IMG/VR virus record: IMGVR_UViG_3300032323_002843
Coordinates: 1 to 64,000 of that record
Reading direction: 5' to 3' (one strand)
Length of the DNA stretch: 64,000 bases
Source: a virus
Below are positions 1 to 64,000 of this stretch, piece by piece; positions within the stretch are counted from its first letter, which is position 1; each line of letters begins with the position of its first letter. Both the position numbers and the translations under genes were made by a program. The notes under the pieces are model-generated. The model had not been told where the DNA came from, made no database searches, and saw only the letters and a list, made by a program, of their open reading frames with translations.

Positions 1-906
1 AGTTACACCTCCATAAGCATTTAGTGATCCACTTACTATTAAAGAACCTGTTACTAATTCTTGAGAAGAAGTAATGACTTGTACAACAAGTGTTTGTGCT
101 GTTAATGTTCCGGCTACAGTAAAGTTACCAGCATAAGATGCTGTTGCAGCGTATGAAGCTGACGTTGAACTTGATGCGTAAGAGGCGGAAACTGAGGCGC
201 TAGCATATGAAGCGGATATAGCGTTTGAAATTGAGCCTGAAAAGTATGAGGCTGTTACTGCGCTTAAAGCTAATGAAGCAGTAGCTACAGAACCTGTTGT
301 AATATCATCTATGAGTAGTGTTCCATTTTTATCTGGAAATTGGAAGCTTCTTACTGTGTTAAGGGTTAAATTACCAGCATGAAAAACAATTTGTTTATAG
401 TTGCCTCCTGTTTGTCCAAAGTTAAATCTTAAGTCGTAAATTCCACTAGCACCTATTGAAGTATACCCATCACCATAATAAAATAAAGAACCTGTAGGCT
501 GTCTGAAATTTAAACTATAGTTATTAGAACCACTACCTTCTAGAACAAGATGTCTTGTAAAAAATGTATTAGTGTTAAAGGTTTTAGCACCTTCTACTGT
601 TTGGCTACCTGAAATATATACAATTCCAGCTACATACGAAGCGGATGTTGCATTTGCTGCTACTAAAGAGTAAGAGGATGTTGTTGCATTGTTTGCGGTT
701 CCTGCATTTAAAGCATATGAGGCAGAAACGGTAGAGCCACCTGATCCACTTCCAATTTCAACAATGGATTGGATGCTGCCTACTTGTTTTTTCATGTAGG
801 CCTTACCATCATAGGTATTAAGTGCTATTTCACCTAACTCTAATGAAGAGATAGTAGGAATTTTTCCAGGAACGCTACTGCGTTTGAGTTTAATATCAAC
901 TGCCAT
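1..906 (-). CDS. Tail fibre-like protein, 3' end beyond window
   Basis: The reading frame is open from an ATG at 906 to the window edge (302 codons, no stop), so the C-terminus is missing. The N-terminus (MAVDIKLKRSSVPGKIP, then LELGEIALNTYDGKAYMKK) resembles the attachment end of many phage fibre proteins. The rest is low-complexity SASYA/TSASYA repeat followed by TLVVQVITSSQELVTGSL, nearly the same as a segment of the gene at 17341-18471. This is the fifth member of a fibre family in the window and probably a trimeric adhesin. The ATG overlaps ATAAATATG, the reverse complement of the upstream motif seen elsewhere. Confidence 0.75.
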   Translation of the reverse strand, partial: MAVDIKLKRSSVPGKIPTISSLELGEIALNTYDGKAYMKKQVGSIQSIVEIGSGSGGSTVSASYALNAGTANNATTSSYSLVAANATSASYVAGIVYISGSQTVEGAKTFNTNTFFTRHLVLEGSGSNNYSLNFRQPTGSLFYYGDGYTSIGASGIYDLRFNFGQTGGNYKQIVFHAGNLTLNTVRSFQFPDKNGTLLIDDITTGSVATASLALSAVTASYFSGSISNAISASYASASVSASYASSSTSASYAATASYAGNFTVAGTLTAQTLVVQVITSSQELVTGSLIVSGSLNAYGGVT

Positions 907-926
907 ATTTATGTTACCCTTTTAAC

Positions 927-962
927 GAGCATGTGCTCAGGTTCTGCGGCTTATGTAAGCCG
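927..962 (-). other. Two small palindromes upstream of fibre gene
   Basis: GAGCATGTGCTC (927-938) and CGGCTTATGTAAGCCG (947-962) are perfect inverted repeats with 2-base centres. They lie in the leader of the truncated fibre gene. They may be protein-binding sites or weak hairpins. Confidence 0.45.
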
Positions 963-965
963 AGA

Positions 966-973
966 ATAAATAT
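966..973 (-). promoter_or_regulatory. ATATTTAT motif, 59 nt before fibre ATG (906)
   Basis: Coding strand: CTCTATATTTATTCTCGGC. It lies after the stop of the 61-residue gene. Confidence 0.45.
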
Positions 974-987
974 AGAGATGTATTAGC

Positions 988-1173
988 TTATATATCGGCT
1001 AATGGAGCTGCTTTATATTGGCGTCCAGTTGGATCCGCTGCTTGTAGTTCAGCGGCCTTATCAGCTGCTTCCTGTTCCGTATCGTAGATATATTCTGGGT
1101 CAGTTGGGTTGATTTTAGCGACCCATATCTGGGAATTTCCTGCGATAAATTCCATTAATACTATGTATTGCAT
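988..1173 (-). CDS. Small hypothetical protein (61 aa)
   Basis: A 61-residue acidic protein without recognised motifs. It has a beta-rich start (MQYIVLMEFIAG, QIWVAKINP) and a helix DTEQEAADKAAELQA. Its ATG shares one base with the stop of the upstream GIY-YIG gene (TAATG), so the two are probably translated together. It sits between a homing endonuclease and a fibre gene and may have arrived with the endonuclease or be an assembly accessory; neither can be shown. The coupled start and clean length favour a real gene. Confidence 0.55.
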   Translation of the reverse strand: MQYIVLMEFIAGNSQIWVAKINPTDPEYIYDTEQEAADKAAELQAADPTGRQYKAAPLADI

Positions 1174-1868
1174 TATTGTTTGTTTTTACAGTTATTAAGA
1201 TGCCATCTTGCTATACTACTAGGTGTACTAACAGCATTGCAGTGAGGGCATGTTACTTTAGGCATATTTAATGCTGCCTCTCGCATTTTTTGTTTTGTTT
1301 CTTCTTTATGATGTTTTCCAAACAGAAAGTGTTTTTCTCCTATCATAGAATCACTTATTTTTCTTTTTTGTTCTTCCGTATGTTTACATCCTAAATAATT
1401 TGGCTTTCTACCTTTTAAAGCTTCACTTATTTTTCGTTTTGCTTCTTCTGATTTAGGTTTACCTTTATTAGTATACCCAAAATTTTTATTATTTTGTTTT
1501 TGCTCTTCAGACATTTTTCTACCTTTAGACCACGTATTTAATCCTTTATGGGATTCACTCATTTTTCTTCTTGTCTTCTCACTAGCTTTAAGACCTAATC
1601 TTCCATCACCACCTTCAGTTAAATTAACTAATGTGCCTTCGTTAAATGCTTTACGGCCGTACTGTTTAATTAATTTCTGTTCTATCTCACATGCTTCTTC
1701 CCAAGATATATTTTCGTAAAGCACTTCTACTTCTAAACCATACTTGTCAACAGCATATTTCCATATTGGGGATCTTCTGTCTGTAGTGTATGCTCGTTTT
1801 TTATGTCTGCCTATTCCAATATAAAATACAGTTCCATCTTCATGTAAATGTCTATATACTACTGCCAT
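1173..1868 (-). CDS. GIY-YIG homing endonuclease with NUMOD3 repeats
   Basis: The N-terminus carries the two strands of a GIY-YIG nuclease (VVYRHL at residues 3-8 and FYIGIGR near 15-21). A chain of NUMOD3-type DNA-binding modules follows, for example GRKMSEEQKQN, GKPKSEEAKRKISEALKG and GCKHTEEQKRKISDSMIG. It ends with a putative zinc knuckle (CPHC, then H and C in ARWHLNNC). This is the usual build of phage homing enzymes that cut an allele lacking the gene and spread by repair. It lies as a free-standing gene between fibre genes. Its own ATATTTAT motif is 4 nt from the ATG, so it may be expressed late. The specificity cannot be read from sequence. Confidence 0.88.
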   Translation of the reverse strand: MAVVYRHLHEDGTVFYIGIGRHKKRAYTTDRRSPIWKYAVDKYGLEVEVLYENISWEEACEIEQKLIKQYGRKAFNEGTLVNLTEGGDGRLGLKASEKTRRKMSESHKGLNTWSKGRKMSEEQKQNNKNFGYTNKGKPKSEEAKRKISEALKGRKPNYLGCKHTEEQKRKISDSMIGEKHFLFGKHHKEETKQKMREAALNMPKVTCPHCNAVSTPSSIARWHLNNCKNKQ

Positions 1869-1872
1869 GACA

Positions 1873-1880
1873 ATAAATAT
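1873..1880 (-). promoter_or_regulatory. ATATTTAT motif, 4 nt before GIY-YIG ATG
   Basis: Coding strand: TATATATTTATTGTC then ATG. A transcript starting downstream of this motif would be nearly leaderless. Confidence 0.5.
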
Positions 1881-1914
1881 ATAGAACTTACGTTCCCCGG
1901 CATAAATTGCATTA

Positions 1915-4900
1915 TTATTTATTTTTAAGTTCGTTAATTTCTGCTTTTAGTTCTTTAATTTCTTTGTTAAGTTCCTTTACAGAATTTACCAAAGCTGAAT
2001 AAATAGCGTCTTTTTCAAGTCCAAGGTATTCACCCGGTTTTACTGCATCAGGCATTACTTCTTGTACTTCTTGTGCTATGAATCCAAATTGCTTACCATT
2101 GGTTCCATCTTTCCAATCATATGAAACAGGGTTTAGTTTTAATACATCAGATAGACCATAGGTAAGTGGTATGATATTGGTTTTTAATCTACTATCTGAA
2201 GGGTTAGTATTAGTTAGGAATCCTGCATTTGAATAAACAGTTCCTGTACTTAATGCTCCAACATATACACTTCCAAATGCACCTATTCCATTTACATAGA
2301 ACTTAGCTCCTTGAGTAGTTGATGTTGCGTTTACTAATACATCTCCACCGGATGTTATGCGCATACGTTCGTTGTTAGCTGTATAAAACAGCATATTTGC
2401 CGCATTAGTTGTTGCTGAATCTCCAACTATTGTACAGTTACCTTCTCCTAATAATACTCCTTGATTTGCTCCACTAAAAAAGCCATACCCGGTAACGTGT
2501 AACTTAAAACTTGGAGATGTAGTGCCTATACCTACGTTACCACCATATCTTTGAAGTGATAAAGGCATAGCATCTGTTCCTCTATTTAATGATTGAATAA
2601 AGGATACATTATTAGATTCATCAACACCTATATTTAGTAATCTACCATTTGCTCCACTTGTTGTTTTTACTATTAATTGTGCGTAAGTATCAATACTTGA
2701 AAATGTAGTTGTTCTATTTATTTCTAATAAAGTATTTGGGGATGTAGTACCTATACCTACGTTACCGCTTGTATTAACAGTTAAAACATCTGTACTTCCA
2801 TTAAATATTCTAAATATATTACCTGTATTATATAATTGGAAATCTGTTTGACTACTTCTTGAACCTACAACAATAGAACCAGCGGCTGATGGTTCTAATC
2901 TTAATTGTCCTGCTGAGGATAGATTTCCACTAAAGTATCCAGTGCCGACAACATCTAACCTGTATGCTGGTGATGTAGTACCTATACCAACATTACCTGT
3001 ATTATAATAAGCGTTAGCTCCACTTCTAGCAAAGACGTGGGATTTAGTATTACTTAGTGTTGCTGTTACACTTGCAAAAGCAGATGTTTCAAATCCTATA
3101 GACCAAGCCTCAGTTGCCCAAGCTGAAGTTTGTCCACCGAATCCTAAAGCAACTTCATCAATGAATACTTGAGGATAAGTCCAGGAAGATGCTAATTCAC
3201 CAATATAAACTACCATTCTAGATCCATTGTATCCAAAACGAACATTAGGATTTATATCGGTTGCTGCATCTCCTTCTACATATGCAAATGTATTATACCA
3301 AGAAGAATCTGGTTGGTAATTATACCCACCAAAATGAATTGTAAATGATCTATTTGTTGAATATTCATAAACTCTAGCTTTAACATGGTGCATTGTGTTG
3401 GTTAATCCAACAGGATAAGTAATTCTAATAGCGCCTGTTACAGTTGGTGTTGTAGTACTATATACACCACCTCTAGGTTTTACTAAACGAAATGGAGTAA
3501 CATCATCATTTATTGTATAGTCAGTAGCTATATTTCCAATTACATCTAATTTATATCCTGGGCTTGTAGTGCCTACACCTACATTACCATTACCATCCAT
3601 TGTTATACCACTTCCAATAGTACCAGCACCTGTTGTTACATAAAAAGTATTTGCAGCAGCTCCTGCACCTAAATTAGCATATCCTACATATCCACCATTA
3701 GATGAGTGTCCTATGTTTATTCTTGCATTAGTAGTTGTTGATGTAGCATTAATAACATCTGTTGAACCAATTACAAAAAGTTTAGCTGATGGCGATGTAG
3801 TGCCTATACCAACGTTACCACCTGCTCTAATAACCATATCAGCAGTAGAAGCAGATACAATAGTTCCTGCTGTAGTTGATCCTGCTGATTCGGCAAAGAA
3901 AGCAATTGTATTATCTCCTAAATCATAACCATTACCACCAAGTACAATTGCAGCACCTCTCATTGATGGATGATTATTAGTTGTAACTAACTGGTGGTTA
4001 GTATTTATAGTTAAGTTAGAACCAAATGTTAAATCACCGTGGTTATTACTTGTTATAGTAGAATAAAATCCTGTAAAGCTATCTAAATAGTTTCCTATTG
4101 CAACTGGTTCACTTCCTCCTCCAATTCTAGCTGCTCCTCTTACATCTAATTTAGTTGATGGGGATGTAGTGCCTATACCAACATTACCACTACCATTAAT
4201 GATCATTTCTACATCACCACCAGCATTTCTAAAATTCATCACATCACCTGCGTTTAATTTCCTAATGCTGTTATTAGTCCAATGAGTATCAGCTATCATT
4301 CCTACAGCATATGCATTACCATTAACATGAAGAAGATAAGAAGGAGATGAAGTGCCTATACCAACACTACCTGCTCCATTAATTCTCATTCTTTCAGTAG
4401 GAGCATTAGCTGAACCAGTAGTGCTGAATGTTATTACACCTTGTGTTACACCAATAGATGCAACAGCATATAGTGCACTATCGGCTGCTGAACCATTCCA
4501 GTTAAAAGACCATATTGAAGTATCACCTGATGTAGGGACATGCCATCTATGTCTTGCATTATTCCATCCTGAAGGGGTTAATGAGACACCAAAAGTTGTT
4601 GCTGTTGCACCTGCTAATCCTAATAAAGTACCGGGGGATGTAGTACCTATACCAACATTACAACCTTGAAAGTAGCTTGCTGCTCCATTATATCCTAGCG
4701 TTAGTACATCTCTAACAGCATCATTAAATGCTAAATGATGAGTAGTATTAGATACTATATATGATTTCCATTGAACTACATCATTGTTTAAGTATATATT
4801 TGGTACTGTAGAATTTATAATTCTTATACCACTACCTCTTACATCTAATGTAACAGTTGGTGCTACAGTGCCTATACCAACATTACCATCAGTAGTAATG

Positions 4901-7900
4901 CGCATTCTTTCAGAAGCAGCCATTGAATACGTAGCACCCCCTGCAAGTATACTTCCACTTGTATGGAAAGTAATTCCATCACTATAATACATTTTAATCA
5001 TAGATGAAATCCATCCACTATTAACAACATCAACTTGGTTATTAACTGAATTGCTTGCTCTTACGTTATGACCAAGAATGGTCATTTGTCCTGAAAGGGT
5101 TTGGCTTAAAAATCCATAACTGGAGACATTTAATCCTTGCGGACCAGTAGCTAAGGATGTTGCAGAAACAACACCAATAACTTCTAATTTATTGCTTGGC
5201 GATGTAGTACCTATACCAATGTTGCCTCCAGTTAATATTGTAAATCTAGATCCAATTCCTGATTCTATTATCCCAAAAGCTCCAGCTGGTACGTTACTAG
5301 CACCTGTTGGGGATTCTATTTGCCATTGTGAAGTGGAATTAGTTAATAATATTTGGGCTCTAGAAGTACCTGTTACTCTAAAACCAGCATCTGAACCTAA
5401 AACATGTAAAGTATTTAGTGGGTTTGTGGTTCCTATACCAACCAATCCACTAGCACTAACATATAACGCATTTACTGCAGATGCTCCATCTACTTCAAAA
5501 ACACCTCCGACTGTGCCTGAAACATGGAGACGAGTTGTTGGAGTTGTAGTGCCTATACCAACGTTACCTCCACGCGCATTTAATAGTAGATTATTATACG
5601 AAGTACCATTTACCATGGCTTGAATAAACCCTACATCAGTTGCAGTATTGAATCCAAAACTTAAAAGTTTATTTGTATTGGTAGCTCCTTGTAGAGTAAA
5701 TTGACCAAATGAACCAAACTCTGCAGTTGTTGTAGCGTCTTGTACAACAGACAATCTAGCAGGAGGATTTGTAGTGCCTATACCAACATTACCACCAGCA
5801 GTGATGCGCATAGTTTCACTTGATGTACTTCCTGCTGGGTATATTGCCAGGTATGCACTGGATCCGGATGCACCAACAATAGTTGGGACTCCAGCTCCAT
5901 ATGTATTTCCCCAACTAAGATTATATGTATTTCTTATAACTATACTTCCAAAAACATCTAGTGTATCTTTTGGCGATGTAGTGCCTATACCTACGTTACC
6001 GTTTGGAAATATAACCCTACCTTGATTAGCAGCATTATTAACAGCAAGTTGCATCATAGGTAACGCATCTATTTCAATTTCTAAACTTTTACCATTAGTA
6101 AAAAATGTATTTGAATAGTTTTGATAAAAATTTGTTGCTCCATAATCAAATTTAGATAAATTTAAAAGTAAATCTTTTGTAGCTGATTGTAATCCTCTAA
6201 TTTCTAATTTACCTGTTGGACTTGTAGTACCTATACCTACGTTACCTCCATCTAATATAGTCATTGATGTATCAAACGTACCACCACCACTCCATGAACT
6301 ACCACCACCAAAAAACAAGGTACCATTTGCCGCATATATTACAGCAGGGTTATTTGCTCCACCACTGTCTTGATTACCTAATAAAATAGCTGATGCTCCT
6401 GATGTACCTGTAACAGATACGCGAGCTGAATTTGCAAATACTTCTAAATGTTCTGTAGGGGATGTAGTACCTATACCTACGTTACCAAGTGCGGTAATTG
6501 TCATTCTAGTACTTTGTGTAGTAGTACCTGAAGCAGTTCTAAGTTTTATTTCTCCATTGTTTCCTGAAAATATATTTGTACTGAAATTTCCACTATCGTA
6601 TTGTGTCATATTAATACCATAGAAATCTCCTGTACTTGAATATAAATGAAAAGATTTTCCTGTAACATTCCCAAAATCTAAAGCAACTACAGGACTTGTA
6701 GTTCCAATCCCCACATTCCCCCCACTTGTTATGCGCATACGTTCGGCATTGTTAGTGTAGAACTGCATAGCTAAAGCTGAAACCGTGTATATGTAAGGAC
6801 CAATATTATTAGTACCAAAGAATGAAGTTCCCGTTGTGTTTTGAGCAATAAAATAAGCATCTGCTGAACTATCTGTATTTTGTACTCTTATTGCATTTGC
6901 TCCTGCTTTAACTACATCTAATAAATGCGCAGGACTTGTAGTGCCTATACCAACATTACCTCCATCAAAATATGAAGATCCAGTACTTTGAAGTCTAAAT
7001 CCTATAGCATTTGAAAGACCACTTGGTTTATAACCAATAACTGTTCCTCCACCTCCACTATCATCTCTAGATAATACTAAGACTCTATTTTGATCATTAT
7101 TAGTATTAATTTTACTAATAATAACACCATTACCATTAGTAGCACCAATAGCAACATCACCTCCCCAATCATTAGTTAACGTACCTACAGTTAATAGATT
7201 ACCTGATGTGCCTCCTATTTGTAGTTTGCCTATTGGAGATGTAGTGCCTATACCAACATTAGCGGCAAAATAGGCTAAATTACTTTTAAAATAAGCCATA
7301 TTAGTACCATTACTATAAAAGTACATAATATCACTATCATCATATCCTCTTATATATGTGCCATTAGAATAGCTATAAGCTCCCCAAAATATAGATCCAC
7401 CATCTGTTAATTGTACATCACCGGATCCTTGTACAAATAATGATACTCCTGAACCGTTGGATACTCCGTTATTAACATAAAGATTTCCTGATATATGGAG
7501 TTTGTAGGAGGGTGATGTAGTGCCTATACCAACATTACCACCATTAAAGATAGACGCTCCTGACGAGCGTATAGCTATTGTAGTACTTCCTGCTGCTGTA
7601 CTAGCATATAAATCAGCATCTATTCCACCAGCAGCATAAGCATGTATATTACCAGCAACGTGGAATTTTTCATTTGGTGATGTAGTGCCTATACCAACAT
7701 TTCCCGAAGCATTTATGACATATCTATAAGTAGTTGCAGTTCTATCATAAAAATAAAATACACCATCATTTCCACCTATAAAATCATATTCTCTACCTGA
7801 ACCTCCTGTTGATTTGAATTTAATTCTAGCTTCAGAATCAATAGTATAAATTGATCCTCTTACATCTAATTTTTCTAATGGGGATGTAGTACCTATACCA

Positions 7901-8736
7901 ACATTACCACTAGTGTTTATAATCATTGTTTGAGTAGTACCTCTATAAAATGCTAAGTTACCTGTACTCCAAGTGTTTACTTCTGTTTGTCCTGAAGAAA
8001 CACTCATACCTCCTATAGAACTACCATCATCATAAACTTTAAATTTAACATTGCTACCTGCTGAGTTGCTAAATGTACCTCCTAAACTTAATGTTTCGGG
8101 AGTTGCAGTTGAGACAGATGCAAGGGTACCAATTTGAAGTCTAGAAACTGGTAATGTGGTGCCTATACCAACCAATCCACTTGCACTAACATATAATGCA
8201 TTTACAGCACCTGCTCCATCTACTTCAAAGACGCCGCCTGTGGTGCCTGAGACGTGGAGGCGTACTGTTGGTACTGTTGTACCTATACCTACGTTGCCTG
8301 ATGGATATGTAATAACTAATCTAGGAATAGTTCCTGCTTCTAATATTTGAAAATCATCATTAACAGATTGTAAATTGTAATAATAATTTGTAGCACTTTG
8401 TAATCTAATATATCTATTAGCGGTTCCTTGTAACATTATATTACCAGCCACATTCAAAGCTTCAACGGATGATCCCCCATTTACATTTACAGTACTGCTA
8501 AAAGCAGCACCTATACCATTTAATGATCCAGTTATACCTACACTACCAGTAAACTGATGTGTGTTTGAGGGTATACTACCAAATTTGGTAGATCCTGTAA
8601 TCCACGAAGTGGATGACGTTATAGTTTGAGCTACTAACGTTGTAGCTGTTATTGTACCTGTTACTGTTAAACTACCAGTAATAATACTGTTGTTTTGGGC
8701 TATTAGCCCGTTTCTAGCTATAAATTCGTATGGCAT
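1915..8736 (-). CDS. Giant tail fibre with 24 GNVGIGTTSP repeats and C-terminal S74 chaperone
   Basis: This 2273-residue protein starts with MPYEFIARNGLIAQN and a TGSLTVTGTITATTLVAQT module. It then carries 24 copies of a GNVGIGTTSPxxKLxVxG motif, each separated by 40-130 variable residues. It ends with an intramolecular chaperone of the endosialidase/peptidase S74 type: NPSDSRLKTNI, then FGFIAQEVQEVMPDAV and a coiled coil. The Ser-Lys pair in SDSRLK (Ser about 2180) marks the expected self-cleavage site, so the last 94 residues should be released after trimer folding. The repeats probably form a long beta-structured trimeric shaft with inserted receptor-binding lobes. The TATTTATT motif follows the upstream stop directly. 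Confidence 0.9.
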   Translation of the reverse strand: MPYEFIARNGLIAQNNSIITGSLTVTGTITATTLVAQTITSSTSWITGSTKFGSIPSNTHQFTGSVGITGSLNGIGAAFSSTVNVNGGSSVEALNVAGNIMLQGTANRYIRLQSATNYYYNLQSVNDDFQILEAGTIPRLVITYPSGNVGIGTTVPTVRLHVSGTTGGVFEVDGAGAVNALYVSASGLVGIGTTLPVSRLQIGTLASVSTATPETLSLGGTFSNSAGSNVKFKVYDDGSSIGGMSVSSGQTEVNTWSTGNLAFYRGTTQTMIINTSGNVGIGTTSPLEKLDVRGSIYTIDSEARIKFKSTGGSGREYDFIGGNDGVFYFYDRTATTYRYVINASGNVGIGTTSPNEKFHVAGNIHAYAAGGIDADLYASTAAGSTTIAIRSSGASIFNGGNVGIGTTSPSYKLHISGNLYVNNGVSNGSGVSLFVQGSGDVQLTDGGSIFWGAYSYSNGTYIRGYDDSDIMYFYSNGTNMAYFKSNLAYFAANVGIGTTSPIGKLQIGGTSGNLLTVGTLTNDWGGDVAIGATNGNGVIISKINTNNDQNRVLVLSRDDSGGGGTVIGYKPSGLSNAIGFRLQSTGSSYFDGGNVGIGTTSPAHLLDVVKAGANAIRVQNTDSSADAYFIAQNTTGTSFFGTNNIGPYIYTVSALAMQFYTNNAERMRITSGGNVGIGTTSPVVALDFGNVTGKSFHLYSSTGDFYGINMTQYDSGNFSTNIFSGNNGEIKLRTASGTTTQSTRMTITALGNVGIGTTSPTEHLEVFANSARVSVTGTSGASAILLGNQDSGGANNPAVIYAANGTLFFGGGSSWSGGGTFDTSMTILDGGNVGIGTTSPTGKLEIRGLQSATKDLLLNLSKFDYGATNFYQNYSNTFFTNGKSLEIEIDALPMMQLAVNNAANQGRVIFPNGNVGIGTTSPKDTLDVFGSIVIRNTYNLSWGNTYGAGVPTIVGASGSSAYLAIYPAGSTSSETMRITAGGNVGIGTTNPPARLSVVQDATTTAEFGSFGQFTLQGATNTNKLLSFGFNTATDVGFIQAMVNGTSYNNLLLNARGGNVGIGTTTPTTRLHVSGTVGGVFEVDGASAVNALYVSASGLVGIGTTNPLNTLHVLGSDAGFRVTGTSRAQILLTNSTSQWQIESPTGASNVPAGAFGIIESGIGSRFTILTGGNIGIGTTSPSNKLEVIGVVSATSLATGPQGLNVSSYGFLSQTLSGQMTILGHNVRASNSVNNQVDVVNSGWISSMIKMYYSDGITFHTSGSILAGGATYSMAASERMRITTDGNVGIGTVAPTVTLDVRGSGIRIINSTVPNIYLNNDVVQWKSYIVSNTTHHLAFNDAVRDVLTLGYNGAASYFQGCNVGIGTTSPGTLLGLAGATATTFGVSLTPSGWNNARHRWHVPTSGDTSIWSFNWNGSAADSALYAVASIGVTQGVITFSTTGSANAPTERMRINGAGSVGIGTSSPSYLLHVNGNAYAVGMIADTHWTNNSIRKLNAGDVMNFRNAGGDVEMIINGSGNVGIGTTSPSTKLDVRGAARIGGGSEPVAIGNYLDSFTGFYSTITSNNHGDLTFGSNLTINTNHQLVTTNNHPSMRGAAIVLGGNGYDLGDNTIAFFAESAGSTTAGTIVSASTADMVIRAGGNVGIGTTSPSAKLFVIGSTDVINATSTTTNARINIGHSSNGGYVGYANLGAGAAANTFYVTTGAGTIGSGITMDGNGNVGVGTTSPGYKLDVIGNIATDYTINDDVTPFRLVKPRGGVYSTTTPTVTGAIRITYPVGLTNTMHHVKARVYEYSTNRSFTIHFGGYNYQPDSSWYNTFAYVEGDAATDINPNVRFGYNGSRMVVYIGELASSWTYPQVFIDEVALGFGGQTSAWATEAWSIGFETSAFASVTATLSNTKSHVFARSGANAYYNTGNVGIGTTSPAYRLDVVGTGYFSGNLSSAGQLRLEPSAAGSIVVGSRSSQTDFQLYNTGNIFRIFNGSTDVLTVNTSGNVGIGTTSPNTLLEINRTTTFSSIDTYAQLIVKTTSGANGRLLNIGVDESNNVSFIQSLNRGTDAMPLSLQRYGGNVGIGTTSPSFKLHVTGYGFFSGANQGVLLGEGNCTIVGDSATTNAANMLFYTANNERMRITSGGDVLVNATSTTQGAKFYVNGIGAFGSVYVGALSTGTVYSNAGFLTNTNPSDSRLKTNIIPLTYGLSDVLKLNPVSYDWKDGTNGKQFGFIAQEVQEVMPDAVKPGEYLGLEKDAIYSALVNSVKELNKEIKELKAEINELKNK
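5436..5570 (-). repeat. Internal duplication, copy 1 (second copy at 8163-8296)
   Basis: Both copies encode GGVFEVDGA(G/S)AVNALYVSAS followed by GLVGIGTT. They are about 135 bp long and clearly related at DNA level, though lightly diverged, inside one fibre gene. Confidence 0.75.
8163..8296 (-). repeat. Internal duplication, copy 2
   Basis: Partner of the segment at 5436-5570. Differences are mainly at third codon positions, for example AAAACACCTCC against AAGACGCCGCC. Confidence 0.75.
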
Positions 8737-8779
8737 AATTGTTCTACCCTAGTTCACTTTCCCTAAGGTGGGGTTTTCA

Positions 8780-8787
8780 ATAAATAT
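8780..8787 (-). promoter_or_regulatory. ATATTTAT motif, 43 nt before giant fibre ATG (8736)
   Basis: Coding strand: TAATATTTATTGAAAACCCC; the first TAA is the upstream stop. Confidence 0.5.
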
Positions 8788-11700
8788 TAGACTGTGCGGT
8801 AAGTTGCCTTAATAGCCCATCCAGGAGCGGAAACTGATTGCACTAATGCATTAGCACCACTTAATGCAACACTCATTGTTAATGCAGCTGCAGTTGAACC
8901 AATGTCTGGGGAGCTGTATTCAGTGTACTGAACATTTCCACTTCTCCAGTTACCGATTAATGTTCCTGCGCGTTGGTTTGATCCACTGAAAGCAACGAAA
9001 TCGAAGAATACACCGTTGTATGATGATGTTGGGATTGTTGCTAGTGTTGTAGTGCCTGATACTGAGGAGCTGTAGGAATTATAGTTGGCGTTTAGGAGTT
9101 GAAAGTCGCCTTCTACGTCTAGTTTGGCGATTGGTGTTGTTGTGCCTATACCTACATTACCATTATTGGTAATACGCATGCGTTCAGCATTCCCACCTGC
9201 TGCAAAAATCAAATCTGATTCTGATCTTACGCCAAAGGTATTAATCCCACCACCACTAACTATACCATTCCCATTCCCTATATATCCAACTACTGTTGAT
9301 GTATTAACTTGATATGTTGTGTAAAAGGTAGATGCATCTGATGTTCTAATAATAGCAGCTTGTACGCCACCTAATACATCTAATCTTGCTTGTGGAGATG
9401 TAGTACCTATACCAACATTACCACCAGAGGTGATACGCATACGTTCAGTAGCGTTAGTATGAAATGTAACTCCTCCTCCTGAGGCTGCATACATTTCAAA
9501 TAAACTATTAGTATTATCCCACCATATTCCTCCTTTAGTAGCTCCAGAACTATTGTGATCAAAAGTTATTTGAGTGTACTGCTGGCCAGTATTGTTTAAA
9601 TATAATTGATTTCCATTTCCTGCTGTAACTCCTATACCATTAGAGCCAACAACTGTTAATTTATAGTTTGGTGATGTAGTACCTATACCAACATTACCAT
9701 CAGCATTAATAACTAATTCATAGCGAGAATCTGTTTGGTTTTGAATACCAAACCCACCATTACTTACTCCTATTAGTTGGCTTGTAAGAAGGTATGTTTT
9801 AGAACCAATACCAGCTGATGCCATTTTTATTGAGGTAGTGCCTGAAGATTGATATAAATCTAAAGTAGCACTTGGAGATGTAGTGCCTATACCAACACTA
9901 CCTCCAGAGGTGATACGCATACGTTCGGAGCCATTAACCCAAAAACGCATAAAATCAGCACTATTATCATAAGTAATTCTACCTATAACCTTGCTATCAG
10001 TATCCCCGAATAATATATTTGCTTCATTATTTGTATCCCCAACAATTGATATTCCACCACCAGATAGGGTTCTTACTTCTAATGCATAAGCAGGAACTGT
10101 AGTACCTATACCTAATCCTGTAGAGGTTAGGCGCATTCTTTCTGAGCCTGATGCAAAGAAAAACATCCTTGCATCACCCATATAAATGGACTCGTTAGAA
10201 CCTAAACTTGCTCCATTAAATATACCTGAATAATTTGAATCAGAGTATGTTGTTAATTTTGTGGCAGCACTACCAAAACGACCTGTACCATTAACATCAA
10301 GTGTTGTTGCTGGGGATGTAGTACCTATACCAACATTACCACCAGATGTGATGCGGAGGCGTTCGGTGTTGTTAGTTTGGAGTGCTAATGGATGATTAGT
10401 TGATGTTCCAAAATAACCTACTCCACCACCATTAATAATTTCAGTGTTTGTTGTTCCATCGAAAGAACTTATATATCCATTAACTTGGAATGTTCTTGTT
10501 GGAGATGTAGTGCCTATACCAATACTTCCGCTTCTACCAGATATTATTCCACCGCCGCTACCTAATTTAATAGAGGCTACTCCTTGATCTTGTTGACCAT
10601 AGATACCAATAGTGTTTGCTACGTTTATATCCCACAATTCAGCATCATCACCACCTCTAAAGTACATTGCACCATTTGCATTAGCATAAACGGCTCCTGT
10701 TGCTCTTATATCTCCAGTTACATCTAATTTATAGGCAGGGGAGATAGATCCTATACCAACATTAGTTCCATTATCAAAAATAGATCCTGTTGTTAATGAA
10801 GTTGATGAAGCCCATCTAGCTATGTAGTTTGTAGAGCCACCAGATACACTTCCTCCACCACTTCCAGCAACTGTGATTACATCACCACTAGAGTTAACTG
10901 CTAAGTAAGCAGTTGCTGTACCAGCAAATGATGCTGTAGAGGTGTATGCTGGAAGGAAGAATTGTCTTGTATGTAAATTGAATTGAGCTACTAATGCATC
11001 TGATGCTGTATTAGTACCTCTTAAAATTCTAAAATATGGATTAGCATCATTTTGAAATACATCAAGCATTGATGCTGATGTGTACGATGTGCCTGCTTGG
11101 AAGAATATTTGTCCTCCTTCTGTTGTACTTTTAGGACCTAAAAATAAATTACCTTCTGAAGATACTGATGTAGCACCTATAGATACAGTTCCATTGACGT
11201 GGAGAGTAGTTGCTGGAGATGTGGTGCCAATACCAACACTACCAGAAGGTGTTATTTGATAAGCATAACTACCATCTGTGTTGTTATATAATCCAAAATT
11301 TCCATTATTTAAAGAATATAAATGCCAATCTTTACCTGTTGTTGATGTTGTATTATTTATTCTAATACTAGAAAGTAAACCAGTACCTGTTGATCTAATA
11401 GAACCAACTACATCTAAAGCTACAGATGGAGAAGTAGTGCCTATACCAACACTTCCTGCGTTTACATCAAGGATAATATCTTTACCAGATAACATATTTC
11501 TTATAATAAGATCTCCTTGAACACCTCCTGATACTATTTCGCTTCCACCTTCATATCCTATATATCCACTTTCAATATTATTACCATCAAATCTAACTGC
11601 TGCCATTCTATTAGCAGCGTTAGATGATAATCTAACAAGGCTTCTATTGTTAGTATCATATCCAATATCTAATTTAAATCCTGGATTTGTAGTACCTATA

Positions 11701-14700
11701 CCAACATTACCATCATTCTTAATTCTTATAGCCTCAGTGGTATTATTTGTTAAGAATTGAACATCACTATTTTCATAGTTTTGAAATCTTAAAACATTAC
11801 TATTATATCCTATTCTTAATCCATCTGTAGCTGTTGCTCCTGTTACTGAGTCTGTAATTCTGATATATCCAAGACCATCTGAAGAGCCATGAACATGAAG
11901 TACATTAGCTGGAGTTGTAGTGCCTATACCAACATTGCCATTACTTCCACTAATTAGCATTCTAATAGATCCACTAGTTTCAAAAGCAAGATCTTGAACG
12001 TCATTAGTACCTAATAATGCTTGAGCACCAAAACTATTTCCTCCTTGAATATAAACGTTTGTTGCTGTTGGAGCGAATGACGCTGATACTGCGTTTGTAG
12101 CGAACGAAGCACTAACAGCAGTTGATGCAAACGAAGCTGAAGTAGCATTATCTGCTCTTGAGGCGGTTCCTAATAAAGAACCAGTAATTCCAGTTCCTAC
12201 TACGTTTAATGATCCTGTTATACTAACACTACCAGTAAACTGGTGAGTATTGCTCATTAAACTACCGAATCTAGTTGATCCAGTTACAAAGTCAGTAGAC
12301 GATGTAATTGTTTGAGCAACAATTGTTTGAGCCGTTAAAGTGCCTCTAACGGTAAAGTTATCAGCGCTTGATGCTGTAAATGATGTGTTTGCTTGAGTTG
12401 CAAATGATGCTGAAATAGCATTTGTTGCGAACGAAGCACTTACTGCTGTTGTTGCAAATGAAGCAGATACTGCTGTAGATGAGAACGATGCTGATGTAGC
12501 ATTATCCGCTCTTGAAGCCGTTCCTAGTAAAGAACCAGTGAATGAAGTTGCTGTTGTACTTCCGCTTATGTTAAGTGAACCTGTTACTGTGTGAGTATCG
12601 GTGATTATGCTACCGATATTAACACCAGTTGGTGTTACTTCGAATTCACGAGCACTACCTGTTACTACAGTTAGGGAGCCTGTGATTTGTGTGTTGCCAC
12701 TAAATCTTGCAGTACCATTTACGTCAAACCTAAAACCTGCGTTAGTTTGACTATTTATAGCTACGTTACCATTATTAAAAATATTTAATCTTGGTGTATA
12801 TACTTGACTATTACTATTTGAACCAAAAACCAATGATAAAGTATCAACGTCTTTATCCCATATCATTCCTAAATCATATTGAAAACTATCTTGTGCAAAT
12901 AAATAAGCTGGTTTTGCTCCGGCAACGTTTGCAGTTCCTATAACTATTCTACTTACGTTACCATTTCTTTGTATTGCTCCTGCTGCATTTGTAGCTATAG
13001 CAAAATTATTAGAACCAAAAGTAATTGCATCATGAGTAAATCCAAACCTACTAGCATTACTTGAATTTATATAAGCATTTGCAACAGGTCCTACTCTTAA
13101 AGCAGCATTAAATACCCCCGTAAACGAACCAGTATTAAATGTAGGGTTAATATCTAATCCTACTAATACATCATTGTTTGCTGATGCTGTTAAAGCTGTG
13201 TTTATTAACTGACCCCTTGCTATTGCGCTTGATGCAGTTTCTGAGCCACCTAATGTTAATTTAGTTGCAGTACCTAATGTGGTTGTTCCTATTGCTATAT
13301 CGCCTTCAAAATAAGACCTATTACCTGATTGAGCATATATATCCCAATTACCACTAACACTGGTTTCTGCAGCATTATTAAATAATATACCGACATTAGC
13401 TACGCTACCTGCCGTTAAATTAGCTATTCTTAAAGCAATTTGTCTACTTACTGCACCACTACCTCCCTTAAATACATCTCTATAATCATAACCATTAAAA
13501 TTTGATATTGTTCCTGTACCTGTTACTGCACTTCCAACAGAATAAGCATTTGCTGTTGATGTTGTATTAGCACTAACATTTACTGCTGAGTTAAATCCTG
13601 TCATAGTTACAGCAGTAGATGGATTGTTTATGTCTGATTGTATACCGTTAACATTACCTGTATTTGTTGATGAAACAGTTGCAATGCTACGAATACCATA
13701 CATCTGACCCGAACTACTATTTACAGTATTAGAATTTACTATCAAGCTAGTATCACCATTTACAGCAGGTGCAGCATTTATTGTTGTAACCCCCTGTACT
13801 CTTGCACTACCACTTACATCTAACCTAAAAGCACTAGATCCAGTAATTCCAATTCCAACGTTACCAAAAATGGTATGGTTAGAACCAGTTACTAATAAGC
13901 TACCAGTAAATGTCTGAGTATTAGCTAAACTATTACCAAATATATTAGATCCACTAGAATAAACAGTGCTTGAAGTTATTGTTTGAGCAATAATTGTTTG
14001 AGCAGTTAAAGTGCCTCTAACAGTAAAGTTATCGGCTGAAGATGCTGTTTGTGCTGTAGTTGTAAGTGAAGCAGTAGCAGCATAAGAAGCACTTGTTGCT
14101 GTTGCTGCATTTCCACTAATAGAAGCACTAATAAATGATTTATTTTCCCATTTAGCGGCAGTTGTATCATAAACTAATGCTTGTCCGCTTAGAGGACCTG
14201 ATATTAATACATCAGATAAGCCTGCTAAAGTTGTTGTTACTACTGATCCTCCACCACCTGATCCTCCTACTTGTCTAAATAAACCTCCAGGTTGGATATT
14301 GAATGTAGCATTATTAGTAAAATCAGCATCATATCTTGCAACAATAGCTCCTAAATAAATTGCATTTGCTGCAGTGTTTGGTGCTTCAACAAACGGTTCA
14401 TAAGGTATGTTTGATGTTGCATCTGTTTGTGTTGCATACACAGCATTACCGTAATAAACAACTATTGCTTTTGCTACTGAATTTGGAAAATAAAATACAC
14501 GTTGAATCGACCATCTGTTTTGGAAAATACCTGTTGGTACAGGTGTTAATACACCGTTGTTTGAATATTGTGATGGATCGATTGTTGTGTAACCAACCCC
14601 TCCATTTGTATCATATACCCAAGTAGAGCCTGATTGTCTGTATCTGAATATTTTAGATACATTAGTACCATTATCAGTGGCGTAGGATGGATTATTTGGA

Positions 14701-15821
14701 TCTACAGGATAGTTAGAACCAGGTGAATAAGCAGTACCGCTTGCTACTATTAAACTACCTGTTGAAGATCCACTAGGTGCTAAGGTATATCCTGATAATT
14801 TTAAAGGTCCAAATGCTCTATTAAATATATTTTGTTGTTGTTCAAAACCATATGCTACAGAAGGTTGTGTTTTAACACCGTTAATTGTAGATCCGTTTTG
14901 AAACAATACAACACCTATATTAATTTCTGTATCAAACTGTCCAGCAGCATATGGTGTACCTTGTTGGTAAATATTACCGGTCGAATCAATAGATACAAAG
15001 GCTTGTTGGTAGGATGCCGTAAGTGGTGCAATACTAGCTGATAAATTACCCCAGTTTAAATATTGAATAGTGGGGTATGGATTATCAGTTAAACTAGCGT
15101 TTAAATTTACAATAATACCACTACCACTACTAACTTGATATGTAGTAGATCCAGTAACAGCTGTAATTAAACCTCCATTTAATAAACCAGTATATAAGTT
15201 ACCTTCTAACCAACGTAAACGAGTTGTATTGGTGTATCCTTTACTATTTTGAGAGAAATATAAGTCATTTGTAGATCCACTTACAAAAATGTAAGAAGCA
15301 GATACTGAAGTATCTATATTTGTTGTTACAGGATCAAATCTATGGTATCCTGTTTGTCTAATATCACCAAATATTTGTACTGATGCTGTAGTAGCTGCTT
15401 GAGATCCTGAAATTATAATGCTACCAGATAATGTTGTATTACCAGTTAATGTATTGTTTCCTACTTGAGTAGTAGAACCACTTACTAATAATGAACCTGT
15501 AATTGTAGTTGATGAATTACGGAAGTTTGTTGTGCCAAATATATTAGTAGATCCACTAATATCAACACTGCCACTTAGAATAGTATTTCCTCTTAATGTG
15601 TTTGAACCACTAGTAAATAAGCTTCCAGTTACTGTTTGAGTACCTATAAATGTATTTGAACCAGTAGTAGCAAATGTACTACTGTCTTTACCATCTAATA
15701 AATCTGCATTATTAGAATAGCTAGAGGTTCCAAATAAAGAACCAGTTACACCATTAGTAACATTAAGAGAACTTAGGCTGGCGTCAGAGCCAGATACGAT
15801 GACTTTTTTCCAAGATGGCAT
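8787..15821 (-). CDS. Giant tail fibre with GVGIGTTSP repeats, no S74 domain
   Basis: A 2344-residue fibre that begins MPSWKKVIVSGSDASL, close to the start of the gene at 16201-17301 (MATWKKVIVSGSSAEL), which suggests a common attachment domain. Residues about 1-1150 carry TGSL, SASFA and TLTAQTIVAQTITSST modules with a non-repetitive stretch near 250-520. The C-terminal half has about twelve GNVGIGTTSP units. The end (VFFDFVAFSGSNQRAGTLIGN to AIKATYRTV) is a different, S74-free tip seen once in the window. It may bind a different receptor from its neighbour, or fold without a cleaved chaperone. Confidence 0.88.
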   Translation of the reverse strand: MPSWKKVIVSGSDASLSSLNVTNGVTGSLFGTSSYSNNADLLDGKDSSTFATTGSNTFIGTQTVTGSLFTSGSNTLRGNTILSGSVDISGSTNIFGTTNFRNSSTTITGSLLVSGSTTQVGNNTLTGNTTLSGSIIISGSQAATTASVQIFGDIRQTGYHRFDPVTTNIDTSVSASYIFVSGSTNDLYFSQNSKGYTNTTRLRWLEGNLYTGLLNGGLITAVTGSTTYQVSSGSGIIVNLNASLTDNPYPTIQYLNWGNLSASIAPLTASYQQAFVSIDSTGNIYQQGTPYAAGQFDTEINIGVVLFQNGSTINGVKTQPSVAYGFEQQQNIFNRAFGPLKLSGYTLAPSGSSTGSLIVASGTAYSPGSNYPVDPNNPSYATDNGTNVSKIFRYRQSGSTWVYDTNGGVGYTTIDPSQYSNNGVLTPVPTGIFQNRWSIQRVFYFPNSVAKAIVVYYGNAVYATQTDATSNIPYEPFVEAPNTAANAIYLGAIVARYDADFTNNATFNIQPGGLFRQVGGSGGGGSVVTTTLAGLSDVLISGPLSGQALVYDTTAAKWENKSFISASISGNAATATSASYAATASLTTTAQTASSADNFTVRGTLTAQTIIAQTITSSTVYSSGSNIFGNSLANTQTFTGSLLVTGSNHTIFGNVGIGITGSSAFRLDVSGSARVQGVTTINAAPAVNGDTSLIVNSNTVNSSSGQMYGIRSIATVSSTNTGNVNGIQSDINNPSTAVTMTGFNSAVNVSANTTSTANAYSVGSAVTGTGTISNFNGYDYRDVFKGGSGAVSRQIALRIANLTAGSVANVGILFNNAAETSVSGNWDIYAQSGNRSYFEGDIAIGTTTLGTATKLTLGGSETASSAIARGQLINTALTASANNDVLVGLDINPTFNTGSFTGVFNAALRVGPVANAYINSSNASRFGFTHDAITFGSNNFAIATNAAGAIQRNGNVSRIVIGTANVAGAKPAYLFAQDSFQYDLGMIWDKDVDTLSLVFGSNSNSQVYTPRLNIFNNGNVAINSQTNAGFRFDVNGTARFSGNTQITGSLTVVTGSAREFEVTPTGVNIGSIITDTHTVTGSLNISGSTTATSFTGSLLGTASRADNATSASFSSTAVSASFATTAVSASFATNAISASFATQANTSFTASSADNFTVRGTLTAQTIVAQTITSSTDFVTGSTRFGSLMSNTHQFTGSVSITGSLNVVGTGITGSLLGTASRADNATSASFASTAVSASFATNAVSASFAPTATNVYIQGGNSFGAQALLGTNDVQDLAFETSGSIRMLISGSNGNVGIGTTTPANVLHVHGSSDGLGYIRITDSVTGATATDGLRIGYNSNVLRFQNYENSDVQFLTNNTTEAIRIKNDGNVGIGTTNPGFKLDIGYDTNNRSLVRLSSNAANRMAAVRFDGNNIESGYIGYEGGSEIVSGGVQGDLIIRNMLSGKDIILDVNAGSVGIGTTSPSVALDVVGSIRSTGTGLLSSIRINNTTSTTGKDWHLYSLNNGNFGLYNNTDGSYAYQITPSGSVGIGTTSPATTLHVNGTVSIGATSVSSEGNLFLGPKSTTEGGQIFFQAGTSYTSASMLDVFQNDANPYFRILRGTNTASDALVAQFNLHTRQFFLPAYTSTASFAGTATAYLAVNSSGDVITVAGSGGGSVSGGSTNYIARWASSTSLTTGSIFDNGTNVGIGSISPAYKLDVTGDIRATGAVYANANGAMYFRGGDDAELWDINVANTIGIYGQQDQGVASIKLGSGGGIISGRSGSIGIGTTSPTRTFQVNGYISSFDGTTNTEIINGGGVGYFGTSTNHPLALQTNNTERLRITSGGNVGIGTTSPATTLDVNGTGRFGSAATKLTTYSDSNYSGIFNGASLGSNESIYMGDARMFFFASGSERMRLTSTGLGIGTTVPAYALEVRTLSGGGISIVGDTNNEANILFGDTDSKVIGRITYDNSADFMRFWVNGSERMRITSGGSVGIGTTSPSATLDLYQSSGTTSIKMASAGIGSKTYLLTSQLIGVSNGGFGIQNQTDSRYELVINADGNVGIGTTSPNYKLTVVGSNGIGVTAGNGNQLYLNNTGQQYTQITFDHNSSGATKGGIWWDNTNSLFEMYAASGGGVTFHTNATERMRITSGGNVGIGTTSPQARLDVLGGVQAAIIRTSDASTFYTTYQVNTSTVVGYIGNGNGIVSGGGINTFGVRSESDLIFAAGGNAERMRITNNGNVGIGTTTPIAKLDVEGDFQLLNANYNSYSSSVSGTTTLATIPTSSYNGVFFDFVAFSGSNQRAGTLIGNWRSGNVQYTEYSSPDIGSTAAALTMSVALSGANALVQSVSAPGWAIKATYRTV
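9130..11930 (-). repeat. About 12 copies of GNVGIGTTSP-coding repeat in second giant fibre
   Basis: The same DNA unit as in the neighbouring gene. Three more degenerate units (for example GNVGIGITGSS and GDIAIGTTTL) lie further towards the N-terminus. Confidence 0.88.
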
Positions 15822-15853
15822 ACTATATTACAATTTATACTGTGGTTAGATAC

Positions 15854-15872
15854 ATACACTTATGCCGTGTAT
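15854..15872 (-). other. Inverted repeat in leader of giant fibre gene
   Basis: ATACAC and GTGTAT flank a 7-base loop in the 104-nt gap between 15821 and 15926. No coding potential is seen in the gap. Confidence 0.4.
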
Positions 15873-15909
15873 ATGCCTACTTCCTGTTAAGGCCTACAGT
15901 GTTGTGCAT

Positions 15910-15917
15910 ATAAATAT
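15910..15917 (-). promoter_or_regulatory. ATATTTAT motif, 88 nt before giant fibre ATG (15821)
   Basis: It is centred in the palindrome GCATATTTATATGC. Confidence 0.45.
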
Positions 15918-15925
15918 GCAATAAG

Positions 15926-16183
15926 TTATTGCTTGCCTGATTTCTTTAAGTACAGGTTCTGTAGCTTTATAATCATATTATAAAACATTTCTACCTGATG
16001 CCCTTTCAAATCAGCATTACCTAATACCTTAAGTAAAAACTCTAATTCAGATAATTCCAACTCATTGTTTGATTGAGGTTGGGGTGTTGGTTGGGGTGTT
16101 GGTTGGGGTTGTGGAATAAATTCTGTTTGTTCTTGTTGAACAGGATTTTGTCCTACTACTGTGTTTTTTGAAACAAATGCCAT
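15926..16183 (-). CDS. Small Gln/Pro-rich protein in fibre locus
   Basis: An 85-residue protein starting MAFVSKNTVVGQNPV. A linker of QPQPTPQPTPQPQ follows, then a helical end (LSELEFLLKVLGNADLKGHQVEMFYNMIIKLQNLY). I choose the ATG at 16183 over a GTG at 16204, because the GTG lies inside the preceding gene's stop region and adds only a short lysine-rich stretch. I do not recognise the family. A flexible linker plus a helical pair between fibre genes suggests a fibre assembly or hinge component, but this is inference. Confidence 0.6.
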   Translation of the reverse strand: MAFVSKNTVVGQNPVQQEQTEFIPQPQPTPQPTPQPQSNNELELSELEFLLKVLGNADLKGHQVEMFYNMIIKLQNLYLKKSGKQ

Positions 16184-16200
16184 AACTTTTTTAAAATTTA

Positions 16201-17301
16201 TCACGAGTAAATATAAATATCACCACCGTTTGTTAACCACATATTACCAGTTCCGTTAGTGCCTCCCCAAGTTGGAGCAGCAGATGGAGCAGATCCCTGA
16301 TTGATTTTAGCAGATACAACATATTCGTCAGCTGTTACTGATGTTGATGTACCTGCAACATCATACGCCATTGCCCATCTTCCATAGGTACCAGCTGATC
16401 CTGCTTCAATGAAGAATGCAGAGCCTACACCAGATGCATTGTATTGAGCAATGATACCAGAGTCTTGTAATGTATTAGATCCACTATTAATTAAAATAAA
16501 CTGATCTTTAACGTATAGGTTTGTTGAGTTAATAAATGATGCAGTACCGTTAACTGTTAAGTCACCTTGTACTATTAAATTATTATTAAAGGTTGAATTT
16601 CCTGTTACTTGTAAACCACCAGCTTGAATTACAGAACCAGTAGCGATAGTTACTTGATTAGCATCTTCACTTATAAAGCTATTTGCTAAACCTGTACCTG
16701 TCCATTTTGTATGGTAACCAGAAGTTAAAGCAGCAGCACCTGAAATTCCTAATGTTACTGCAACTGAACCATTATATGATGATACGCTACCAGATAAACC
16801 AGAAACAAAGGATAATGCTTGTCCTAAAGCACCAATAAATGAACCACTAAATGAGCCTGTTAAGCTTGAATTAGCACCTGTTAATTGAATTGAAGTAGCA
16901 CCTGTGATTGTAGTGCCATTATCAGTTAAACTAGAATCAACAAATTTACCAGCACTAGAATCCCATTTAGTAACAATATTGTTAGCTAATTGAGCAGCAC
17001 CAGAAACAGCAACGGTTGCGGTTGTAGAACCACTATAAAGGAAAGGAACAACACCTGTACCTTGTGTTAAAGCAGGTAATTCAGCAACACCTTTAAAAGA
17101 TCCACTGAAGGAACCAGTCATTGTTACACCAGTAGCACCAGTAGTTGCTACTATATTTCCTGTACCATTAATTGGGGTAGTTGATAAGTTCGAAACTGAA
17201 CCACCACCGATTACTACTGAACCTGAGGTAAGGTTATCTACTTTTAATGCGGCTAGTTCTGCACTACTACCTGATACTATGACTTTTTTCCAAGTTGCCA
17301 T
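16201..17301 (-). CDS. Tail fibre-like protein (366 aa)
   Basis: It begins MATWKKVIVSGSSAELAALKV, matching the N-terminus of the 2344-residue fibre. The middle holds repeated GSFSGSF, ALSFVSGLSGSVSSYNGSV and SGAAxLxxxYHTKW segments. The end (LYVKDQFILINSGSNTLQDSGI, then a Gly-rich tip ending WLTNGGDIYIYS) resembles short phage fibre or collar proteins. It has no GNVGIGTTSP copies and no S74 chaperone. It is probably a shorter fibre or adaptor that uses the same docking domain as its large neighbour. Its last codons contain an ATATTTAT motif used by the next gene. Confidence 0.75.
   Translation of the reverse strand: MATWKKVIVSGSSAELAALKVDNLTSGSVVIGGGSVSNLSTTPINGTGNIVATTGATGVTMTGSFSGSFKGVAELPALTQGTGVVPFLYSGSTTATVAVSGAAQLANNIVTKWDSSAGKFVDSSLTDNGTTITGATSIQLTGANSSLTGSFSGSFIGALGQALSFVSGLSGSVSSYNGSVAVTLGISGAAALTSGYHTKWTGTGLANSFISEDANQVTIATGSVIQAGGLQVTGNSTFNNNLIVQGDLTVNGTASFINSTNLYVKDQFILINSGSNTLQDSGIIAQYNASGVGSAFFIEAGSAGTYGRWAMAYDVAGTSTSVTADEYVVSAKINQGSAPSAAPTWGGTNGTGNMWLTNGGDIYIYS
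16213..16220 (-). promoter_or_regulatory. ATATTTAT motif, 29 nt before ATG at 16183
   Basis: It lies inside the last codons of the upstream fibre gene (DIYIYS) and so is partly constrained by coding. Confidence 0.35.
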
Positions 17302-17329
17302 TTGCTGAGTTTGTTAGAGTTGTCTAATA

Positions 17330-17337
17330 ATAAATAT
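17330..17337 (-). promoter_or_regulatory. ATATTTAT motif, 28 nt before ATG at 17301
   Basis: Coding strand: AAATAATATTTATTATTAG, 3 nt after the upstream stop. Confidence 0.5.
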
Positions 17338-17340
17338 TAT

Positions 17341-18471
17341 TTAATCTAAACCCACGTACATGTTTGTAGAGGTAAACCAAATACCTCCATTCGGTGCTAT
17401 GCCTGTTGGGTTTGATGATTGGGTTGCAAACTGTACAATGCTCTGCGAAACAGTCAATACAGGTTGCTGTGTTGTAAAATTTTTAATTATAAATAAATTA
17501 CTATGTAACTCAGTATTTCCACTACTAGATACGTTAAAGTATGTGGTGCTACCTGATTTTATTAAAAATAAATTTGTTGGGTTGGTTTGGTTTTCAATAA
17601 TTAAACTACTAGTAAAACTATTCAAACCAGTAAATGAAGCTGTACCAACAAACAATAATGTGTCTGCGTTTGATATAAACCCACTGCTTGTAGTTGAATT
17701 TAAACTTAACGAACCTGATATGATTACAGATTGTGAAAGTGGATTAACGTACGATGCAGTTAAAGTATAAGAAGCACTAGTTGAAGAACTAGCATATGAT
17801 GCGGATGTTGCTAATAATGTATAAGATGAACTAATAGCCCAGCTTGATGTGCCTTGTAAACTACCAGTTACACCACCATAAGCATTTAGTGATCCACTTA
17901 CTATTAAAGAACCAGTAACTAATTCTTGAGATGAAGTGATTATTTGCACTACTAAAGTAGTGGCTGTAATAGTATCTCTTACATTAAGTGAACCTGAAAT
18001 TGAAGCACTAGTATTAACTAGAAACCCATATGAACCAACAGAAGCTGTATAACTTCCACTTGCTATTTGGGTTAAATTTAAATCAACAAATGAACTACTT
18101 AAATTTTCAAATGATCCAGATAAAATAGAAATACTAGAACTATTGTTAGTAATTCTGGTATCAAACGAAGCACTATCTTGTCTGTAGCTACTACTTAAAA
18201 TTGCTAAGCTCCCACTTGTAGAGGTAATTCTACTATCAAATGAAGCACTAGCAGATACAAAAGTTGATGTTAAAGTATAATTAGGAGCAAGTGAAGCAGT
18301 TGCTGCAAAAGATGAACTTACAGCTTGTGAGGCAGTACCTAATAAACTACCTGTAAATCCATTAGTTGATGTAATAGAGCCAGTAATGGTCTGAGATCCA
18401 CTAACAAGCAATGAGCCTGTTATTGTTAGACCTCTACTAAAATCACTCTGTTTGACACCAAATTTAGCCAT
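17341..18471 (-). CDS. Tail fibre-like protein (376 aa), SASY-repeat type
   Basis: Starts MAKFGVKQSDFSRGLTITGSL and is made of TGSLLVSGS, SASFDSRIT and SASYASSSTSASY repeats around a module TLVVQIITSSQELVTGSLIV, shared with the truncated gene at 1-906. The C-terminus (NPTGIAPNGGIWFTSTNMYVGLD) is a small distinct tip. Repeats of this kind form trimeric beta structures in phage fibres. No S74 domain is present. It begins 2 nt after the stop of the preceding structural gene, at the head of the fibre locus. Confidence 0.72.
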   Translation of the reverse strand: MAKFGVKQSDFSRGLTITGSLLVSGSQTITGSITSTNGFTGSLLGTASQAVSSSFAATASLAPNYTLTSTFVSASASFDSRITSTSGSLAILSSSYRQDSASFDTRITNNSSSISILSGSFENLSSSFVDLNLTQIASGSYTASVGSYGFLVNTSASISGSLNVRDTITATTLVVQIITSSQELVTGSLIVSGSLNAYGGVTGSLQGTSSWAISSSYTLLATSASYASSSTSASYTLTASYVNPLSQSVIISGSLSLNSTTSSGFISNADTLLFVGTASFTGLNSFTSSLIIENQTNPTNLFLIKSGSTTYFNVSSSGNTELHSNLFIIKNFTTQQPVLTVSQSIVQFATQSSNPTGIAPNGGIWFTSTNMYVGLD

Positions 18472-18473
18472 TG

Positions 18474-19733
18474 TTATGCGAATTTACCTATTGCTATTAC
18501 TTCATCAATAGATTCTAAAGAATATCCTAATGAAGCTGTGTTAAAAGTAAGCGTAACATTTCCTCCAGCTTCTACTAGTGTAACTAGATCTGGAGAGATA
18601 TTTTGACCGTTTATATAATAGTAGAAACTATCAACGGATGTTGGTGGAAGAGAAGATCCAACTGGTGGTTGTAATAAACTAGCACCTGTAAATATTGCTG
18701 TATTTGGTACAGTAATAGTATCTGCTGTTTTAGATACATTAGCATTTAAATAATTTAAATCACCAGCAGATCCAGGATCAATAGTTATATTACTAATAAG
18801 AACATTATTACCTCCACCAATAAATGATGTAGATCCAACTGCTTGAGAAGTTTGTGTTTGAGAAGCAGCATTAAAGGTTTCACTAGCATTACCTACAACT
18901 TCCATACCAAATACTACTTGTGAAGTAGTATACCCTAAACTAGAATTAGCTAATTTTTTATTAATGCTATCTGGTATTAGGTAACCATTTACTCTTAAAG
19001 TAATAGATGTTTGTGCAAATCTATCTTCACCAGTGTTGATAGTAGTAGTTGTAGCTAAACTATCTAACATTGTTCTAAAATGCCATCTATTTTCATCACC
19101 CCAATATGAGTCAGAAGCAAATTCAATCGCTTCAATTATTTTATTATTTTCAGCTACATAGTTTGTAAATACAACTACATCATATGTTACAGTAACATAG
19201 TCAGGTACAACTGACATGTAATATTGTTGAGATGGTTTTCTATTTGTTAATGCAGAAAAGCTATCATAAAAATTTTTTGCATTATATCTTGATGGAAATA
19301 ATTGAAATAAAGATACATTGTTACCATCTATTTTATTACCTAAGTTACGATTTTTTTCAACATTAGTTCTTTTGTATATAACTAAAGGAATAGTAAGTTT
19401 ACCATTACTATCTCTAAGATACCCATCAGCCTGTACTGATTGCCATCTTTCAGGTGATGCATATATTGTAGGTACAGCATGTGATTGTCCGTCTAAAACA
19501 ACCATAGGTTTAATTACGTTATCAAAATAATATTTAATAGCATAATCAATATCTTCTAAACCAACATTAATGTCTTTTATTTTATCGTTTTTACGAGATA
19601 TTTCGTAAGCACGATTTTTAGTAAATAAGCTATCAGCAGAAGGTTTACCTTGGCTTTGTAAATAAGCTGGTGGTAAAGCCTCTTGTGTAACTTGAGACTG
19701 ATTTTTCGGTATTGGTTTACGAATACGGGTCAT
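18474..19733 (-). CDS. Putative virion structural protein (419 aa)
   Basis: The N-terminus is polar (MTRIRKPIPKNQSQVTQEALP). The middle is a mixed alpha/beta region with DIDYAIKYYFDNVIKPMV, VPDYVTVTYDVVVFTNYV and NRWHFRTMLDSL. The C-terminus is beta-rich and threonine/serine-rich. I do not recognise a named family. Its place between neck-like genes and fibres, and a TAATG junction with the gene upstream, suggest a tail-completion, connector or baseplate role. Residues 170-220 look like a folded core, and the end from about 280 looks like a separate beta domain. Confidence 0.6.
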   Translation of the reverse strand: MTRIRKPIPKNQSQVTQEALPPAYLQSQGKPSADSLFTKNRAYEISRKNDKIKDINVGLEDIDYAIKYYFDNVIKPMVVLDGQSHAVPTIYASPERWQSVQADGYLRDSNGKLTIPLVIYKRTNVEKNRNLGNKIDGNNVSLFQLFPSRYNAKNFYDSFSALTNRKPSQQYYMSVVPDYVTVTYDVVVFTNYVAENNKIIEAIEFASDSYWGDENRWHFRTMLDSLATTTTINTGEDRFAQTSITLRVNGYLIPDSINKKLANSSLGYTTSQVVFGMEVVGNASETFNAASQTQTSQAVGSTSFIGGGNNVLISNITIDPGSAGDLNYLNANVSKTADTITVPNTAIFTGASLLQPPVGSSLPPTSVDSFYYYINGQNISPDLVTLVEAGGNVTLTFNTASLGYSLESIDEVIAIGKFA

Positions 19734-20116
19734 TATATTCTACCTTTTCTTTGTAATTCTAACATTTTATCCAAAGCATTCATTGCTCTAAATAATTTAT
19801 TATATAAAGTATTAATTTCTTTAGCTACATTCTTAATATCAGGATTAGAAGAAAAAGTAAATACATCAAATTCTTTTTTATTTTGAATTACTTCTCTTTT
19901 AACCTGGTCCATTTTAGGTAAATTAATTACTTGAGAAGATACAGTTTCAGGGCGATTTGGATCTGGTGGCATTTTAACCAATAAAGATCCTCTTTTTAGT
20001 AATTCTTCATATTCTTCAGGAGTTAAATCAGCCATAGTTACTTGTTTATTTGGATCTCTATCCATATAAATTTTACTTGGTCTGTTTAACTCGTTGATAA
20101 TGTCTAATAATTTCAT
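19733..20116 (-). CDS. Small helical virion-associated protein
   Basis: A 127-residue charged protein starting MKLLDIINELNRPSKIY. It contains LTPEEYEELLKRGSLLVKMPPDP, then a helical end (DIKNVAKEINTLYNKLFRAMNALDKMLELQRKGRI) likely to form a coiled coil. The first twelve residues resemble the N-terminal helices of many proteins at 34-50 kb. It is coupled by TAATG to the gene downstream. The family is not recognised; a structural or assembly role is inferred from location. Confidence 0.55.
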   Translation of the reverse strand: MKLLDIINELNRPSKIYMDRDPNKQVTMADLTPEEYEELLKRGSLLVKMPPDPNRPETVSSQVINLPKMDQVKREVIQNKKEFDVFTFSSNPDIKNVAKEINTLYNKLFRAMNALDKMLELQRKGRI

Positions 20117-20126
20117 TTTATATAAA

Positions 20127-20468
20127 TTAATATGATCCTACTTTTATAATTGTGTTATAACGAGGTATAAATTGTAGTAAACCAGGAATTTTATTTTTAG
20201 TTACGGCGTCAATACCTATATCTTTAACTGATGTTTTAGCATCACCTCTACCAATATATTTCATTTTTAATAATGAATATTCGTATTTGTCATTTGCCTT
20301 ATTATCTAAAAAATCACTTTGTTCAATAGTAACAACTACAACACCATTCAATGCTCTAATCTCATTATAAATTTCAACCTTATTTTGATCGGCTGCTGTT
20401 TTAATAAGCACATCACATCTGAATATTGTAATGCCTTCGTTTAATAATATTTTACCTAATAGTCCCAT
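20127..20468 (-). CDS. Hypothetical protein in neck/tail-completion cluster (113 aa)
   Basis: A compact alpha/beta protein. The core runs IFRCDVLIKTAADQNKVEIYNEIRALNGVVVVTIEQSD, then YEYSLLKMKYIGRGDAKTSVKDIGIDAV and LQFIPRYNTIIKVGSY. The alternating strand and helix pattern looks like a small ferredoxin-like fold, which is inference. Its start shares a base with the stop of the proline-rich gene upstream (TAATG). Conserved position in a run of head-to-tail joining genes suggests a connector or tail terminator role, but no specific family is claimed. Confidence 0.55.
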   Translation of the reverse strand: MGLLGKILLNEGITIFRCDVLIKTAADQNKVEIYNEIRALNGVVVVTIEQSDFLDNKANDKYEYSLLKMKYIGRGDAKTSVKDIGIDAVTKNKIPGLLQFIPRYNTIIKVGSY

Positions 20469-21079
20469 TATGTACTATATTTTAATATATTTAATTTACT
20501 TGTTCTTGTTAAATATGCTGATAAAACATATAGTATTATTTGGTTTGGTGTATTACCTGCTGGTGGAACAGGTATTGCTCCTGCTGATCCGGGTAATGTT
20601 ACTACTTGCCTATCAATACTATTTATTTCATAATATCTTTGTTGATCAGTTATAATATCTCCTACTTCAGGAGTAAAATTATAAGTGGTTTCAAATTCAG
20701 TTTTGCTTACAGTTATTGTTATTGTTTGGTTTGTATCAACACCAAATTCAGTATCTGTATTTGTTATTACTCCTCTTTCAAGTAAACATTTTATCTCAAT
20801 TGGAGGATAATACCATTTTTCAAGGGCCTCTCCATAAATGTTCGGTTTAGTATTATACAAATCAATCTTAAAATATCCAACTTTTTGATTGGAATAATTA
20901 ATCTGAGCATTTAGATTATTATTAATAACTGGATTTGGTGTTACAGATCCAGTAGGTTGAATAGCCGATCCTGTCGGAGCAGGTGGTCGTGGTCCTGGAG
21001 GTGATGGAGGTGGCGGCAAAACTGTTGGAAGTTTTGGCGATGTTGTTCCTGTTGGTGGATATTTAACTATTCCTCCCAT
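20468..21079 (-). CDS. Proline-rich neck-like protein (203 aa)
   Basis: The N-terminal 50 residues are a proline-rich linker (LPPPPSPPGPRPPAPTG). The remainder is a beta domain with KVGYFKIDLYNTKPNIYGEALEKWYY, IEIKCLLERG and EVGDIITDQQRYYEINSIDRQ. Sequences like the last one (a depth or position statement followed by tyrosines) occur in phage head-closure or neck proteins, so I infer a neck role with low certainty. TAATG links it to the gene upstream. No catalytic motif is visible. Confidence 0.5.
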   Translation of the reverse strand: MGGIVKYPPTGTTSPKLPTVLPPPPSPPGPRPPAPTGSAIQPTGSVTPNPVINNNLNAQINYSNQKVGYFKIDLYNTKPNIYGEALEKWYYPPIEIKCLLERGVITNTDTEFGVDTNQTITITVSKTEFETTYNFTPEVGDIITDQQRYYEINSIDRQVVTLPGSAGAIPVPPAGNTPNQIILYVLSAYLTRTSKLNILKYST

Positions 21080-22746
21080 TAAAATATATAAATTGGTAAA
21101 GGTATTTGTTGTAATGTATCACGATGGAATTGAGATTCTTGTTGCTTTCTTTCCAACTGCCCTCTTCTAGAGGTTTCATTTAACATTTCCTTTAGTTCAG
21201 TAATTAAATTTTCTTTTTCTGTTCTAGCATCTGTAATTAATTCAGATCCTTGAAGTGGTCCTACACCTTGAATATTAAGATTAGCAAATTGAATACGAAT
21301 GTGTGCTTCAATTTCACGACATAGAGCTAAAGTATATTTTAATACCCAAGCTCTACCTACAGCATTAATTCTAGAATATATGGGATTTCTAAATGGTGCA
21401 TTCATTACATCCGTTACAATATTATTTCTAGGATCTTTTACAGCAGTAAACTTATCACTTATTTTTACATATTCAAAGAATAATTTTTTATTCTCGTATG
21501 GAATAGGAAATATTCTTAGTTTATTATTTTTAATATCAAATGACCAAGCTGCTTTTCTAATTTGATCGTTAAATTCAATTGCTTGAATTTTTTGAACGTC
21601 AAAGTTAATTGGCATCAATAAGAAGTTAATACCAGGAGAAAATTGACCAAATCCAAAAGATTCCAATAATGATTGGATACCAGTACCTGTACCCGCATAT
21701 GGGTCAAAGTAACGAACGATTGCAGGTGGTTCTTCATAAAATATTCTTCTAACTTCAATTCTATCACCTGGTTCTAATGATGCTGAAGCTAAAGCCCAAG
21801 CATCTAGATCATAATCTTGAATACCAGCTGTCATTTGTAAAGCACCACTAATAACATTATATTTTCCTCCTACTCCTACTTCTGAGGCATAATCTTCAGC
21901 AATTGTTGTAGTGATAGTAGCTAAATTGTTACTGATTAATCTATTGTTTAATGCTGGGGCATTAGTGTCTTGAATGTAAACTGTTGGGATAGAACCAGTA
22001 CCAAATACAGGTGATCCACCTGCAATTTGAGGTGATGTTACATATGTGTAAACATAAGAACCAGTAGTTGTGATAACATAAGGATTGTTTGTTGTACCTG
22101 ATCCTGATGTTAAACCACCAAGTTGATTAAATTGATTATAAACAAATGTACTTAAGTCTAATTGAATACCTAATACTTGGTCTGTATAGTCAGTAGCAAA
22201 TGTTAATGTTTTAACTTGTTTAGAGTCAAGTGCAATAAAATCAGATAATGAAGCTGATATAGCATAAATTTCACCATCAGCTATTGATTGAGAATAAGCT
22301 GGGTTGAAACCAATTTCTTTCCAAGTTGCTAAACGAGGACCTGACCAAGATACTGGTGAGTTAACATCAATACTATTAACAAAAGTAATCTCAGCATTAT
22401 TAAATGGTTGAGAATCAGAACCTTCAATATTAATATAATTGTCTCTGATTTTGAATTGATAAACCATATTACCATAGGTGGTAACTGCTTCTTCATAAGC
22501 AGCATATACAGTTAAATCAGTAATATTTAATTGAGCAGCGCTAGCTACAAAATTTCCTGTAGCAACATCATATGTTGGGCCAGAAATACCTAAACGCTGT
22601 GCAACAAATCTAGCAGCATTTTTAGAATCTCTAACAAACTCTGGGTCGTTTGTATAGTATTCAAACGGGGTATTGCCTTTAACTGGTGTTAAGTATGCAG
22701 TATCTCCATAATATACGTCGTAAAGGTCTTTGAGATTAATAGCCAT
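21079..22746 (-). CDS. Putative neck/virion structural protein (555 aa)
   Basis: The N-terminus (MAINLKDLYDVYYGD) precedes a long mixed region. The C-terminal third holds an LPMNFDVQ-like stretch (LLMPINFDVQKIQAIEFNDQ) and RAWVLKYTLALCREIEAHIR, and the end is helical (ELKEMLNETSRRGQLERKQQ) before LPIYIF. That helical end followed by a short P-x-x-I-Y tail is typical of structural proteins found after the capsid gene in T4-superfamily marine phages, from memory. I place it in the neck or head-to-tail interface. An ATATTTAT motif sits 22 nt before the ATG, so it likely starts a transcript. Confidence 0.6.
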   Translation of the reverse strand: MAINLKDLYDVYYGDTAYLTPVKGNTPFEYYTNDPEFVRDSKNAARFVAQRLGISGPTYDVATGNFVASAAQLNITDLTVYAAYEEAVTTYGNMVYQFKIRDNYINIEGSDSQPFNNAEITFVNSIDVNSPVSWSGPRLATWKEIGFNPAYSQSIADGEIYAISASLSDFIALDSKQVKTLTFATDYTDQVLGIQLDLSTFVYNQFNQLGGLTSGSGTTNNPYVITTTGSYVYTYVTSPQIAGGSPVFGTGSIPTVYIQDTNAPALNNRLISNNLATITTTIAEDYASEVGVGGKYNVISGALQMTAGIQDYDLDAWALASASLEPGDRIEVRRIFYEEPPAIVRYFDPYAGTGTGIQSLLESFGFGQFSPGINFLLMPINFDVQKIQAIEFNDQIRKAAWSFDIKNNKLRIFPIPYENKKLFFEYVKISDKFTAVKDPRNNIVTDVMNAPFRNPIYSRINAVGRAWVLKYTLALCREIEAHIRIQFANLNIQGVGPLQGSELITDARTEKENLITELKEMLNETSRRGQLERKQQESQFHRDTLQQIPLPIYIF

Positions 22747-22768
22747 TTATAAGTAGTATTTAACACGT

Positions 22769-22776
22769 ATAAATAT
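22769..22776 (-). promoter_or_regulatory. ATATTTAT motif, 22 nt before ATG at 22746
   Basis: Coding strand: TAGTTATATTTATACGTG, immediately after the phoH stop. Confidence 0.55.
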
Positions 22777-22778
22777 AA

Positions 22779-23447
22779 CTATTTTCCGTATTCGTATTCA
22801 AGTATCTTTCCGACTAGATCTGATCTGTGGTTTTCTTTTAATTTAATCCACTTGATTTCTTCGATTTTTTTAGATAATTCGATAACATAACTTAAGCCGT
22901 TTATTTCGCCTGTATTTGACTTGATATCGGTCTGTTCGTTGTCACCGTTAATAACAATCTTACCAGTTTTACCCAGGCGTGTCAATATGGCTAGCATTTC
23001 ACCTTTAGTTAAGTTTTGTGCCTCCTCGACTATCAGAATATCGTCAATTGTTTTACCACGGATGAACTGGACTGGTAATGCTTTTACCTTACCATCCTCT
23101 ACTAGTTTAGCTACTTCTTTTTTATCTGAACAGCATTTGTTTAGATTTTCTAGTAGCGCCTCCATATATGGATCGAATTTACCGTTGATATCACCTGGTA
23201 AAAATCCTAATGATTTACCAACTTCCACAGCGGCACGTGTATTATATATACACTCAATTTGTTTTTTCTTAAGGAAATCTAAGGCGGCTTGAGCACATAC
23301 TAATGATTTACCACTACCTGCTCTACCTGTTATAACCACTACTTGGTTTTCAATTATTAACCTTTTTGCCTCTTTTTGCTCTTCGTTTAATTGAACAGCA
23401 TTGATAACTTTAATGTCGTTTTTTCTCTCACGATTAGGTTCACGCAT
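22779..23447 (-). CDS. phoH: PhoH-like ATPase
   Basis: A 222-residue P-loop ATPase of the PhoH family. Walker A is GRAGSGKS at residues 41-48 and Walker B is ILIVEEAQN near 137-145, where the second acidic residue replaces the usual Asp. GDNEQTD (sensor region) and a final NHRSDLV arginine motif are also present. PhoH genes are very common in large marine phages. The biochemical role is still uncertain; RNA or nucleotide metabolism during phosphate stress has been proposed. It lies after the major capsid gene, separated from it by a strong terminator, so its transcription is probably uncoupled from capsid production. Confidence 0.88.
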   Translation of the reverse strand: MREPNRERKNDIKVINAVQLNEEQKEAKRLIIENQVVVITGRAGSGKSLVCAQAALDFLKKKQIECIYNTRAAVEVGKSLGFLPGDINGKFDPYMEALLENLNKCCSDKKEVAKLVEDGKVKALPVQFIRGKTIDDILIVEEAQNLTKGEMLAILTRLGKTGKIVINGDNEQTDIKSNTGEINGLSYVIELSKKIEEIKWIKLKENHRSDLVGKILEYEYGK

Positions 23448-23477
23448 GTATAACGATTTGGTTACGTATACATATAC

Positions 23478-23509
23478 AAAAAAGTGCCTGACCTTACGGG
23501 GTCAGGCAC
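23478..23509 (-). terminator. Rho-independent terminator after capsid gene
   Basis: On the minus strand GTGCCTGACC pairs with GGTCAGGCAC around a CCGTAA loop and is followed by six T. The 10-bp GC-rich stem with T-run is the best terminator in the window. It separates the capsid gene from phoH. A weaker inverted repeat (GCTATA and TATAGC) lies just before it. Confidence 0.92.
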
Positions 23510-23547
23510 CAGAGCTATAATACTGAGACTATAGCGGGGAAGTTATA

Positions 23548-25173
23548 TTACAAAGTGTTTAAACCAGCAACATATACTTTACCATAGTAGTCAGGACGGA
23601 TCATCTTCTTAGCGTAACGAGTCATCAAACCTTTACGTGGAGTGAAGGTATTTGGATCGTAAAGAAGTGGAGTCATGATCAATGGAACATATGGAGCGAA
23701 TACAGCACCGCATTCTAAGAATTGAGCACCTTTGTAACCCATTAAGATTACGTTCTCAGTCATGTAAGGGTTTTTGTAAACCTTATAACGAGAATTTAAA
23801 GTACCAACTTTCTGAATACCGAAGTTGAATTCCATTTTCTCACCATCACCATCAGAAGCAAATCCAGGGATTGATTCTAAGATAGTAGCGATAGTTGGAG
23901 AAGTTACTAAGAAATTAGCACCACCACGAAGAGTTAACTGATGGATAGTGTTAGATACTTTTTGTAACTTAGTTCCTAAAGTTTGGAACCAACCACCTTG
24001 TGTATTGTAGAAACCTAAGTTGCTATTAGCTACACCAGAAGCGTTTACAGCTTGGTTGTTAACAGCAGACCAGTATTCAGTTGTGAAAGCGTTCTCAATT
24101 AACATATCTAAGATTTCTAAATCGATTTCCATAGAGATGTATTGAGATAAGATACCAGTTAATTCAGCTTCAGCATCAATGCTATGGTAAGCATTTAAGT
24201 CTTGAGCGAATTCTGGAGTCCATTGTGCTTTTAACTTACGAGTTTTAGCAACGATAGCTTCAGATTTTAACTGAACGTTGATTTCTGGGATAGCAATAGC
24301 TGAAGAGCTAAGAGCGTTTGGATAACCACCATCGCCACCATTACCAGAACCACCAGAAACTGATTGATCTTCGAAATCACCACGTGCAGTAGCAACTGGA
24401 GCAACGTTGAAGAACAATGTTACAGTTTGAGTAGGGCTATTAGCTACTAATGAGCCAGTAACGATAAATGAAGCTGTATTGTTAGATACAGTAGTGAAAG
24501 CTTGTAATACATCAGTTACACCGATAGAACCAGAGCTGAATACGAAAGCACGGATACCATTCTGATCAGCAGCTGATGGAAGTGGAACTAAGATCTTCTT
24601 CCAACCAGTAGCAGCAGAAGCTGAGTAGTTAGAATCCAAGTTAAAGTCAACCCAAGTTGTTGAACCAGTGATAGCAGCAACAGAAGCTGAGAATTGGTTG
24701 ATAGAGTAACCGAACTTACCAGCACCATAAAGTGATTGAGAAGTGATATCAGTTACGTTAGTAGTTTGGTTAGCACCGTAAAGTGAACCACCAGTTTGGA
24801 AAGGACGAACACCTGTACCATACTTGAAATCAAGATAGAATACAAGACCTGAAGGTAAGTTCATCGGCTGTACAGAAACGAATTCTTTAGCAGCGATTTC
24901 ACCGAATACACGGCGAACTAAAGGTAAAGCTACACCGTTCCAAGCTTCTTGAGAATAAGAACCACCACCGATAGTAGCAGTACCTGTAGCAGAAGCTTCG
25001 GTTACTAATTGTTTAGCCTGATTCTCAAGGAGAATAGACATTGTGTTTTTGTCAGTAGTAGTCTTGATACCTTCTAAAAGGCCAGATTTTTCCCACTTGC
25101 TAGACAAACGTTTTGCATCTTCCATTACACTCTTGTATTGGTTAGATGACTCTAATAATTGTTGTACGTTCAT
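23548..25173 (-). CDS. Major capsid protein, T4 gp23-like
   Basis: 541 residues, close to T4 gp23 (521). The N-terminal delta region starts MNVQQLLESSNQYKSVM and ends LVTEASATGTA. Cleavage after Glu59 (VTE|A) matches the T4 pattern LTE|A at Glu65. The mature part begins with ALPLVRRVFGEIAAKEF and VSVQPMNLPSGLVFYLDFKYG, the counterpart of gp23's VQPMNSPTGQVFAL. An HK97-type fold is expected. It lies directly after the scaffold gene, and is followed by a 10-bp terminator hairpin, as expected for a gene expressed at high level. Confidence 0.93.
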   Translation of the reverse strand: MNVQQLLESSNQYKSVMEDAKRLSSKWEKSGLLEGIKTTTDKNTMSILLENQAKQLVTEASATGTATIGGGSYSQEAWNGVALPLVRRVFGEIAAKEFVSVQPMNLPSGLVFYLDFKYGTGVRPFQTGGSLYGANQTTNVTDITSQSLYGAGKFGYSINQFSASVAAITGSTTWVDFNLDSNYSASAATGWKKILVPLPSAADQNGIRAFVFSSGSIGVTDVLQAFTTVSNNTASFIVTGSLVANSPTQTVTLFFNVAPVATARGDFEDQSVSGGSGNGGDGGYPNALSSSAIAIPEINVQLKSEAIVAKTRKLKAQWTPEFAQDLNAYHSIDAEAELTGILSQYISMEIDLEILDMLIENAFTTEYWSAVNNQAVNASGVANSNLGFYNTQGGWFQTLGTKLQKVSNTIHQLTLRGGANFLVTSPTIATILESIPGFASDGDGEKMEFNFGIQKVGTLNSRYKVYKNPYMTENVILMGYKGAQFLECGAVFAPYVPLIMTPLLYDPNTFTPRKGLMTRYAKKMIRPDYYGKVYVAGLNTL

Positions 25174-25206
25174 TTTAAAATGAATTAAAAATTAAAATTA
25201 AATTGT

Positions 25207-26337
25207 TTACTTAATACCTGCAAGCATTTGCCATCTTGATACAGTAGCATCTACCTCAACGATAGGCTTCTTAGGGGCAACACCAGCAGCTTTAGAAGCA
25301 AATCCTAATGATTCTTTAACGATGCTCTTCTTAGATTTTTCAATAGCACTGTTCATAGATTCAAAAATTGCTTTAGCTTCTTGTGCAGTAGTTGCTTTAT
25401 CAAATTGTGCAATTACTTTAAGTTTTTGTGATTCGTTCAAATTCTTAGCTTTGAAGATTTTGTTAACATAAAGTAACTTAGCGTTTAATAAGTTTACTTC
25501 GTGTAACTCGTTACGAAGAGCTTCGATAGTATCGATTGCTTCTTTCATTTCTTCTTTGTCTTCTTTTTTCTTGTCTTCTTTTTTCTTAGCTTCGTACATT
25601 TCTTCTGTATCGTCAGCTTCGTCAATTGAATCAAGTTCAGCTAGTAATTCTTCTAAATCGATTTCGTCTAAATCTTCGTCTTCTTCAGCGATTTCTTCAG
25701 TTTCACCTTCCATTTCACCGTCGATGTTTACAGCCATTTCTTCTTCACCACCCATATCGCCCATGTCAGCGCTCATGTCACCCATTTCTGGAGCTTCGTC
25801 ACCGCCAATTTCAGCAGAGATGATGTCTTTGATAATGTCTTTTAATTCATCAACTGTTAAGTCAGTGATTTTGTCTTCGCTTTCAGATTCGTCTTCTTCA
25901 GACTCTTCTTCTTCTTCTTCTGTTTCTTCTTCTTCTTCTTCTTTAGCTTCGTCCATTTTTTCTTTATCTTCTTTCTTTGCTTCATCAAGCTCATCTTCTT
26001 TGCTTAATTCAGCTAAAATTTCAGATAAATCGAAATCTTCTGAAAGCTCATCTTCGTCGCCTTCTTCAAGAGCGAATCCTTTAGCTCTTTCAATATCTTG
26101 AGAGATATCATCAGTATCGGCAGAAGCGAAGGCAGATGGAAGTGATTCTTCCATTTTTTCTTCATCTTTTGCTTCATCTAAATCATCATTATCCATTTCT
26201 TGTAACTTTGCAGCTAACATGGATTGAAGTTTAGGAGCTAAGGCCTCTTCAAGGGCGGCTTTTGCGTTTGCTAACGCTGCTTCGCGAACGGCTTTAGCGT
26301 CGGCGATAGCCTCTTTGAATAAGTCTTTGTTTGACAT
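25207..26337 (-). CDS. Prohead scaffold (core) protein
   Basis: A 376-residue, extremely acidic protein. It has an alanine-rich N-terminal helix (MSNKDLFKEAIADAKAVREA), a long Glu/Asp/Lys-rich middle (about 70-260) with runs of EEEE, and a conserved-looking helical block (ALRNELHEVNLLNAKLLYVN, then AKNLNESQKLKVIAQFD). It ends VSRWQMLAGIK. Position between prohead protease and capsid genes, composition and size are those of T4 gp22-type core proteins. It is likely digested by the protease during maturation. The last residues may bind the capsid shell or portal, as C-terminal ends of other scaffolds do. A 137-nt leader with hairpins precedes it. Confidence 0.85.
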   Translation of the reverse strand: MSNKDLFKEAIADAKAVREAALANAKAALEEALAPKLQSMLAAKLQEMDNDDLDEAKDEEKMEESLPSAFASADTDDISQDIERAKGFALEEGDEDELSEDFDLSEILAELSKEDELDEAKKEDKEKMDEAKEEEEEETEEEEEESEEDESESEDKITDLTVDELKDIIKDIISAEIGGDEAPEMGDMSADMGDMGGEEEMAVNIDGEMEGETEEIAEEDEDLDEIDLEELLAELDSIDEADDTEEMYEAKKKEDKKKEDKEEMKEAIDTIEALRNELHEVNLLNAKLLYVNKIFKAKNLNESQKLKVIAQFDKATTAQEAKAIFESMNSAIEKSKKSIVKESLGFASKAAGVAPKKPIVEVDATVSRWQMLAGIK

Positions 26338-26474
26338 TGTCCTTAAATTTAATTACGGAAATAAGATTATTGGGAATCTTAATAGGGGTTTTTAATTATA
26401 CCCAGGTTACATAGAATTAGTAACCTATTATAGGATGATCATAAATATATGTAGATACTTAAAACCGCGAATAA
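26338..26474 (-). promoter_or_regulatory. Structured leader upstream of scaffold gene
   Basis: This 137-nt gap holds an ATATTTAT motif 103 nt before the scaffold ATG and two inverted repeats: GGTTAC/GTAACC (26405-26425, 9-nt loop) and TAAGATT/AATCTTA (26362-26381, 6-nt loop). No gene is seen. It is the longest leader in the window, in front of a gene needed in high amount. Confidence 0.5.
26441..26448 (-). promoter_or_regulatory. ATATTTAT motif, 103 nt before scaffold ATG
   Basis: Coding strand: ACATATATTTATGATCA. It is upstream of the hairpins in the same gap. Confidence 0.45.
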
Positions 26475-27017
26475 TTAGTTGTTTCCCTTAGATTTATCGT
26501 ATACCTTTTTAGCAACAACAGCTAAAATAGCACCTGCTATTGCTCCTAAAACGGTTTCTACTATATGAGATGGAGACTGTCCTAACATTATTTGAGTCTT
26601 AGTTAAAACGTCTCCTGCACTTGCTAAATAATATGCCAAAGCACCCCCACCAACTAATCCAGTCCAAAAAGAACCACCAACATCTAACCCTTCTTCTTCA
26701 TTAATTGGGTTATCTTCTGCTTTTTTAGCCATGCTTAATGCTAATTTTTGAACTATAGAAGAATCAATATTTTCAGATAATTCTGATGGATTAATTCCTG
26801 ATTGGCTTAATACGGCTTGCAGTTGTTTAAGAGCTTTTGGATCTTTAGATATTTTATCAGCTATGTTATCAACAACAGGAGATTTTTCTAAGCTATTAAC
26901 TACTTTTGTTACTTGAGAAGCAGCATTTTCAGGAGATACTTCTTGATTTTCTTCGGCTTCATTAATAATGCCAGCTAAGTGCTGCATTCTTTTGATTTCG
27001 TTGATTTGTTGTTTCAT
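26475..27017 (-). CDS. Predicted two-helix membrane protein in prohead cluster
   Basis: 180 residues. It begins MKQQINEIKR followed by MQHLAGIINEA, then a polar helical region with Val/Ser repeats. Two hydrophobic segments follow at about 117-135 (FWTGLVGGGALAYYLAS) and 151-169 (IVETVLGAIAGAILAVVAK), with a basic tail. I use the ATG at 27017, not one at 27044, because the former follows ATATTTATATCC by four bases and the latter lies inside the protease gene. It could be a membrane anchor for prohead assembly, a T4 gp40-like initiator, or an internal protein injected at infection. The choice is open. Confidence 0.65.
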   Translation of the reverse strand: MKQQINEIKRMQHLAGIINEAEENQEVSPENAASQVTKVVNSLEKSPVVDNIADKISKDPKALKQLQAVLSQSGINPSELSENIDSSIVQKLALSMAKKAEDNPINEEEGLDVGGSFWTGLVGGGALAYYLASAGDVLTKTQIMLGQSPSHIVETVLGAIAGAILAVVAKKVYDKSKGNN

Positions 27018-27021
27018 GGAT

Positions 27022-27029
27022 ATAAATAT
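27022..27029 (-). promoter_or_regulatory. ATATTTAT motif, 4 nt before ATG at 27017
   Basis: Coding strand: TTAATATTTATATCC then ATG. It supports the shorter start of the membrane protein gene. Confidence 0.55.
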
Positions 27030-27643
27030 TAACAAAGAGGACAAACCCCAGTTGCGTTACAAATAATCTCAGTTATTAAACCATTTACTTTACTATAATC
27101 TTTTACTGACATATGCTTTTTAGATTCAGCTAATGTCATATATGCTTGTGGGGTTGATGGTACTGATACTAAATCCCAACACAGTAATTCAAAATCGTCT
27201 TGTACTTCAACAGTTTCACCTAATTGCTTAACTGAACCCATACCACGAGATGAGATACCAAGTGGAATACCTGATAATATAAGTGCTTTAGCAATATTAC
27301 CACTTGGTGTAGGTAATAATTGTAATTTACCCATTAAATCGTTTCCTTTCCACCATACTTCAGTAATAACGTGTGATGTATTTGATAAGTTAACAACAGA
27401 TGCTTCAGGGTGATCGAGTTCTCCTAAAGCAGTACGTGTTTTTACAGGACCTTCTGCATATTTTTTAACTTCTCTTTCAAGAATTTCGCGAGGATATACA
27501 CGACCGTTACCATTCTTTTGTTCTGCTTCTTGTAATTTACCAACAAGGGTAACAAGAGATTTACCTTCACCTAATTGTTTATTTTCAACAATTGTAATGT
27601 TTGCTGTTTGGAAGGGAGTATGGTCTATTAATAAAGATTTCAT
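27029..27643 (-). CDS. Prohead maturation protease, T4 gp21-like
   Basis: 204 residues, matching gp21-type serine proteases. The active His is in GELDHPE (His78) and the active Ser in GISSRGMG (Ser131/132). TRTALGELDHPEASVV and the surrounding beta core are typical. It should cut scaffold, core and capsid proteins after I/L/V-x-E sites inside the prohead. Position between core genes and the scaffold supports this. The C-terminus has an odd cysteine cluster (CNATGVCPLC), whose use is unknown. Confidence 0.92.
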   Translation of the reverse strand: MKSLLIDHTPFQTANITIVENKQLGEGKSLVTLVGKLQEAEQKNGNGRVYPREILEREVKKYAEGPVKTRTALGELDHPEASVVNLSNTSHVITEVWWKGNDLMGKLQLLPTPSGNIAKALILSGIPLGISSRGMGSVKQLGETVEVQDDFELLCWDLVSVPSTPQAYMTLAESKKHMSVKDYSKVNGLITEIICNATGVCPLC

Positions 27644-27647
27644 ATTA

Positions 27648-28925
27648 TTATTTTTCTAGTGCTGCTAACGGATCAATCAAATTATCACGCCCATCAAAAT
27701 ATTCATCCATAGCCATTGCTATATCATCTATTTCTTGATCATCACTTTCCATTTCTGATAATACTTCACGTACAATTTCTTCAAGTTGTGATTTGAATTT
27801 TTCAAATGAAGCACCTAAATCTTTACCACCATAATTCTTACGTAATGGAGTTAAGCGATAAAATATAATATTACCAGTATCTTCATCAAAATCACTATCT
27901 GGTTGTACATTAAATTGTAATTTTAATTTTTCAATTGCTTCACCAGGTAAGGCATCCCAATATTGAAATCTTAAAAGAGCTTCATTTGGGTCACTAGTTT
28001 GTTGAATTTGAATATCATCAGATAAAGCTTTTAATGTAGCGTTACCATCTACAAATTGCATTACTTGTTTAGCAACCTCATTTGGTTCACCAATTACATT
28101 AAATCTAGCTTCTTTAAGCTTTTTTTTGTCTTCAGCTTTAGGCATTTTAACCTTTTGCATTTGGTTAACTAAATCAACCAATTCAGCTGTTTGTTTTTTC
28201 TTAGCTTTCTTTTCTACTGGAGCTTTTACTTTAGGAGCTGAAGGTGATTCAACACCAGCTAGCTTTAATGCTGTGTAGTAATATGGATTTTCAGCTAAAT
28301 GATCTAAAGCAATTTTTTTAGCTTTATCTAAATCATCAGTATGTTCTAATTCAACCCTAATACCCATACGTAATTCTTGTGGATGGATTTGGTTTGGATT
28401 TAATTCAGCTTTAACTTCTTTTTTCTTTTTAGCTTCATTTAATTCTTCTTCCATTGGGTCAAACTGAGACATGATAGCTTCTTCACCAGCTTTTTCATCT
28501 TCCATTTTTTTAATCATTGCTTCCATTTCATCATCTTCACCTTCATTCTCATTAGTCCAATCAACATCAGAATCATCTACTGGTTCGTTATAGTTGTCAG
28601 CATATGCTTTATTACCAACTGATTCTTCTGGATATTTAGTTGCTAAATCATCTTCATTTATGTTATACTTAGCAGCTACCTTAGCAATAGCTTCAGCATA
28701 TGAATTGCCATCTTCCATTTCAGATTCAAGTTCATCTAAAAGATTGTTTTCTCCTAAAGCAGCTTCAGTTAAGATAGCTTTGTTTTTAAGGATTCTAACA
28801 GCATCATTAAATGAAGTTACGTTAGTAACATATTGAGGCATAGTCATACGTAAATTTCTCATGAAATTAACTTGAGACATTCTGCCTTCTTTTAAATCGC
28901 GGTATTGGTTTTGTATACTTTTCAT
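27648..28925 (-). CDS. Putative prohead core protein (425 aa)
   Basis: I place the start at the ATG at 28925 (MKSIQNQYRDLKEGRMSQ), not at an in-frame 29015, because the upstream part is occupied by a small gene in another frame. The protein is acidic and Lys-rich, with EEELNEAKKKKEVKAEL, a LNPNQIHPQELRMGIRVELEH segment and a C-terminal helix (FEKFKSQLEEIVREVLSEME). The LNPNQIHPQELRMGI block and the later LRKNYGGKDLGASFEK look folded. Its place next to the protease and its composition suggest a gp67/gp68-like core role, or an internal protein. This is an inference. Confidence 0.6.
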   Translation of the reverse strand: MKSIQNQYRDLKEGRMSQVNFMRNLRMTMPQYVTNVTSFNDAVRILKNKAILTEAALGENNLLDELESEMEDGNSYAEAIAKVAAKYNINEDDLATKYPEESVGNKAYADNYNEPVDDSDVDWTNENEGEDDEMEAMIKKMEDEKAGEEAIMSQFDPMEEELNEAKKKKEVKAELNPNQIHPQELRMGIRVELEHTDDLDKAKKIALDHLAENPYYYTALKLAGVESPSAPKVKAPVEKKAKKKQTAELVDLVNQMQKVKMPKAEDKKKLKEARFNVIGEPNEVAKQVMQFVDGNATLKALSDDIQIQQTSDPNEALLRFQYWDALPGEAIEKLKLQFNVQPDSDFDEDTGNIIFYRLTPLRKNYGGKDLGASFEKFKSQLEEIVREVLSEMESDDQEIDDIAMAMDEYFDGRDNLIDPLAALEK

Positions 28926-28929
28926 ATTA

Positions 28930-29058
28930 TTATCTGCCTTGTCCTCTGTAAGCTTTTGGCTTTGGAGTGTGTTTATTGAATGATTTTTGAGCTGATCCGT
29001 TTTTGCGTTTGCCAAAAGAAACTTTATTAGGGTTTCCTGCTGCTTTAGCTTTTGCCAT
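28930..29058 (-). CDS. Small basic protein (42 aa) hidden between core genes
   Basis: A short gene that I read by hand: MAKAKAAGNPNKVSFGKRKN, continuing to PKAYRGQGR and TAA. About a third of the residues are Lys or Arg. The ATG shares a base with the stop of the gene upstream (TAATG), as at many junctions here, and the stop lies 4 nt before the next gene's ATG, so it fits exactly in a gap between two core genes. A DNA- or scaffold-binding role inside the prohead is a guess from charge. The precise fit is the best evidence that it is real. Confidence 0.65.
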   Translation of the reverse strand: MAKAKAAGNPNKVSFGKRKNGSAQKSFNKHTPKPKAYRGQGR

Positions 29059-29588
29059 TACTGCTGAAGGTTTTTAATTTTATTGTTAAGATGGTTTACC
29101 ATTTCTGAAATAGTAGCAACATTCTTTTGGGTTGCTTTCCAGTATTTAATTCCTTCTTCTCCTTCGCTTAATTCTTGTTTCATACGAGATGTATATTCTA
29201 CAATACGATCAATTTCTTGTAATTTGCGTTTTACTTCACGAATTGCTTTGTGTAATTGTTCGTTTTTAGTACGGAATTTAACATCATTTTTGAACTTAGA
29301 ATATGTTACTTCGTTAAGTAATTCTTGTTCGATGATCTGTAATAGTGTTTCGTTCATTGAAGATTTTTTACCAGGCCATAATTCTTTATAATCAAGTACT
29401 TTGGAATTTTTAGGCATTCCTTTAGCAAGTTTCCAACCTTCTTTTTCAGCATATTTGGTAGCGGCATTTGTTTTTTGCCCTGGTTTACCAAAAGCAGCAG
29501 GGGTTAAATAACCAGGAACACCAGCAGAAGTAGAAGTTTCTTCTAGTTCTTGGCGTACTAATTCTCTTATATATTCTTTTAAATCCAC
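29058..29588 (-). CDS. Helical prohead-cluster protein with capsid-targeting-like N-terminus
   Basis: 176 residues starting at GTG (MDLKEYIRELVRQELEETST), which overlaps the upstream stop as TAGTG. The N-terminal amphipathic helix is followed by a flexible segment (TSTSAGVPGYLTPAAFGKPGQ), a basic middle, and a coiled-coil end (KFRTKNEQLHKAIREVKRKL and beyond). LEE and ELSE sites could be protease targets. I infer a core or internal virion protein; no named family is recognised. Confidence 0.6.
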   Translation of the reverse strand: MDLKEYIRELVRQELEETSTSAGVPGYLTPAAFGKPGQKTNAATKYAEKEGWKLAKGMPKNSKVLDYKELWPGKKSSMNETLLQIIEQELLNEVTYSKFKNDVKFRTKNEQLHKAIREVKRKLQEIDRIVEYTSRMKQELSEGEEGIKYWKATQKNVATISEMVNHLNNKIKNLQQ

Positions 29589-30442
29589 TACTTAACAGAT
29601 TTTAATTCGTCAATTAATTGATAATACTGTAATAACGAAACTATATTTTCATCTTTTACGTTTTGAGTCTTATCTAAAGGATGTAATAAAGTAACTACCT
29701 CAGCTAATTTAATCTGAGTAGTTTTGTCAGCTACTGTAGGAATTAATGTGTTAATTTCTTCAGTAATAACTTTAAAGTTATTGTTAACAAAATCACGTAA
29801 TTTAGTTGTGTTAGTGATGTTGTTGATAAATTCTTTTAATGTTAATTTTTGGCGATCTGATAAAGTAGCATATTTGCTATTGAATTTTTCTAATAACATT
29901 CTGTATGCTAAAATACGAGATCCCTTATCCATACCAGCATATTCTTCCATTACACGATCCTTAACACCTTCTTTATTTACCTCTTTACGAGTGATGTGTT
30001 CAAGTAATGTAATTTTATTATCGATGATTTGCTGCGGTTCAGTGAATTCCAATGAATTGTGAGCTTCAATTAAATTGAATGCAGCAGCGTATTGCTTATA
30101 ATTGCTGATTTTGGCTTTAAAGAATTCTTCTAAATCATATGATTCACGAATGTCCTTAATTAAATTATATTTTTCCTTACGTAAAGCTGTTTTGTTTAAA
30201 CGCAAAGAAGCCTCTAACGTTGAATTAATGAACGTTTCGGCTTTAGCTTCAGACAATGATTTAGGCTGAATTAATGCTTGATATAATTTATATTCTTTTG
30301 CTAGTTCAGATTTGCTAAAATACTTTCTAACCAATCCGACAGCAGCAGAATCCTTATTTGATACAGTATCAGATGCGATTTGTCTTACGAGCAACTCGAA
30401 TAATATTCCTGTATTCTTAAATTTGCTGTGTTTAATTTTCAT
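29588..30442 (-). CDS. Helical protein between portal and prohead core genes (284 aa)
   Basis: The start ATG at 30442 (MKIKHSKFKNTGILFELLVRQ) is preferred to a TTG six bases upstream. An ATATTTAT motif lies 21 nt before it. The protein is almost wholly alpha-helical, with stretches such as LRKEKYNLIKDIRESYDLEEFFKAK and KYATLSDRQKLTLKEFINNITN. It contains no enzyme motif. The location suggests a portal- or core-associated assembly factor. The sequence looks like a conserved phage family but I cannot name it. Confidence 0.55.
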   Translation of the reverse strand: MKIKHSKFKNTGILFELLVRQIASDTVSNKDSAAVGLVRKYFSKSELAKEYKLYQALIQPKSLSEAKAETFINSTLEASLRLNKTALRKEKYNLIKDIRESYDLEEFFKAKISNYKQYAAAFNLIEAHNSLEFTEPQQIIDNKITLLEHITRKEVNKEGVKDRVMEEYAGMDKGSRILAYRMLLEKFNSKYATLSDRQKLTLKEFINNITNTTKLRDFVNNNFKVITEEINTLIPTVADKTTQIKLAEVVTLLHPLDKTQNVKDENIVSLLQYYQLIDELKSVK

Positions 30443-30463
30443 AATCAATAGTGTGCACTACCT

Positions 30464-30471
30464 ATAAATAT
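30464..30471 (-). promoter_or_regulatory. ATATTTAT motif, 21 nt before ATG at 30442
   Basis: Coding strand: TACATATTTATAGGTAGTG, just after the portal stop. Confidence 0.55.
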
Positions 30472-30475
30472 GTAT

Positions 30476-32353
30476 TTACTGTATATCCTTGATATTTTTT
30501 TCGTCTAATAGTGATGGTTCTTGATCAGGTCCCATTACGATTTCCTTGCGCTTACCTTGTAAACCTTCAAATAATTTCTTATTTCGTTGGTATTCAAACA
30601 TTGCTTTTGGAGTACCGCTACCTTCTTCAGGTTGATTTGCAGTATATAATGTACCGTTTTCAATACTACCTAATGGATCTTTACCTAATGGGTCACGTTG
30701 TGTACCTTTAATAGATGCTTTTTCTTTAGGACGACCAACAGGACGATCTTCGTCATATCCCGGAGGTACAGGACCATCAATATCCATTCCTGCTCTACCT
30801 TTACCATATAATGAAGCTAAATCATGTGGAGTACCATATGATTTACCAGTTTTAGCTGGATCATTACCTTCATTTTCAATTTGGGCTAAGCGGAATACAC
30901 GTTTTTTATCTTCAATTACTTGATCACGATAATCATCATATTGATCTTCACTAAATTGGAATACTTGATGATAAATCCAATCTGAAGGTAATAAATTTGT
31001 ATCTTGTATTGATTTAGCTAAGTCAATTTTTTCCTTCCATAATGCTACTTTTTCTTGTTCGTAAACAACAGACGGAGTAGTTAATGATAATTCAAAATTA
31101 GTTAAGGCTTCACCATCATATCCCTGAACATATAAGTGTACTAATGCAACTTTATACAGTTCAGACAAGGCAATACGTTGAATACGTTCAACTGTGCGAG
31201 CGAAGCGAATATCTTCAGCAGCTAATGTAGCTTTACCTTGTAAATCTTTTTCAAATCCAAAATATGCTTTAGGTACTTTAAGAGCAGCTAACATTTCATC
31301 ACGTAAGAACGCAACGTCATCAATAGCATTATATTCAAGACCCTTAATAGTATCAATCTTAGTTGCAGTATCGTTACCACGAGTTGGAAGATAAAAGTCT
31401 TCCATCATATTCATCATGTTGTAACGTAAGTTATACTCACCTGTTTGTTGATCCATGAATGGAGTTTTCTTCATCTTCTGCATAATCTTCTGCATGTAAC
31501 CATCTACCTCATTTGGAGGAATGTTACCAACATTTACAGTGAATACGCGTTTTTCCGGGGCACGTGTAATACGATGCAACAACATTGCATCTTTCATTAG
31601 CACATACTGCTTATAAGTTTTACGAGCAGGCTCAATGTACGATCTACCATAAGGTAAATAGTTAGCGTCAGTTAATAGCCTAAAGTGAGCAATTTCGTAG
31701 TTTTCAAATTTAATTTTACCATCTCTATCTTTCACACGTGATACAATACCACCAGCCGCGATCACCATTGGATCGATACGGAAACACACATAAGATGGGT
31801 TTTCAGGATCTTGTCCTTCTTCACGAACCATATCATATACTGAAAGTGGGGTAATATTATATACACCAAATTTTTCAGCAATTTCCATATGTAAATACCA
31901 GTCACCGTATTTACACATATTTCTAACCCACATCCATAAATTAAACTCAATGTTTAAAACATCGTAGAATAAATTGTATAAAATACGTTGGATATTTTCG
32001 TCAGCGCTTCTGATTTGTAATACTTCTCCTGACTCATTTTTTAGAGTAGATTCATCAGCAATAATATCTAATGCGGATGATATGATTGATTCTGTATCCA
32101 TTGCTTCATAATCAGTGTATAACTGAATACGAAGTGTTTGGTAGTTCATCGTTGGGTTATATGGCATGTTTGCACCATAACGATGAAGCTTTGTAAATCT
32201 ATCTATGAGAGCGTTTGTTTTTACGTTACCATAGGCTTGCATGTGATCTACGTCTACTACCTTTAGTTGATTACCACCAACATTTCTGATGATAACATCA
32301 GTTGAAAATAGACGTGTTAGCCTAGTAAACAAACCTGGTTTTTGATCTGCCAT
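30476..32353 (-). CDS. Portal protein, T4 gp20-like
   Basis: 625 residues, somewhat longer than T4 gp20 (524). Recognisable segments include YRTY-like RKTYKQYVLMKDAMLLHRITR, PEKRVFTVNVGNIPPNEVDGY, MEDFYLPTRGNDTATKID and LKVPKAYFGFEKDLQGKATLA, all typical of T4-superfamily portals. It forms the dodecameric channel through which DNA enters the head, and it nucleates prohead assembly. It sits directly after the terminase gene. The start is preceded by A-rich sequence (AATTAAAATAAA ATG) and an ATATTTAT motif 21 nt upstream. The last 100 residues are polar and Gly/Pro-rich. Confidence 0.93.
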   Translation of the reverse strand: MADQKPGLFTRLTRLFSTDVIIRNVGGNQLKVVDVDHMQAYGNVKTNALIDRFTKLHRYGANMPYNPTMNYQTLRIQLYTDYEAMDTESIISSALDIIADESTLKNESGEVLQIRSADENIQRILYNLFYDVLNIEFNLWMWVRNMCKYGDWYLHMEIAEKFGVYNITPLSVYDMVREEGQDPENPSYVCFRIDPMVIAAGGIVSRVKDRDGKIKFENYEIAHFRLLTDANYLPYGRSYIEPARKTYKQYVLMKDAMLLHRITRAPEKRVFTVNVGNIPPNEVDGYMQKIMQKMKKTPFMDQQTGEYNLRYNMMNMMEDFYLPTRGNDTATKIDTIKGLEYNAIDDVAFLRDEMLAALKVPKAYFGFEKDLQGKATLAAEDIRFARTVERIQRIALSELYKVALVHLYVQGYDGEALTNFELSLTTPSVVYEQEKVALWKEKIDLAKSIQDTNLLPSDWIYHQVFQFSEDQYDDYRDQVIEDKKRVFRLAQIENEGNDPAKTGKSYGTPHDLASLYGKGRAGMDIDGPVPPGYDEDRPVGRPKEKASIKGTQRDPLGKDPLGSIENGTLYTANQPEEGSGTPKAMFEYQRNKKLFEGLQGKRKEIVMGPDQEPSLLDEKNIKDIQ

Positions 32354-32374
32354 TATTTTATTTTAATTATACCA

Positions 32375-32382
32375 ATAAATAT
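32375..32382 (-). promoter_or_regulatory. ATATTTAT motif, 21 nt before portal ATG
   Basis: Coding strand: AATAAATATTTATTGGTAT, just after the terminase stop. Confidence 0.55.
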
Positions 32383-32385
32383 TTA

Positions 32386-33969
32386 TTACCCTAATATCCA
32401 TGACATATCTTCGAATTGACCACGTCCGTTATTTACCATATACGGGTTTTGTTGGCCGCTAGGTAACATAGGAACTGATGTGTCAAATCCTGTTCTAGAT
32501 ATGCTTGATATCATTGCTCTGTTTAAATCCATTCCTTGTTCATAAAAACGCATCGCTGTATCTCTAGTGAACAATCCAATACCTAATGACATTACTAGGT
32601 CATCATTGTACCCGTTTTGTGCTTGTGCTTTACCATTTTGCCAGATAAACACACGTAATTCTTCTAATAAACGCTTAGAATGGAATATAAAAGCCTTTTC
32701 TCGAATATACGACTCCATTTTTGAGATAACAAGTGGTCTTGTCTTTGCTGATGTAGTAAATCCAGGAACTGTTTGTTCAGATTCCATTTTACTTAACCAT
32801 TTATCTATTTGCATTTCACCATAAGCACGAGGTGAATAATACATTTTAGGATACCCTTTATCTATGATGGTATTAACGACATCCCAACCGACATTAGCAT
32901 TTTCAACCACAAGTAAAGCATTATTATACTCAGTAGCAACAGAAACAAGCATATTACCATAAGTACGAGTGTCAACTTGGGATTTATATTCTGCCACTTG
33001 TTCACACGTTGTAGCATCGATGACATGAAACGCTGAGTAGTCCGAACCATCTCCGCGAGCAACGTCAGCACAAACCAAATACTGCTTAGTATAATCAGGA
33101 TACTGCCAAACCCAAAAATCGCCACCCATAAAGCGGCGTTCAACAGGCTCTTGTATATAAGTTTCTTCATAAAAAGATAATAAATCAGGTTCAACTACTG
33201 AATTACCAGAACCTAAGAAGTCACAGTCATATTCTTGAGCAAATTCACGTGGTGACATGTTTGCACGCTCTGTAGCTTCCCACTTTTCATCTCTATCAGG
33301 ATGTAAATCCCATCTTAATTTAATCGCTTTAAATTCATTCTTCCCTATTTCAGCCTCACTATACATTTTATGAAACCAGTTACCAACACCGTTTGGAGAT
33401 GATAATGCTATAATTCCTCCACCTGTTGCGATGGTTGGTTTAATACTTGTATAAATTCTATCAATTCCTTCAATGAAGGCAGCCTCATCCACAATCAATA
33501 ATGAAACAGCATAAGATCTACCTGCATCTGATGCAGCTGATGTAGCAACAATTTGAGAGTTATTGGCTAGTTTTAGTGATAGTTTATTATCTGATATTGG
33601 TTTTTGATTGCCTCTTAACCAAGAAGGTAATGAATTGTACATAAACTGTACTTTCTCTACCATCCCTTTAGCTGTTTCTTGCTTTGTCGCAATACACAAC
33701 ACGGTTTTATCCTTATTAAATAGCATTGTCCATAAAGCAAATCCAGCTGATAGTGTTGAGATACCTAACTGTCTTGATTTATTAATAATACTAAATCTAT
33801 TAGCTCTAAGATCATTTAATACATCCTCTTGGAATGGATACAAATGAAACAAAACTCTACCTTTAATTGGGTGAGTAATATAACAATATTTTCTAAAGAA
33901 GTGTACAGGGTCTGTGGCACATTTGATGTATTCAGCCTTGATTATTTCTTTAATATTCGCTTGACTCAT
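32386..33969 (-). CDS. Terminase large subunit, T4 gp17-like
   Basis: 527 residues with an ATPase and a nuclease domain. Walker A is SRQLGIST (65-72, with arginine in place of the usual lysine region, as in many T4-like terminases), and Walker B is LLIVDEAA (157-164). The RNase H-like nuclease acids are Asp302 (ADVARGDGSD), Glu356 (VVENANVG) and Asp456/457 (GYNDDLVMSLG). It pumps DNA into the prohead and cuts the concatemer. The ATG follows TATATTTATATAC, only a few bases after a terminator, so the gene likely has its own promoter and a very short leader. No small terminase is seen next to it. Confidence 0.95.
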   Translation of the reverse strand: MSQANIKEIIKAEYIKCATDPVHFFRKYCYITHPIKGRVLFHLYPFQEDVLNDLRANRFSIINKSRQLGISTLSAGFALWTMLFNKDKTVLCIATKQETAKGMVEKVQFMYNSLPSWLRGNQKPISDNKLSLKLANNSQIVATSAASDAGRSYAVSLLIVDEAAFIEGIDRIYTSIKPTIATGGGIIALSSPNGVGNWFHKMYSEAEIGKNEFKAIKLRWDLHPDRDEKWEATERANMSPREFAQEYDCDFLGSGNSVVEPDLLSFYEETYIQEPVERRFMGGDFWVWQYPDYTKQYLVCADVARGDGSDYSAFHVIDATTCEQVAEYKSQVDTRTYGNMLVSVATEYNNALLVVENANVGWDVVNTIIDKGYPKMYYSPRAYGEMQIDKWLSKMESEQTVPGFTTSAKTRPLVISKMESYIREKAFIFHSKRLLEELRVFIWQNGKAQAQNGYNDDLVMSLGIGLFTRDTAMRFYEQGMDLNRAMISSISRTGFDTSVPMLPSGQQNPYMVNNGRGQFEDMSWILG

Positions 33970-33973
33970 GTAT

Positions 33974-33981
33974 ATAAATAT
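33974..33981 (-). promoter_or_regulatory. ATATTTAT motif, 4 nt before terminase ATG
   Basis: Coding strand: TATATATTTATATAC then ATG. It lies between a terminator and the gene, so it is the best single argument for promoter function. Confidence 0.6.
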
Positions 33982-33983
33982 AT

Positions 33984-34012
33984 AAAAAAGGCCCGCCCTT
34001 GCGGACAGGCCT
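33984..34012 (-). terminator. Rho-independent terminator between 34035 gene and terminase
   Basis: AGGCCTGTCC pairs with GGGCGGGCCT (two G-T wobbles) around a GCAA loop, a GNRA tetraloop, and is followed by a T-run. The stem ends only 14 nt before the terminase ATG. Transcription from upstream should stop here, so the terminase needs its own start. Confidence 0.88.
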
Positions 34013-34034
34013 AGTTATGTGGGGGCGTGGGGTA

Positions 34035-34718
34035 TTATTTTACTAACATCAAGTAAGCCAATCCACCAATCACTACATAGCTTCCTATGCGTTGGAATTT
34101 AGATTTTACTTTTAACTTGTTGTATTGTAATTCTAATTTTTGATATTGTCCTTCCCATCCTGTAATTTCTTTATCTTTATTAAGGATGATGTTTTTGTAG
34201 TTAAGTTCTTTATTAGCATATTTTCCAATAATACTATCTTTAACAGTTACTTTACTTTCTAATGTAGTGATAGAACTATCTTTTAATACAATAATTTGTT
34301 TAGCACCATCTAATTCTACTAAATCCTTAGCAACACTTACTAATACTGGTTGTGCTACTGGTAATGGGTTAGTTACTGTATCTTTAGGGTAACGTCTGTT
34401 AAGTGAACTGATTAATTCTTGTTCTGAATAAGAATCAACATTATTTTTCTCAATTTCAATTGTTTCAACAATCTTAATCACTTTTACTTTTTGATGTGCT
34501 AATTTATCTTCTAAAACATCACTAACTTGATTTAATGAATCAATTGCAGCATCTTCTTTAGCGATTTGATCATATAATGAATCGTTTACTTTATGTAAGC
34601 TATCCATTTGAGATAAAAATGCTTTATGCTCAACATTGTTGTTACATTTTTCAAATAATACACTACCGATTAATATTGCTATTACAGCAAATAAAACAAT
34701 TGGTAAAACTTTTTTCAT
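34035..34718 (-). CDS. Membrane-anchored coiled-coil protein, possible spanin-like
   Basis: 227 residues. An N-terminal hydrophobic helix (LPIVLFAVIAILIGSVLF, residues 5-22) precedes a long coiled coil (about 30-200) with repeated SLxxVNDSL and DSSITTLESKV segments. There is a second hydrophobic segment at the end (IGSYVVIGGLAYLMLV). The layout could be an inner-membrane spanin, a tape-like protein or a membrane anchor. There is no adjacent endolysin in the window, so a lysis role is not supported by neighbours. It ends just before the strong terminator upstream of the terminase gene. Confidence 0.55.
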   Translation of the reverse strand: MKKVLPIVLFAVIAILIGSVLFEKCNNNVEHKAFLSQMDSLHKVNDSLYDQIAKEDAAIDSLNQVSDVLEDKLAHQKVKVIKIVETIEIEKNNVDSYSEQELISSLNRRYPKDTVTNPLPVAQPVLVSVAKDLVELDGAKQIIVLKDSSITTLESKVTVKDSIIGKYANKELNYKNIILNKDKEITGWEGQYQKLELQYNKLKVKSKFQRIGSYVVIGGLAYLMLVK

Positions 34719-34723
34719 ATATT

Positions 34724-35671
34724 TTATTTTTTTATACCTGCGTAATATTGCATTCTACCTTTTACCCATTCATCTAATGGTTCTTCTGTTTCTACATCTT
34801 CGATATCAATAGGCTCATATTTTTTACCTGTAGCCTTTTCTTGACGTTGTTGTAAGTATTTAGAAGAAGCAACTGCGTCAGCGATACGTTTTTCTAATGA
34901 TGCTTTTAAATCACGTAAACGTTGTAATTCGTCTGATGGTCTATCACCAATATCACCAGCAACACCTTTTGATTTCTTTAATTTTAAGATGTTAGATTTA
35001 GTAGCAGCTAAACGATTTTCTAAATCAGAAACTTTCATAAATGCTTCATAATCAGCATCTGACATTTTAGCAGCAGATACATCTGCTTTTTCAATATCAC
35101 CAATTTCTGGTTCTTCATCTCCAGCAGCCATTGCTTTAGCAAAAGTAGCATCAACTTCTTCATCGCTCATATCACCTTGAATAAAACCAAATTCATCATC
35201 GGTGGTTGCTTCAGCACCAGCATCAGCAGCAGGGCGACTTAAACGTGGAGCGCTTTGTGTACCTGATGGTACAATTGTACCATTAGCAACAAGAGCCATA
35301 AAATCAGCATTAATTGGATTTTGCTTATCATATCCTAAAGCACCAGCTACATCAATTTTTGACATTGGTTCTTCTGTAGACTGCATTGCAGTGATAATTC
35401 TAGCTTTTTTACCAGTAAAATCAGCAGCAGCTGCATCAGGAGCTAATTCATATCGTACTGCAACGTTTGCCATTTCGTCAATTTCTTCTTCAGTAATATC
35501 TTCTCTACCTGAAGATAAGTCAGATTTTTGTGCCTGCAAAGCTTTAATTTTAGCATCAATAGCTTTCATTTCAGCGTCTTTAGCCGTTTTTTCAGCAGGA
35601 GATATGTCCGCTTCGTTTACTGCCTCAGCAATAGCGGTGCGAATCATTTCTTTTAGTTCAGATCTTTTCAT
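34724..35671 (-). CDS. Putative internal virion protein with capsid-targeting-like helix
   Basis: The start at 35671 (MKRSELKEMIRTAIAEAVNE) gives an N-terminal helix containing IAE|A, the same residues at which T4 internal proteins are cut by gp21. An ATG at 35692 would add seven residues. The middle has a winged-helix-like region (TAMQSTEEPMSKIDVAGALG, then NADFMALVANGTIVPSG). Then come acidic stretches and a long coiled coil, ending VKGRMQYYAGIKK, which resembles the scaffold's end (WQMLAGIK). I infer a packaged protein that may bind DNA after injection. Confidence 0.6.
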   Translation of the reverse strand: MKRSELKEMIRTAIAEAVNEADISPAEKTAKDAEMKAIDAKIKALQAQKSDLSSGREDITEEEIDEMANVAVRYELAPDAAAADFTGKKARIITAMQSTEEPMSKIDVAGALGYDKQNPINADFMALVANGTIVPSGTQSAPRLSRPAADAGAEATTDDEFGFIQGDMSDEEVDATFAKAMAAGDEEPEIGDIEKADVSAAKMSDADYEAFMKVSDLENRLAATKSNILKLKKSKGVAGDIGDRPSDELQRLRDLKASLEKRIADAVASSKYLQQRQEKATGKKYEPIDIEDVETEEPLDEWVKGRMQYYAGIKK

Positions 35672-35692
35672 TTTATCGTTAATGTTATGCAT

Positions 35693-35700
35693 ATAAATAT
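35693..35700 (-). promoter_or_regulatory. ATATTTAT motif, 21 nt before ATG at 35671
   Basis: Coding strand: TTTAATATTTATATGCATA, directly after the kinase stop. The ATG at 35692 would be at zero distance, which argues for the later start. Confidence 0.5.
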
Positions 35701-36218
35701 TAAATGTTTTGTAAAATTGTAGCGATACGTTCCTCAGTTGTACCCTCTATTGTAATTAGTCGTTGTGGTGGATATTCAGCTAAAGACATTTTAATAACCT
35801 CATCAATTTTACGTCTATAATGTAAATCAGTTTCACGAACACCATTATCTTCCATAATAACACCACGAGGATCAACATAAATAACTAAATCATATTGATT
35901 ACGAAGCATCATAGCTGCTTCAACAAATGTACGTTTATCAAAATCACTAATTGATTTAGCTCCTAATGTAAATGCACATACATCCCATATTGTTCTGTCT
36001 GTAATGATATTTGGTTGTAGTAATTCACTAGCACGTTCAGCTAAAAATACAAACTGACCTGGTAATGTAGAATCAGTATTCAATGGAATACCTAAATCAC
36101 GTAAGTATTTACTACGCTCAGTATGTACACTATGATCTTTAAATTGATCTAATTCACCTAATGCTCTAGCTAATGTAGTTTTACCTACACTCATTGTACC
36201 TGCTAATCCTATTCTCAT
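35700..36218 (-). CDS. NadR-like P-loop kinase/ATPase
   Basis: 172 residues. Walker A is GTMSVGKTT near residues 7-15 and the fold resembles the AAA_28/NadR-type ATPases and kinases. HTERSKYLRDLG, NIITDRTIWDVCAFTLG and LVIYVDPRG follow in the expected order. NadR kinase domains phosphorylate nicotinamide riboside; other relatives phosphorylate other nucleosides or are of unknown substrate. It overlaps the small gene upstream by ATGA. The substrate cannot be told from sequence, but a nucleotidyltransferase of the NMN adenylyltransferase type is present at 48-49 kb. Confidence 0.75.
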   Translation of the reverse strand: MRIGLAGTMSVGKTTLARALGELDQFKDHSVHTERSKYLRDLGIPLNTDSTLPGQFVFLAERASELLQPNIITDRTIWDVCAFTLGAKSISDFDKRTFVEAAMMLRNQYDLVIYVDPRGVIMEDNGVRETDLHYRRKIDEVIKMSLAEYPPQRLITIEGTTEERIATILQNI

Positions 36219-36460
36219 TTATTTCTATTATTTATTTTTTTCATTTGACGTGCTGTCTTCTTTTCCTGCTTAGCTTGCTTTATTTGTTGCTTAATAGCCT
36301 TTTCAGCACCCGCCTTATACTTAATATCAACGTTAATAGGACCATGAAATTTATTTAAATCGTATGTCCATGTTTCAATAGTATATTCATCTTCATAAAC
36401 ACGAGTGAATTTACGTGGTGCTACTGCTGGTTCTATTACTGCTGGTCTTCCTCTACTCAT
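36215..36460 (-). CDS. Small basic hypothetical protein (81 aa)
   Basis: An 81-residue protein (MSRGRPAVIEPAVAPRKFTR to KKINNRNK). The middle (VYEDEYTIETWTYDLNKFHGPINVDIKYK) looks beta-stranded, and the end is a Lys/Gln-rich basic helix. SRGRPA near the start resembles an AT-hook core (RGRP). It overlaps the kinase start by 4 nt (ATGA), so it is probably co-expressed with it. A DNA- or RNA-binding role is possible; nothing further can be said. Confidence 0.55.
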   Translation of the reverse strand: MSRGRPAVIEPAVAPRKFTRVYEDEYTIETWTYDLNKFHGPINVDIKYKAGAEKAIKQQIKQAKQEKKTARQMKKINNRNK

Positions 36461-36487
36461 ATAATAAAGATATAATCTTTACTCTGC

Positions 36488-36718
36488 TTAAACTCTAGCG
36501 CCTGCTGCTTTACCAACTGCGGTTTTGTAAAACGGAACACCATTAGCATCTTTTTTAGCTGCTTCCCATTGAAATTTAGAGTATTTGATTCCAAATAAAT
36601 AATATTCAGCAGCACGCTTATTACCTTGTGGAATGTAAGCGGGGCCATCAAAATTATGCATTTTACCATCTAAGTAGTGTACAATACTACCATCTGTTGT
36701 TTTAATTTTTTTAGTCAT
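36488..36718 (-). CDS. Small protein with MORN-like motif (76 aa)
   Basis: Residues 1-50 read MTKKIKTTDGSIVHYLDGKM then HNFDGPAYIPQGNKRAAEYYL. The pattern (YxDGKxHNxDGPA, then a YY-LFG hairpin) is like the short beta-hairpin modules of T4-superfamily proteins with an HRxDGPA signature, seen in many large phages. Function unknown in those as well. It lies between the FAD oxidoreductase and the basic protein. Confidence 0.6.
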   Translation of the reverse strand: MTKKIKTTDGSIVHYLDGKMHNFDGPAYIPQGNKRAAEYYLFGIKYSKFQWEAAKKDANGVPFYKTAVGKAAGARV

Positions 36719-36723
36719 TGTTT

Positions 36724-38025
36724 TTATTTTATTAAATTTTCTGCAATATAAATCCCATGTGCACCTGATACTGTAATACCTCTAGCTGATAGGGCATCAC
36801 CAGCAAAGTGTACATTTGGATATTCTGTTAATGATAAGTTATCATAGTTTACTAATGGTTCAGGTGATAAGTACTTTACTTCAGGCATATACATACCCCA
36901 ATCATCACCAAATTCAAATACTTTATCCATTGATAGTATAAAATCATGAATGTAGGTAGCATATTCTCCTAATACTTCATAAAACCTAACTAAAGTATCA
37001 ACTGGATAAGCAGCCACAGTTGTTCCTTCGGATGTTAATCCTGGGGTGCGAGTACGGTTGGGAGAATAATATAATCCTTTTCCATTAACTTGTAGTTTTG
37101 ATACTACATCTCTACTCCACTTAAATGGATCTTCAATACCCTTAATTTCCATTAATATACCAAAGTTAGTCATATCATTTCTAAATTCTTCACCTTTCTT
37201 AGCGTGACCATTGTAGCTAACATCACCATATGTTTCTTCTACAGCAACATAAGCTGCATTGTTATTAGTACAGAACGATCTTAAAGATACATTATCAAAT
37301 TTTTGATATAACTTAAAGTCATAAGATACATCAATTAATTTCTGGAAGTATTTTTGTGGTGCTTCAAATCGAACACCAATTTGTACTGATTTAGGTTCAT
37401 TAGGTAGTTTATAATCATCAGCTAATTTTTGAGCAAAATCAATACCTGATTTACCTACTGCAAATATTAATTCATCATAATTAGTAAAGGCTCCTAATTC
37501 TTCTTTACTATTAGTAGCTGTTATATAATTTTCCTTAAAATTAATACTAGTAACCTCAAAGTTCCAAGCAAATGTAACACCTTTATCTAACAAATATTGA
37601 TACCATGTTTTAGCAATTTCATGTAAGAAATTAGATCCAATGTGCCATACAGGGAACATTCTCAAACCAAAATATGGTTTAATAAATTCAGGTTCTTCCT
37701 GAGGATCAGACATGAATATTTCTTCTGGTTTAGGGTGGAAGCGAGTAAAGTTATCTACTACTTGTTTCATTAATTCCATTGCTTTTTCTTCACCACAGTA
37801 TTTTGATAGTTGACCACCAATTGAGGTGTGGTATGTTAATTTACCATCACTCCATCCACCAGCACCAAGCATACCAGTCATTACCTCTTCAGGTAAGCGG
37901 TTAATTGGGTCATTACCCTTATCTATAATTGTGATTAGGCTACCATCATAGCCATTATCTACTAATTTAGTAGCGGCATTAATACCTGCTACTCCTGCTC
38001 CAATGATTACTATTTTCTTATTCAT
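36724..38025 (-). CDS. FAD-dependent oxidoreductase
   Basis: 433 residues with an N-terminal dinucleotide-binding fold (VIIGAGVAGINAA, residues 6-18), the linking motif GAGGWSDGKLTYHT, and a C-terminal FAD-contact segment (FAGDALSARGITVSGAHGIYIAENL). The build resembles uncharacterised FAD-dependent dehydrogenases related to COG2509, from memory. The substrate is unknown. Such an enzyme is rare among phage late genes and is a candidate auxiliary metabolic gene. A terminator-like hairpin and a 135-nt gap lie upstream, so it probably starts a separate transcript. Confidence 0.82.
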   Translation of the reverse strand: MNKKIVIIGAGVAGINAATKLVDNGYDGSLITIIDKGNDPINRLPEEVMTGMLGAGGWSDGKLTYHTSIGGQLSKYCGEEKAMELMKQVVDNFTRFHPKPEEIFMSDPQEEPEFIKPYFGLRMFPVWHIGSNFLHEIAKTWYQYLLDKGVTFAWNFEVTSINFKENYITATNSKEELGAFTNYDELIFAVGKSGIDFAQKLADDYKLPNEPKSVQIGVRFEAPQKYFQKLIDVSYDFKLYQKFDNVSLRSFCTNNNAAYVAVEETYGDVSYNGHAKKGEEFRNDMTNFGILMEIKGIEDPFKWSRDVVSKLQVNGKGLYYSPNRTRTPGLTSEGTTVAAYPVDTLVRFYEVLGEYATYIHDFILSMDKVFEFGDDWGMYMPEVKYLSPEPLVNYDNLSLTEYPNVHFAGDALSARGITVSGAHGIYIAENLIK

Positions 38026-38080
38026 AAATTAAATTAAACATGTAAATATAATAAAAAATTTTGCCTTTTCAAAATAGAAG

Positions 38081-38106
38081 GTGGCCCACCTTTTGGGGTG
38101 GGCCAC
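38081..38106 (-). terminator. Hairpin, probable terminator before FAD oxidoreductase gene
   Basis: GTGGCCCACC and GGTGGGCCAC form a 10-bp stem around CCAAAA. The following sequence (CTTCTATTTTG) has only a weak T-run, so it may be an attenuator or an mRNA-end stabiliser rather than a full terminator. It sits in the 134-nt gap after the gene at 38160-39020. Confidence 0.7.
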
Positions 38107-38134
38107 TACTCCAATATGATTATCTCTTACGAGC

Positions 38135-38155
38135 GAACGGGCAATGAATCCGTTC
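38135..38155 (-). other. Small inverted repeat in gap
   Basis: GAACGG and CCGTTC are separated by 9 bases, directly after the stop of the gene at 38160-39020. It may stabilise the 3' end. It is not followed by a T-run. Confidence 0.45.
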
Positions 38156-38159
38156 TGTC

Positions 38160-39020
38160 TTATTCTTCTTCGTCTAGTCCTTCTTTTTTAGGTTTACTTT
38201 TACCATAAGTTGGTTCAAAGTAAATCACAAATCTTACTTTTAATTTATTTCCTATTTTAAAGCTAGTTTCTCTATCAGTTGGACCTTGTATTAATGATGT
38301 TTTAATCATACTAGCAAAGTCTAATTTTTCTAATCCTGTTTTGATTTGTTTTTCTAAAACATCACCCATTTCATCTACGTTAGTTCTAGAAGCAACATCT
38401 TGTCCAAATGATAATTCTCTTAATAATTTACCATATACTACTCTTACTTGTATATCTTTACTAGATGTATTAGTTACAAAAGCGTAGAATTTATCTGCTG
38501 AGTAGTATGTTGTTTGTAGTTGGGTATTAATTTTATTATCTTTGCTGGATTTAATCTCAACTATTTTACCACCTATAATAGCGTCTTGTCCTCTACCTTT
38601 ATTAGCAACATCGCTAGCTTCAACATTTTTTACTTTATTAGAGTAATTAATAATACATGTTTCTACTTCTTTACCAATATTACTTTCACGCTCAGGCACT
38701 AATTCTTCTCGTCTCCAATCAGCAATAGTATTAACTACTTCAGGAAATACAGTTCTTAATTCGCCCATTTCTGAGGAATAATGTTGTAAAGTGTAAGATG
38801 CTAGTTTATCAAATACTTCTAGTTTAGTAAGAACACTTTCATCACCAATATATGAAAATATATTAGTTAATTGATCGTCTTGATCTTCATTTAAAAGATC
38901 AATATTAAATTCTTTTAATATTTCGTCTAATATAGCTTTCTTTTTTGGATTGTTTATATCAACAATCCCATCATGGCATCTAAATGACCATTCACGTAAT
39001 ATTTTATCTATAACTGTCAT
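38160..39020 (-). CDS. Putative PD-(D/E)XK-type protein (286 aa)
   Basis: The N-terminus (MTVIDKILREWSFRCHDGIV) resembles a motif of other phage accessory proteins. Residues about 145-165 read GRGQDAIIGGKIVEIKSS, which fits the D-(x)n-E-x-K core of restriction-endonuclease-like folds (Asp in QDAI, then EIK). A glutamate-rich helix lies before it (RREELVPERESNIGKEVE). If active, it would be a metal-dependent nuclease. It is TAATG-coupled to the gene upstream. The core is short and the call is tentative; a non-enzymatic structural role is possible. Confidence 0.5.
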   Translation of the reverse strand: MTVIDKILREWSFRCHDGIVDINNPKKKAILDEILKEFNIDLLNEDQDDQLTNIFSYIGDESVLTKLEVFDKLASYTLQHYSSEMGELRTVFPEVVNTIADWRREELVPERESNIGKEVETCIINYSNKVKNVEASDVANKGRGQDAIIGGKIVEIKSSKDNKINTQLQTTYYSADKFYAFVTNTSSKDIQVRVVYGKLLRELSFGQDVASRTNVDEMGDVLEKQIKTGLEKLDFASMIKTSLIQGPTDRETSFKIGNKLKVRFVIYFEPTYGKSKPKKEGLDEEE

Positions 39021-39544
39021 TATGCTGCTGGGGTTTCTTCAGGAGTTTCTTCTTCTGCTGGAGGTGTTTCTGATGGTATTTCAGCAGCAGGTGCACTTGT
39101 AGCTGCGCTAAATGCTTCAGCACCAGCATCAGGTTTTTTCATTTCACCTGCACCACCATCTTTTTCATCAACAGCATAATCTAATTCTAAAACATTAGCT
39201 ATGGCTTGTTGAGCTCTTTCTAATTCACCTAAATTTTGTGTATTATATTTTCTACCAGCTACTTTAACTGTATAATTTTTTCTTCCATCATATCTAATAT
39301 TAAAATCTTCTCCATTGATCATTTCAACCATAAAAGTTGTTGGTTTAGGAGCAATAATAGATACATTAGTAACAAAACGAGCAAAAGCAGGAGACATTAA
39401 TCTTTCCATTAGGTCTTTTAAACCAGGAAAGCGATATACTAGATACATTGCTCTTGTAGCTTTCTTTTGGCGTTGCTCTTCTTCTTGAAGTGCTTTACGA
39501 ACAGCTACTTTAATGTATTTTTCTAATATTAATTTTTTATTCAT
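39020..39544 (-). CDS. Putative internal protein with Ala/Pro/Glu-rich tail
   Basis: 174 residues. It starts with an amphipathic helix (MNKKLILEKYIKVAVRKALQ) followed by EEEQRQKK, then a compact domain (MSPAFARFVTNVSIIAPKPT, then TFMVEMINGEDFNIRYDGRK). The end is a flexible Ala/Pro/Glu tail (ETPPAEEETPEETPAA). The ATG overlaps the end of the upstream gene by 8 nt. The family is not recognised. The N-terminal helix links it to the possible cargo set. Confidence 0.55.
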   Translation of the reverse strand: MNKKLILEKYIKVAVRKALQEEEQRQKKATRAMYLVYRFPGLKDLMERLMSPAFARFVTNVSIIAPKPTTFMVEMINGEDFNIRYDGRKNYTVKVAGRKYNTQNLGELERAQQAIANVLELDYAVDEKDGGAGEMKKPDAGAEAFSAATSAPAAEIPSETPPAEEETPEETPAA

Positions 39545-40013
39545 TATCTTTTAGTTCGTGAAAACCTTGAGCTGCTTGCTCAATATAGTTTTCTGCTTTA
39601 GCGATATGGTCTTGAATCCATCCTGGGATATTACGTTCAGTATTGCCAAGTTTTTGTCTTAATTCGATAATTGCTTCTGCAATTGCTTCTAGGCTAGACA
39701 CAGCCATAGATACTTCGTGGTCATCACCTTCTTTAATATTAGCAGCTATTGCTTTACGACGATTAGCTAAGTACTTATCTGTTTTATCTACTTTACCATC
39801 GTTATTAATATCGTCATCTTCTTTACCTACAGCATCTAATTTTTCATCCATAGCACGTTTTGTAGCAGTAGCATACATTACTGCTTCAGCATCTTTGCCA
39901 TAGCGTTTTTTAAAGTCGCCTTTTGCTTTTTTCATGCCCTTAACAAGGGTTTCCTTCTCCTTCTTTTCAGAAGAAGTCATCTTTTTTTCTAGTAAATCAA
40001 TTAGCTTTATCAC
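39537..40013 (-). CDS. Small protein with dockerin-like calcium loop
   Basis: 158 residues from a GTG at 40013 (MIKLIDLLEKKMTSSEKK). The GTG is chosen because it restores the MIKLxxLLE start found in four other genes here, despite a 17-nt overlap with the gene upstream. KKRYGKDAEAVMYATATKRAM is a segment common in marine phage proteins. DINNDGKVDKTD at residues 68-79 fits the Asp/Asn spacing of a dockerin or EF-hand calcium loop. The last part (NIPGWIQDHIAKAENYIEQA) is another widespread phage motif. I infer a virion-internal or scaffold-associated protein. Confidence 0.6.
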   Translation of the reverse strand: MIKLIDLLEKKMTSSEKKEKETLVKGMKKAKGDFKKRYGKDAEAVMYATATKRAMDEKLDAVGKEDDDINNDGKVDKTDKYLANRRKAIAANIKEGDDHEVSMAVSSLEAIAEAIIELRQKLGNTERNIPGWIQDHIAKAENYIEQAAQGFHELKDNE

Positions 40014-40383
40014 TTAAAAAACGTAATTTATAAAGTAAAGAATATATTAATGCAACAAGTTCATCTACTTGGTTTTGAATGTATGAATCTTGAGCGATCA
40101 TACCTCTACTTTTTTCAATGAACATTACTAATGTAATAAAGTAAGCTATAATAGCATCACAGCTTTGATATTCTTGCAAAGATACATTACTATATCCTTC
40201 AATAATACCGTACTTACCTTGATAAGATTCAACTAAACCATCAATAGCATCCACAATCTCTTCGTAAAATTTCTTTAATGCTTTGTGAGCAGCAAATGAT
40301 GGAGTTTGCAAATGAAAGATGTGTGCCTGAGTACGGGCAGACATCAATGTTGATATGAATTGTCCTATTATAGCGTTTTCCAT
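39997..40383 (-). CDS. Dps/ferritin-like four-helix protein (128 aa)
   Basis: An all-helical protein. TQAHIFHLQTPSFAAHKALK followed by KFYEEIVDAIDGLVESYQG has the spacing of the first two helices of Dps or ferritin-like proteins (H-x-W-like HIFHL, then F-x-x-H, then E-x3-D). Iron-binding acids are only partly visible, so a catalytic ferroxidase role is uncertain. Similar four-helix proteins occur in many T4-superfamily phages, from memory. It is linked to the downstream gene by TAATG at 40383. An oxidative-stress or structural role cannot be separated. Confidence 0.55.
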   Translation of the reverse strand: MENAIIGQFISTLMSARTQAHIFHLQTPSFAAHKALKKFYEEIVDAIDGLVESYQGKYGIIEGYSNVSLQEYQSCDAIIAYFITLVMFIEKSRGMIAQDSYIQNQVDELVALIYSLLYKLRFLSDKAN

Positions 40384-40850
40384 TATTTCTTAGCTAATGG
40401 TTTTTTCTTTTCTTCTTTCTTTTCGTCAGCTTTAGGCTCTTCTTTCTTATCGTCTTTTTTATCAGCCTTCTTATCAGCTTTTTTTACAGCTGGTTTTTTA
40501 GCTTTTTCGATAAGACCCATCATTTCTTTAACTTTTTCAGTTTCAGAAGATACTTTACCTTCAACATCAGAAATTTGACTATCAAGCATTTCAGCTAATT
40601 TAGCATGAGCAGCTTTGATTTTTTCTAATTCGTTTACAAATTTTTGCATATGAGCGTATTCAGCTACGAATCCAGATGTTTCACCACCTTCAGCAATTTG
40701 GTATTGACCCAATGCTTCTCTCATACTTTTAAGGCTTTGTAATTCTTTTTTAAGGTGTACTAATTTTCCACCGCTTTTTGGTAAGCCGCCTTTCTCCATT
40801 GCTTCTGCAATAGCTAATTTAATGACGTTACGTACTTCTGTAATATTCAT
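40383..40850 (-). CDS. Lys-rich coiled-coil protein with IAEA N-terminus
   Basis: 155 residues. The start (MNITEVRNVIKLAIAEAMEK) contains IAE|A, the T4 internal-protein processing site. A coiled coil covers the middle (VHLKKELQSLKSMREALGQY, HAKLAEMLDSQISDVEGKV). The C-terminus is a 45-residue Lys/Ala/Glu-rich tail with KKADKKADKKDDKKEE. The basic tail could touch DNA in the head. It is preceded by CATATTTATACATA, 18 nt from the ATG. Confidence 0.6.
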   Translation of the reverse strand: MNITEVRNVIKLAIAEAMEKGGLPKSGGKLVHLKKELQSLKSMREALGQYQIAEGGETSGFVAEYAHMQKFVNELEKIKAAHAKLAEMLDSQISDVEGKVSSETEKVKEMMGLIEKAKKPAVKKADKKADKKDDKKEEPKADEKKEEKKKPLAKK

Positions 40851-40868
40851 GTTTTGTATTTTATATGT

Positions 40869-40876
40869 ATAAATAT
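40869..40876 (-). promoter_or_regulatory. ATATTTAT motif, 18 nt before ATG at 40850
   Basis: Coding strand: TTAACATATTTATACATA. Confidence 0.5.
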
Positions 40877-40881
40877 GTTAA

Positions 40882-41904
40882 TTAGTCCAAATCCTCGAGA
40901 CCTGTGTCGTCTTTAGTTAAATCACGAGCTATGTCGCGCATTTCACCACTAGCCCAATTCTTTTGAGCTGGTGTTAATTCGTCGTTAATTGAATTTTCAA
41001 TAAATGGGAAAAAATCGCTATCTGGTAGTTTGTATAATGATGCAAAAAACAATTCACGTACACGTGGATCATCTATTTGGCTTTGGTTATATATAGCAGA
41101 TATAGCATCATAAATAAATTTACCATACTGTAAATCACGAGGTTCATTTGATAATTTGTCCACAGCTCCGACAATCGCTTGGTTTTTTTCTTTATCGGCA
41201 CCAAAGCCTTCAGTTCCAACAATTTCATATAATCCTTTTACAATTTCGTGAACGAGCATTGGATAACAAATAGCACGAGCTTTAATTACAAATTGCTCAT
41301 TTTCTTCATCATATTCCATCTCGCTCTCGCCACCTGGTGTATTTTGTTGTTGTGCAATCATAGCTAGCAACATAGCGATTGCATTTTCATCATCATATAT
41401 ACCAAATGATAATTTTAATATTTCATTATATTTTTCTACTAATTCTGGGTTGATAGCATCTAGATATTCTTTAAATAGCATAAACCCAAATGCACCACGA
41501 ATAGACGCACCTTGTGTAATACCATTGATGATACGACGTTTAGCTTTCATCTTTTCAGGATCATCTTCACCAAAATCTGGTAATGATGGGTCTTGTTCTT
41601 CGTCTGGTTCAGGTAATTTAATATCTTCCATATCAACTATCTTAGCATCAATTTTGATGTTTGCGTAGTCAATAATTGGATAGGCATCAGTTACCATTTG
41701 AGCAGCTACCATATCTAATTCATCTCGATACCCATCTTCAGCTTGTACTATCTCAGGTACTAAAGTAGCAGAACGCATAACGGCTTGTCTCAAATCCTTG
41801 TTGCCAAGCATTTGACGTAAAGAAGCCCCCGATTTGCCTTTTAATGTAGCAATCGTTTTAGGTGAAAATATCTTTTCGTATTCTACTTCTGTTAATTTAG
41901 CCAT
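40882..41904 (-). CDS. Putative structural/internal protein (340 aa)
   Basis: It begins MAKLTEVEYEKIFSPKTIATL and is helical throughout. A distinctive block (KAKRRIINGITQGASIRGAF, then GFMLFKEYLDAI) and an acidic region (LPEPDEEQDPSLPDFGEDDPE) can be seen. Phage proteins with an RRxINxxxQGA core occur in other large phages, from memory, with unknown role. It is TAATG-coupled to the small gene upstream. No catalytic motif is apparent. Confidence 0.55.
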   Translation of the reverse strand: MAKLTEVEYEKIFSPKTIATLKGKSGASLRQMLGNKDLRQAVMRSATLVPEIVQAEDGYRDELDMVAAQMVTDAYPIIDYANIKIDAKIVDMEDIKLPEPDEEQDPSLPDFGEDDPEKMKAKRRIINGITQGASIRGAFGFMLFKEYLDAINPELVEKYNEILKLSFGIYDDENAIAMLLAMIAQQQNTPGGESEMEYDEENEQFVIKARAICYPMLVHEIVKGLYEIVGTEGFGADKEKNQAIVGAVDKLSNEPRDLQYGKFIYDAISAIYNQSQIDDPRVRELFFASLYKLPDSDFFPFIENSINDELTPAQKNWASGEMRDIARDLTKDDTGLEDLD

Positions 41905-42152
41905 TATTTTTTAGACTTAAAACGTTTAACAATTTTAGCTAACATCTCATCTTCGTTCATTGAAGCCTTTGGTTTTGGCTTAACATCCGGATTTCCTAGT
42001 GGACGACGAGGCTTTGGTTTTTCACCTGGTTTACCTGGTGCTACTGCTGGGTCTGGAGATGTTGATGGTTTGCTAGGTGCTGTTGCAGGTCCTTCAGAAA
42101 GTACCTTTGCAATCACTTCACGAATTACTTCTTTTAATTTATTTTTGTTCAT
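41904..42152 (-). CDS. Small Pro/Lys-rich protein with capsid-targeting-like helix
   Basis: 82 residues: a helix (MNKNKLKEVIREVIAKVLSE) that ends LSE|G, then a flexible Pro/Lys linker (GKPGEKPKPRRPLGNPDVKP) and a basic end (MLAKIVKRFKSKK). The helix is close to those of the genes at 34.7 and 40.4 kb. Its ATG overlaps the upstream gene by 14 nt. If the helix is removed by the prohead protease, what remains is a small basic peptide, as with T4 internal proteins. Confidence 0.6.
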   Translation of the reverse strand: MNKNKLKEVIREVIAKVLSEGPATAPSKPSTSPDPAVAPGKPGEKPKPRRPLGNPDVKPKPKASMNEDEMLAKIVKRFKSKK

Positions 42153-44799
42153 TTTTTTCGTTTATATGTTTACGAAGTAGTTGTTTAAATTCTGTTATAT
42201 GTGTGGGATTAGCACCTAAATATTCATTTACAAGATAATTATGAACTTCTGCTAAACCACGTTGTTGTAATACGTTTAATAAATCTGATGGGGAATTTAA
42301 TGATAATGCATTATTACCACTAGCGTTACCGGTTAATACGTAATTACTATTACCTGGTTGGACATTAATAGATGCTATAATTTGTTGGTTAGCCAATCTA
42401 ATAATATAAATCTTACTACCACTAGGAAGAGACATAACTCTACCTACACGACCTGCTGTTCCTAATAAATTATTACGACGAGCTGCTCCTCTATCACCAT
42501 TTGGATCAACACGAGAGGCATTAGTAACATTTAATCTTCTCATAATTGCTCTTGGTAAGCGTAAGAATGCTACATCTAATCCAGTTTCATCCATTACTTC
42601 ACGAACGTTAATATCACCTGCTGCTGCTGGAGCTGCTGCAGGACGAGGAGCATTTGGTTGACCTGCTGGTCTTCCTCTTCTACCAGTTGTAGGAGCAGCT
42701 GTAGCAGCAACTTGACCACCTAATAATTGTCTTGCTAATGCAGTTGGTACATTTGCTTTAACTAATTTACCAGATTGATCAGATATTTTAAAGCTTTCTC
42801 TTGGATTTGCTGTATTAATAAGTAAAGCTGTATCACCATTCATAGCTGGTTTTAATTGACTATCTGCTGTTACTGGTGGGTTATTAGCTATAAAAGCTTT
42901 TTTAGAAGTTGCCATCATTGAATAGCCTTGACTACTTAATAGTGTTTTTAAACCATTAGAATCAAATGCTTGGTTTGTATTTCTTAAATAATCAAAATAC
43001 GATGCCCATTGACTAGCATCTAAGTTATTACTAGTATCTCTACCTCTCCAATCACCTCCTCTTCCACCATAACCATAATCAACAAGTGTTCTTTGTTGAC
43101 GAGGATCAATTGTAGAAGGCATTAAAAAGAATTCTGATCTTGATGTTCCTCCATCTGAAGTTAATACTACTGCTGAGGTTTCCCCTATTTGTACTATTCT
43201 TTGATTATAAGGAATAGCATTAACAACAGACGTTAGTGCTTCTTTATCTATAGTTACAGGAATATTTTCTTTTGTTTTAAATACATTTAATGCATTTTGT
43301 TGGAATGATTCATTATCTTTAGAATCAACAAATACTTGTTGTACCTCTTCATTATCAAATGGAACCGATGTTATTTTACCATTTTTATCTATTTTATATG
43401 AAGAGAATGAATTTGAGTCTAATATAATTTCTCCATCTTCTATTGGTTTAACTATTAGTGCAGAATTAGGATCATTTTTAGCATTATCTAATACTCTTGT
43501 AATTAAATCTTTATCAATTACTTCGTCTTGAGATAATTTAAGTAAATTCTTTAACGGAATTTTGTCTAGTTCTGGAAAGTCTAGTAAATATTTTGATGTG
43601 CGCTTATTTAATTTAATATCAGGGAAGTCATCTTCTGCTTGATATAATCCTACTTTTATATCATCACCTAATTTTAGTTTTACAATAGTAGAACCATCTT
43701 TAGTAACATATAGTCGTTCTGCTGATGGGACATCCCATTTATTAGATTTAACTAAGAATTTTTTAACTTCAAAAGGAATTATATCTGTAAGTAGATATTT
43801 TAGTTCAATTTTGTCTCTCATATTTGCTATGATTGACTTAACATCTTGATTTGAAAATTTCTCTAAGTTTTTAACTAATATTAAACTACTTACAATACCA
43901 GCATTAGTAGCAATAAAATTAGCAATCTGAGGGTATTTGGGTAGATATTTTTCTACAAACTCATCATTTTCTATATCTTTAAATAAATCCCCTCTATCTT
44001 TTCTAACAACTAAATATTGTTTTTTAGTTTCAAACGGAAATTTAGTCCACTCTCTAATAGTAACAGCTTCGCGTTTATATTGTTGGTTGACTTTCTCTTT
44101 TGTAGATAAAGGAATATATTTAAATATGTTTTGTAAACCTCTAACTGATGGGAAATTTTGTTCAATAAAACTCCATGGTTCCCATCTACTCCACTCTGTA
44201 GCTCTACCACCAACATCGTTATTTGATCTGTCTGATGCTTTGTAAGTATTATCACTACCAACAACAACAACAAAGAAACTTTTACGATCACTATCAGGTA
44301 AATTTGTATCTCTTACGAGATAAAATGTTGGATTTTTTCTATCAGAATCATAACGATAATTACCAAATGAGGTTTTAGTAATACACCAAGATTCTCCCCT
44401 ACCAAAATTTAAACAGTTTTCCTCTTTAGAACCATTATATATAATTAAACCATTTTCATTGTAAACAACGTCTGGTGTAATATCATATTCTTCTACAGGT
44501 TCTTCAACACCTTTAGCTGATGTAACTATTTTAATTAGTTGAGATAAAGGAACTATAACTTCATATTTACCACCAACTTGTTTTACTAAATCTGTTCCTC
44601 CTTTAGAAATAATACCTGGTTTGATTTTGTCAAAACGATCAACATATGCTTTTAACTGGCTATCAGTAATGTTAATATTCAAATCATCAGCTTCTTGTTT
44701 ATAGTGCTGGATGATTTGGTCTAATAATGCTTGTTTATATTCATTCAAAGGAAATGAACTATGAACTACATGTAATATAAATTTATCTATTGGTCTCAT
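42139..44799 (-). CDS. Large unknown protein (886 aa), possible internal virion protein
   Basis: The longest gene of the accessory block. Residues 115-165 contain NGLIIYNGSKEENCLNFGRG followed by ESWCITKTSFGNYRYDS and NPTFYLVRD. Blocks with ESWCIT and a following TFYxVxD occur in large proteins of other giant phages, from memory, with no assigned activity; Cys129 and Cys139 are notable. Residues 250-560 are mixed alpha/beta. An Ala/Pro linker with GRRGRPAGQP (about 706-715, AT-hook-like) precedes a C-terminal domain with a helix-rich part (VREVMDETGLDVAFLRLPRA). The end (HITEFKQLLRKHINE) resembles the targeting helices of its neighbours. Function unknown. Confidence 0.7.
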   Translation of the reverse strand: MRPIDKFILHVVHSSFPLNEYKQALLDQIIQHYKQEADDLNINITDSQLKAYVDRFDKIKPGIISKGGTDLVKQVGGKYEVIVPLSQLIKIVTSAKGVEEPVEEYDITPDVVYNENGLIIYNGSKEENCLNFGRGESWCITKTSFGNYRYDSDRKNPTFYLVRDTNLPDSDRKSFFVVVVGSDNTYKASDRSNNDVGGRATEWSRWEPWSFIEQNFPSVRGLQNIFKYIPLSTKEKVNQQYKREAVTIREWTKFPFETKKQYLVVRKDRGDLFKDIENDEFVEKYLPKYPQIANFIATNAGIVSSLILVKNLEKFSNQDVKSIIANMRDKIELKYLLTDIIPFEVKKFLVKSNKWDVPSAERLYVTKDGSTIVKLKLGDDIKVGLYQAEDDFPDIKLNKRTSKYLLDFPELDKIPLKNLLKLSQDEVIDKDLITRVLDNAKNDPNSALIVKPIEDGEIILDSNSFSSYKIDKNGKITSVPFDNEEVQQVFVDSKDNESFQQNALNVFKTKENIPVTIDKEALTSVVNAIPYNQRIVQIGETSAVVLTSDGGTSRSEFFLMPSTIDPRQQRTLVDYGYGGRGGDWRGRDTSNNLDASQWASYFDYLRNTNQAFDSNGLKTLLSSQGYSMMATSKKAFIANNPPVTADSQLKPAMNGDTALLINTANPRESFKISDQSGKLVKANVPTALARQLLGGQVAATAAPTTGRRGRPAGQPNAPRPAAAPAAAGDINVREVMDETGLDVAFLRLPRAIMRRLNVTNASRVDPNGDRGAARRNNLLGTAGRVGRVMSLPSGSKIYIIRLANQQIIASINVQPGNSNYVLTGNASGNNALSLNSPSDLLNVLQQRGLAEVHNYLVNEYLGANPTHITEFKQLLRKHINEKNEQK

Positions 44800-45302
44800 T
44801 ACTTATTCAACTTTACTTTTGCTTTCTTAGTATTAGGCACAAATTGTTTGTTTGATGCTGCTTTTTTCTTTGAGGTAGCAGCGCGCTCAGCTTTAGTTAA
44901 ACTATTTGCTTTAGCACGAGGTAAACAACGAGTTGTTTTATTACCTTTTTTCATTGTACCACAAGGTCCAGTTATGTTGCCTGCTGTATCAATACGAACC
45001 CAATCTTCTTTTTTAAACCAATCACGAAGTGATTCATTTAAACTATTATCGTGTCCACATTTATGACAAAGATATGGATCATCACCACCCTTCTCTAAAT
45101 CCCACTCCCAACCACAATTTTCACATTTAACTTCGTCTTCATCACCTTCCATTAATCCTTTACACACTTTAACAGCACGACCAGAAAGGTAAGCTGATGG
45201 TTTTTCACCAGCAGCTCTACGACGATTGTAATAAGCTTTGCCTTTAGGACATAACTTTTTTTCAGCTATTATGTCTTGTAATATTTCGGTCAGTTTAATC
45301 AT
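44799..45302 (-). CDS. Zinc-ribbon protein with MIKL N-terminus
   Basis: 167 residues. The start (MIKLTEILQDIIAEKKLCPK) has an IAE site. The next part (LCPKGKAYYNRRRAAGEKPS) is a Cys/Arg-rich segment. A zinc ribbon follows (CENC at 60-63 and CHKC at 79-82, in CENCGWEWDLEKGGDDPY). It ends with KKEDWVRIDTAGNITGPCGT and RCLPRAKANSLTKAERAATS, a basic domain found in many large phages and giant viruses, which I recall as a DUF6321-like family. Function unknown. The basic, zinc-binding build suggests nucleic acid contact. Confidence 0.65.
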   Translation of the reverse strand: MIKLTEILQDIIAEKKLCPKGKAYYNRRRAAGEKPSAYLSGRAVKVCKGLMEGDEDEVKCENCGWEWDLEKGGDDPYLCHKCGHDNSLNESLRDWFKKEDWVRIDTAGNITGPCGTMKKGNKTTRCLPRAKANSLTKAERAATSKKKAASNKQFVPNTKKAKVKLNK

Positions 45303-45307
45303 GTCTT

Positions 45308-45961
45308 TTATTTATTATAATCCCAATTAGTATCAGATGGACGCCATTTACTAAAATCTTCTGATTTCCAAATTTTAGTAGAATATTTAAAATATGGTTT
45401 TTCAGTTATATCATTAGTTCTACTTGGTTGATACCATTTAGTTCTATTGTTTGGCTGAGCACATATTTGTCCATTATCTAATTTTGATACATTATAACAC
45501 TTATGTTCATTTGGTGTTTCACTCCAACCACAATCTATTTCATTTGGGTCAGAATGTGCTGTATCAATTGTAAATAAATATTCACCTTCCATAACGGATT
45601 GGTCTTTCATCGTAGTATACGTTTTAACACCTCTTAACACTCTCTTTTCAATTACTGATATATTGTACGATAAACAATCCCAAAGCTGTAGGAAATCTAA
45701 TGGAAACACTTTATCTGTTGATTTTAGTGGTCTCCAACGAAACGCATGAATTGGTAATTTATCATATACAGCACCAAAGGTATCAATATATGTTTCAAAT
45801 AACAATGCACGGTTGGGGATAGATTTTACACTAACCCAATGTCCTTTTTCCCACTCACCATCTCCTAATAATTTACCTTTTTCGTCTTTTTGAAAATCAT
45901 ATAAAAAACGTTTATCAATATAAACCTCGATTGGTGGTATATTTGCTACTAAATAAGCCAT
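45308..45961 (-). CDS. Conserved-looking phage protein (217 aa), function unknown
   Basis: A Trp/Tyr-rich protein starting MAYLVANIPPIEVYIDKRFL. Readable blocks include GHWVSVKSIPNRALLFETYI, PIHAFRWRPL and LDFLQLWDCLSYNISVIEKR, and the end holds several Trp (TKIWKSEDFSKWRPSDTNWD). No catalytic signature is found. Proteins with this pattern occur in T4-superfamily phages, from memory. It starts at a TAATG junction with the MIKL-type gene upstream. It lacks the N-terminal helix of its neighbours. Confidence 0.55.
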   Translation of the reverse strand: MAYLVANIPPIEVYIDKRFLYDFQKDEKGKLLGDGEWEKGHWVSVKSIPNRALLFETYIDTFGAVYDKLPIHAFRWRPLKSTDKVFPLDFLQLWDCLSYNISVIEKRVLRGVKTYTTMKDQSVMEGEYLFTIDTAHSDPNEIDCGWSETPNEHKCYNVSKLDNGQICAQPNNRTKWYQPSRTNDITEKPYFKYSTKIWKSEDFSKWRPSDTNWDYNK

Positions 45962-46278
45962 TACTTATTTCTTATTAATAATTCACCTAATACCTCTAAA
46001 CGACCAACTTCACGTTGAAATTCGGTTTGAGTCATGTTTAATGATATCTTTTTATATGTTTGTTCAAATTCTTTTTTAGCCGCTTCTTTATCGAATTTAC
46101 CTTCAGCTGCTTTTTTATAGTACGGAGCCTTAACTTTAAAATGATGCCATGTTAATAGAGATAATCCGCCTTTTTCTTCAGCGGTAGCAGCAATTTTAGC
46201 AGCACCTTTACCACGAACAGTAGCAAAATTTTCAAATGTTTCTTTTACTTCTTTTAATATATCTGATAGTTTAATCAT
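45961..46278 (-). CDS. Small MIKL-type protein (105 aa)
   Basis: I start it at the ATG at 46278 (MIKLSDILKEVKETFEN), two nt after the previous stop (TAATATG); a longer reading from 46335 would run through the upstream gene. The rest is helical and basic (GAAKIAATAEEKGGLSLLTW, PYYKKAAEGKFDKEAAKKEF). The LLTWHHFKVKAPYYKKA segment looks like a short folded unit. Its N-terminal helix matches those of the kinase, zinc-ribbon and calcium-loop genes. I infer virion cargo, without direct proof. Confidence 0.6.
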   Translation of the reverse strand: MIKLSDILKEVKETFENFATVRGKGAAKIAATAEEKGGLSLLTWHHFKVKAPYYKKAAEGKFDKEAAKKEFEQTYKKISLNMTQTEFQREVGRLEVLGELLIRNK

Positions 46279-46279
46279 A

Positions 46280-46660
46280 TTACCATTTTCTACAAGACCA
46301 GTATCTAGCTTTAGTACGTGGTCCTGGGTTAGCACAATTATGTCTTGCTCTGAAGGCAGCGCGGCGTTTAGGGTTATTTTTCTTAATATTCATTCCCTTA
46401 GCACCAAAGTTAACTTTTACAACTTTACCAGTTTTAGGGTTTTTAACATACACCTTAAATTTCTTACTGTCACCGCGCATTGGCTTACCTAATGGTACAG
46501 TGCGACCTTGATACTTAGCTTCAAGTAAACAGTCACAATCAGCTTCGTTAAGTTCTTGTTGATACGACTCCATGAACTCAACAAATTCTTTTATGTCTTG
46601 TTCATTCTCAACGTCGTATTCTAATATTTCTTCTTCTAGAAGTTCTAATAATTTAATCAT
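46280..46660 (-). CDS. Basic C-terminal domain protein with MIKL N-terminus
   Basis: 126 residues. An acidic N-terminal helix (MIKLLELLEEEILEYDVENE) precedes a basic domain: KKFKVYVKNPKTGKVVKVNF, GAKGMNIKKNNPKRRAAFRA and RHNCANPGPRTKARYWSCRK. The KxVNFG, RRxxFRARHNC and ARYWSCRxW pattern is very common in large phages; its function is unknown to me. Two Cys-containing turns may bind zinc. It overlaps the upstream gene by ATGA. Charge suggests contact with DNA. Confidence 0.7.
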   Translation of the reverse strand: MIKLLELLEEEILEYDVENEQDIKEFVEFMESYQQELNEADCDCLLEAKYQGRTVPLGKPMRGDSKKFKVYVKNPKTGKVVKVNFGAKGMNIKKNNPKRRAAFRARHNCANPGPRTKARYWSCRKW

Positions 46661-46941
46661 ATACTTCCTGTACGTTTATCTGTTAGGTATTTAATTTCGG
46701 TACGTAATGCTGCCACTTCAGCTACTAATTCTAATATCTGTGCACGCATTTCATCTTTTTCTTTTGATGATTCAGCAAGTAATGCTTCTAATTTAGATAT
46801 ACGATCTTTGCAATCATGACGAATAAAATCTTCGTCACGTTCTTTGCGCATTGATTTTTTTTCATAGAATCGGAAAGCAGCGGCACTACCAAGAACGGTA
46901 ATGGCTGTCATTAGAACTGTGTATATATTATCGGCATTCAT
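46657..46941 (-). CDS. Small membrane/coiled-coil protein (94 aa)
   Basis: An N-terminal hydrophobic helix (YTVLMTAITVLGSAAAFRFY, residues 7-26) is followed by a basic turn (EKKSMRKERDEDFIRHDC) and a coiled coil (ISKLEALLAESSKEKDEMRA, then ILELVAEVAALRTEIKYL). This is the layout of small phage membrane proteins such as i-spanins or holin accessories. No lysis gene is adjacent in the window. The start is 22 nt from an ATATTTATTGG motif that directly follows the upstream stop. Confidence 0.6.
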   Translation of the reverse strand: MNADNIYTVLMTAITVLGSAAAFRFYEKKSMRKERDEDFIRHDCKDRISKLEALLAESSKEKDEMRAQILELVAEVAALRTEIKYLTDKRTGSI

Positions 46942-46963
46942 TTGCTGTACAAGATGATTACCA

Positions 46964-46971
46964 ATAAATAT
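46964..46971 (-). promoter_or_regulatory. ATATTTAT motif, 22 nt before ATG at 46941
   Basis: Coding strand: TCTTAATATTTATTGGTAA, overlapping the upstream stop. Confidence 0.55.
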
Positions 46972-47552
46972 TAAGAAGCAATAGTGTCCTTTAATTCTTG
47001 AATGTGATCCTGTACCTCTTTGGTGAATTTCTCTTTATCAACACCTTTACCTTTCCATGTTTCTATATCACCCTGTTCAGTTACGAATTGATCATCAACT
47101 TCACTATTAAAGTCAATTAAAGCATCTTCAAGATCTTTAATATATTGCTTAACACCACCACCAATAAGGTTTTTAGCGTATTCTTCAAATCTGCCCTGGC
47201 GTTTTAATTCAGTCTCATAAGCAATAACACAATCAAAACATTTACTATGGATGGGCCACATTTTTTTATTTAATGTGTTATTTTTCATTGCTTTACCACA
47301 ACTAGGACATGCAATGGGTAAATTTATAACTTTTTTTAATTCATCAAAACGTGTTACTGTTTGTTTAATACCGTTTTTGATAGTCCATTTCTTACCATTC
47401 TCTTCCCATACATCACCTTCATTATGTTCTATTTGTGCTTTAGTATAACCTACCTGAGTAACGGTTTTAGCAGTATAATCTTTTTGAATAATATTACGCA
47501 TTCGCTGAACATCACGTTCGCGAAATTCGCGTTTTAGCATATTGTCGCTCAT
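46971..47552 (-). CDS. Zinc-ribbon hypothetical protein (193 aa)
   Basis: Residues 82-108 form a possible treble zinc site: CPSC (82-85) and CFDC (105-108). The N-terminus is basic (MLKREFRERDVQRMRNIIQK), the middle (GDVWEENGKKWTIKNGIKQT) resembles a small beta unit, and the C-terminus is acidic and helical. It is coupled by TAATG to the HAD gene downstream. The pattern W-E-E-N-G-K-x-W-x-I-K-x-G-I-x-Q is frequent in phage proteins of unknown function. Nucleic acid binding is possible. Confidence 0.6.
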   Translation of the reverse strand: MSDNMLKREFRERDVQRMRNIIQKDYTAKTVTQVGYTKAQIEHNEGDVWEENGKKWTIKNGIKQTVTRFDELKKVINLPIACPSCGKAMKNNTLNKKMWPIHSKCFDCVIAYETELKRQGRFEEYAKNLIGGGVKQYIKDLEDALIDFNSEVDDQFVTEQGDIETWKGKGVDKEKFTKEVQDHIQELKDTIAS

Positions 47553-48019
47553 TATAAACCTAATTCTTTAAGTTGCTTAATTGTATTAGCTGCTGATGTG
47601 TGTAATATTCCTATACCACCCTTATCATTCCATTCTTGGATAGTATTAGGTAAATCATCAATTAGAATTCTATTTTCACCTGAGAATAATTGCTTTTGTG
47701 CTCTCGGATAGAAATAGGCGTTTTTATAGCTATTTTGTAGGTGCATTTTTAACCAAGCATCTTTACCAACACGAGATGTTTGGCTGCGAGATGGTGATGA
47801 TAAAATATATGGTTTATACTTTTTAATATAACGCCATAATTCTTGTCCATCAGGCATCCAGGGCAAATTAGCCCAAAATGATGGACCTTCAGCATCTATA
47901 GGTTCCCAAAAAGCATTATCGCCTTTAGCAAATTGTTTTGTATGAACGCCTGTTGCGTCATAATAACCTTTTTCAAAATCGACAAGGACACCGTCCATGT
48001 CACAAAAAATTTTATACAT
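47552..48019 (-). CDS. HAD-family phosphatase, 5'(3')-deoxyribonucleotidase-like
   Basis: 155 residues. The HAD nucleophile motif is DMDGVLVDF (Asp8, Asp10). Motif II is in YILSSPSR and motif IV in ILIDDLPNTI. The short cap and length resemble the NT5C deoxyribonucleotidase group, which remove phosphate from deoxynucleotides. Phages use such enzymes to adjust nucleotide pools. The substrate is not provable from sequence. The gene lies between the zinc-ribbon gene and the nucleotidyltransferase fusion. Confidence 0.78.
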   Translation of the reverse strand: MYKIFCDMDGVLVDFEKGYYDATGVHTKQFAKGDNAFWEPIDAEGPSFWANLPWMPDGQELWRYIKKYKPYILSSPSRSQTSRVGKDAWLKMHLQNSYKNAYFYPRAQKQLFSGENRILIDDLPNTIQEWNDKGGIGILHTSAANTIKQLKELGL

Positions 48020-48021
48020 AA

Positions 48022-49287
48022 CTATTGATATATTTCTTCGTGTTGTTTACCAAAATCTCTTAATAATACTCCTGCTTTAGCGTTTGCTTCATTTTCAATG
48101 TCACTTCCGGTTTTACCACTTTCGTAGCTAATACGGCCATCTTCGTCTTGTTTACGGTGTACTAATTCATGTGCTAATGTTCTTAATATATCACCCATGT
48201 TTCTGTTTCCGCAATACACCCATATTTTATTGCTATTCGGATCAAAATATCCAAAACTCCTCATTTCCTTCGCTTTAGCAGTATCATATGATAGAGCTAA
48301 GTTACGGGGAGGATTTTGAATTTCCAAGTTTTTAATAGCATACTTTATAAATTCACCAATGGTTGCAGTTTCGCTTTCGTTTAACTTACCTTCCATTAAT
48401 TTGGTTTGTTTAGGTTGACCTAAATTTAATGTTGCCATTAGTACTTTAGCTATTTTACCTGCTTTACGTAAAGTCTGGCCACCTTTAACTAAATGGTATT
48501 TGTCTTTATCGTAATTTAATATTAATGGTATTTCGCCATCACTATTTTCTTCTTTATTTTCTAGTTTATCTAAAATATCCTTAGATAATACAATCATATT
48601 TCCAGCAACAAAGGCATATAATACATCAGGAATAGGTACATTAAATTTATCTGCTGCTATTTCTATTTCGTGTCTTGCTTTATCAACGATAGCTTGATAA
48701 GCATCATCTACATTTTGATATTTTCTTTCTTCTAATGAAATTTCTTCACCTTTATCTTCTGCAGGTGGTAATTTTTTACCAATTGTATTTGCAAAATCAG
48801 TTAAATTAATTCCATCAGGTATAAATTGAGCAATAGCATCTGCATTATTTGATTGAATAGCATTTCTTAATCCTGTAGCATTTACAGCATCAACAGTACC
48901 TGCATCAAATACTTTTGCATTTGGATAATCCATACGTTTAAAACGGCTAGCATCATCTTTACCAAATGCAACTATAAAATTAGTATCAGGATTTTCTTTA
49001 ACTAAATTATAAGTTTCTCTAACAGGATTTTCTAAAGCAACTCTTATTTCAACATTGTTATCTAAAAGTGTTTTATATAATTCCCATACAGCAACACTTT
49101 CATCTGCAGTTACACCTTCACGAGTTTTAGGTGATACTAACACAACTACCTGATCAGCATTTTGTAATAGTTTTTTAACTACTTCAAAGTGACCCCTGTG
49201 TGGTGGTTTAAAAGCACCTGGGAAGACAGCTATTGTTTGCTTGTCTTGTTCAAGTAATGTGTTTGCTATGTATTGTCCTAAATTCAT
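48022..49287 (-). CDS. Nucleotidyltransferase (NMNAT-like) fused to HExxH metallopeptidase
   Basis: 421 residues in two parts. Residues 17-160 form a cytidylyltransferase-like domain: VFPGAFKPPHRGH (His30 and His33), and NATGLRNAI near 136-144 in place of ISxTxxR. This fold adds a nucleotide to small molecules such as NMN. Residues 300-420 contain an HExxH zinc peptidase motif (LAHELVH, His373-His377), with ENEANAKAG as the likely third ligand. The N-terminus (MNLGQYIANTLLEQDK) is another short helix. This combination is unusual. The start overlaps the kinase gene's stop by ATGA. Confidence 0.8.
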   Translation of the reverse strand: MNLGQYIANTLLEQDKQTIAVFPGAFKPPHRGHFEVVKKLLQNADQVVVLVSPKTREGVTADESVAVWELYKTLLDNNVEIRVALENPVRETYNLVKENPDTNFIVAFGKDDASRFKRMDYPNAKVFDAGTVDAVNATGLRNAIQSNNADAIAQFIPDGINLTDFANTIGKKLPPAEDKGEEISLEERKYQNVDDAYQAIVDKARHEIEIAADKFNVPIPDVLYAFVAGNMIVLSKDILDKLENKEENSDGEIPLILNYDKDKYHLVKGGQTLRKAGKIAKVLMATLNLGQPKQTKLMEGKLNESETATIGEFIKYAIKNLEIQNPPRNLALSYDTAKAKEMRSFGYFDPNSNKIWVYCGNRNMGDILRTLAHELVHRKQDEDGRISYESGKTGSDIENEANAKAGVLLRDFGKQHEEIYQ

Positions 49288-50051
49288 TTTAAAAAGCTAT
49301 TTACTTTATTTTTAGCATCATCTGTAGATGAAAACTCTGGAGTAGATTGGATTAATTGCTGAATACTGCTATTTAGAGCTTCAATTTCAGCTTTCTTTTT
49401 AGCTAATTCATCTGGTGTGTATTCTTTACCACTACCTTTAACTGTTTTAAAGAATCTTTCTTTTGCAATAGCAGGATCATATTCTAATTTACCTTTAGGA
49501 TCATTATTAATTAATACGAATTTATTACCAAACGCTTGTTCGTATGTACCAATATTACTATTTACACCAGCCCATGTTTTTAAAACAATAGATGGTGGTA
49601 ATGAACGACCTCCAGCTTTATCACGATCAGCATTACGTTGTAATGATGTGTAAGGTGAAACCCAAATCATGACCATCATTGTATCGTAGCCTAATTTTTC
49701 TAATTCGTCTTTTTTCTTTAATAAAGGTTTACTAGCAGCACCAGTACCATCAATAACAATGTTTTGTTTAGCAGCGGATAACTGTGCATATTTTTCTTTA
49801 GTAGCTTTTTGAGCTTGACCCATTAATTTGCCTGCTTGCGATAATTGATCCTGATCGAAATCTGCGACTTTTAAACCTAAACCTGCTGCTTTAAGTAATT
49901 CTTCATAGGTGTCATCGACATTAATTACAGTCAAATTTTTCGGTATTAATTGAGCAGAAGTGAATGTCTTACCAGATCCAGCAGGACCAGCCAGGAATAT
50001 AGCTTTTGGTTTGGATTGTATTTCTTTTAATAAATCTAGTAACTTGATCAT
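49284..50051 (-). CDS. P-loop kinase, zeta toxin/polynucleotide kinase-like
   Basis: 255 residues from the ATG at 50051 (MIKLLDLLKEIQSKPKAIFL); an upstream in-frame start would lie in a hairpin. Walker A is AGPAGSGKT (about 20-28). NVDDTYEELLKAAG gives the base-like Asp pair, VIDGTGAA follows, and RNADRDKAGGRSLP is a lid-like arginine region. This order fits zeta toxins (UDP-sugar kinases) and polynucleotide kinases. The N-terminal helix suggests it may be packaged. The true substrate is unknown. It overlaps the nucleotidyltransferase by four bases. Confidence 0.72.
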   Translation of the reverse strand: MIKLLDLLKEIQSKPKAIFLAGPAGSGKTFTSAQLIPKNLTVINVDDTYEELLKAAGLGLKVADFDQDQLSQAGKLMGQAQKATKEKYAQLSAAKQNIVIDGTGAASKPLLKKKDELEKLGYDTMMVMIWVSPYTSLQRNADRDKAGGRSLPPSIVLKTWAGVNSNIGTYEQAFGNKFVLINNDPKGKLEYDPAIAKERFFKTVKGSGKEYTPDELAKKKAEIEALNSSIQQLIQSTPEFSSTDDAKNKVNSFLK

Positions 50052-50063
50052 ATGTGAATATAA

Positions 50064-50094
50064 ATAGGTGACCTGGACGAGCCAAGCCACCTAT
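50064..50094 (-). terminator. Imperfect hairpin between lipoprotein and kinase genes
   Basis: ATAGGTGGCTTGG pairs with CCAGGTCACCTAT around CTCGT, about 13 bp with wobbles. It lies 13 nt before the kinase ATG and after an ATATTTAT motif. The T-run is poor, so it may act as a leader structure rather than a terminator. Confidence 0.5.
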
Positions 50095-50100
50095 AAATAT
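50093..50100 (-). promoter_or_regulatory. ATATTTAT motif, 41 nt before kinase ATG (50051)
   Basis: Coding strand: TACAAATATTTATAGGTGG, next to the hairpin at 50064-50094. Confidence 0.5.
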
Positions 50101-50113
50101 TTGTAGTTTTTAA

Positions 50114-51316
50114 TTATTGTCCCTTAACTGGGAAACGTGTCCATCCATTTATCCATGTTGGTTTAGATATAGTTTCCATTTCAGCTTTAGTATAGCTTAC
50201 TTCTTTGTTACCTTGTGATAATGCTTTTATTTTTATATCAGCAGCGGTAAACACTGTAGATGTAGATCTAAAGTTTAATAATGGGTCGAATGACTGTACT
50301 TCATTATTTTCAAACTTACTAATACCATCTTTATAAGCTTGTGCTGTTTCATTTGATTCAATACTAAATCCACCTTTTTGATATCCTAATATTTTAGAAT
50401 TAGTCATTGTAAACTGTGTTGCACGTCTCCATCTTAAACCTAGATTGTGGTTTGCTAATGAAGCAGCATCAAATGGTCCAATCAGTACCATACTATTTAA
50501 TTTAGGATGTGTAAATGGTTGAGCGGTTGAGCCTGTACCATCATTATCACATTCTATACCATTTCCAGCATCACCATTATCTACAAATTGTGGATCACGT
50601 TTTGAGATACTGTTTGTTATAGTTCCAGTATAACCAAAATCAAAATCATAATCATCATCTGCAGTAGCAAAAGCATATAAATTTTTAGCATTTACAGTAC
50701 CACCAAAAAATTCAAACGCATCATCGTTAGCATAAATAGTTTGAACATTCTCAATAATTGTTCCACTACCAACACCACCTAATGTTAATGCATTGATTTC
50801 GGAGTTTGGCATTGCTGCAATTCCAGCATATTCAATACGAATAAATTTTAAAACACCACTATTATCTAAATCATTAGTACCACCATAAGGACGACCAATA
50901 CCACCTTCGATAGTTGGTTCTGATGATCTGTTGGTTTTAGCACGGCCTAAAATTACAATACCACCCCAATCGCCAGGAGACCTCTCGCCGACGTTTTTGC
51001 CTGAGGTGAATATAATTGGTTTTGTAGCTGTACCTTCAGCTATAATTTGAGCCCCTCTTTCAATACACAGGGCACCTTTTTCAGCAATATCACTTATAAT
51101 AGTGGTACCTGGTTGGATGATAAGTTTAGCACCATCAGTTATGTAAACATATCCTTTTAAAGTCCATGTTTTGTCTGATGTTAATGTAATTGTTGTGTTA
51201 ATGTTACCGCTTAATGTTGTTGATGTAGGGACATTAATTGGTCCTTCACCTCCACCTAATTCTTTTTTGCAGGAAAATAGTCCAATGATAGCTAATAGTG
51301 TTAATAGCTTTTTCAT
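50114..51316 (-). CDS. Surface lipoprotein paired with TonB-dependent receptor
   Basis: 400 residues. A lipoprotein signal (MKKLLTLLAIIGLFSC) ends at Cys16, followed by KKELGGGEG, an acidic and Gly-rich stretch that could act as a surface-export signal in Bacteroidota. The body has parallel beta-helix features: GYVYITDGAKLIIQPGTTII, GALCIERGAQIIAEGT, PIIFTSGKNVGERSPGDWGG and later NSEINALTLGGVGSGTIIEN. Host genes of this type often sit next to a TonB receptor, as here. Its start overlaps the receptor's stop by ATGA, so the two are translated together. It may bind a ligand and pass it to the receptor. Confidence 0.8.
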   Translation of the reverse strand: MKKLLTLLAIIGLFSCKKELGGGEGPINVPTSTTLSGNINTTITLTSDKTWTLKGYVYITDGAKLIIQPGTTIISDIAEKGALCIERGAQIIAEGTATKPIIFTSGKNVGERSPGDWGGIVILGRAKTNRSSEPTIEGGIGRPYGGTNDLDNSGVLKFIRIEYAGIAAMPNSEINALTLGGVGSGTIIENVQTIYANDDAFEFFGGTVNAKNLYAFATADDDYDFDFGYTGTITNSISKRDPQFVDNGDAGNGIECDNDGTGSTAQPFTHPKLNSMVLIGPFDAASLANHNLGLRWRRATQFTMTNSKILGYQKGGFSIESNETAQAYKDGISKFENNEVQSFDPLLNFRSTSTVFTAADIKIKALSQGNKEVSYTKAEMETISKPTWINGWTRFPVKGQ

Positions 51317-53556
51317 AAGTTTAAGTTTAATGTTAATGAAATTATTTGTTCGTTGTTTGTTTTAATTAAATCACCTTTTGTTTTTTGGTAATAAATGGAT
51401 GGCTGCGCAAACACATCACTTATTGCCAGTTTAAGTTCACCTTTATTTATTTTATGTAAGTATACTACATCTAAAACGTTTCTAGAATTTTCAAATATAT
51501 CAGCATATCCTTGGAAACCAACTGCTGATATTCTATCTCCTACTCTATTATAAGTAATGTTTAATGTTTCTTTTTTCTTGTGTAAATTAATACCACCATT
51601 AATAACGTAATTAGATTGACCTTGCATTTGTCTATTTAATCCTTTTACATTTGAATTCATTAAGGATGTATTAGTATAAAAATCAAACCATCCATTTATT
51701 TTCTTACGAATTTCTATTTCAACACCATATAACACAGCAGATTCTGGGTTAGTGTAGGTTAGTAGTAAATTAGATGGTACTGATCCGTCTGCTACTATTT
51801 GTTCAATTGGTTTGATAAAATTTTTACCAAATAAACTTACAGATATATTTTCACCTGCTTTTGGATATAATTCCCATTTTAAATCTAAATTATATATGTC
51901 AGATTTTTCTAGATTAGGATTACCTAACAATTGTGCATTACGTACAAAATCATAATAAGCAAAATTAGCTACTTCTCTAAATTCAGGACGTGCTAATGTT
52001 TTACTTAATGAAAATCTATACTTTGTTTTTTCTAAATTGTAAGAAAGATTTAATGATGGAAGTGGATCTAAATACTTTCTATTTACATTTACTCTAGTAC
52101 CACTAAAGTCAGCTGTTTGTACATTAAATAAATTGTATTCTGTTCTTAATCCAGTATTTAATTTCCATTTACCAAAATCTTTATCATACATTACAAACCC
52201 ATTAGCTAAATCAAAATCAGCTGTGTATCTATCTGTATTATTAGTAATTTCATTTAACATATCAACAGCATCGTATCTGAATATTCTTGCTTGAAAGTTT
52301 CTTAAGCGTTTAACGTATCCACTTCCAACTTTAATATCACCAAAATCTTTACTAATGCTTCCATTAAAACTATTTTCATCCATTACACTCCAAAAACGAT
52401 ATGTATCTCTCCAAGCAACAGCATAAGGTTCATTTATACCTAATGATTTAGTGATTGGATTAACTCTATAGTCAGGTTGATCACGTAACATTAAATTATG
52501 TCCTAAATTAATATCCCATGTTTTAATTTTAGCATCAAACTGAGTGTTAATAGATGTTTTAATGATATTGTTTGAAGAATTACTTCTAACATTTTGTACA
52601 TTATCAAAATTATCACCATTACGAGTTAAATAAGATTCTTCAACTTGGTTATTAAATAATGTTTTTAAGCTATAACGATTAACTCCTAAATAAGTTATGT
52701 TTAATAATCCATTTAATGATTTTACATTAGTAAATGATGTGTCCTTATATTTGTAAGCTAATTCAGTTGATGATTGATAATCTTGTCTATCAATATAGTT
52801 TAATGAATATGAATTACGAGCTACAGAACTAAATAATACGTTCCAATTATTTTTCTTAACACCAAATGATAAAGCACCATTAGCATTAGGAATAGATATA
52901 AATTCTTTAGCTAATGGAGATGAAATTAACTTAGTATATGCTCTTTTATCTCCGTTTCCACTAATACGAAATTTGTATGTAGAAGGAAAATTAGATGGAA
53001 AATCAACACGTTTAACCAATTTAAAGTTTTGATTTGTAGATATTAATCCATATCCACTACCTAAACTTAAATTAAGAAATTTACTAGATACTTCTTTAGT
53101 TGATACTTGAATTAACCCACCAGCAAAATCACCTGGTAGATTAGCTGTAGATGATTTATTTACAACTATATTATCTATTAAACTAGAAGGTATAATGTCA
53201 AATGAAAATGCTCTACGGTCAGGTTCAGTAGAAGGAAGCAATGTTTTGTTTAACATTGCTAAATTGTAGCGATCAGCTAACCCTCTAACTAATACAAATT
53301 TATCGTTTTGTACCGTGACACCACTTACACGCTTTAAAGCATCACTAGCAGTTCTATCAGGTGTTTTTTTAATAAAATCAATTGATACACCGTCAGATAC
53401 AGCTAGATTATTACGAACAATGTTTATAACAGCAGCTTCAGTGGATTTTTTGCCTGTAGAACGAATTGTTACTTCAGACATTGTTTTATTAAATAAAGTA
53501 TCTTGGGTAAAACCAAAACCAGGACACAATAGTAATAGGACTAATATGTATTTCAT
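51313..53556 (-). CDS. TonB-dependent outer membrane receptor
   Basis: 747 residues. A signal peptide (MKYILVLLLLCPGFGF) is followed by a plug domain: VTIRSTGKKSTEAAVINIVR, TASDALKRVSGVTVQ, FVLVRGLADRYNLAMLNKTL and IDNIVVNKSSTANLPGDFAG. The rest is beta-barrel, with segments such as KYRFSLSKTLARPEFREVAN and NLDLKWELYPKAG. The N-terminal carboxypeptidase-like beta domain found in many Bacteroidota receptors is missing, and I see no clear TonB box. It probably inserts in the outer membrane of the infected cell. Roles could be nutrient uptake, blocking of superinfection, or a decoy. It looks complete. Confidence 0.85.
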   Translation of the reverse strand: MKYILVLLLLCPGFGFTQDTLFNKTMSEVTIRSTGKKSTEAAVINIVRNNLAVSDGVSIDFIKKTPDRTASDALKRVSGVTVQNDKFVLVRGLADRYNLAMLNKTLLPSTEPDRRAFSFDIIPSSLIDNIVVNKSSTANLPGDFAGGLIQVSTKEVSSKFLNLSLGSGYGLISTNQNFKLVKRVDFPSNFPSTYKFRISGNGDKRAYTKLISSPLAKEFISIPNANGALSFGVKKNNWNVLFSSVARNSYSLNYIDRQDYQSSTELAYKYKDTSFTNVKSLNGLLNITYLGVNRYSLKTLFNNQVEESYLTRNGDNFDNVQNVRSNSSNNIIKTSINTQFDAKIKTWDINLGHNLMLRDQPDYRVNPITKSLGINEPYAVAWRDTYRFWSVMDENSFNGSISKDFGDIKVGSGYVKRLRNFQARIFRYDAVDMLNEITNNTDRYTADFDLANGFVMYDKDFGKWKLNTGLRTEYNLFNVQTADFSGTRVNVNRKYLDPLPSLNLSYNLEKTKYRFSLSKTLARPEFREVANFAYYDFVRNAQLLGNPNLEKSDIYNLDLKWELYPKAGENISVSLFGKNFIKPIEQIVADGSVPSNLLLTYTNPESAVLYGVEIEIRKKINGWFDFYTNTSLMNSNVKGLNRQMQGQSNYVINGGINLHKKKETLNITYNRVGDRISAVGFQGYADIFENSRNVLDVVYLHKINKGELKLAISDVFAQPSIYYQKTKGDLIKTNNEQIISLTLNLNL

Positions 53557-53583
53557 TAAATGAATTTAATTCACTTATACGTA

Positions 53584-54369
53584 TTATTCTTTTATTTTAA
53601 CACTTGTTGGTAATAATTCCGTCATAGGTTTAAAATCTGGGTTTTCTAGTTTATATATTTCGTATATATTTTTAAACATTTTAAAATTAGTTTCAATTTC
53701 ATTTACGAACTTTAATTCCCATCCTTTACCTTGTATCTTTCCGTTCTTTCCTTCACCACGAGTATTTGCTTTAACCCATAAGATACCTGTGTGAGTTACT
53801 TTCTCATCGTGTGTTTCATTCCATGCTTGAGCATAAGCAGCTAATTGTAAATCATAAGACGTATGTAAACTGTTCGATGTCTTAAGATCTAGTAACCATA
53901 TGTTATCAAACATTCTAACAACTAAATCCGCTGTACCAGCATATTTGTGTTCGTCTGAGAATAAATGATATTCTGTTGCAATTAATTCTGGTTTATGTGT
54001 GTTCCAAAAATCAGCAAAACGTAAAATCATTTTCCAAACCTCAAGAGAGTACTTAGCACTCCCATCAGGATAAATCCAATTTATTTCTTCTCCATTTAAA
54101 AACGCATCTACAGCTGTGTGTACTTGAGTACCTTCACCTGCTGCTTTAGATGCAATAATATCACTATTATGTCCTACATCTTTCAACCAAGAATGGAAAA
54201 ATTGATTTTTAGGGAAATAATTTAAAACAGATGTTACGGATGGATAATATTCACCATTACGTCTGTAGAATCTACTGTCTAAAACATTAACTTGTTTATC
54301 CCCTTCAGCGTATTCAACAATACGTTTGATTTTAGGATCTTTGATAATGTTTACATTTCTTTCGATCAT
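53584..54369 (-). CDS. RecB/Cas4-like PD-(D/E)XK exonuclease
   Basis: 261 residues. The catalytic set is visible in order: His84 (TQVHTAV), Glu133 (ATEYHLFSDE), Asp148 (GTADLV), Asp161 with Lys163 (LDLKTS), and Gln175 with Tyr179 (QLAAY). This is the core of the RecB/AddB/Cas4 nuclease family. No iron-sulphur cysteines are seen. It is likely involved in recombination or replication fork processing. It is co-expressed with the primase gene through an ATGA overlap. Confidence 0.85.
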   Translation of the reverse strand: MIERNVNIIKDPKIKRIVEYAEGDKQVNVLDSRFYRRNGEYYPSVTSVLNYFPKNQFFHSWLKDVGHNSDIIASKAAGEGTQVHTAVDAFLNGEEINWIYPDGSAKYSLEVWKMILRFADFWNTHKPELIATEYHLFSDEHKYAGTADLVVRMFDNIWLLDLKTSNSLHTSYDLQLAAYAQAWNETHDEKVTHTGILWVKANTRGEGKNGKIQGKGWELKFVNEIETNFKMFKNIYEIYKLENPDFKPMTELLPTSVKIKE

Positions 54370-55307
54370 ATTAATTGTAATTTTTTCTCAAGCAAACTCT
54401 GTAAATTCAGAGGTTTTGTTTGCTCAATTGTGTTAAGAAATTGTTCAAAACCAATTTCATTAGCGTCTTTACCTTCCATTTCTACTAAATACACTTCTTT
54501 ACCATACGACATTAACTGTTCAGCTTGTTTTAAAGCATCTTTTCTAGCATCAGCATCTAAAGCAATATAAATACGATTAACAGAAGATTCGACTAATTTT
54601 TTCATTAGTTTATCATGTAATACTTTACCAAACAAAGGTATAACATTACGTTTGATAGTAAGTGCATCAAATATACCTTCAACAAGTATAATTGGTGCAT
54701 CCCAGTTTATATATAACTCCCATCCAATAACGTCTTTAGCGGATGTAGGAGGATTTTTATATTTTCTTAATGATGGTTCTTTGTAATCACGAGCAATAAA
54801 ATAATTTAGTTTACCTAAACTATCATAAGATGGAATAACAACACGGTATTCATATTTTCCTTCTTTACAAAAACCAATATTATATTTTATAACGTCGTTT
54901 TGTGTAATACCACGTTTTTTTAAAAATTTTAAAGCGTGTTTGGCTTCAATTTGAGCAATTTTATTTTCAACTTCGTCTGATAGTGAAATAAATTCTTTAG
55001 GTAATTCAAGAGCGCCTTGTGCAACGTGTTCTTCTTTTTTAGAAGGAACAATTAAAATATTTAATTCAGCTATTTTATTTTGTGGTGCTTTAATTTTCTT
55101 AAATAATGTAAGCAATGTTTTACCCTTAGCACCACATACCCAACAATGCCAGAAATTTTCACGTTTTGATGTTGTACGTAAACTAATTTCCATCTTATTT
55201 TTGTGATGAGTACAGAATGGACATTTAAAAGCATAATTGCCTTTACTAGTTGATTGTCCTTTACCTAGCACTGATTCGACTAGGAATAATAGAGCTGTAT
55301 TATCCAT
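54366..55307 (-). CDS. DNA primase, DnaG-type
   Basis: 313 residues. A zinc-binding N-terminus (CPFC at 29-32 and CWVC at 55-58) precedes a TOPRIM domain with the glutamate in LVEGIFDALTI (Glu210) and the acidic pair in IALDADARKDAL (Asp251, Asp253). T4 gp61-like primases are similar in size (342). It makes RNA primers for lagging-strand synthesis. The helicase is not in the window. The gene is joined to the RecB-like nuclease but lies within a late structural region, which is unusual for replication genes. Confidence 0.88.
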   Translation of the reverse strand: MDNTALLFLVESVLGKGQSTSKGNYAFKCPFCTHHKNKMEISLRTTSKRENFWHCWVCGAKGKTLLTLFKKIKAPQNKIAELNILIVPSKKEEHVAQGALELPKEFISLSDEVENKIAQIEAKHALKFLKKRGITQNDVIKYNIGFCKEGKYEYRVVIPSYDSLGKLNYFIARDYKEPSLRKYKNPPTSAKDVIGWELYINWDAPIILVEGIFDALTIKRNVIPLFGKVLHDKLMKKLVESSVNRIYIALDADARKDALKQAEQLMSYGKEVYLVEMEGKDANEIGFEQFLNTIEQTKPLNLQSLLEKKLQLI

Positions 55308-55334
55308 AACCTGTAATATACGAAATAATTTTGC

Positions 55335-55766
55335 CTATAACAAGTCTTTGGTAAAAAATTTACCTAATATATTATCGTTATAGGATCTATGACTACCAAT
55401 TAGAACTTCTTCTTTACACTGGTAGTGCATTTCGTAGTATGTTAGTTGTTTTTTAGTTGCGCACTGCTTATATATCCAACATTGGAAATTTTTTTCACCA
55501 TGTTCTTTAATATCAGCGAGTAATTGCTTATTAGAACCCCAATATGTTTTCCAATCGCTTTCAACACGAATAATTTCGTGAGTTGGTTTGCGACCTGGTC
55601 CTGTTTGTTCTGCTAGTTGTTTTTTGGTAAGCTTATACTTTTTATTATTCCAAAACACTTTTTTACCAATATAAAACCTTCCAGTTTTAATATTAGTAAT
55701 TTTATAAACAAAACCATAATATTTTTCGGGATTTATTACATCCCAACTTTTCCATTTAGATGTCAT
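55335..55766 (-). CDS. SegE-like GIY-YIG endonuclease
   Basis: 143 residues. YGFVYKITNIKTGRFYIGKK (residues 17-36) carries both GIY-YIG strands. WKTYWGSNKQLLADIKEHG and TYYEMHYQCKEEVLIGSHRS complete the compact fold, with the expected Arg and Glu. The layout matches the T4 SegE-type family of putative homing endonucleases, from memory. No NUMOD repeats are present, so it differs from the other GIY-YIG gene. It overlaps the small virion gene upstream by 11 nt. Confidence 0.82.
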   Translation of the reverse strand: MTSKWKSWDVINPEKYYGFVYKITNIKTGRFYIGKKVFWNNKKYKLTKKQLAEQTGPGRKPTHEIIRVESDWKTYWGSNKQLLADIKEHGEKNFQCWIYKQCATKKQLTYYEMHYQCKEEVLIGSHRSYNDNILGKFFTKDLL

Positions 55767-56115
55767 ATTTTACAACAAATGTCATGTCCGTATCAGGGGA
55801 TACCATAATTGGTTTACCAAACTTAGCCACAGCTAATAGATTATCATTATCATCGTATAATCCGATTTGAGTAGCATATGTGTAGAAATCTGAGCCTGTA
55901 GCAAAATCTCTTACAGTACTATCGATTGATCCTGTTAAAGTATAACCGCCATTTCCATTAGATACTATATATTGGCTGCCTGATATACGCAGTGTTGAAT
56001 TATAAGATAAATTATAATCACTGTCTTTTACTAAACAACGCACCTCATTTTCATAAACGGTATGTTCGTTTTTGAATGATACTGTAAAAGAACCTGTATG
56101 TACTACTGCTGGCAT
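55756..56115 (-). CDS. Small virion protein sharing C-terminal domain with 59842-60855
   Basis: 119 residues. The C-terminal half (QIGLYDDNDNLLAVAKFGKP, then DTDMTFVVKYDI) is nearly the same as the end of the protein at 59842-60855 (VGMYNDNNELLAIAKLSQP). The start is MPAVVHTGSFTVSFKNEHTV, and the middle has TLRISGSQYIVSNGNGGYTL. It therefore looks like a small beta-structured baseplate or tail protein. It overlaps the GT gene upstream by 13 nt. The ATATTTATATCC ATG sequence is the same 12-nt context as at 27017. Confidence 0.65.
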   Translation of the reverse strand: MPAVVHTGSFTVSFKNEHTVYENEVRCLVKDSDYNLSYNSTLRISGSQYIVSNGNGGYTLTGSIDSTVRDFATGSDFYTYATQIGLYDDNDNLLAVAKFGKPIMVSPDTDMTFVVKYDI

Positions 56116-56735
56116 GGATATAAATATTTATCTAGATTATCTTTCCAAAGAAATTTAGTTACATGTTCATTGTAGTTAGGTTGGTAAAAATATGGACTAT
56201 CTTTAGGAGTTAAAATAACATGATTATTGGATTCCATAGCTAAAAAAAGATCTGTAAATTCCCCTTTTTCTAAAGCCATAGTAGATATGTCCGCTAGTGT
56301 TTGAGCAGACTCAGCATTTGGAACAATGATAACCCCTGGTGCTAATACGTTATATGCTCTATAGTAAAAATCATCATATTCTTCTAATCGAATAGGAGCT
56401 TTCATTCCTCCGCATTCATATGTACTACCAGACCATATTATAGCCAATATATTGTCAGGAATATAGAATTCTTCAGGAGGATTAACAAATACGGCTGAAT
56501 CATCTTCCATATAAATAAAAGGGAATATGTTTATCTTTATTGATTCCTTCATTAGGTTAATAAAATCAATGCTCATTCCGTTTTGTCTAGGATGAGTTTT
56601 TGTATTATAAGGGACTCTATTATATTTTAATCCTAATTCTTTACATTGGTTTTCAATAAATTCTTTTTCTCTAGTATAAAATTCATTATTAGGATAATAA
56701 CCATGAATATCTTTAAATTTTATTATTGTAGACAT
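56103..56735 (-). CDS. Glycosyltransferase-like protein (210 aa)
   Basis: A short GT-A-type enzyme. The likely metal-binding motif is FIYMEDDSAVF (Glu77-Asp79), after the N-terminal TREKEFIENQCKELGLKYNR and SIDFINLMKES. The end (NSHVILTP-like SNNHVILTPKDSPYFYQPNY) resembles an acceptor loop. The size is small for a complete GT2 enzyme, so it may rely on partners. It overlaps the GT6 gene upstream by 13 nt. It probably adds a sugar to a phage or host surface component. Confidence 0.6.
   Translation of the reverse strand: MSTIIKFKDIHGYYPNNEFYTREKEFIENQCKELGLKYNRVPYNTKTHPRQNGMSIDFINLMKESIKINIFPFIYMEDDSAVFVNPPEEFYIPDNILAIIWSGSTYECGGMKAPIRLEEYDDFYYRAYNVLAPGVIIVPNAESAQTLADISTMALEKGEFTDLFLAMESNNHVILTPKDSPYFYQPNYNEHVTKFLWKDNLDKYLYPCQQ
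56120..56127 (-). promoter_or_regulatory. ATATTTAT motif, 4 nt before ATG at 56115
   Basis: Coding strand: AAATATTTATATCC then ATG; the 13 bases before the ATG equal those at 27017. It lies within the end of the GT gene (KYLYP). Confidence 0.5.
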
Positions 56736-57478
56736 ATTTCGTTATTTTGTATATTAATTAATCTATTTTTATTTTCTAATAAAATCTTTTTATGGTTATC
56801 TACATCTAAACCAGGATAACGAGTTTCTCCAATCCCACCTTTATCACTTACTCCAAACATAAATTTTTCACAAGGAACTGTATATGGAGGATTAAAATGG
56901 AAATAAGTATTTATATAACTTTCATCATTTACTCCAGGTTCGTAAGGAATTTTTTTATCTTCTAATTGCCATTCTCTAAGAGTAGTACAAAAATCAATCA
57001 CACGATCTTTTTTACCACCAAAAAATGCACCGTAGTGGTAAGTGTAAGGTAAAGGACTATCTTCAGGAACATATGCTTTTGATTGAGGATTTCTATCAAA
57101 ACCAGCTCCGTTTTTTAGCCAATCTCTATTACCATAATGTTCACCACCTACTAAGTCTCCAAGAAACCATTCGTCGGTAAAACCTGCATTTATATTAGTA
57201 TCAGCATCAAAATAATATAAATAATCACTTTTACAATTAGATAAATTAATTATATTTTTGAATTTTGAATTAGTACCATCTACCCAACTAGTATGTTGTT
57301 CATGATGGTATTCTACATCAATATTATCTGGTAGATATGGTTTAGGATCTGTATCTGAGAAGAAATAAAATGTAATTTGCTTATCACCTTTATAGTAATG
57401 TGCAAATCTTTTTACAAATCTAATTCCTAAAACAAAATATGCATTTGTAGCTAGTATAACGATTCCTATATTAGACAT
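56723..57478 (-). CDS. GT6-family glycosyltransferase
   Basis: 251 residues. The DxD motif is FDADTN (Asp91, Asp93). The GT6 acceptor and catalytic region is in TYHYGAFFGGKKDRVIDFC and GVNDESYINTYFHFNPP (187-200), which resembles the WHDESHLNKYF segment of ABO-type transferases. WELL-like IPYEPG also fits. Bacterial and phage GT6 enzymes are known, including one in cyanophage P-SSM2, from memory. They add Gal or GalNAc in alpha-1,3 linkage. It may decorate a virion glycan or change host surface sugars. Confidence 0.82.
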   Translation of the reverse strand: MSNIGIVILATNAYFVLGIRFVKRFAHYYKGDKQITFYFFSDTDPKPYLPDNIDVEYHHEQHTSWVDGTNSKFKNIINLSNCKSDYLYYFDADTNINAGFTDEWFLGDLVGGEHYGNRDWLKNGAGFDRNPQSKAYVPEDSPLPYTYHYGAFFGGKKDRVIDFCTTLREWQLEDKKIPYEPGVNDESYINTYFHFNPPYTVPCEKFMFGVSDKGGIGETRYPGLDVDNHKKILLENKNRLINIQNNEICLQ

Positions 57479-58422
57479 GATTTCTGGGCTGTTTCTTTAA
57501 TTTCATTAAAATATAATTTAGAACAAAATTGTTCATCAAATGTGTCTTCAATATTGTATGGTAGTTGTTGTTGGTATATTCCTTTGTAAAAATGTTTTCC
57601 TGTTCCTGTCACACCAGCATTGTGAAATATAGTTGTTTCTTCCCATCTGTGTTTTGGGTCAGTAGCCCAACTAAAATCCATTTCAGGTACTACTTTAGTT
57701 TCGTTTCCTAACATCCATCCATTCCAAAGAACAGCCCACATATCAGCACACCATATTTGAAGTTCATGGTATGTTGGGTTTGCTGCTTTTTTAATATTAT
57801 TTAATTCAGTTATTTCTTTAAATAGTTTTTCACTATCGCGTTCAACAAATTCCCAGAATGCCCAATCAACATTTTTCATTAGATATTGAGCACCCCCTGA
57901 ATTTGAATTCATTAAGCGTGGAATTAATGGGTTCATTTTAGTAATTTCACACATTTTATCATATACATCTAATCCTTTAGATATGATATAATCATAATTA
58001 ATGTATGAATTTGTATTGCTTAAATACCAAATTTTATCGCTTAAAAACGCATTAAAATCAGGCTTACGAGTAAATACAATATCACAATCATGATAGAAGA
58101 TCGCCTCAGATTCCAATTGAGGATGCGCTTTAAAGTGCTGTTTTAATATATTAGGGCGTACAGACGAAATATAGTATATAGGTTGTTCTCTAGTATCTTG
58201 ATAAAAGAAGAAACGAACCTGATTGTAATGTGCTGCTAGTTTATCCCAAGCATCAACATTAGCTTGAACTGATGTAGTTAAGTCGTTTGGATTCCAAGCA
58301 ACAAGAATATCAATGTTGTTTGGGTTAATTCCATGTTTAATAAAATTATTAATCATTACTTCAACCTGCCAGGCATAATAAAGTAGCCTTGGTTGTACAC
58401 AAATGTAGCGTAGATTTTTCAT
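57466..58422 (-). CDS. Glycosyltransferase-like protein (318 aa)
   Basis: GT-A fold features: FYHDCDIVFTRKPDFNAFL (Asp112, Asp114 as DxD) after a Rossmann-like start (YICVQPRLLYYAWQVEVM, then NNIDILVAWNPND). The C-terminal part has NSGGAQYLMKNVDWAFWEFV and TIFHNAGVTG, where His may act in the site. It is close in type to the small GT genes that follow. Together they suggest assembly of a short glycan. The gene is separated by 42 nt from the Thr-rich virion protein gene upstream. Confidence 0.72.
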   Translation of the reverse strand: MKNLRYICVQPRLLYYAWQVEVMINNFIKHGINPNNIDILVAWNPNDLTTSVQANVDAWDKLAAHYNQVRFFFYQDTREQPIYYISSVRPNILKQHFKAHPQLESEAIFYHDCDIVFTRKPDFNAFLSDKIWYLSNTNSYINYDYIISKGLDVYDKMCEITKMNPLIPRLMNSNSGGAQYLMKNVDWAFWEFVERDSEKLFKEITELNNIKKAANPTYHELQIWCADMWAVLWNGWMLGNETKVVPEMDFSWATDPKHRWEETTIFHNAGVTGTGKHFYKGIYQQQLPYNIEDTFDEQFCSKLYFNEIKETAQKSCLI

Positions 58423-58464
58423 AACCTAATATAAGTAATTTAATTTATAATTCCAAATTGTTTA

Positions 58465-59838
58465 TTACGGACACAGTGTTGTAGCAACAATGAATCCACC
58501 ATTATCTACTTGGTAGCTGTTTGCACCAGTTCCTTGAGAGTACCATTGGTTACCTCCTATTATAGGAGTCACTCCACACTCACCATTTACATATAATCTT
58601 GTAGGAGTTAAAGCATTGTCAGTATCAAATAATGTTAAACTTCCTAAATGAGCACATGCAGTGGCATTAGAAGGGTATAAATATATTTGTTGACAAGCAG
58701 CTGTTGTGGTAGTTGTTGTTGTACTAGTAGTAGTTGTTGTAGTAGTAGTTGTTGTTGTAGTCGTAGTTGGTGGTGGTGTTGTAGTTGTTGTTGTTGTACT
58801 AGTTGTTGTTGTTGTTGTAGGTGGTGGTGTTGTAGTTGTTGTTGTTGTACTAGTTGTTGTTGTTGTAGTCGTAGAAGGTGCAGTTGTAGTAGTAGTTGTC
58901 GTACTAGTTGTTGGTGTTAATGTTGTTGTGGTTGTTGTTGTAGAAGTTGTTGTAGGGGCTGTTACAATAGCAGTAACTTTAGCCTTATTACTTCTTAAAG
59001 TAATAGGACAAGAACTAGCAACTTCAGCACTTATAGTATAGTAAATAGTATAAGTACCAACCATAGTAGTAGTTAACAAAACAGTACCGTTACTTCCTGT
59101 TGACCAATAAGCTAAATCAGAAGCACTACCTGATAGTAATATTGAACCTGTATTTAAGGTTCCACTTCTTCCATCATCATTAAGCGATGCTGAAATTGTT
59201 TTTGGAGAGTCTGTAGTTAAAAAACTTCCACTATCATTTTTAGCTAGTGGAGGTAGAGGAAACATTAATTGATAATCTTGATTAGTTATAATAGCTAATC
59301 CTTGAGCATAAAATATATTCCCAACATGAGTTTTACTTCCAGAGTAATCAAATAAATTTCCATAAGCATCATCTGTAATATTATATGCTGATGATGATAA
59401 TTGAAAATTGCCAGGAAGTACTTTATTACCAAAAACGCTTTGATTAATTGCTATTACACGAATCCCGTCCATTGCTCCTGTAGGGAAATTAACAATTAAA
59501 TTATCGTTATCATTGTAAATAAAATAAGAAGAAGTAGGACGTTGTTGAGAAGCAGACTGATAATTGTTTAGGGTAAACATTAACGAGCTTGTGTTTAACG
59601 AAGCTGTATATGTTTGATAAAACATTTGGTTAACTTGAGCGTAAACTAAACGCTCATATTCACCTTCAGTAACAGGATCATTATCGGCAGAAAAAGCTCC
59701 TGTAACGTTTGTGCCTTTATAAATAGTTAAATAGCCAGATGAAGTAGGGTATGGACAATAAGGTAAAGTCCATTGTTTATTAGCTTGGTTTGCTACAACT
59801 GTAACGTCTGATCTGCTTAACTGTTTGAATGAAGACAT
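58465..59838 (-). CDS. Virion protein with Thr-rich linker and C-terminal beta domain
   Basis: 457 residues. The N-terminal 230 residues (LSRSDVTVVANQANKQWTLP, VLPGNFQLSSSAYNITDDAY) are related to the protein at 59842-60855. The next part is Ig-like (KTISASLNDDGRSGTLNTGS). Residues about 290-378 are a run of Thr with Ser and Pro (TTTTPPPTTTTTTSTTTTTT), and a Cys-containing domain closes the protein (CQQIYLYPSNATACAHLGSL, ending GGFIVATTLCP). The Thr run is a likely extended linker and could be glycosylated by the GT genes next to it. The tip domain may bind a receptor. Confidence 0.75.
   Translation of the reverse strand: MSSFKQLSRSDVTVVANQANKQWTLPYCPYPTSSGYLTIYKGTNVTGAFSADNDPVTEGEYERLVYAQVNQMFYQTYTASLNTSSLMFTLNNYQSASQQRPTSSYFIYNDNDNLIVNFPTGAMDGIRVIAINQSVFGNKVLPGNFQLSSSAYNITDDAYGNLFDYSGSKTHVGNIFYAQGLAIITNQDYQLMFPLPPLAKNDSGSFLTTDSPKTISASLNDDGRSGTLNTGSILLSGSASDLAYWSTGSNGTVLLTTTMVGTYTIYYTISAEVASSCPITLRSNKAKVTAIVTAPTTTSTTTTTTTLTPTTSTTTTTTTAPSTTTTTTTSTTTTTTTPPPTTTTTTSTTTTTTTPPPTTTTTTTTTTTTTTSTTTTTTTAACQQIYLYPSNATACAHLGSLTLFDTDNALTPTRLYVNGECGVTPIIGGNQWYSQGTGANSYQVDNGGFIVATTLCP
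58704..58968 (-). repeat. Thr-codon repeat tract with ~51-bp tandem unit
   Basis: On the plus strand a run of GTT/GTA triplets with GGTGGTGGT and CTA marks. A unit of 48-51 bp (GGTGGTGGTGTTGTAGTTG and on) occurs twice in tandem with one triplet difference, which shows length change by slippage in frame. Confidence 0.85.
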
Positions 59839-59841
59839 GCA

Positions 59842-60855
59842 TTAATAGTCTAGTTTGATTCTAATTAGAGCTTCTTTAGTAAAGTCTTTTGTCAATGGTT
59901 GACTTAATTTAGCTATAGCTAACAACTCATTATTATCATTATACATACCTACAGCAGTAGGGAATGTTTGAGGATTATCAATTAATGTAGTATATAATAA
60001 GTTACCATTAGCATCTATAATAGATGGATTTGTTGTATAGTTAAATTCACTATTTTTTACTCTTGTGAAGAAATATCTTGAAGATACTGTTTCAGATGAT
60101 TGTAAAGTAAAGCTACTTGTTGAAGATCCACTTACAATTGAATTATATAATCCTAAAGTATTATAACTTGCTGAAGAAGTACGCTGGTTCATGTTTGCAG
60201 AGCCAGTAATATAAGGTAATAATGATGTTGATGATTGTGAAGTTGCGTTTAATACAATAACATTAAGATCAGGGAACATCATTCCATAATAAGAAGCAGA
60301 AGCAGCAGCTGTGTAACCAGTACCATTACTACCACTAATTATATAATATACTTCATTTTCACCAATAAAGCGAGTTAAATTTGTAGTACCGCTATCATCT
60401 GTTAAATAAATAATACTGCTACCACTCTTTAAAGCTAGGTTAAAAGAACCTGGTTGTAATGATTCTTTGTAGCGGTTACGAGCAAAGTTTAAAACAAATA
60501 TTTGACTTGCTGTAGTAGCGCTGTTATCAAAGCTAAAATTTACTGTTTCAGTTCCGTAAACTAAGTTTCTATATTCTCCATATACAACACGAGAAGGAGT
60601 ATATCCACCTGTAGGAACATTATTATTAATTAGAGCAGAGCCGGATCCAAATAGGTTACCATATTGAATACTAAATTGTACAGCTGAGCTTGATAAAGAT
60701 GGAATACCATTATATACATCTAAATAATATTCAGATGTTGTGCTTTGGCTAACAAAATTACTTGAATTTGCATTTACATCTCCACTCCAAAAACCACGTA
60801 TTACGGTTTCTGAGCTAATTACTGAATCTTCTGGGGTGTATCTTACGAATGACAT
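59842..60855 (-). CDS. Virion structural protein (337 aa), baseplate/tail-like
   Basis: It begins MSFVRYTPEDSVISSETVIR. A core motif (FARNRYKESLQPGSFNLALK, then SGSSIIYLTDDSG) is shared with the Thr-rich neighbour. The end (VGMYNDNNELLAIAKLSQPL, then IRIKLDY) matches the small gene at 55756-56115. These three therefore share modules. The pattern is typical of structural proteins of large phages. I infer a tail or baseplate location, with no direct proof. Confidence 0.68.
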   Translation of the reverse strand: MSFVRYTPEDSVISSETVIRGFWSGDVNANSSNFVSQSTTSEYYLDVYNGIPSLSSSAVQFSIQYGNLFGSGSALINNNVPTGGYTPSRVVYGEYRNLVYGTETVNFSFDNSATTASQIFVLNFARNRYKESLQPGSFNLALKSGSSIIYLTDDSGTTNLTRFIGENEVYYIISGSNGTGYTAAASASYYGMMFPDLNVIVLNATSQSSTSLLPYITGSANMNQRTSSASYNTLGLYNSIVSGSSTSSFTLQSSETVSSRYFFTRVKNSEFNYTTNPSIIDANGNLLYTTLIDNPQTFPTAVGMYNDNNELLAIAKLSQPLTKDFTKEALIRIKLDY

Positions 60856-60863
60856 AGTTTATA

Positions 60864-61526
60864 TTATATTGTTGATACTTTTTGAATATTAAGAGGAATT
60901 GTAATTCTAGCTCCACTATCTCTACCAATTACAGTAAAGGTTGTAGTTAATTGAGTTAAATTAGAACCAAATAATGTATTAATTGTAGTACCTGTTAATG
61001 TGAATGAAGTACCAACTTGAGTTACTGATAATACAGTTCCTGTAGTTGTGTTTAAATTTCCTGTAGGTTCAGTTGTAGTAATACCTGTACCTGTAAATGT
61101 AGATACTAAACGAGAATCAGCAATTGTTGCAGTGTATCCATTAGCTTCAAATGTACTTGTAGCACCTAAATAGTTAAGTGTTTGTGGAGTAATTGTTAAT
61201 GAAGCACCTTGGCGTAAAGTGATACTGTTATAACCTAAGTTAATAACTGGTAGTTTAGATGTGCCACGAGGTAATGTTACTAATTTGTAACGCATTACTT
61301 GTGATTCGTTTGGAATAGCTTCTAATACTGGTGTATTTTCAATTGCTTCTCCATAATATGCAGAGCCTGATGGGTGGGTTGGATTATATAGAGTATAATC
61401 AATTTCATCATCTGCTAATGCAAATTGTGTGATTTGAAATGAACCATCATTACGAGCCAATAATTCGCGGCCCTTCGTGGTTAATATTGCATCTACTGTA
61501 ATTACTGTAGGATTTAAAATTGCCAT
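60864..61526 (-). CDS. Virion structural protein (220 aa)
   Basis: It begins MAILNPTVITVDAILTTKGR, then ELLARNDGSFQITQFALADD and EIDYTLYNPTHPSGSAYYGE. The start (TKGRELLA... FQITxFAxADDEIDY) is a motif common in baseplate-area proteins of marine T4-like phages, from memory. The rest is beta-rich, with TTxxGTxxTTTEPTG repeats. An ATATTTATAGT motif lies 22 nt upstream, and the gene probably heads a transcript. Confidence 0.66.
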   Translation of the reverse strand: MAILNPTVITVDAILTTKGRELLARNDGSFQITQFALADDEIDYTLYNPTHPSGSAYYGEAIENTPVLEAIPNESQVMRYKLVTLPRGTSKLPVINLGYNSITLRQGASLTITPQTLNYLGATSTFEANGYTATIADSRLVSTFTGTGITTTEPTGNLNTTTGTVLSVTQVGTSFTLTGTTINTLFGSNLTQLTTTFTVIGRDSGARITIPLNIQKVSTI

Positions 61527-61548
61527 AGTTTCTTATTGTGTATATACT

Positions 61549-61556
61549 ATAAATAT
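61549..61556 (-). promoter_or_regulatory. ATATTTAT motif, 22 nt before ATG at 61526
   Basis: Coding strand: TAACATATTTATAGTATAT. Confidence 0.55.
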
Positions 61557-61563
61557 GTTAAAT

Positions 61564-62298
61564 TTAGAAGCCTCCGCCGTTAATATTATCTATGGCTGGC
61601 TGGTCGTTAAGTAGTTTTTGTTTAACTTCTTTAGTAATGGTATCGATATTAGCTAATACTGTAGGAGAAATATTTTCAGGAATTAAAAATCCGTATGATG
61701 TTTTTCCACTTCTTTTTGTAAAAGATAATATTACGTTAGTTTCATCTTGTCTTCGAGATAATACTAGAAAACGAGTATATGTTTGATTTGCAATTTCGGA
61801 TTTTAATGTAGCCGATAATTCAATATCTAACCCAGCATGTAATAAACCTGCTTGACTATACACATTTAATACTCTTGCTTCTACAAATGTATTATCTGAA
61901 AGATATATTAATATAATATCAAAAGGGTTAATAACAAAATTATAGTCAACATCTCCATAATCATCATATAAACTACTACTTACAGAGCCAGATAATGGGT
62001 TTGGTACAAATAAATAATTACCTCCATGAAAACCACTTACACCAGGTGAAAATATAATTTCATTTGAATTAGAACCGGTTGCTATAGAGGCACTGCTGAA
62101 ATAAGGATATGGTGTTGAGGCATAACCTAAAGAAGCAGCTAGTGAAGATACTTTTAAAGCACCAGTCCCTAAAGAAGCAGTAAAGCTTCCAGTAGAATTA
62201 CCTTCCATTTGAAATTTAAATATTAATTTTTCTCCTACATTTAATGGTGTAGAAGGAATATTAATATTAAACGTTGTATTTATTGTTTTTTGTGCCAT
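61564..62298 (-). CDS. Virion structural protein (244 aa)
   Basis: A beta-rich protein starting MAQKTINTTFNINIPSTPLN. The middle has FSPGVSGFHGGNYLFVPNPL and VINPFDIILIYLSDNTFVEA. The last 60 residues are helical (LSRRQDETNVILSFTKRSGK, then VLANIDTITKEVKQKLLNDQ). The last part looks like a tail or connector domain. It lies between the large partial protein upstream and the baseplate-like gene. Function unknown. Confidence 0.62.
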   Translation of the reverse strand: MAQKTINTTFNINIPSTPLNVGEKLIFKFQMEGNSTGSFTASLGTGALKVSSLAASLGYASTPYPYFSSASIATGSNSNEIIFSPGVSGFHGGNYLFVPNPLSGSVSSSLYDDYGDVDYNFVINPFDIILIYLSDNTFVEARVLNVYSQAGLLHAGLDIELSATLKSEIANQTYTRFLVLSRRQDETNVILSFTKRSGKTSYGFLIPENISPTVLANIDTITKEVKQKLLNDQPAIDNINGGGF

Positions 62299-62307
62299 TT
62301 ATTATGT

Positions 62308-64000
62308 TTAATTAGCATAGTAGTCACAGTTATTATCTACAACTACTGTTAATTGTGTTCCTCCGATAGTTAATACACTACCATTAGTAGCATATTGACC
62401 GTTTATTACTAAATATGATCCTTTAGTATAGTTAGTAGTACTAGATCCCATTGGAGTATTACCAGTTACATTTCCACTAGTTGTACCAGCAGTAATAGTT
62501 AAACTATTTCCAGTATTTATATTATCATCTTCACTAATTACATTACAAGCATTACCAGAATATCCTGTAACAAAGGCCGAACTAATAACAATATTAGTTG
62601 ATGGAATTGCTTCAGATAATGTAAAGTAAAAATCTCCACTAGTATAATAAGTAAAATATAATGTTGATGATATTGGATCACCTGCTACAAAATATTGAAC
62701 ATCTTTTTGTAGTAATGTTTCTCCACTAGAACCACTTTTCCATACTTGTAAAGACCAAGTAGCATTGTTTATAGGACTTGTACCTACTGTATAATCAAAA
62801 GGTAAACTTATCTGAACTAAATGATCACCAGTTTCTTGGACTGAATATGTTGGGAATTGGGTTACAGATCCTGATCTAAAGTATTGTGATCCTTCAATGG
62901 TTCTATCAAAGATGTTGTAAACATAGCTTCCACTTAAAGGATAAGTATTACTACCTCCACTTCCGCTAATATAAGAGTTTGGATTTAGTGTGTTTTGAGC
63001 TGTAGCTAAATATGCATTTAAATCTACTGTGTTTAAAAATGCTAAAATATTATCTGATCCTGTAGGGCCAAAATATAAGATAGGTTCATAAGTATAACCA
63101 CTATCAAATATTGATTTTTCACCATCAGTAATTTTTTGATTACTATATAGTTGATTATTAAATTGAGATATACTTCCTGTATCATTTTGGATAAAGGTAT
63201 TTTGTACTTCTACCCAATGTTTATTACGAAGGTTTAATTCAGTTAAATTACCTTCAATATCAACTAAATATTTTAAAGCAACATTATTGCGTTTAGGTAA
63301 AAACCTACTATTTACTACTTCTGAAAATAAACCTAGTTTAAGTACATTTTTATCTATAACTGCTGTTTTACCATACGAAGTATCTCCATCAGTATATGTG
63401 TTATATTTTGCACTGCTTAATTTAACACCATCATATCTTGATAATTGATGTGTTTTTAAAGTTTCATATGAATCCTGTAATTGAACAGGAGTTAAAATAA
63501 AATTTTGAGTACCAAAGATAGGTTCTGCTAATTGTCTATTTCTAGAAATTAAACTACTAGAAACATTATTTAACATTACGTTATAATCAGTATGATTAAA
63601 AACGTAAATTTGTCCTGGTGTTAATGTACTTGATGTTGGGAGCAAATAGGGATTGAAAGTTCCACTTTCAAAATATTTGTAAGTATTTATATAACTTCCG
63701 GTAAATACACCATTATAATAAGCTGCTTTACTACCAGTTAATCCATAATAAATGTCTGTATATTCAGTTCCGATAGTTGGTCCTGCTATACTGCCTGTCT
63801 GTACTTCAATTTCTGATGTAGCTGAAGGATTAGCATAAGACCATTTATTTCTTTCAAGTATAGGTGAACTAATAGTTACACCAGTTGATAAACTTGTTCT
63901 TGCAGGAATAAAATCCTGTAGCATTTTGAACAATGAATTATCAAAAAATTGTATTAAACGAATAAAGCTATTATAATCAGTTGCAGCAATTGAACCACTT
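62308..64000 (-). CDS. Large virion protein, 5' end beyond window
   Basis: The open frame continues without stop past 63933 to the window edge (reading SGSIAATDYNSFIRLIQFFD then NSLFKMLQDFIPARTSL), so the ATG at 63933 is internal and the N-terminus lies outside. Visible are more than 560 residues. They include VQTGSIAGPTIGTEYTDIYY and NRQLAEPIFGTQNFILTPVQ, then beta-rich regions with LQVWKSGSSGETLLQKDVQY. The LFKMLQDFIPAR segment followed by TSLSTGVTI is typical of large structural proteins of Bacteroidota phages, from memory. I infer a baseplate or tail role. Confidence 0.72.
   Translation of the reverse strand, partial: SGSIAATDYNSFIRLIQFFDNSLFKMLQDFIPARTSLSTGVTISSPILERNKWSYANPSATSEIEVQTGSIAGPTIGTEYTDIYYGLTGSKAAYYNGVFTGSYINTYKYFESGTFNPYLLPTSSTLTPGQIYVFNHTDYNVMLNNVSSSLISRNRQLAEPIFGTQNFILTPVQLQDSYETLKTHQLSRYDGVKLSSAKYNTYTDGDTSYGKTAVIDKNVLKLGLFSEVVNSRFLPKRNNVALKYLVDIEGNLTELNLRNKHWVEVQNTFIQNDTGSISQFNNQLYSNQKITDGEKSIFDSGYTYEPILYFGPTGSDNILAFLNTVDLNAYLATAQNTLNPNSYISGSGGSNTYPLSGSYVYNIFDRTIEGSQYFRSGSVTQFPTYSVQETGDHLVQISLPFDYTVGTSPINNATWSLQVWKSGSSGETLLQKDVQYFVAGDPISSTLYFTYYTSGDFYFTLSEAIPSTNIVISSAFVTGYSGNACNVISEDDNINTGNSLTITAGTTSGNVTGNTPMGSSTTNYTKGSYLVINGQYATNGSVLTIGGTQLTVVVDNNCDYYAN

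Follow-up and report, generated by a model that had tools for sequence, protein, structure and literature searches.

That phage fibres are mosaics is well established: the domains of tail fibres are still being shuffled, also between phages that share 97% ANI (Smug et al., 2023; PMC10684548), and the T2/T6-type adhesin gp38 alternates conserved Gly-rich motifs—five of them—with hypervariable segments (PMC10844046). In a cellular setting, the mosaic adhesive trimeric (MAT) fibres of Bdellovibrio bacteriovorus, which bear a signal peptide and measure about 1,000 aa, ~130 of them in an N-terminal domain, carry the capping-loop motif V-G-G/N-phi-X-X-P-X-X-X-L, which motif sits on a trimeric beta-helix; some members end in S74, and chimeric fibres with exchanged ends are found among them (PMC10769870).

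The locus considered here lies in a window of 64,000 bases, corresponding to bases 1–64000 of a viral contig of 87,908 bases that is itself incomplete. A T4-type structural module is present (PHROG capsid 7e-72, portal 4e-59, terminase large subunit 1e-51), and by these matches the virus is a T4-like myovirus, whose host is probably a member of the Bacteroidota. The nearest cultured relatives by terminase are the Flavobacterium phage immuto (53%), whose capsid is annotated as Gp23, and the Microcystis phage Mel-JY01 (50%). In immuto as annotated, capsid and then PhoH precede the structural and fibre genes, and the tail sheath comes after them, a placement of the fibre genes akin to that of the present locus; both cultured phages, however, have different and shorter fibre genes. 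In the window, the 18 kb from a conserved structural gene to the contig end hold five fibre genes and one homing-endonuclease gene, the minus-strand order after the structural gene being F5, F4, a 92-aa ORF, F3, F2, the homing endonuclease, and F1. The features are the following:

1–906, minus strand: F1 fibre gene, LKRSSVPGK-type N-terminal anchor, PHROG tail fiber 1.6e-13; 302 aa, which is a cut-off length and not that of the full gene, since the contig ends partway through the shared ITSSQELVTGSL module of F1
11–48, minus strand: 38-bp exact repeat, identical to 17876–17913 in F5
1173–1868, minus strand: GIY-YIG/NUMOD3 homing-endonuclease gene between F1 and F2 (Pfam NUMOD3 3.7e-24; PHROG homing endonuclease 1.8e-27)
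1915–8736, minus strand: F2 fibre, 2273 aa, EFIARNG anchor, 22 GIGT cores, C-terminal S74 chaperone
2038–2199, minus strand: Peptidase_S74 intramolecular chaperone domain of F2 (aa 2180–2233; Pfam PF13884, 3.1e-18)
3022–3525 (approximate limits), minus strand: F2 insert domain of about 160 aa, present in other viruses with or without GIGT cores
5769–5994, minus strand: F2 core-to-core unit, 77% nt identity to a unit in the relative G036
7240–7542, minus strand: F2 core-to-core unit (aa 399–499), 80% nt identity to a unit in the distant phage G042
8155–8299, minus strand: F2 core-to-core unit (aa 146–194), 82% nt identity to 5425–5569 (aa 1056–1104)
8787–15821, minus strand: F3 fibre, 2344 aa, WKKVIVSGS anchor, cargo module, two ITSS stubs, nine GIGT cores
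12201–12332, minus strand: ITSS stub joint of F3 (second F3 stub at ~13872–14003; F2 stub at ~8515–8646)
14067–15488, minus strand: F3 cargo module (aa 112–585), found on different anchors in 43 viral contigs
about 15926–16204, minus strand: 92-aa ORF between F3 and F4, with Pro-Gln repeats and a homologue in the relative G018
16201–17301, minus strand: F4 fibre, 366 aa, WKKVIVSGS anchor, distant match to an immuto "structural protein"
17341–18471, minus strand: F5 fibre, 376 aa, its C-terminal part 50% identical to G036_6, whose N-terminal anchor differs from that of F5
18474–19733, minus strand: conserved structural gene, which borders the variable block of relatives

Against this background the likeness to the MAT fibres resides in the repeats of F2, which match by sequence the PDB entries 8ond (Bdellovibrio Bd2133; E 9e-12, aa 243–418) and 8ojn, and would accordingly be capping-loop repeats on a beta-helix. 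We do not file F2 as a MAT member, the likeness being drawn from the repeats and the protein beginning with a phage-type EFIARNG anchor; unlike the cellular MAT proteins, the virion genes here lie in a phage locus, carry phage anchors, and attain 2,344 aa. By its C-terminal Peptidase_S74 domain, F2 would be an S74-terminated phage tail fibre. With gp38, F2 shares the alternation of Gly-rich motif and variable segment—a comparison of layout and not of homology—though in place of five motifs F2 alone has 22 cores, spaced 40–260 residues apart. The ongoing shuffling of tail-fibre domains is likewise common to this locus and to the receptor-binding proteins studied by others (PMC10684548), whereas here we find several large adjacent fibre genes, recurring joints, and a codon homogeneity limited to the cores. 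The joint occurrence of a multi-gene exchange locus and a core-limited, lineage-specific codon homogeneity was not met in a literature search of one open library, and we regard this pairing as new; nor did the literature search find GNVGIGT in connection with a tail fiber.

The five long minus-strand ORFs, two of them above 2,200 aa, had been described in an earlier note as paralogous fibres, of which description the fibre identity holds but the whole-length paralogy does not. In BLAST searches with low-complexity masking and composition correction F2 matched F3 (E 4e-23) and F1 matched F5 (E 1e-10), while F4 had no significant match to the other four beyond its short N-terminal anchor. Judged by these alignments, the five are linked by pairwise overlapping sets of modules and not by full-length paralogy. 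The shared motifs that the note listed are indeed there: the WKKVIVSGSxAxL start in F4 (366 aa) and F3 (2344 aa); TLVVQ(V/I)ITSSQELVTGSL in F1 (302 aa) and F5 (376 aa); and the GNVGIGTT cores—between 31 and 33, according to the pattern applied—in the two big genes F2 and F3 exclusively. An AQT/ATT..Q.ITSS stub occurs twice in the 2344-aa gene and also in the 2273-aa gene. What requires amendment is the proposal that these motifs are themselves the exchangeable units: they are anchors and joints, and the exchanged parts are the cargo between them. The note makes no mention of the homing-endonuclease gene, the 92-aa ORF, or the truncation of F1 within the shared repeat. The 38-bp F1/F5 repeat is the longest exact one within the fibre block, and an exact search of viral contigs with a 32-bp part of that repeat gave no match.

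Of 40 related records, 35 contain a homologue of the 18474–19733 gene, adjoined by differing fibre sets, many of which start with the recurring anchors LKRSxVPGK, WKKVIVSGS, or EFxARNG. In relatives the locus falls between conserved head/structural genes on one side and tail-sheath genes on the other, sheath-like genes following the fibre block in those relatives read far enough. On this gene order the block is a variable insert inside a conserved frame. Recent exchange and rearrangement are directly visible in the pair G043 and G048, which contigs—like all the close relatives—come from metagenomes. Their DNA is 97.0% identical over the 8.5 kb before the block and 97.5% identical over the 15.5 kb after, whereas the two differ throughout the ~14 kb of the fibre block: long insertions lie inside genes, and one gene has changed place. 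Where both ends of a gene correspond, its lengths in the two contigs are 1458 versus 1885 aa and 1319 versus 1702 aa, the shared pieces are 75–97% identical, and one 680-bp piece belongs to gene 15 in one contig and to gene 10 in the other. At the junctions, extra domains are inserted between Ala/Ser/Tyr-rich linkers. In another pair, G006 and G011, 99.5% identical over 19 kb, a 54-bp indel lies in a repeat-rich fibre gene. Stable fibre genes in related phages, which the earlier note had named as the observation that would speak against module exchange, occurred only in co-isolated phages (with equal gene lengths) or in the 99.5% identical contigs. The claimed gain and swapping of parts by recombination is therefore borne out in the relatives, as is the occurrence of the same module in different genes and orders.

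The latter is best illustrated by the F3 cargo module, a 1.4-kb piece present in 43 viral contigs at 50–86% amino-acid identity, on different anchors and at different gene positions, whose start in complete genes ranges from residue 33 to residue 1753, with different anchors and ends. At the DNA level the module has 86.6% identity to its counterpart in the closest relative by capsid (G041), and the backbone 75%. Capsid identity and module identity were uncorrelated (Spearman 0.25, p 0.36, n=16 contigs), as exemplified by a contig with 85% capsid but 70% module identity and another with 62% capsid but 82% module identity. Similarly, the F2 insert at ~3022–3525 lies between GIGT cores in one locus (L237) and on quite different fibre scaffolds in three others (L238, L240, and L244). 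Insofar as alignments can tell, the same domain is thus found in unrelated fibres, which is the mark of domain mosaicism in phage receptor-binding proteins, and the cargo domains may bind host surfaces or receptors. A PDB profile search with the F3 cargo alignment gave no match; the AlphaFold models, in which these trimeric fibres were folded as monomers, reached a pLDDT of 47.5 for the F3 cargo and 62 for the F2 insert, and had no Foldseek match below E 0.001. Because the models are too poor, as monomer folding of trimers would lead one to expect, and without such a match, we claim no fold for either domain.

The GIGTT codons of the 31 window cores are strongly skewed to GGT ATA GGC/GGT ACT ACA (binomial p 6e-7 to 8e-13 per position), and this DNA-level homogeneity is limited to about those five residues, fading within a few codons: Leu +13, though 97% conserved, Val +15, and Gly +17 have no shared codons. 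Codon preference or codon-pair context was discarded as the cause, since ATA is not the preferred Ile codon—the other genes favour ATT—and GGC is rare. A duplication of whole units would leave core and tail codons equally alike, so that something must act on the core alone. At p<0.01, the cores were homogeneous in 13 of 20 viral loci and the tails in none of the 20; the phenomenon extends to an isolate, the Synechococcus phage S-CRES1 (L298). The codon versions differ between viruses, which excludes a universal DNA signal. Nor is the homogeneity restricted to phages, since it was also observed in 5 of 14 cellular contigs (tails, 0 of 14); and as it is moreover absent in some viruses, it does not amount to proof of crossovers in phages. 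Linkage within the core was seen for codons 1 and 2 (p 0.005) but not for codons 2 and 5 (p 0.43), a pattern such as crossovers inside the core would give, although the numbers are small.

Breakpoints are enriched at joints. The ends of tracts of at least 80% identity fell within 10 residues of a joint motif in 51% of instances, versus 27% for random points (p 2e-6; 89 internal ends), which attraction may in part reflect the conservation of the joints themselves. Tract ends lay in a core in 40% of cases versus 9% at random, and among all arrays 5 of 15 tracts had a core at both ends; such core-to-core tracts connect F2 with G042, with G036, and with itself. The anchors and the ITSS stub showed no more codon agreement than expected, being alike as protein only, while codons inside the cargo module do agree. 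Without DNA-level homogeneity these elements are unsupported as DNA-level seeds, and not every joint can be one.

On these grounds each fibre of the locus follows a common design, in which a short conserved N-terminal anchor is succeeded by cargo domains split by joints—Ala/Ser/Tyr-rich linkers, the ITSS stub, or GNVGIGTTSP capping-loop cores—and then by an end that varies, the S74 chaperone being one example. Homologous recombination would gain, lose, and move cargo between genes and between phage lineages: co-infecting phages might recombine via matching stretches through their own UvsX/RecA-like pathway, with the cores as short homology seeds; joints that are in frame and structurally tolerant would permit the splicing of unrelated cargo, which cargo could then recognise varying host surfaces. 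Generic UvsX-type recombination is the likely route. A RecA-family match was present in 10 of the 12 records searched, although no such gene was found on the window's own, incomplete contig. A reverse transcriptase (RVT_1), the linked gene that would identify the target of a diversity-generating retroelement, was absent from the record and 12 relatives, these records being partly incomplete; and the window contains no long inverted repeats. With no dedicated machinery found, the "system" for exchange of the earlier note stands as a modular design served by ordinary phage recombination, and not as a specialised apparatus. Our main conclusion, which we hold with considerable confidence, is that a T4-like myovirus here carries a hypervariable locus of tail fibres (adhesins), whose cargo is swapped by homologous recombination with breakpoints enriched at joints.

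That conclusion has to be weighed against three others. Purely vertical descent, in which fibre genes duplicate internal parts in tandem and diverge fast without trading between lineages, would account for the internal duplicates of F2 (aa 146–194 and 1056–1104, 82% nt) and for the 54-bp difference between G006 and G011; we nevertheless consider it highly improbable, because the F3 module is more alike than the backbone and stands in a different gene context, its identity does not follow that of the capsid, G043 and G048 differ by a moved piece and multiple in-gene indels, and core codons are shared where tail codons are not. We judge it very unlikely, too, that a dedicated mechanism—a diversity-generating retroelement, a DNA invertase, or a resident homing endonuclease cutting at the joints—drives the diversity: an endonuclease gene of the GIY-YIG/NUMOD3 type does reside within the locus, but, apart from the missing reverse transcriptase and inverted repeats, none like it was noticed in the fibre blocks of G042, G043, and G048, as read from gene starts, which phages nonetheless rearrange or share the core dialect. 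That the mosaic is a chimera of metagenome assembly could be suspected from the contig's ending inside a near-identical repeat and from the metagenomic origin of the close relatives; the same gene arrangements recur, however, across samples, such as a 2357-aa gene in L254–L257 and a 1458-aa gene in L247–L249, and with only 38 bp as the longest exact repeat in the fibre block we deem this explanation extremely unlikely.

As to the cores, the backbone of G042 is distant (37% for the 18474–19733 gene), and its homologue of that gene groups, as does its sheath, with G043. The core codons of the window and G042 have a cross identity of 0.78, as high as that found within each phage, and display one and the same GGC/GGT polymorphism; with G041, the nearest by capsid, the cross identity is 0.53. 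Only 1 of the 31 window inserts has a strong homologue in G042 (79% aa), 25 of the 31 having no detectable one, and the tract of that sole insert runs core to core (F2 aa 399–499, 80% nt). We therefore advance, tentatively and with more doubt than conviction, the proposal that recombination takes place at the GIGTT core DNA as a joint, whose codon dialects are specific to lineages, that phages with shared codons form a cross-species exchange pool, and that core DNA, and not backbone relatedness, would predict which phages trade units. It is also quite conceivable, if a little short of an even chance, that exchange is real and that the homogeneity of the cores arises from short-tract gene conversion or DNA-level selection within arrays instead of from crossovers in the core. 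The restriction to about five codons, the cellular arrays with the same property, and the small share of tracts running exactly core to core (just 5 of 15) agree with such an origin, whereas a dialect common to distant phages whose inserts mostly differ, the core-to-core tracts between phages, and the independence of codons 2 and 5 do not.

The in-frame joining of unrelated fibre parts is rarely visible, and here a candidate joint of ~15–18 bp is available in more than 30 copies. That joint is recognisable from codon choice alone, which property, if the proposal is true, would tell which phages exchange adhesin parts. The relatives of this virus offer, in addition, an extensive natural collection of fibre domains that can be swapped among environmental T4-like phages.

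Genes of the window other than those for the tail fibres include:

1173-1868, minus strand: free-standing GIY-YIG/NUMOD3 homing endonuclease, inserted between the tail-fibre genes F1 and F2
49284-50090, minus strand: Zeta-toxin/polynucleotide-kinase-like P-loop protein (Pfam Zeta_toxin, 2.1e-13)
51313-53556, minus strand: outer-membrane receptor-like protein of 747 aa, that carries an OMP_b-brl_3 domain (5e-25) and a TonB-dependent receptor Plug domain (1.4e-7)
58465-59838, minus strand: virion-like protein of 457 aa with long poly-Thr linkers

The 193 bp at 1009-1201 are 78% identical to the related viral record G016 (contig L106, 17213-17402), and this matched stretch, which takes in the 3'-terminal part of the endonuclease gene together with the sequence following it, lies outside the fibre genes. 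Within the gene for the virion-like protein, a TGT repeat array occupies 58702-58955; poly-Thr linkers resembling those of its product are also carried by fibre-block genes of G036, a relative that shares fibre units with the window.

The fibre blocks of five relatives (G010, G034, G043, G048, and G063) contain runs of 3-5 adjoining small genes, whose products share the ending motif xQNYNAxKxRFxL and look like LamG/lectin-type adhesins; these small genes, too, change position. At the edge of the variable fibre block, the C-terminal domain (about aa 310-419) of the conserved structural protein encoded at 18474-19733 on the minus strand constitutes a separate, adjoining gene in several relatives (G009, G034, G037, and G015), which arrangement is a recurrent domain duplication. 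Matches to the homologues in G024 and G025 cross an in-frame TAG, and that to the G028 homologue continues across three in-frame TAA codons; recoding, decay or an error in the sequence would be possible causes.

The product of 51313-53556 is a phage-encoded outer-membrane receptor-like protein. A copy, 78% identical and lying in two frames, is present in the 182.8-kb relative G011 (153972-156117), and distant copies occur in LR745206, a 634-kb phage, and in faecal phage contigs. This receptor-like protein points to a host in the Bacteroidota, and a role in superinfection exclusion or in uptake is possible.

Follow-up and report, generated by a model that had tools for sequence, protein, structure and literature searches.

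Two adjacent genes of a T4-like phage contig, encoding a TonB-dependent outer-membrane receptor and a surface beta-helix lipoprotein, most likely represent an outer-membrane acquisition module of the Bacteroidota Pho regulon that was captured by a T4-like phage ancestor and has since spread as a two-gene cassette. Homology of the pair, its conserved pairing, purifying selection on both genes, an empty site in relatives, a phosphate-gene neighbourhood in bacteria and a shared, phased Pho-type promoter were all observed. From these we infer transport, the identity of the ligand and a benefit during infection, and we consider it reasonably likely that T4-like phages with putative Bacteroidota hosts carry a complete outer-membrane phosphorus import module, which passes from phage to phage as a cassette and is switched on by host PhoB in starved cells. 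Because they carry a phosphate-starvation pump and its partner, mostly with the host's starvation switch, these phages probably help the infected cell to scavenge phosphorus. The window analysed here (the whole stretch of 64,000 nucleotides) comes from a virus record of 87.9 kb (IMGVR_UViG_3300032323_002843) and contains the following features.

53584..54369, minus strand: PD-(D/E)XK exonuclease, flanking gene upstream of the receptor (Pfam/PHROGs, empty-site comparison)
53557..53583, minus strand: upstream cassette border, the 27-bp gap between exonuclease and receptor, without a Pho box (comparison with empty sites L324 and L325)
51313..53556, minus strand: TonB-dependent outer-membrane receptor, 747 aa, with signal peptide, TonB box, plug and barrel (ORF; Pfam Plug and OMP_b-brl_3; AlphaFold model, pLDDT 81; Foldseek)
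53461..53481, minus strand: TonB-box-like segment MSEVTIR, receptor residues 26–32, directly after the signal peptide
50114..51316, minus strand: surface beta-helix lipoprotein, 400 aa (ORF, AlphaFold model, homologue alignment)
50633..50659, minus strand: acidic segment DDDYDFDFG, lipoprotein residues 220–228, putative part of a ligand site (alignment)
50423..50434, minus strand: RWRR, lipoprotein residues 295–298, candidate anion-binding residues (alignment)
50091..50113, minus strand: downstream cassette border, inside which the empty-site sequence resumes (AATATTTATAGGTGG...; comparison with empty sites)
49284..50090, minus strand: zeta-toxin/AAA_33-like P-loop kinase, flanking gene downstream of the lipoprotein (Pfam, empty-site comparison)

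The original prediction of a 747-aa receptor and a 400-aa beta-helix lipoprotein overlapping by four bases was confirmed by the ORFs, with which Pfam and AlphaFold agree. Both ORFs lie on the minus strand, and the lipoprotein is presumably translationally coupled to the receptor via the 4-bp overlap, which recurs in 68/70 distinct phage loci, whereas nearly all bacterial loci instead have gaps of 1–291 bp. Gene order in the carriers of this cassette is always receptor then lipoprotein. The pair had been described as lying among phage late genes, and this is loosely right: the contig is that of a T4-like phage (T4-type Gp23, portal and terminase by Pfam and PHROGs), but the pair sits between the exonuclease and the kinase, with a primase one gene beyond the exonuclease on the upstream side, and none of these neighbours is structural. 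With these T4-type genes on the same contig, the pair does not lie in a host island. The downstream border includes TATTTATA, a promoter-like element of the next gene.

The receptor comprises a Plug domain (residues 56–145) and an OMP_b-brl_3 domain (residues 401–736), its AlphaFold model is a plugged beta-barrel, and Foldseek matched this model to solved TonB receptors with E-values down to 1e-25. The matches are to generic TonB receptors only, with siderophore, heme and cobalamin receptors ranking first at 9–14% identity. The TonB box is kept as [LM]-x-[E]-[VI]-x-[VI] across 64 phage receptors. The lipoprotein has an LFSC lipobox, evident on inspection of the sequence, and is modelled as a right-handed beta-helix (pLDDT 92.3); it matched no Pfam family, including the SusD-like PF07980 and PF14322, and Foldseek returned nothing significant for its model (best E 0.017). 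Searches of PHROGs, NCBIfam and PDB sequences gave no functional match for either protein save a sub-threshold match of the receptor to TIGR01782 (TonB-Xanth-Caul) in NCBIfam. The window lipoprotein is 49–91% identical to its phage and bacterial homologues, and in an alignment of 54 bacterial and phage lipoproteins most residues of DDDYDFDFG, as well as R295, R297 and R298, are invariant, which makes these Asp and Arg residues candidates for ligand binding.

The bacterial homologues, found in Chitinophagaceae and Aquirufa, sit among phosphate genes. At 18 of 40 bacterial loci, many of them incomplete, at least one of PiT, DUF47, an OprP-type porin, PhoR, PhoB or a phosphatase lies near the pair, and the Pfam families present are PHO4, PhoU_div, HisKA/HATPase, Response_reg with Trans_reg_C, Alk_phosphatase and Phosphodiest. 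The PhoR and PhoB labels here were assigned by domains and context, while Porin_O_P was confirmed by Pfam at a second Aquirufa locus and the porin label at the other loci was given by similarity. In Flavobacterium johnsoniae, phosphate depletion strongly induces Fjoh_0545/0546, which belong to the PhoBR operon (fold changes listed for the transcripts, 8.0 and 9.9), and the lipoproteins of this species are reported to be distantly related to a Caulobacter lipoprotein of low-phosphate conditions (PMC8115612); in Caulobacter, the gene of the lipoprotein ElpS adjoins that of the TonB receptor Cc0171 (PMC2996285). Together with the Pho promoter described below, the neighbourhood and these two studies support the earlier suggestion that the pair takes up a limiting nutrient while infection proceeds, and narrow that nutrient, most likely, to phosphorus. 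Near the phage pairs themselves no phosphatase or PiT homologue was found, and PstS (PF12849) was detected in 0/26 related carrier contigs, so that the phage pair stands outside any visible suite of phosphorus genes. PhoH occurs in 15/26 related phage contigs; it was rejected as a phosphorus marker, since phages carry it too often for it to be diagnostic.

Uptake of some other nutrient, for instance an iron complex, cobalamin or an oligosaccharide, is quite unlikely. It would accord with the ranking of siderophore, heme and cobalamin receptors by fold, with the frequent carbohydrate activity of beta-helix proteins (the lipoprotein itself having no significant fold match) and with the carbohydrate uptake earlier proposed for the TonB receptor of two megaphages, Mar_Mega_1 and LR745206 (PMC9723777). 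However, at such low identity the fold matches reflect general barrel likeness, the neighbourhood and promoter evidence indicate phosphate, and a SusD partner is absent. That the lipoprotein is instead an ElpS-like cofactor of a surface phosphatase, with the receptor as an accessory and no transporter involved, we regard as very unlikely. Overexpression of ElpS in Caulobacter does raise secreted alkaline phosphatase activity, and ElpS is seemingly no phosphatase itself (PMC2996285), but the joining of both genes by the 4-bp overlap in 68/70 phage loci and the retention of the TonB box argue for import as a shared task of the pair.

Regulation by phosphate is suggested by 11-bp-period tandem repeats upstream of the bacterial receptors, which a model trained on 32 bacterial ('host') promoters, and on no phage ones, reads as gTAACATTngcgTAACAT. 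A Pho box consists of two 11-nt direct repeat units, with the core CTGTCAT in E. coli (PMC4415409), and the gTAACATTngcgTAACAT repeats would be a form of it. Among 498 other genes of the bacterial loci, the best matches of the model include Aquirufa PiT, the lipoproteins and OprP-type porins, with a DUF47 gene, a phosphodiesterase and PhoB also ranking at the top. Across two genomes of Aquirufa, the closest relative, the three-unit pattern is confined to two places, one before the receptor operon and one elsewhere (0 matches for a control pattern), and in the 2.5-Mb genome G001 this second site precedes a PHO4 and Porin_O_P operon; the receptor-operon match is partly by construction, and the PHO4 and Porin_O_P match is independent. 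Upstream regions of phage receptors scored a median of 5.2 under the same model, against −4.0 at 1510 other phage gene starts (Mann–Whitney P 5e-29), and 26/64 of them exceeded the control 99th percentile. P values for the 39 phage promoters used for spacing overstate independence, because these promoters are related by descent.

Spacing was measured from the −7 element, TAnnTTTG (PMC9723704), relaxed for phages to TAnnT[AT]TTG, a pattern chosen after inspection of the sequences. Bacterial half-sites lie at 36, 25, 69, 14, 47 and 58 bp from this element, those of Aquirufa at 25, 36, 47 and 58 bp, upstream of the receptor as well as of the PiT operon, and in most phage copies the repeats retain exactly the bacterial spacing (36, 47, 58 and 25 bp) and phase, with a half-site at 36 bp in 36/39 promoters and at 47 bp in 26/39. 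The period-11 phase holds for 96/109 bacterial and 94/159 phage half-sites, against 13/79 at other phage genes, and 0/300 shuffles reach the bacterial or the phage value. Since the phages are related, their half-sites do not count as independent events, but retention of spacing despite sequence change argues for use of the promoter in phages, to which host PhoB is predicted to bind. The subclade of the window appears to have lost it, as no Pho box stands directly before the receptor in the 27-bp gap, and the pair probably shares a transcript with primase and exonuclease. Cassette carriers also have a weak Pho-like site inside the upstream primase gene, which was weighed as a substitute promoter and kept as a lead.

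The cassette is widespread in phages. IMG/VR contains at least 115 stretches with relatives of the receptor and at least 124 with relatives of the lipoprotein, at 64–95% and 75–91% identity, respectively, among the matches listed. T4 Gp23 was present in 15/42 longer carrier contigs, including those of 162, 171, 181, 183, 209, 221 and 326 kb. Contig L001 has an identical gene order over both borders (receptor 95%, lipoprotein 91% identical), several further contigs share the window's gene order upstream of the pair, and elsewhere the cassette occupies many unrelated phage gene contexts. In the pair-free relatives L324 and L325 the exonuclease is followed directly by the kinase, giving a clean empty site, with the L324 flanks 92% and 82% identical to those of the window. 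The pair is accessory, since only 1/20 records found via the capsid protein carries it (most of these 20 are fragments) and L252, a 169-kb relative, lacks it. Three fecal 'phage' records (MT835841, MT837092 and MT838075) were dropped as phage evidence, as the two retrieved are marked unverified; MT835841 (L204) reads as bacterial DNA and was set aside. That the pair stems from an assembly chimera, or from host DNA recently taken into a single contig, is scarcely credible, given the same order over both borders in independent contigs, the empty sites in relatives, more than 100 carriers and Gp23 on the same contigs. The original prediction had named both as grounds for abandoning it; the first is contradicted by these borders and empty sites, the second by a phylogeny indicating long residence in phages.

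In a quick IQ-TREE phylogeny of the lipoprotein (124 rows), all 76 distinct phage sequences, the window's included, fall into a single clade (SH-aLRT 97) whose sister group is formed by those of three Aquirufa genomes, with a support of 100 for the joint clade. Within the Aquirufa family, the window-type lipoprotein was found in 3/222 genomes searched, at 73% identity, and the other matches listed are about 41–53% identical. A quick receptor tree places Aquirufa inside the phages, beside the subclade that retains an N-terminal extension, while phage monophyly of the receptor was not rejected by the AU test (P 0.25); the trees are compatible with one or two host–phage transfers in either direction. 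Both genes are under purifying selection, with dN/dS of about 0.15 (median pairwise values 0.147 for the receptor and 0.150 for the lipoprotein), and the window copy is still under selection (dN 0.028 and dS 0.314 against L001).

The absence of the N-terminal CarboxypepD_reg extension from the window receptor, seen by Pfam and sequence inspection, makes this pair an atypical variant of the class of Pho-regulon TonB transporters with an ElpS/FII-type lipoprotein. The receptor had been interpreted as a trimmed, phage-adapted form; the extension is indeed missing here, but 34/65 phage receptors retain it and 31/65 lack it, it is also present in Aquirufa, and its distribution requires at least eight changes on the receptor tree, within phages. 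We therefore treat it as a variable, non-essential feature of this receptor group. TonB receptors are common receptors of phages and colicins, and repeated loss or exchange of the extension in phage copies could also be expected if receptor and lipoprotein served superinfection exclusion or receptor replacement, by blocking or displacing the host receptor used by competing phages or bacteriocins. This we consider unlikely, because a decoy could do without a conserved TonB box, a plug and a putative ligand-binding lipoprotein, all maintained by strong purifying selection, and also without a promoter of the phosphate-starvation type at exactly the bacterial spacing. The analysis yielded no evidence for the originally proposed exclusion of phages or colicins, or for occupation of TonB.

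If the pair is a phosphorus import module, the surface lipoprotein would capture a phosphorus compound (phosphate, a phosphoester or a nucleotide), or, like ElpS, aid surface phosphatase activity, and the receptor would import the captured compound across the outer membrane with TonB energy. Phosphorus supply could then go on during shutdown of host gene expression, and would not become limiting for phage DNA synthesis and assembly; phosphorus supply has likewise been proposed for cyanophage PstS to sustain phage replication in starved cells (PMC10976474). In most carriers, which retain the host-type Pho promoter, host PhoB would turn the cassette on in starved cells, while in the window's subclade, where it lies downstream of primase and exonuclease, it would presumably be read with the phage replication genes.

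In the open-access literature searched, we found no description of the cassette in T4-like phages, of the lipoprotein that accompanies the receptor or of the Pho promoter. The initial view that no established T4-like system of this kind is known needs amending in that PhoB-controlled pstS of T4-like cyanophages (PMC10976474) and the megaphage TonB receptor (PMC9723777) are comparable. If our reading is correct, the cassette would be the first case of a phage nutrient system with a known nutrient that works at the TonB-dependent step of the outer membrane. The analysis also describes a putative Pho box of these bacteria, probably used by phages as well, and makes two questions testable, namely whether host phosphate status controls such phages and what cargo the poorly understood phosphate-starvation TonB/lipoprotein pairs carry.

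Among bacterial systems, as judged by domains, fold and published descriptions, the pair resembles Fjoh_0545/0546 (PUSIV; also Fjoh_3857/3856), a Plug and OMP_b-brl_3 receptor with an adjacent beta-helix (pectin-lyase-fold) lipoprotein (PMC8115612), and the bacterial homologues of the phage pair have phoBR, PiT and OprP-type porin genes in their vicinity. Unlike Fjoh_0545/0546, the phage pair is phage-encoded, coupled by 4 bp and often without CarboxypepD_reg, which is listed for Fjoh_0545 (PMC8115612). On the same grounds it resembles Caulobacter ElpS (cc0170)/Cc0171, a phosphate-starvation lipoprotein beside a TonB receptor with homologues reported in Bacteroides and others, but ElpS is alphaproteobacterial, non-phage and released via a type II-dependent route, and cc0171 is reported not to be phosphate-regulated (PMC2996285). 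SusCD/PusCD likewise join a TonB receptor to a lipoprotein at the surface, except that the partner here is a beta-helix protein and not SusD. Among phages, Mar_Mega_1 and LR745206 encode a TonB receptor ('SusC'; PMC9723777), and our analysis showed that LR745206 also has an adjoining lipoprotein, but the LR745206 pair is only 26% (receptor) and 35% (lipoprotein) identical to that of the window and has the reversed gene order. In functional class the pair would belong with phage phosphorus auxiliary genes, although it is not PstS. Like cyanophage pstS/phoA under host PhoBR, it would be a host-derived phosphate gene set in T4-like phages, patchy and exchanged (PMC10976474), with PhoB control predicted here from the putative Pho box; unlike PstS, a periplasmic binding protein, it would act at the outer membrane via TonB, as a Bacteroidota-type module. 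Marine cyanophages are the main source of known phage phosphorus genes, whose products work on the inner side of the outer membrane, and our results suggest that evolution reached the same solution in phages of putative Bacteroidota hosts at the TonB-driven outer-membrane step, the pair being, on the best reading, the outer-membrane counterpart of cyanophage pstS.

Further features of the window, outside the receptor-lipoprotein cassette:

48022-49287, cytidylyltransferase-like protein
49284-50090, zeta-toxin-like kinase
54430-54447, minus strand, Pho-box-like sequence TGAACAATTTCTTAACAC inside the primase gene, at its 3' end
58465-59838, 457-aa protein containing extended threonine runs (TTTTTT)

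The TGAACAATTTCTTAACAC site lies upstream of the exonuclease, receptor and lipoprotein genes and scores 10.6, with scores of 14.0 for the primase-internal sites of two other pair-carrying phage contigs, L001 and L148. No such site was found within the primase gene of cassette-free relatives, and it is also missing from L003 and L074. Since these two loci contain the cassette, the Pho-box-like sequence may be chance coding sequence. On the coding (minus) strand, the window has 18 copies of TATTTATA, versus 5 on the opposite strand, and several of them directly precede genes; this T4-like phage probably uses the element as its late promoter. Among promoters upstream of other phage genes on the carrier contigs, 11 of 64 have a TAAY tetranucleotide 33 bp from the relaxed -7 element TAnnT[AT]TTG, possibly representing a different regulated class or related copies.

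The kinase and cytidylyltransferase-like genes (48022-50090) are a variable region adjoining the cassette, and relatives of the latter protein are very uneven in length (421–1358 aa). The threonine runs of the 457-aa protein give rise to spurious valine-rich ORFs on the opposite strand.

Three features were recorded at other phage loci:

L010, 17103-17738, DNA/RNA non-specific endonuclease (Endonuclease_NS), downstream of the pair at a distance of a few genes
L148, 7850-10004, receptor ORF broken into overlapping frames of 580 aa and 158 aa
L203, 13404-17244, distant receptor/lipoprotein pair in LR745206, a 634-kb megaphage

Endonuclease_NS is also encoded a few genes 3' of the pair at approximately 9 further phage loci; these pair-associated proteins have an apparent signal peptide and could release phosphorus from extracellular DNA. 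The break in the L148 receptor is due to a genuine frameshift or else to a sequencing error. The LR745206 pair, apparently an independent capture, has the reverse gene order, with the lipoprotein preceding the receptor and a weak Pho-like site 72 bp upstream of the lipoprotein.
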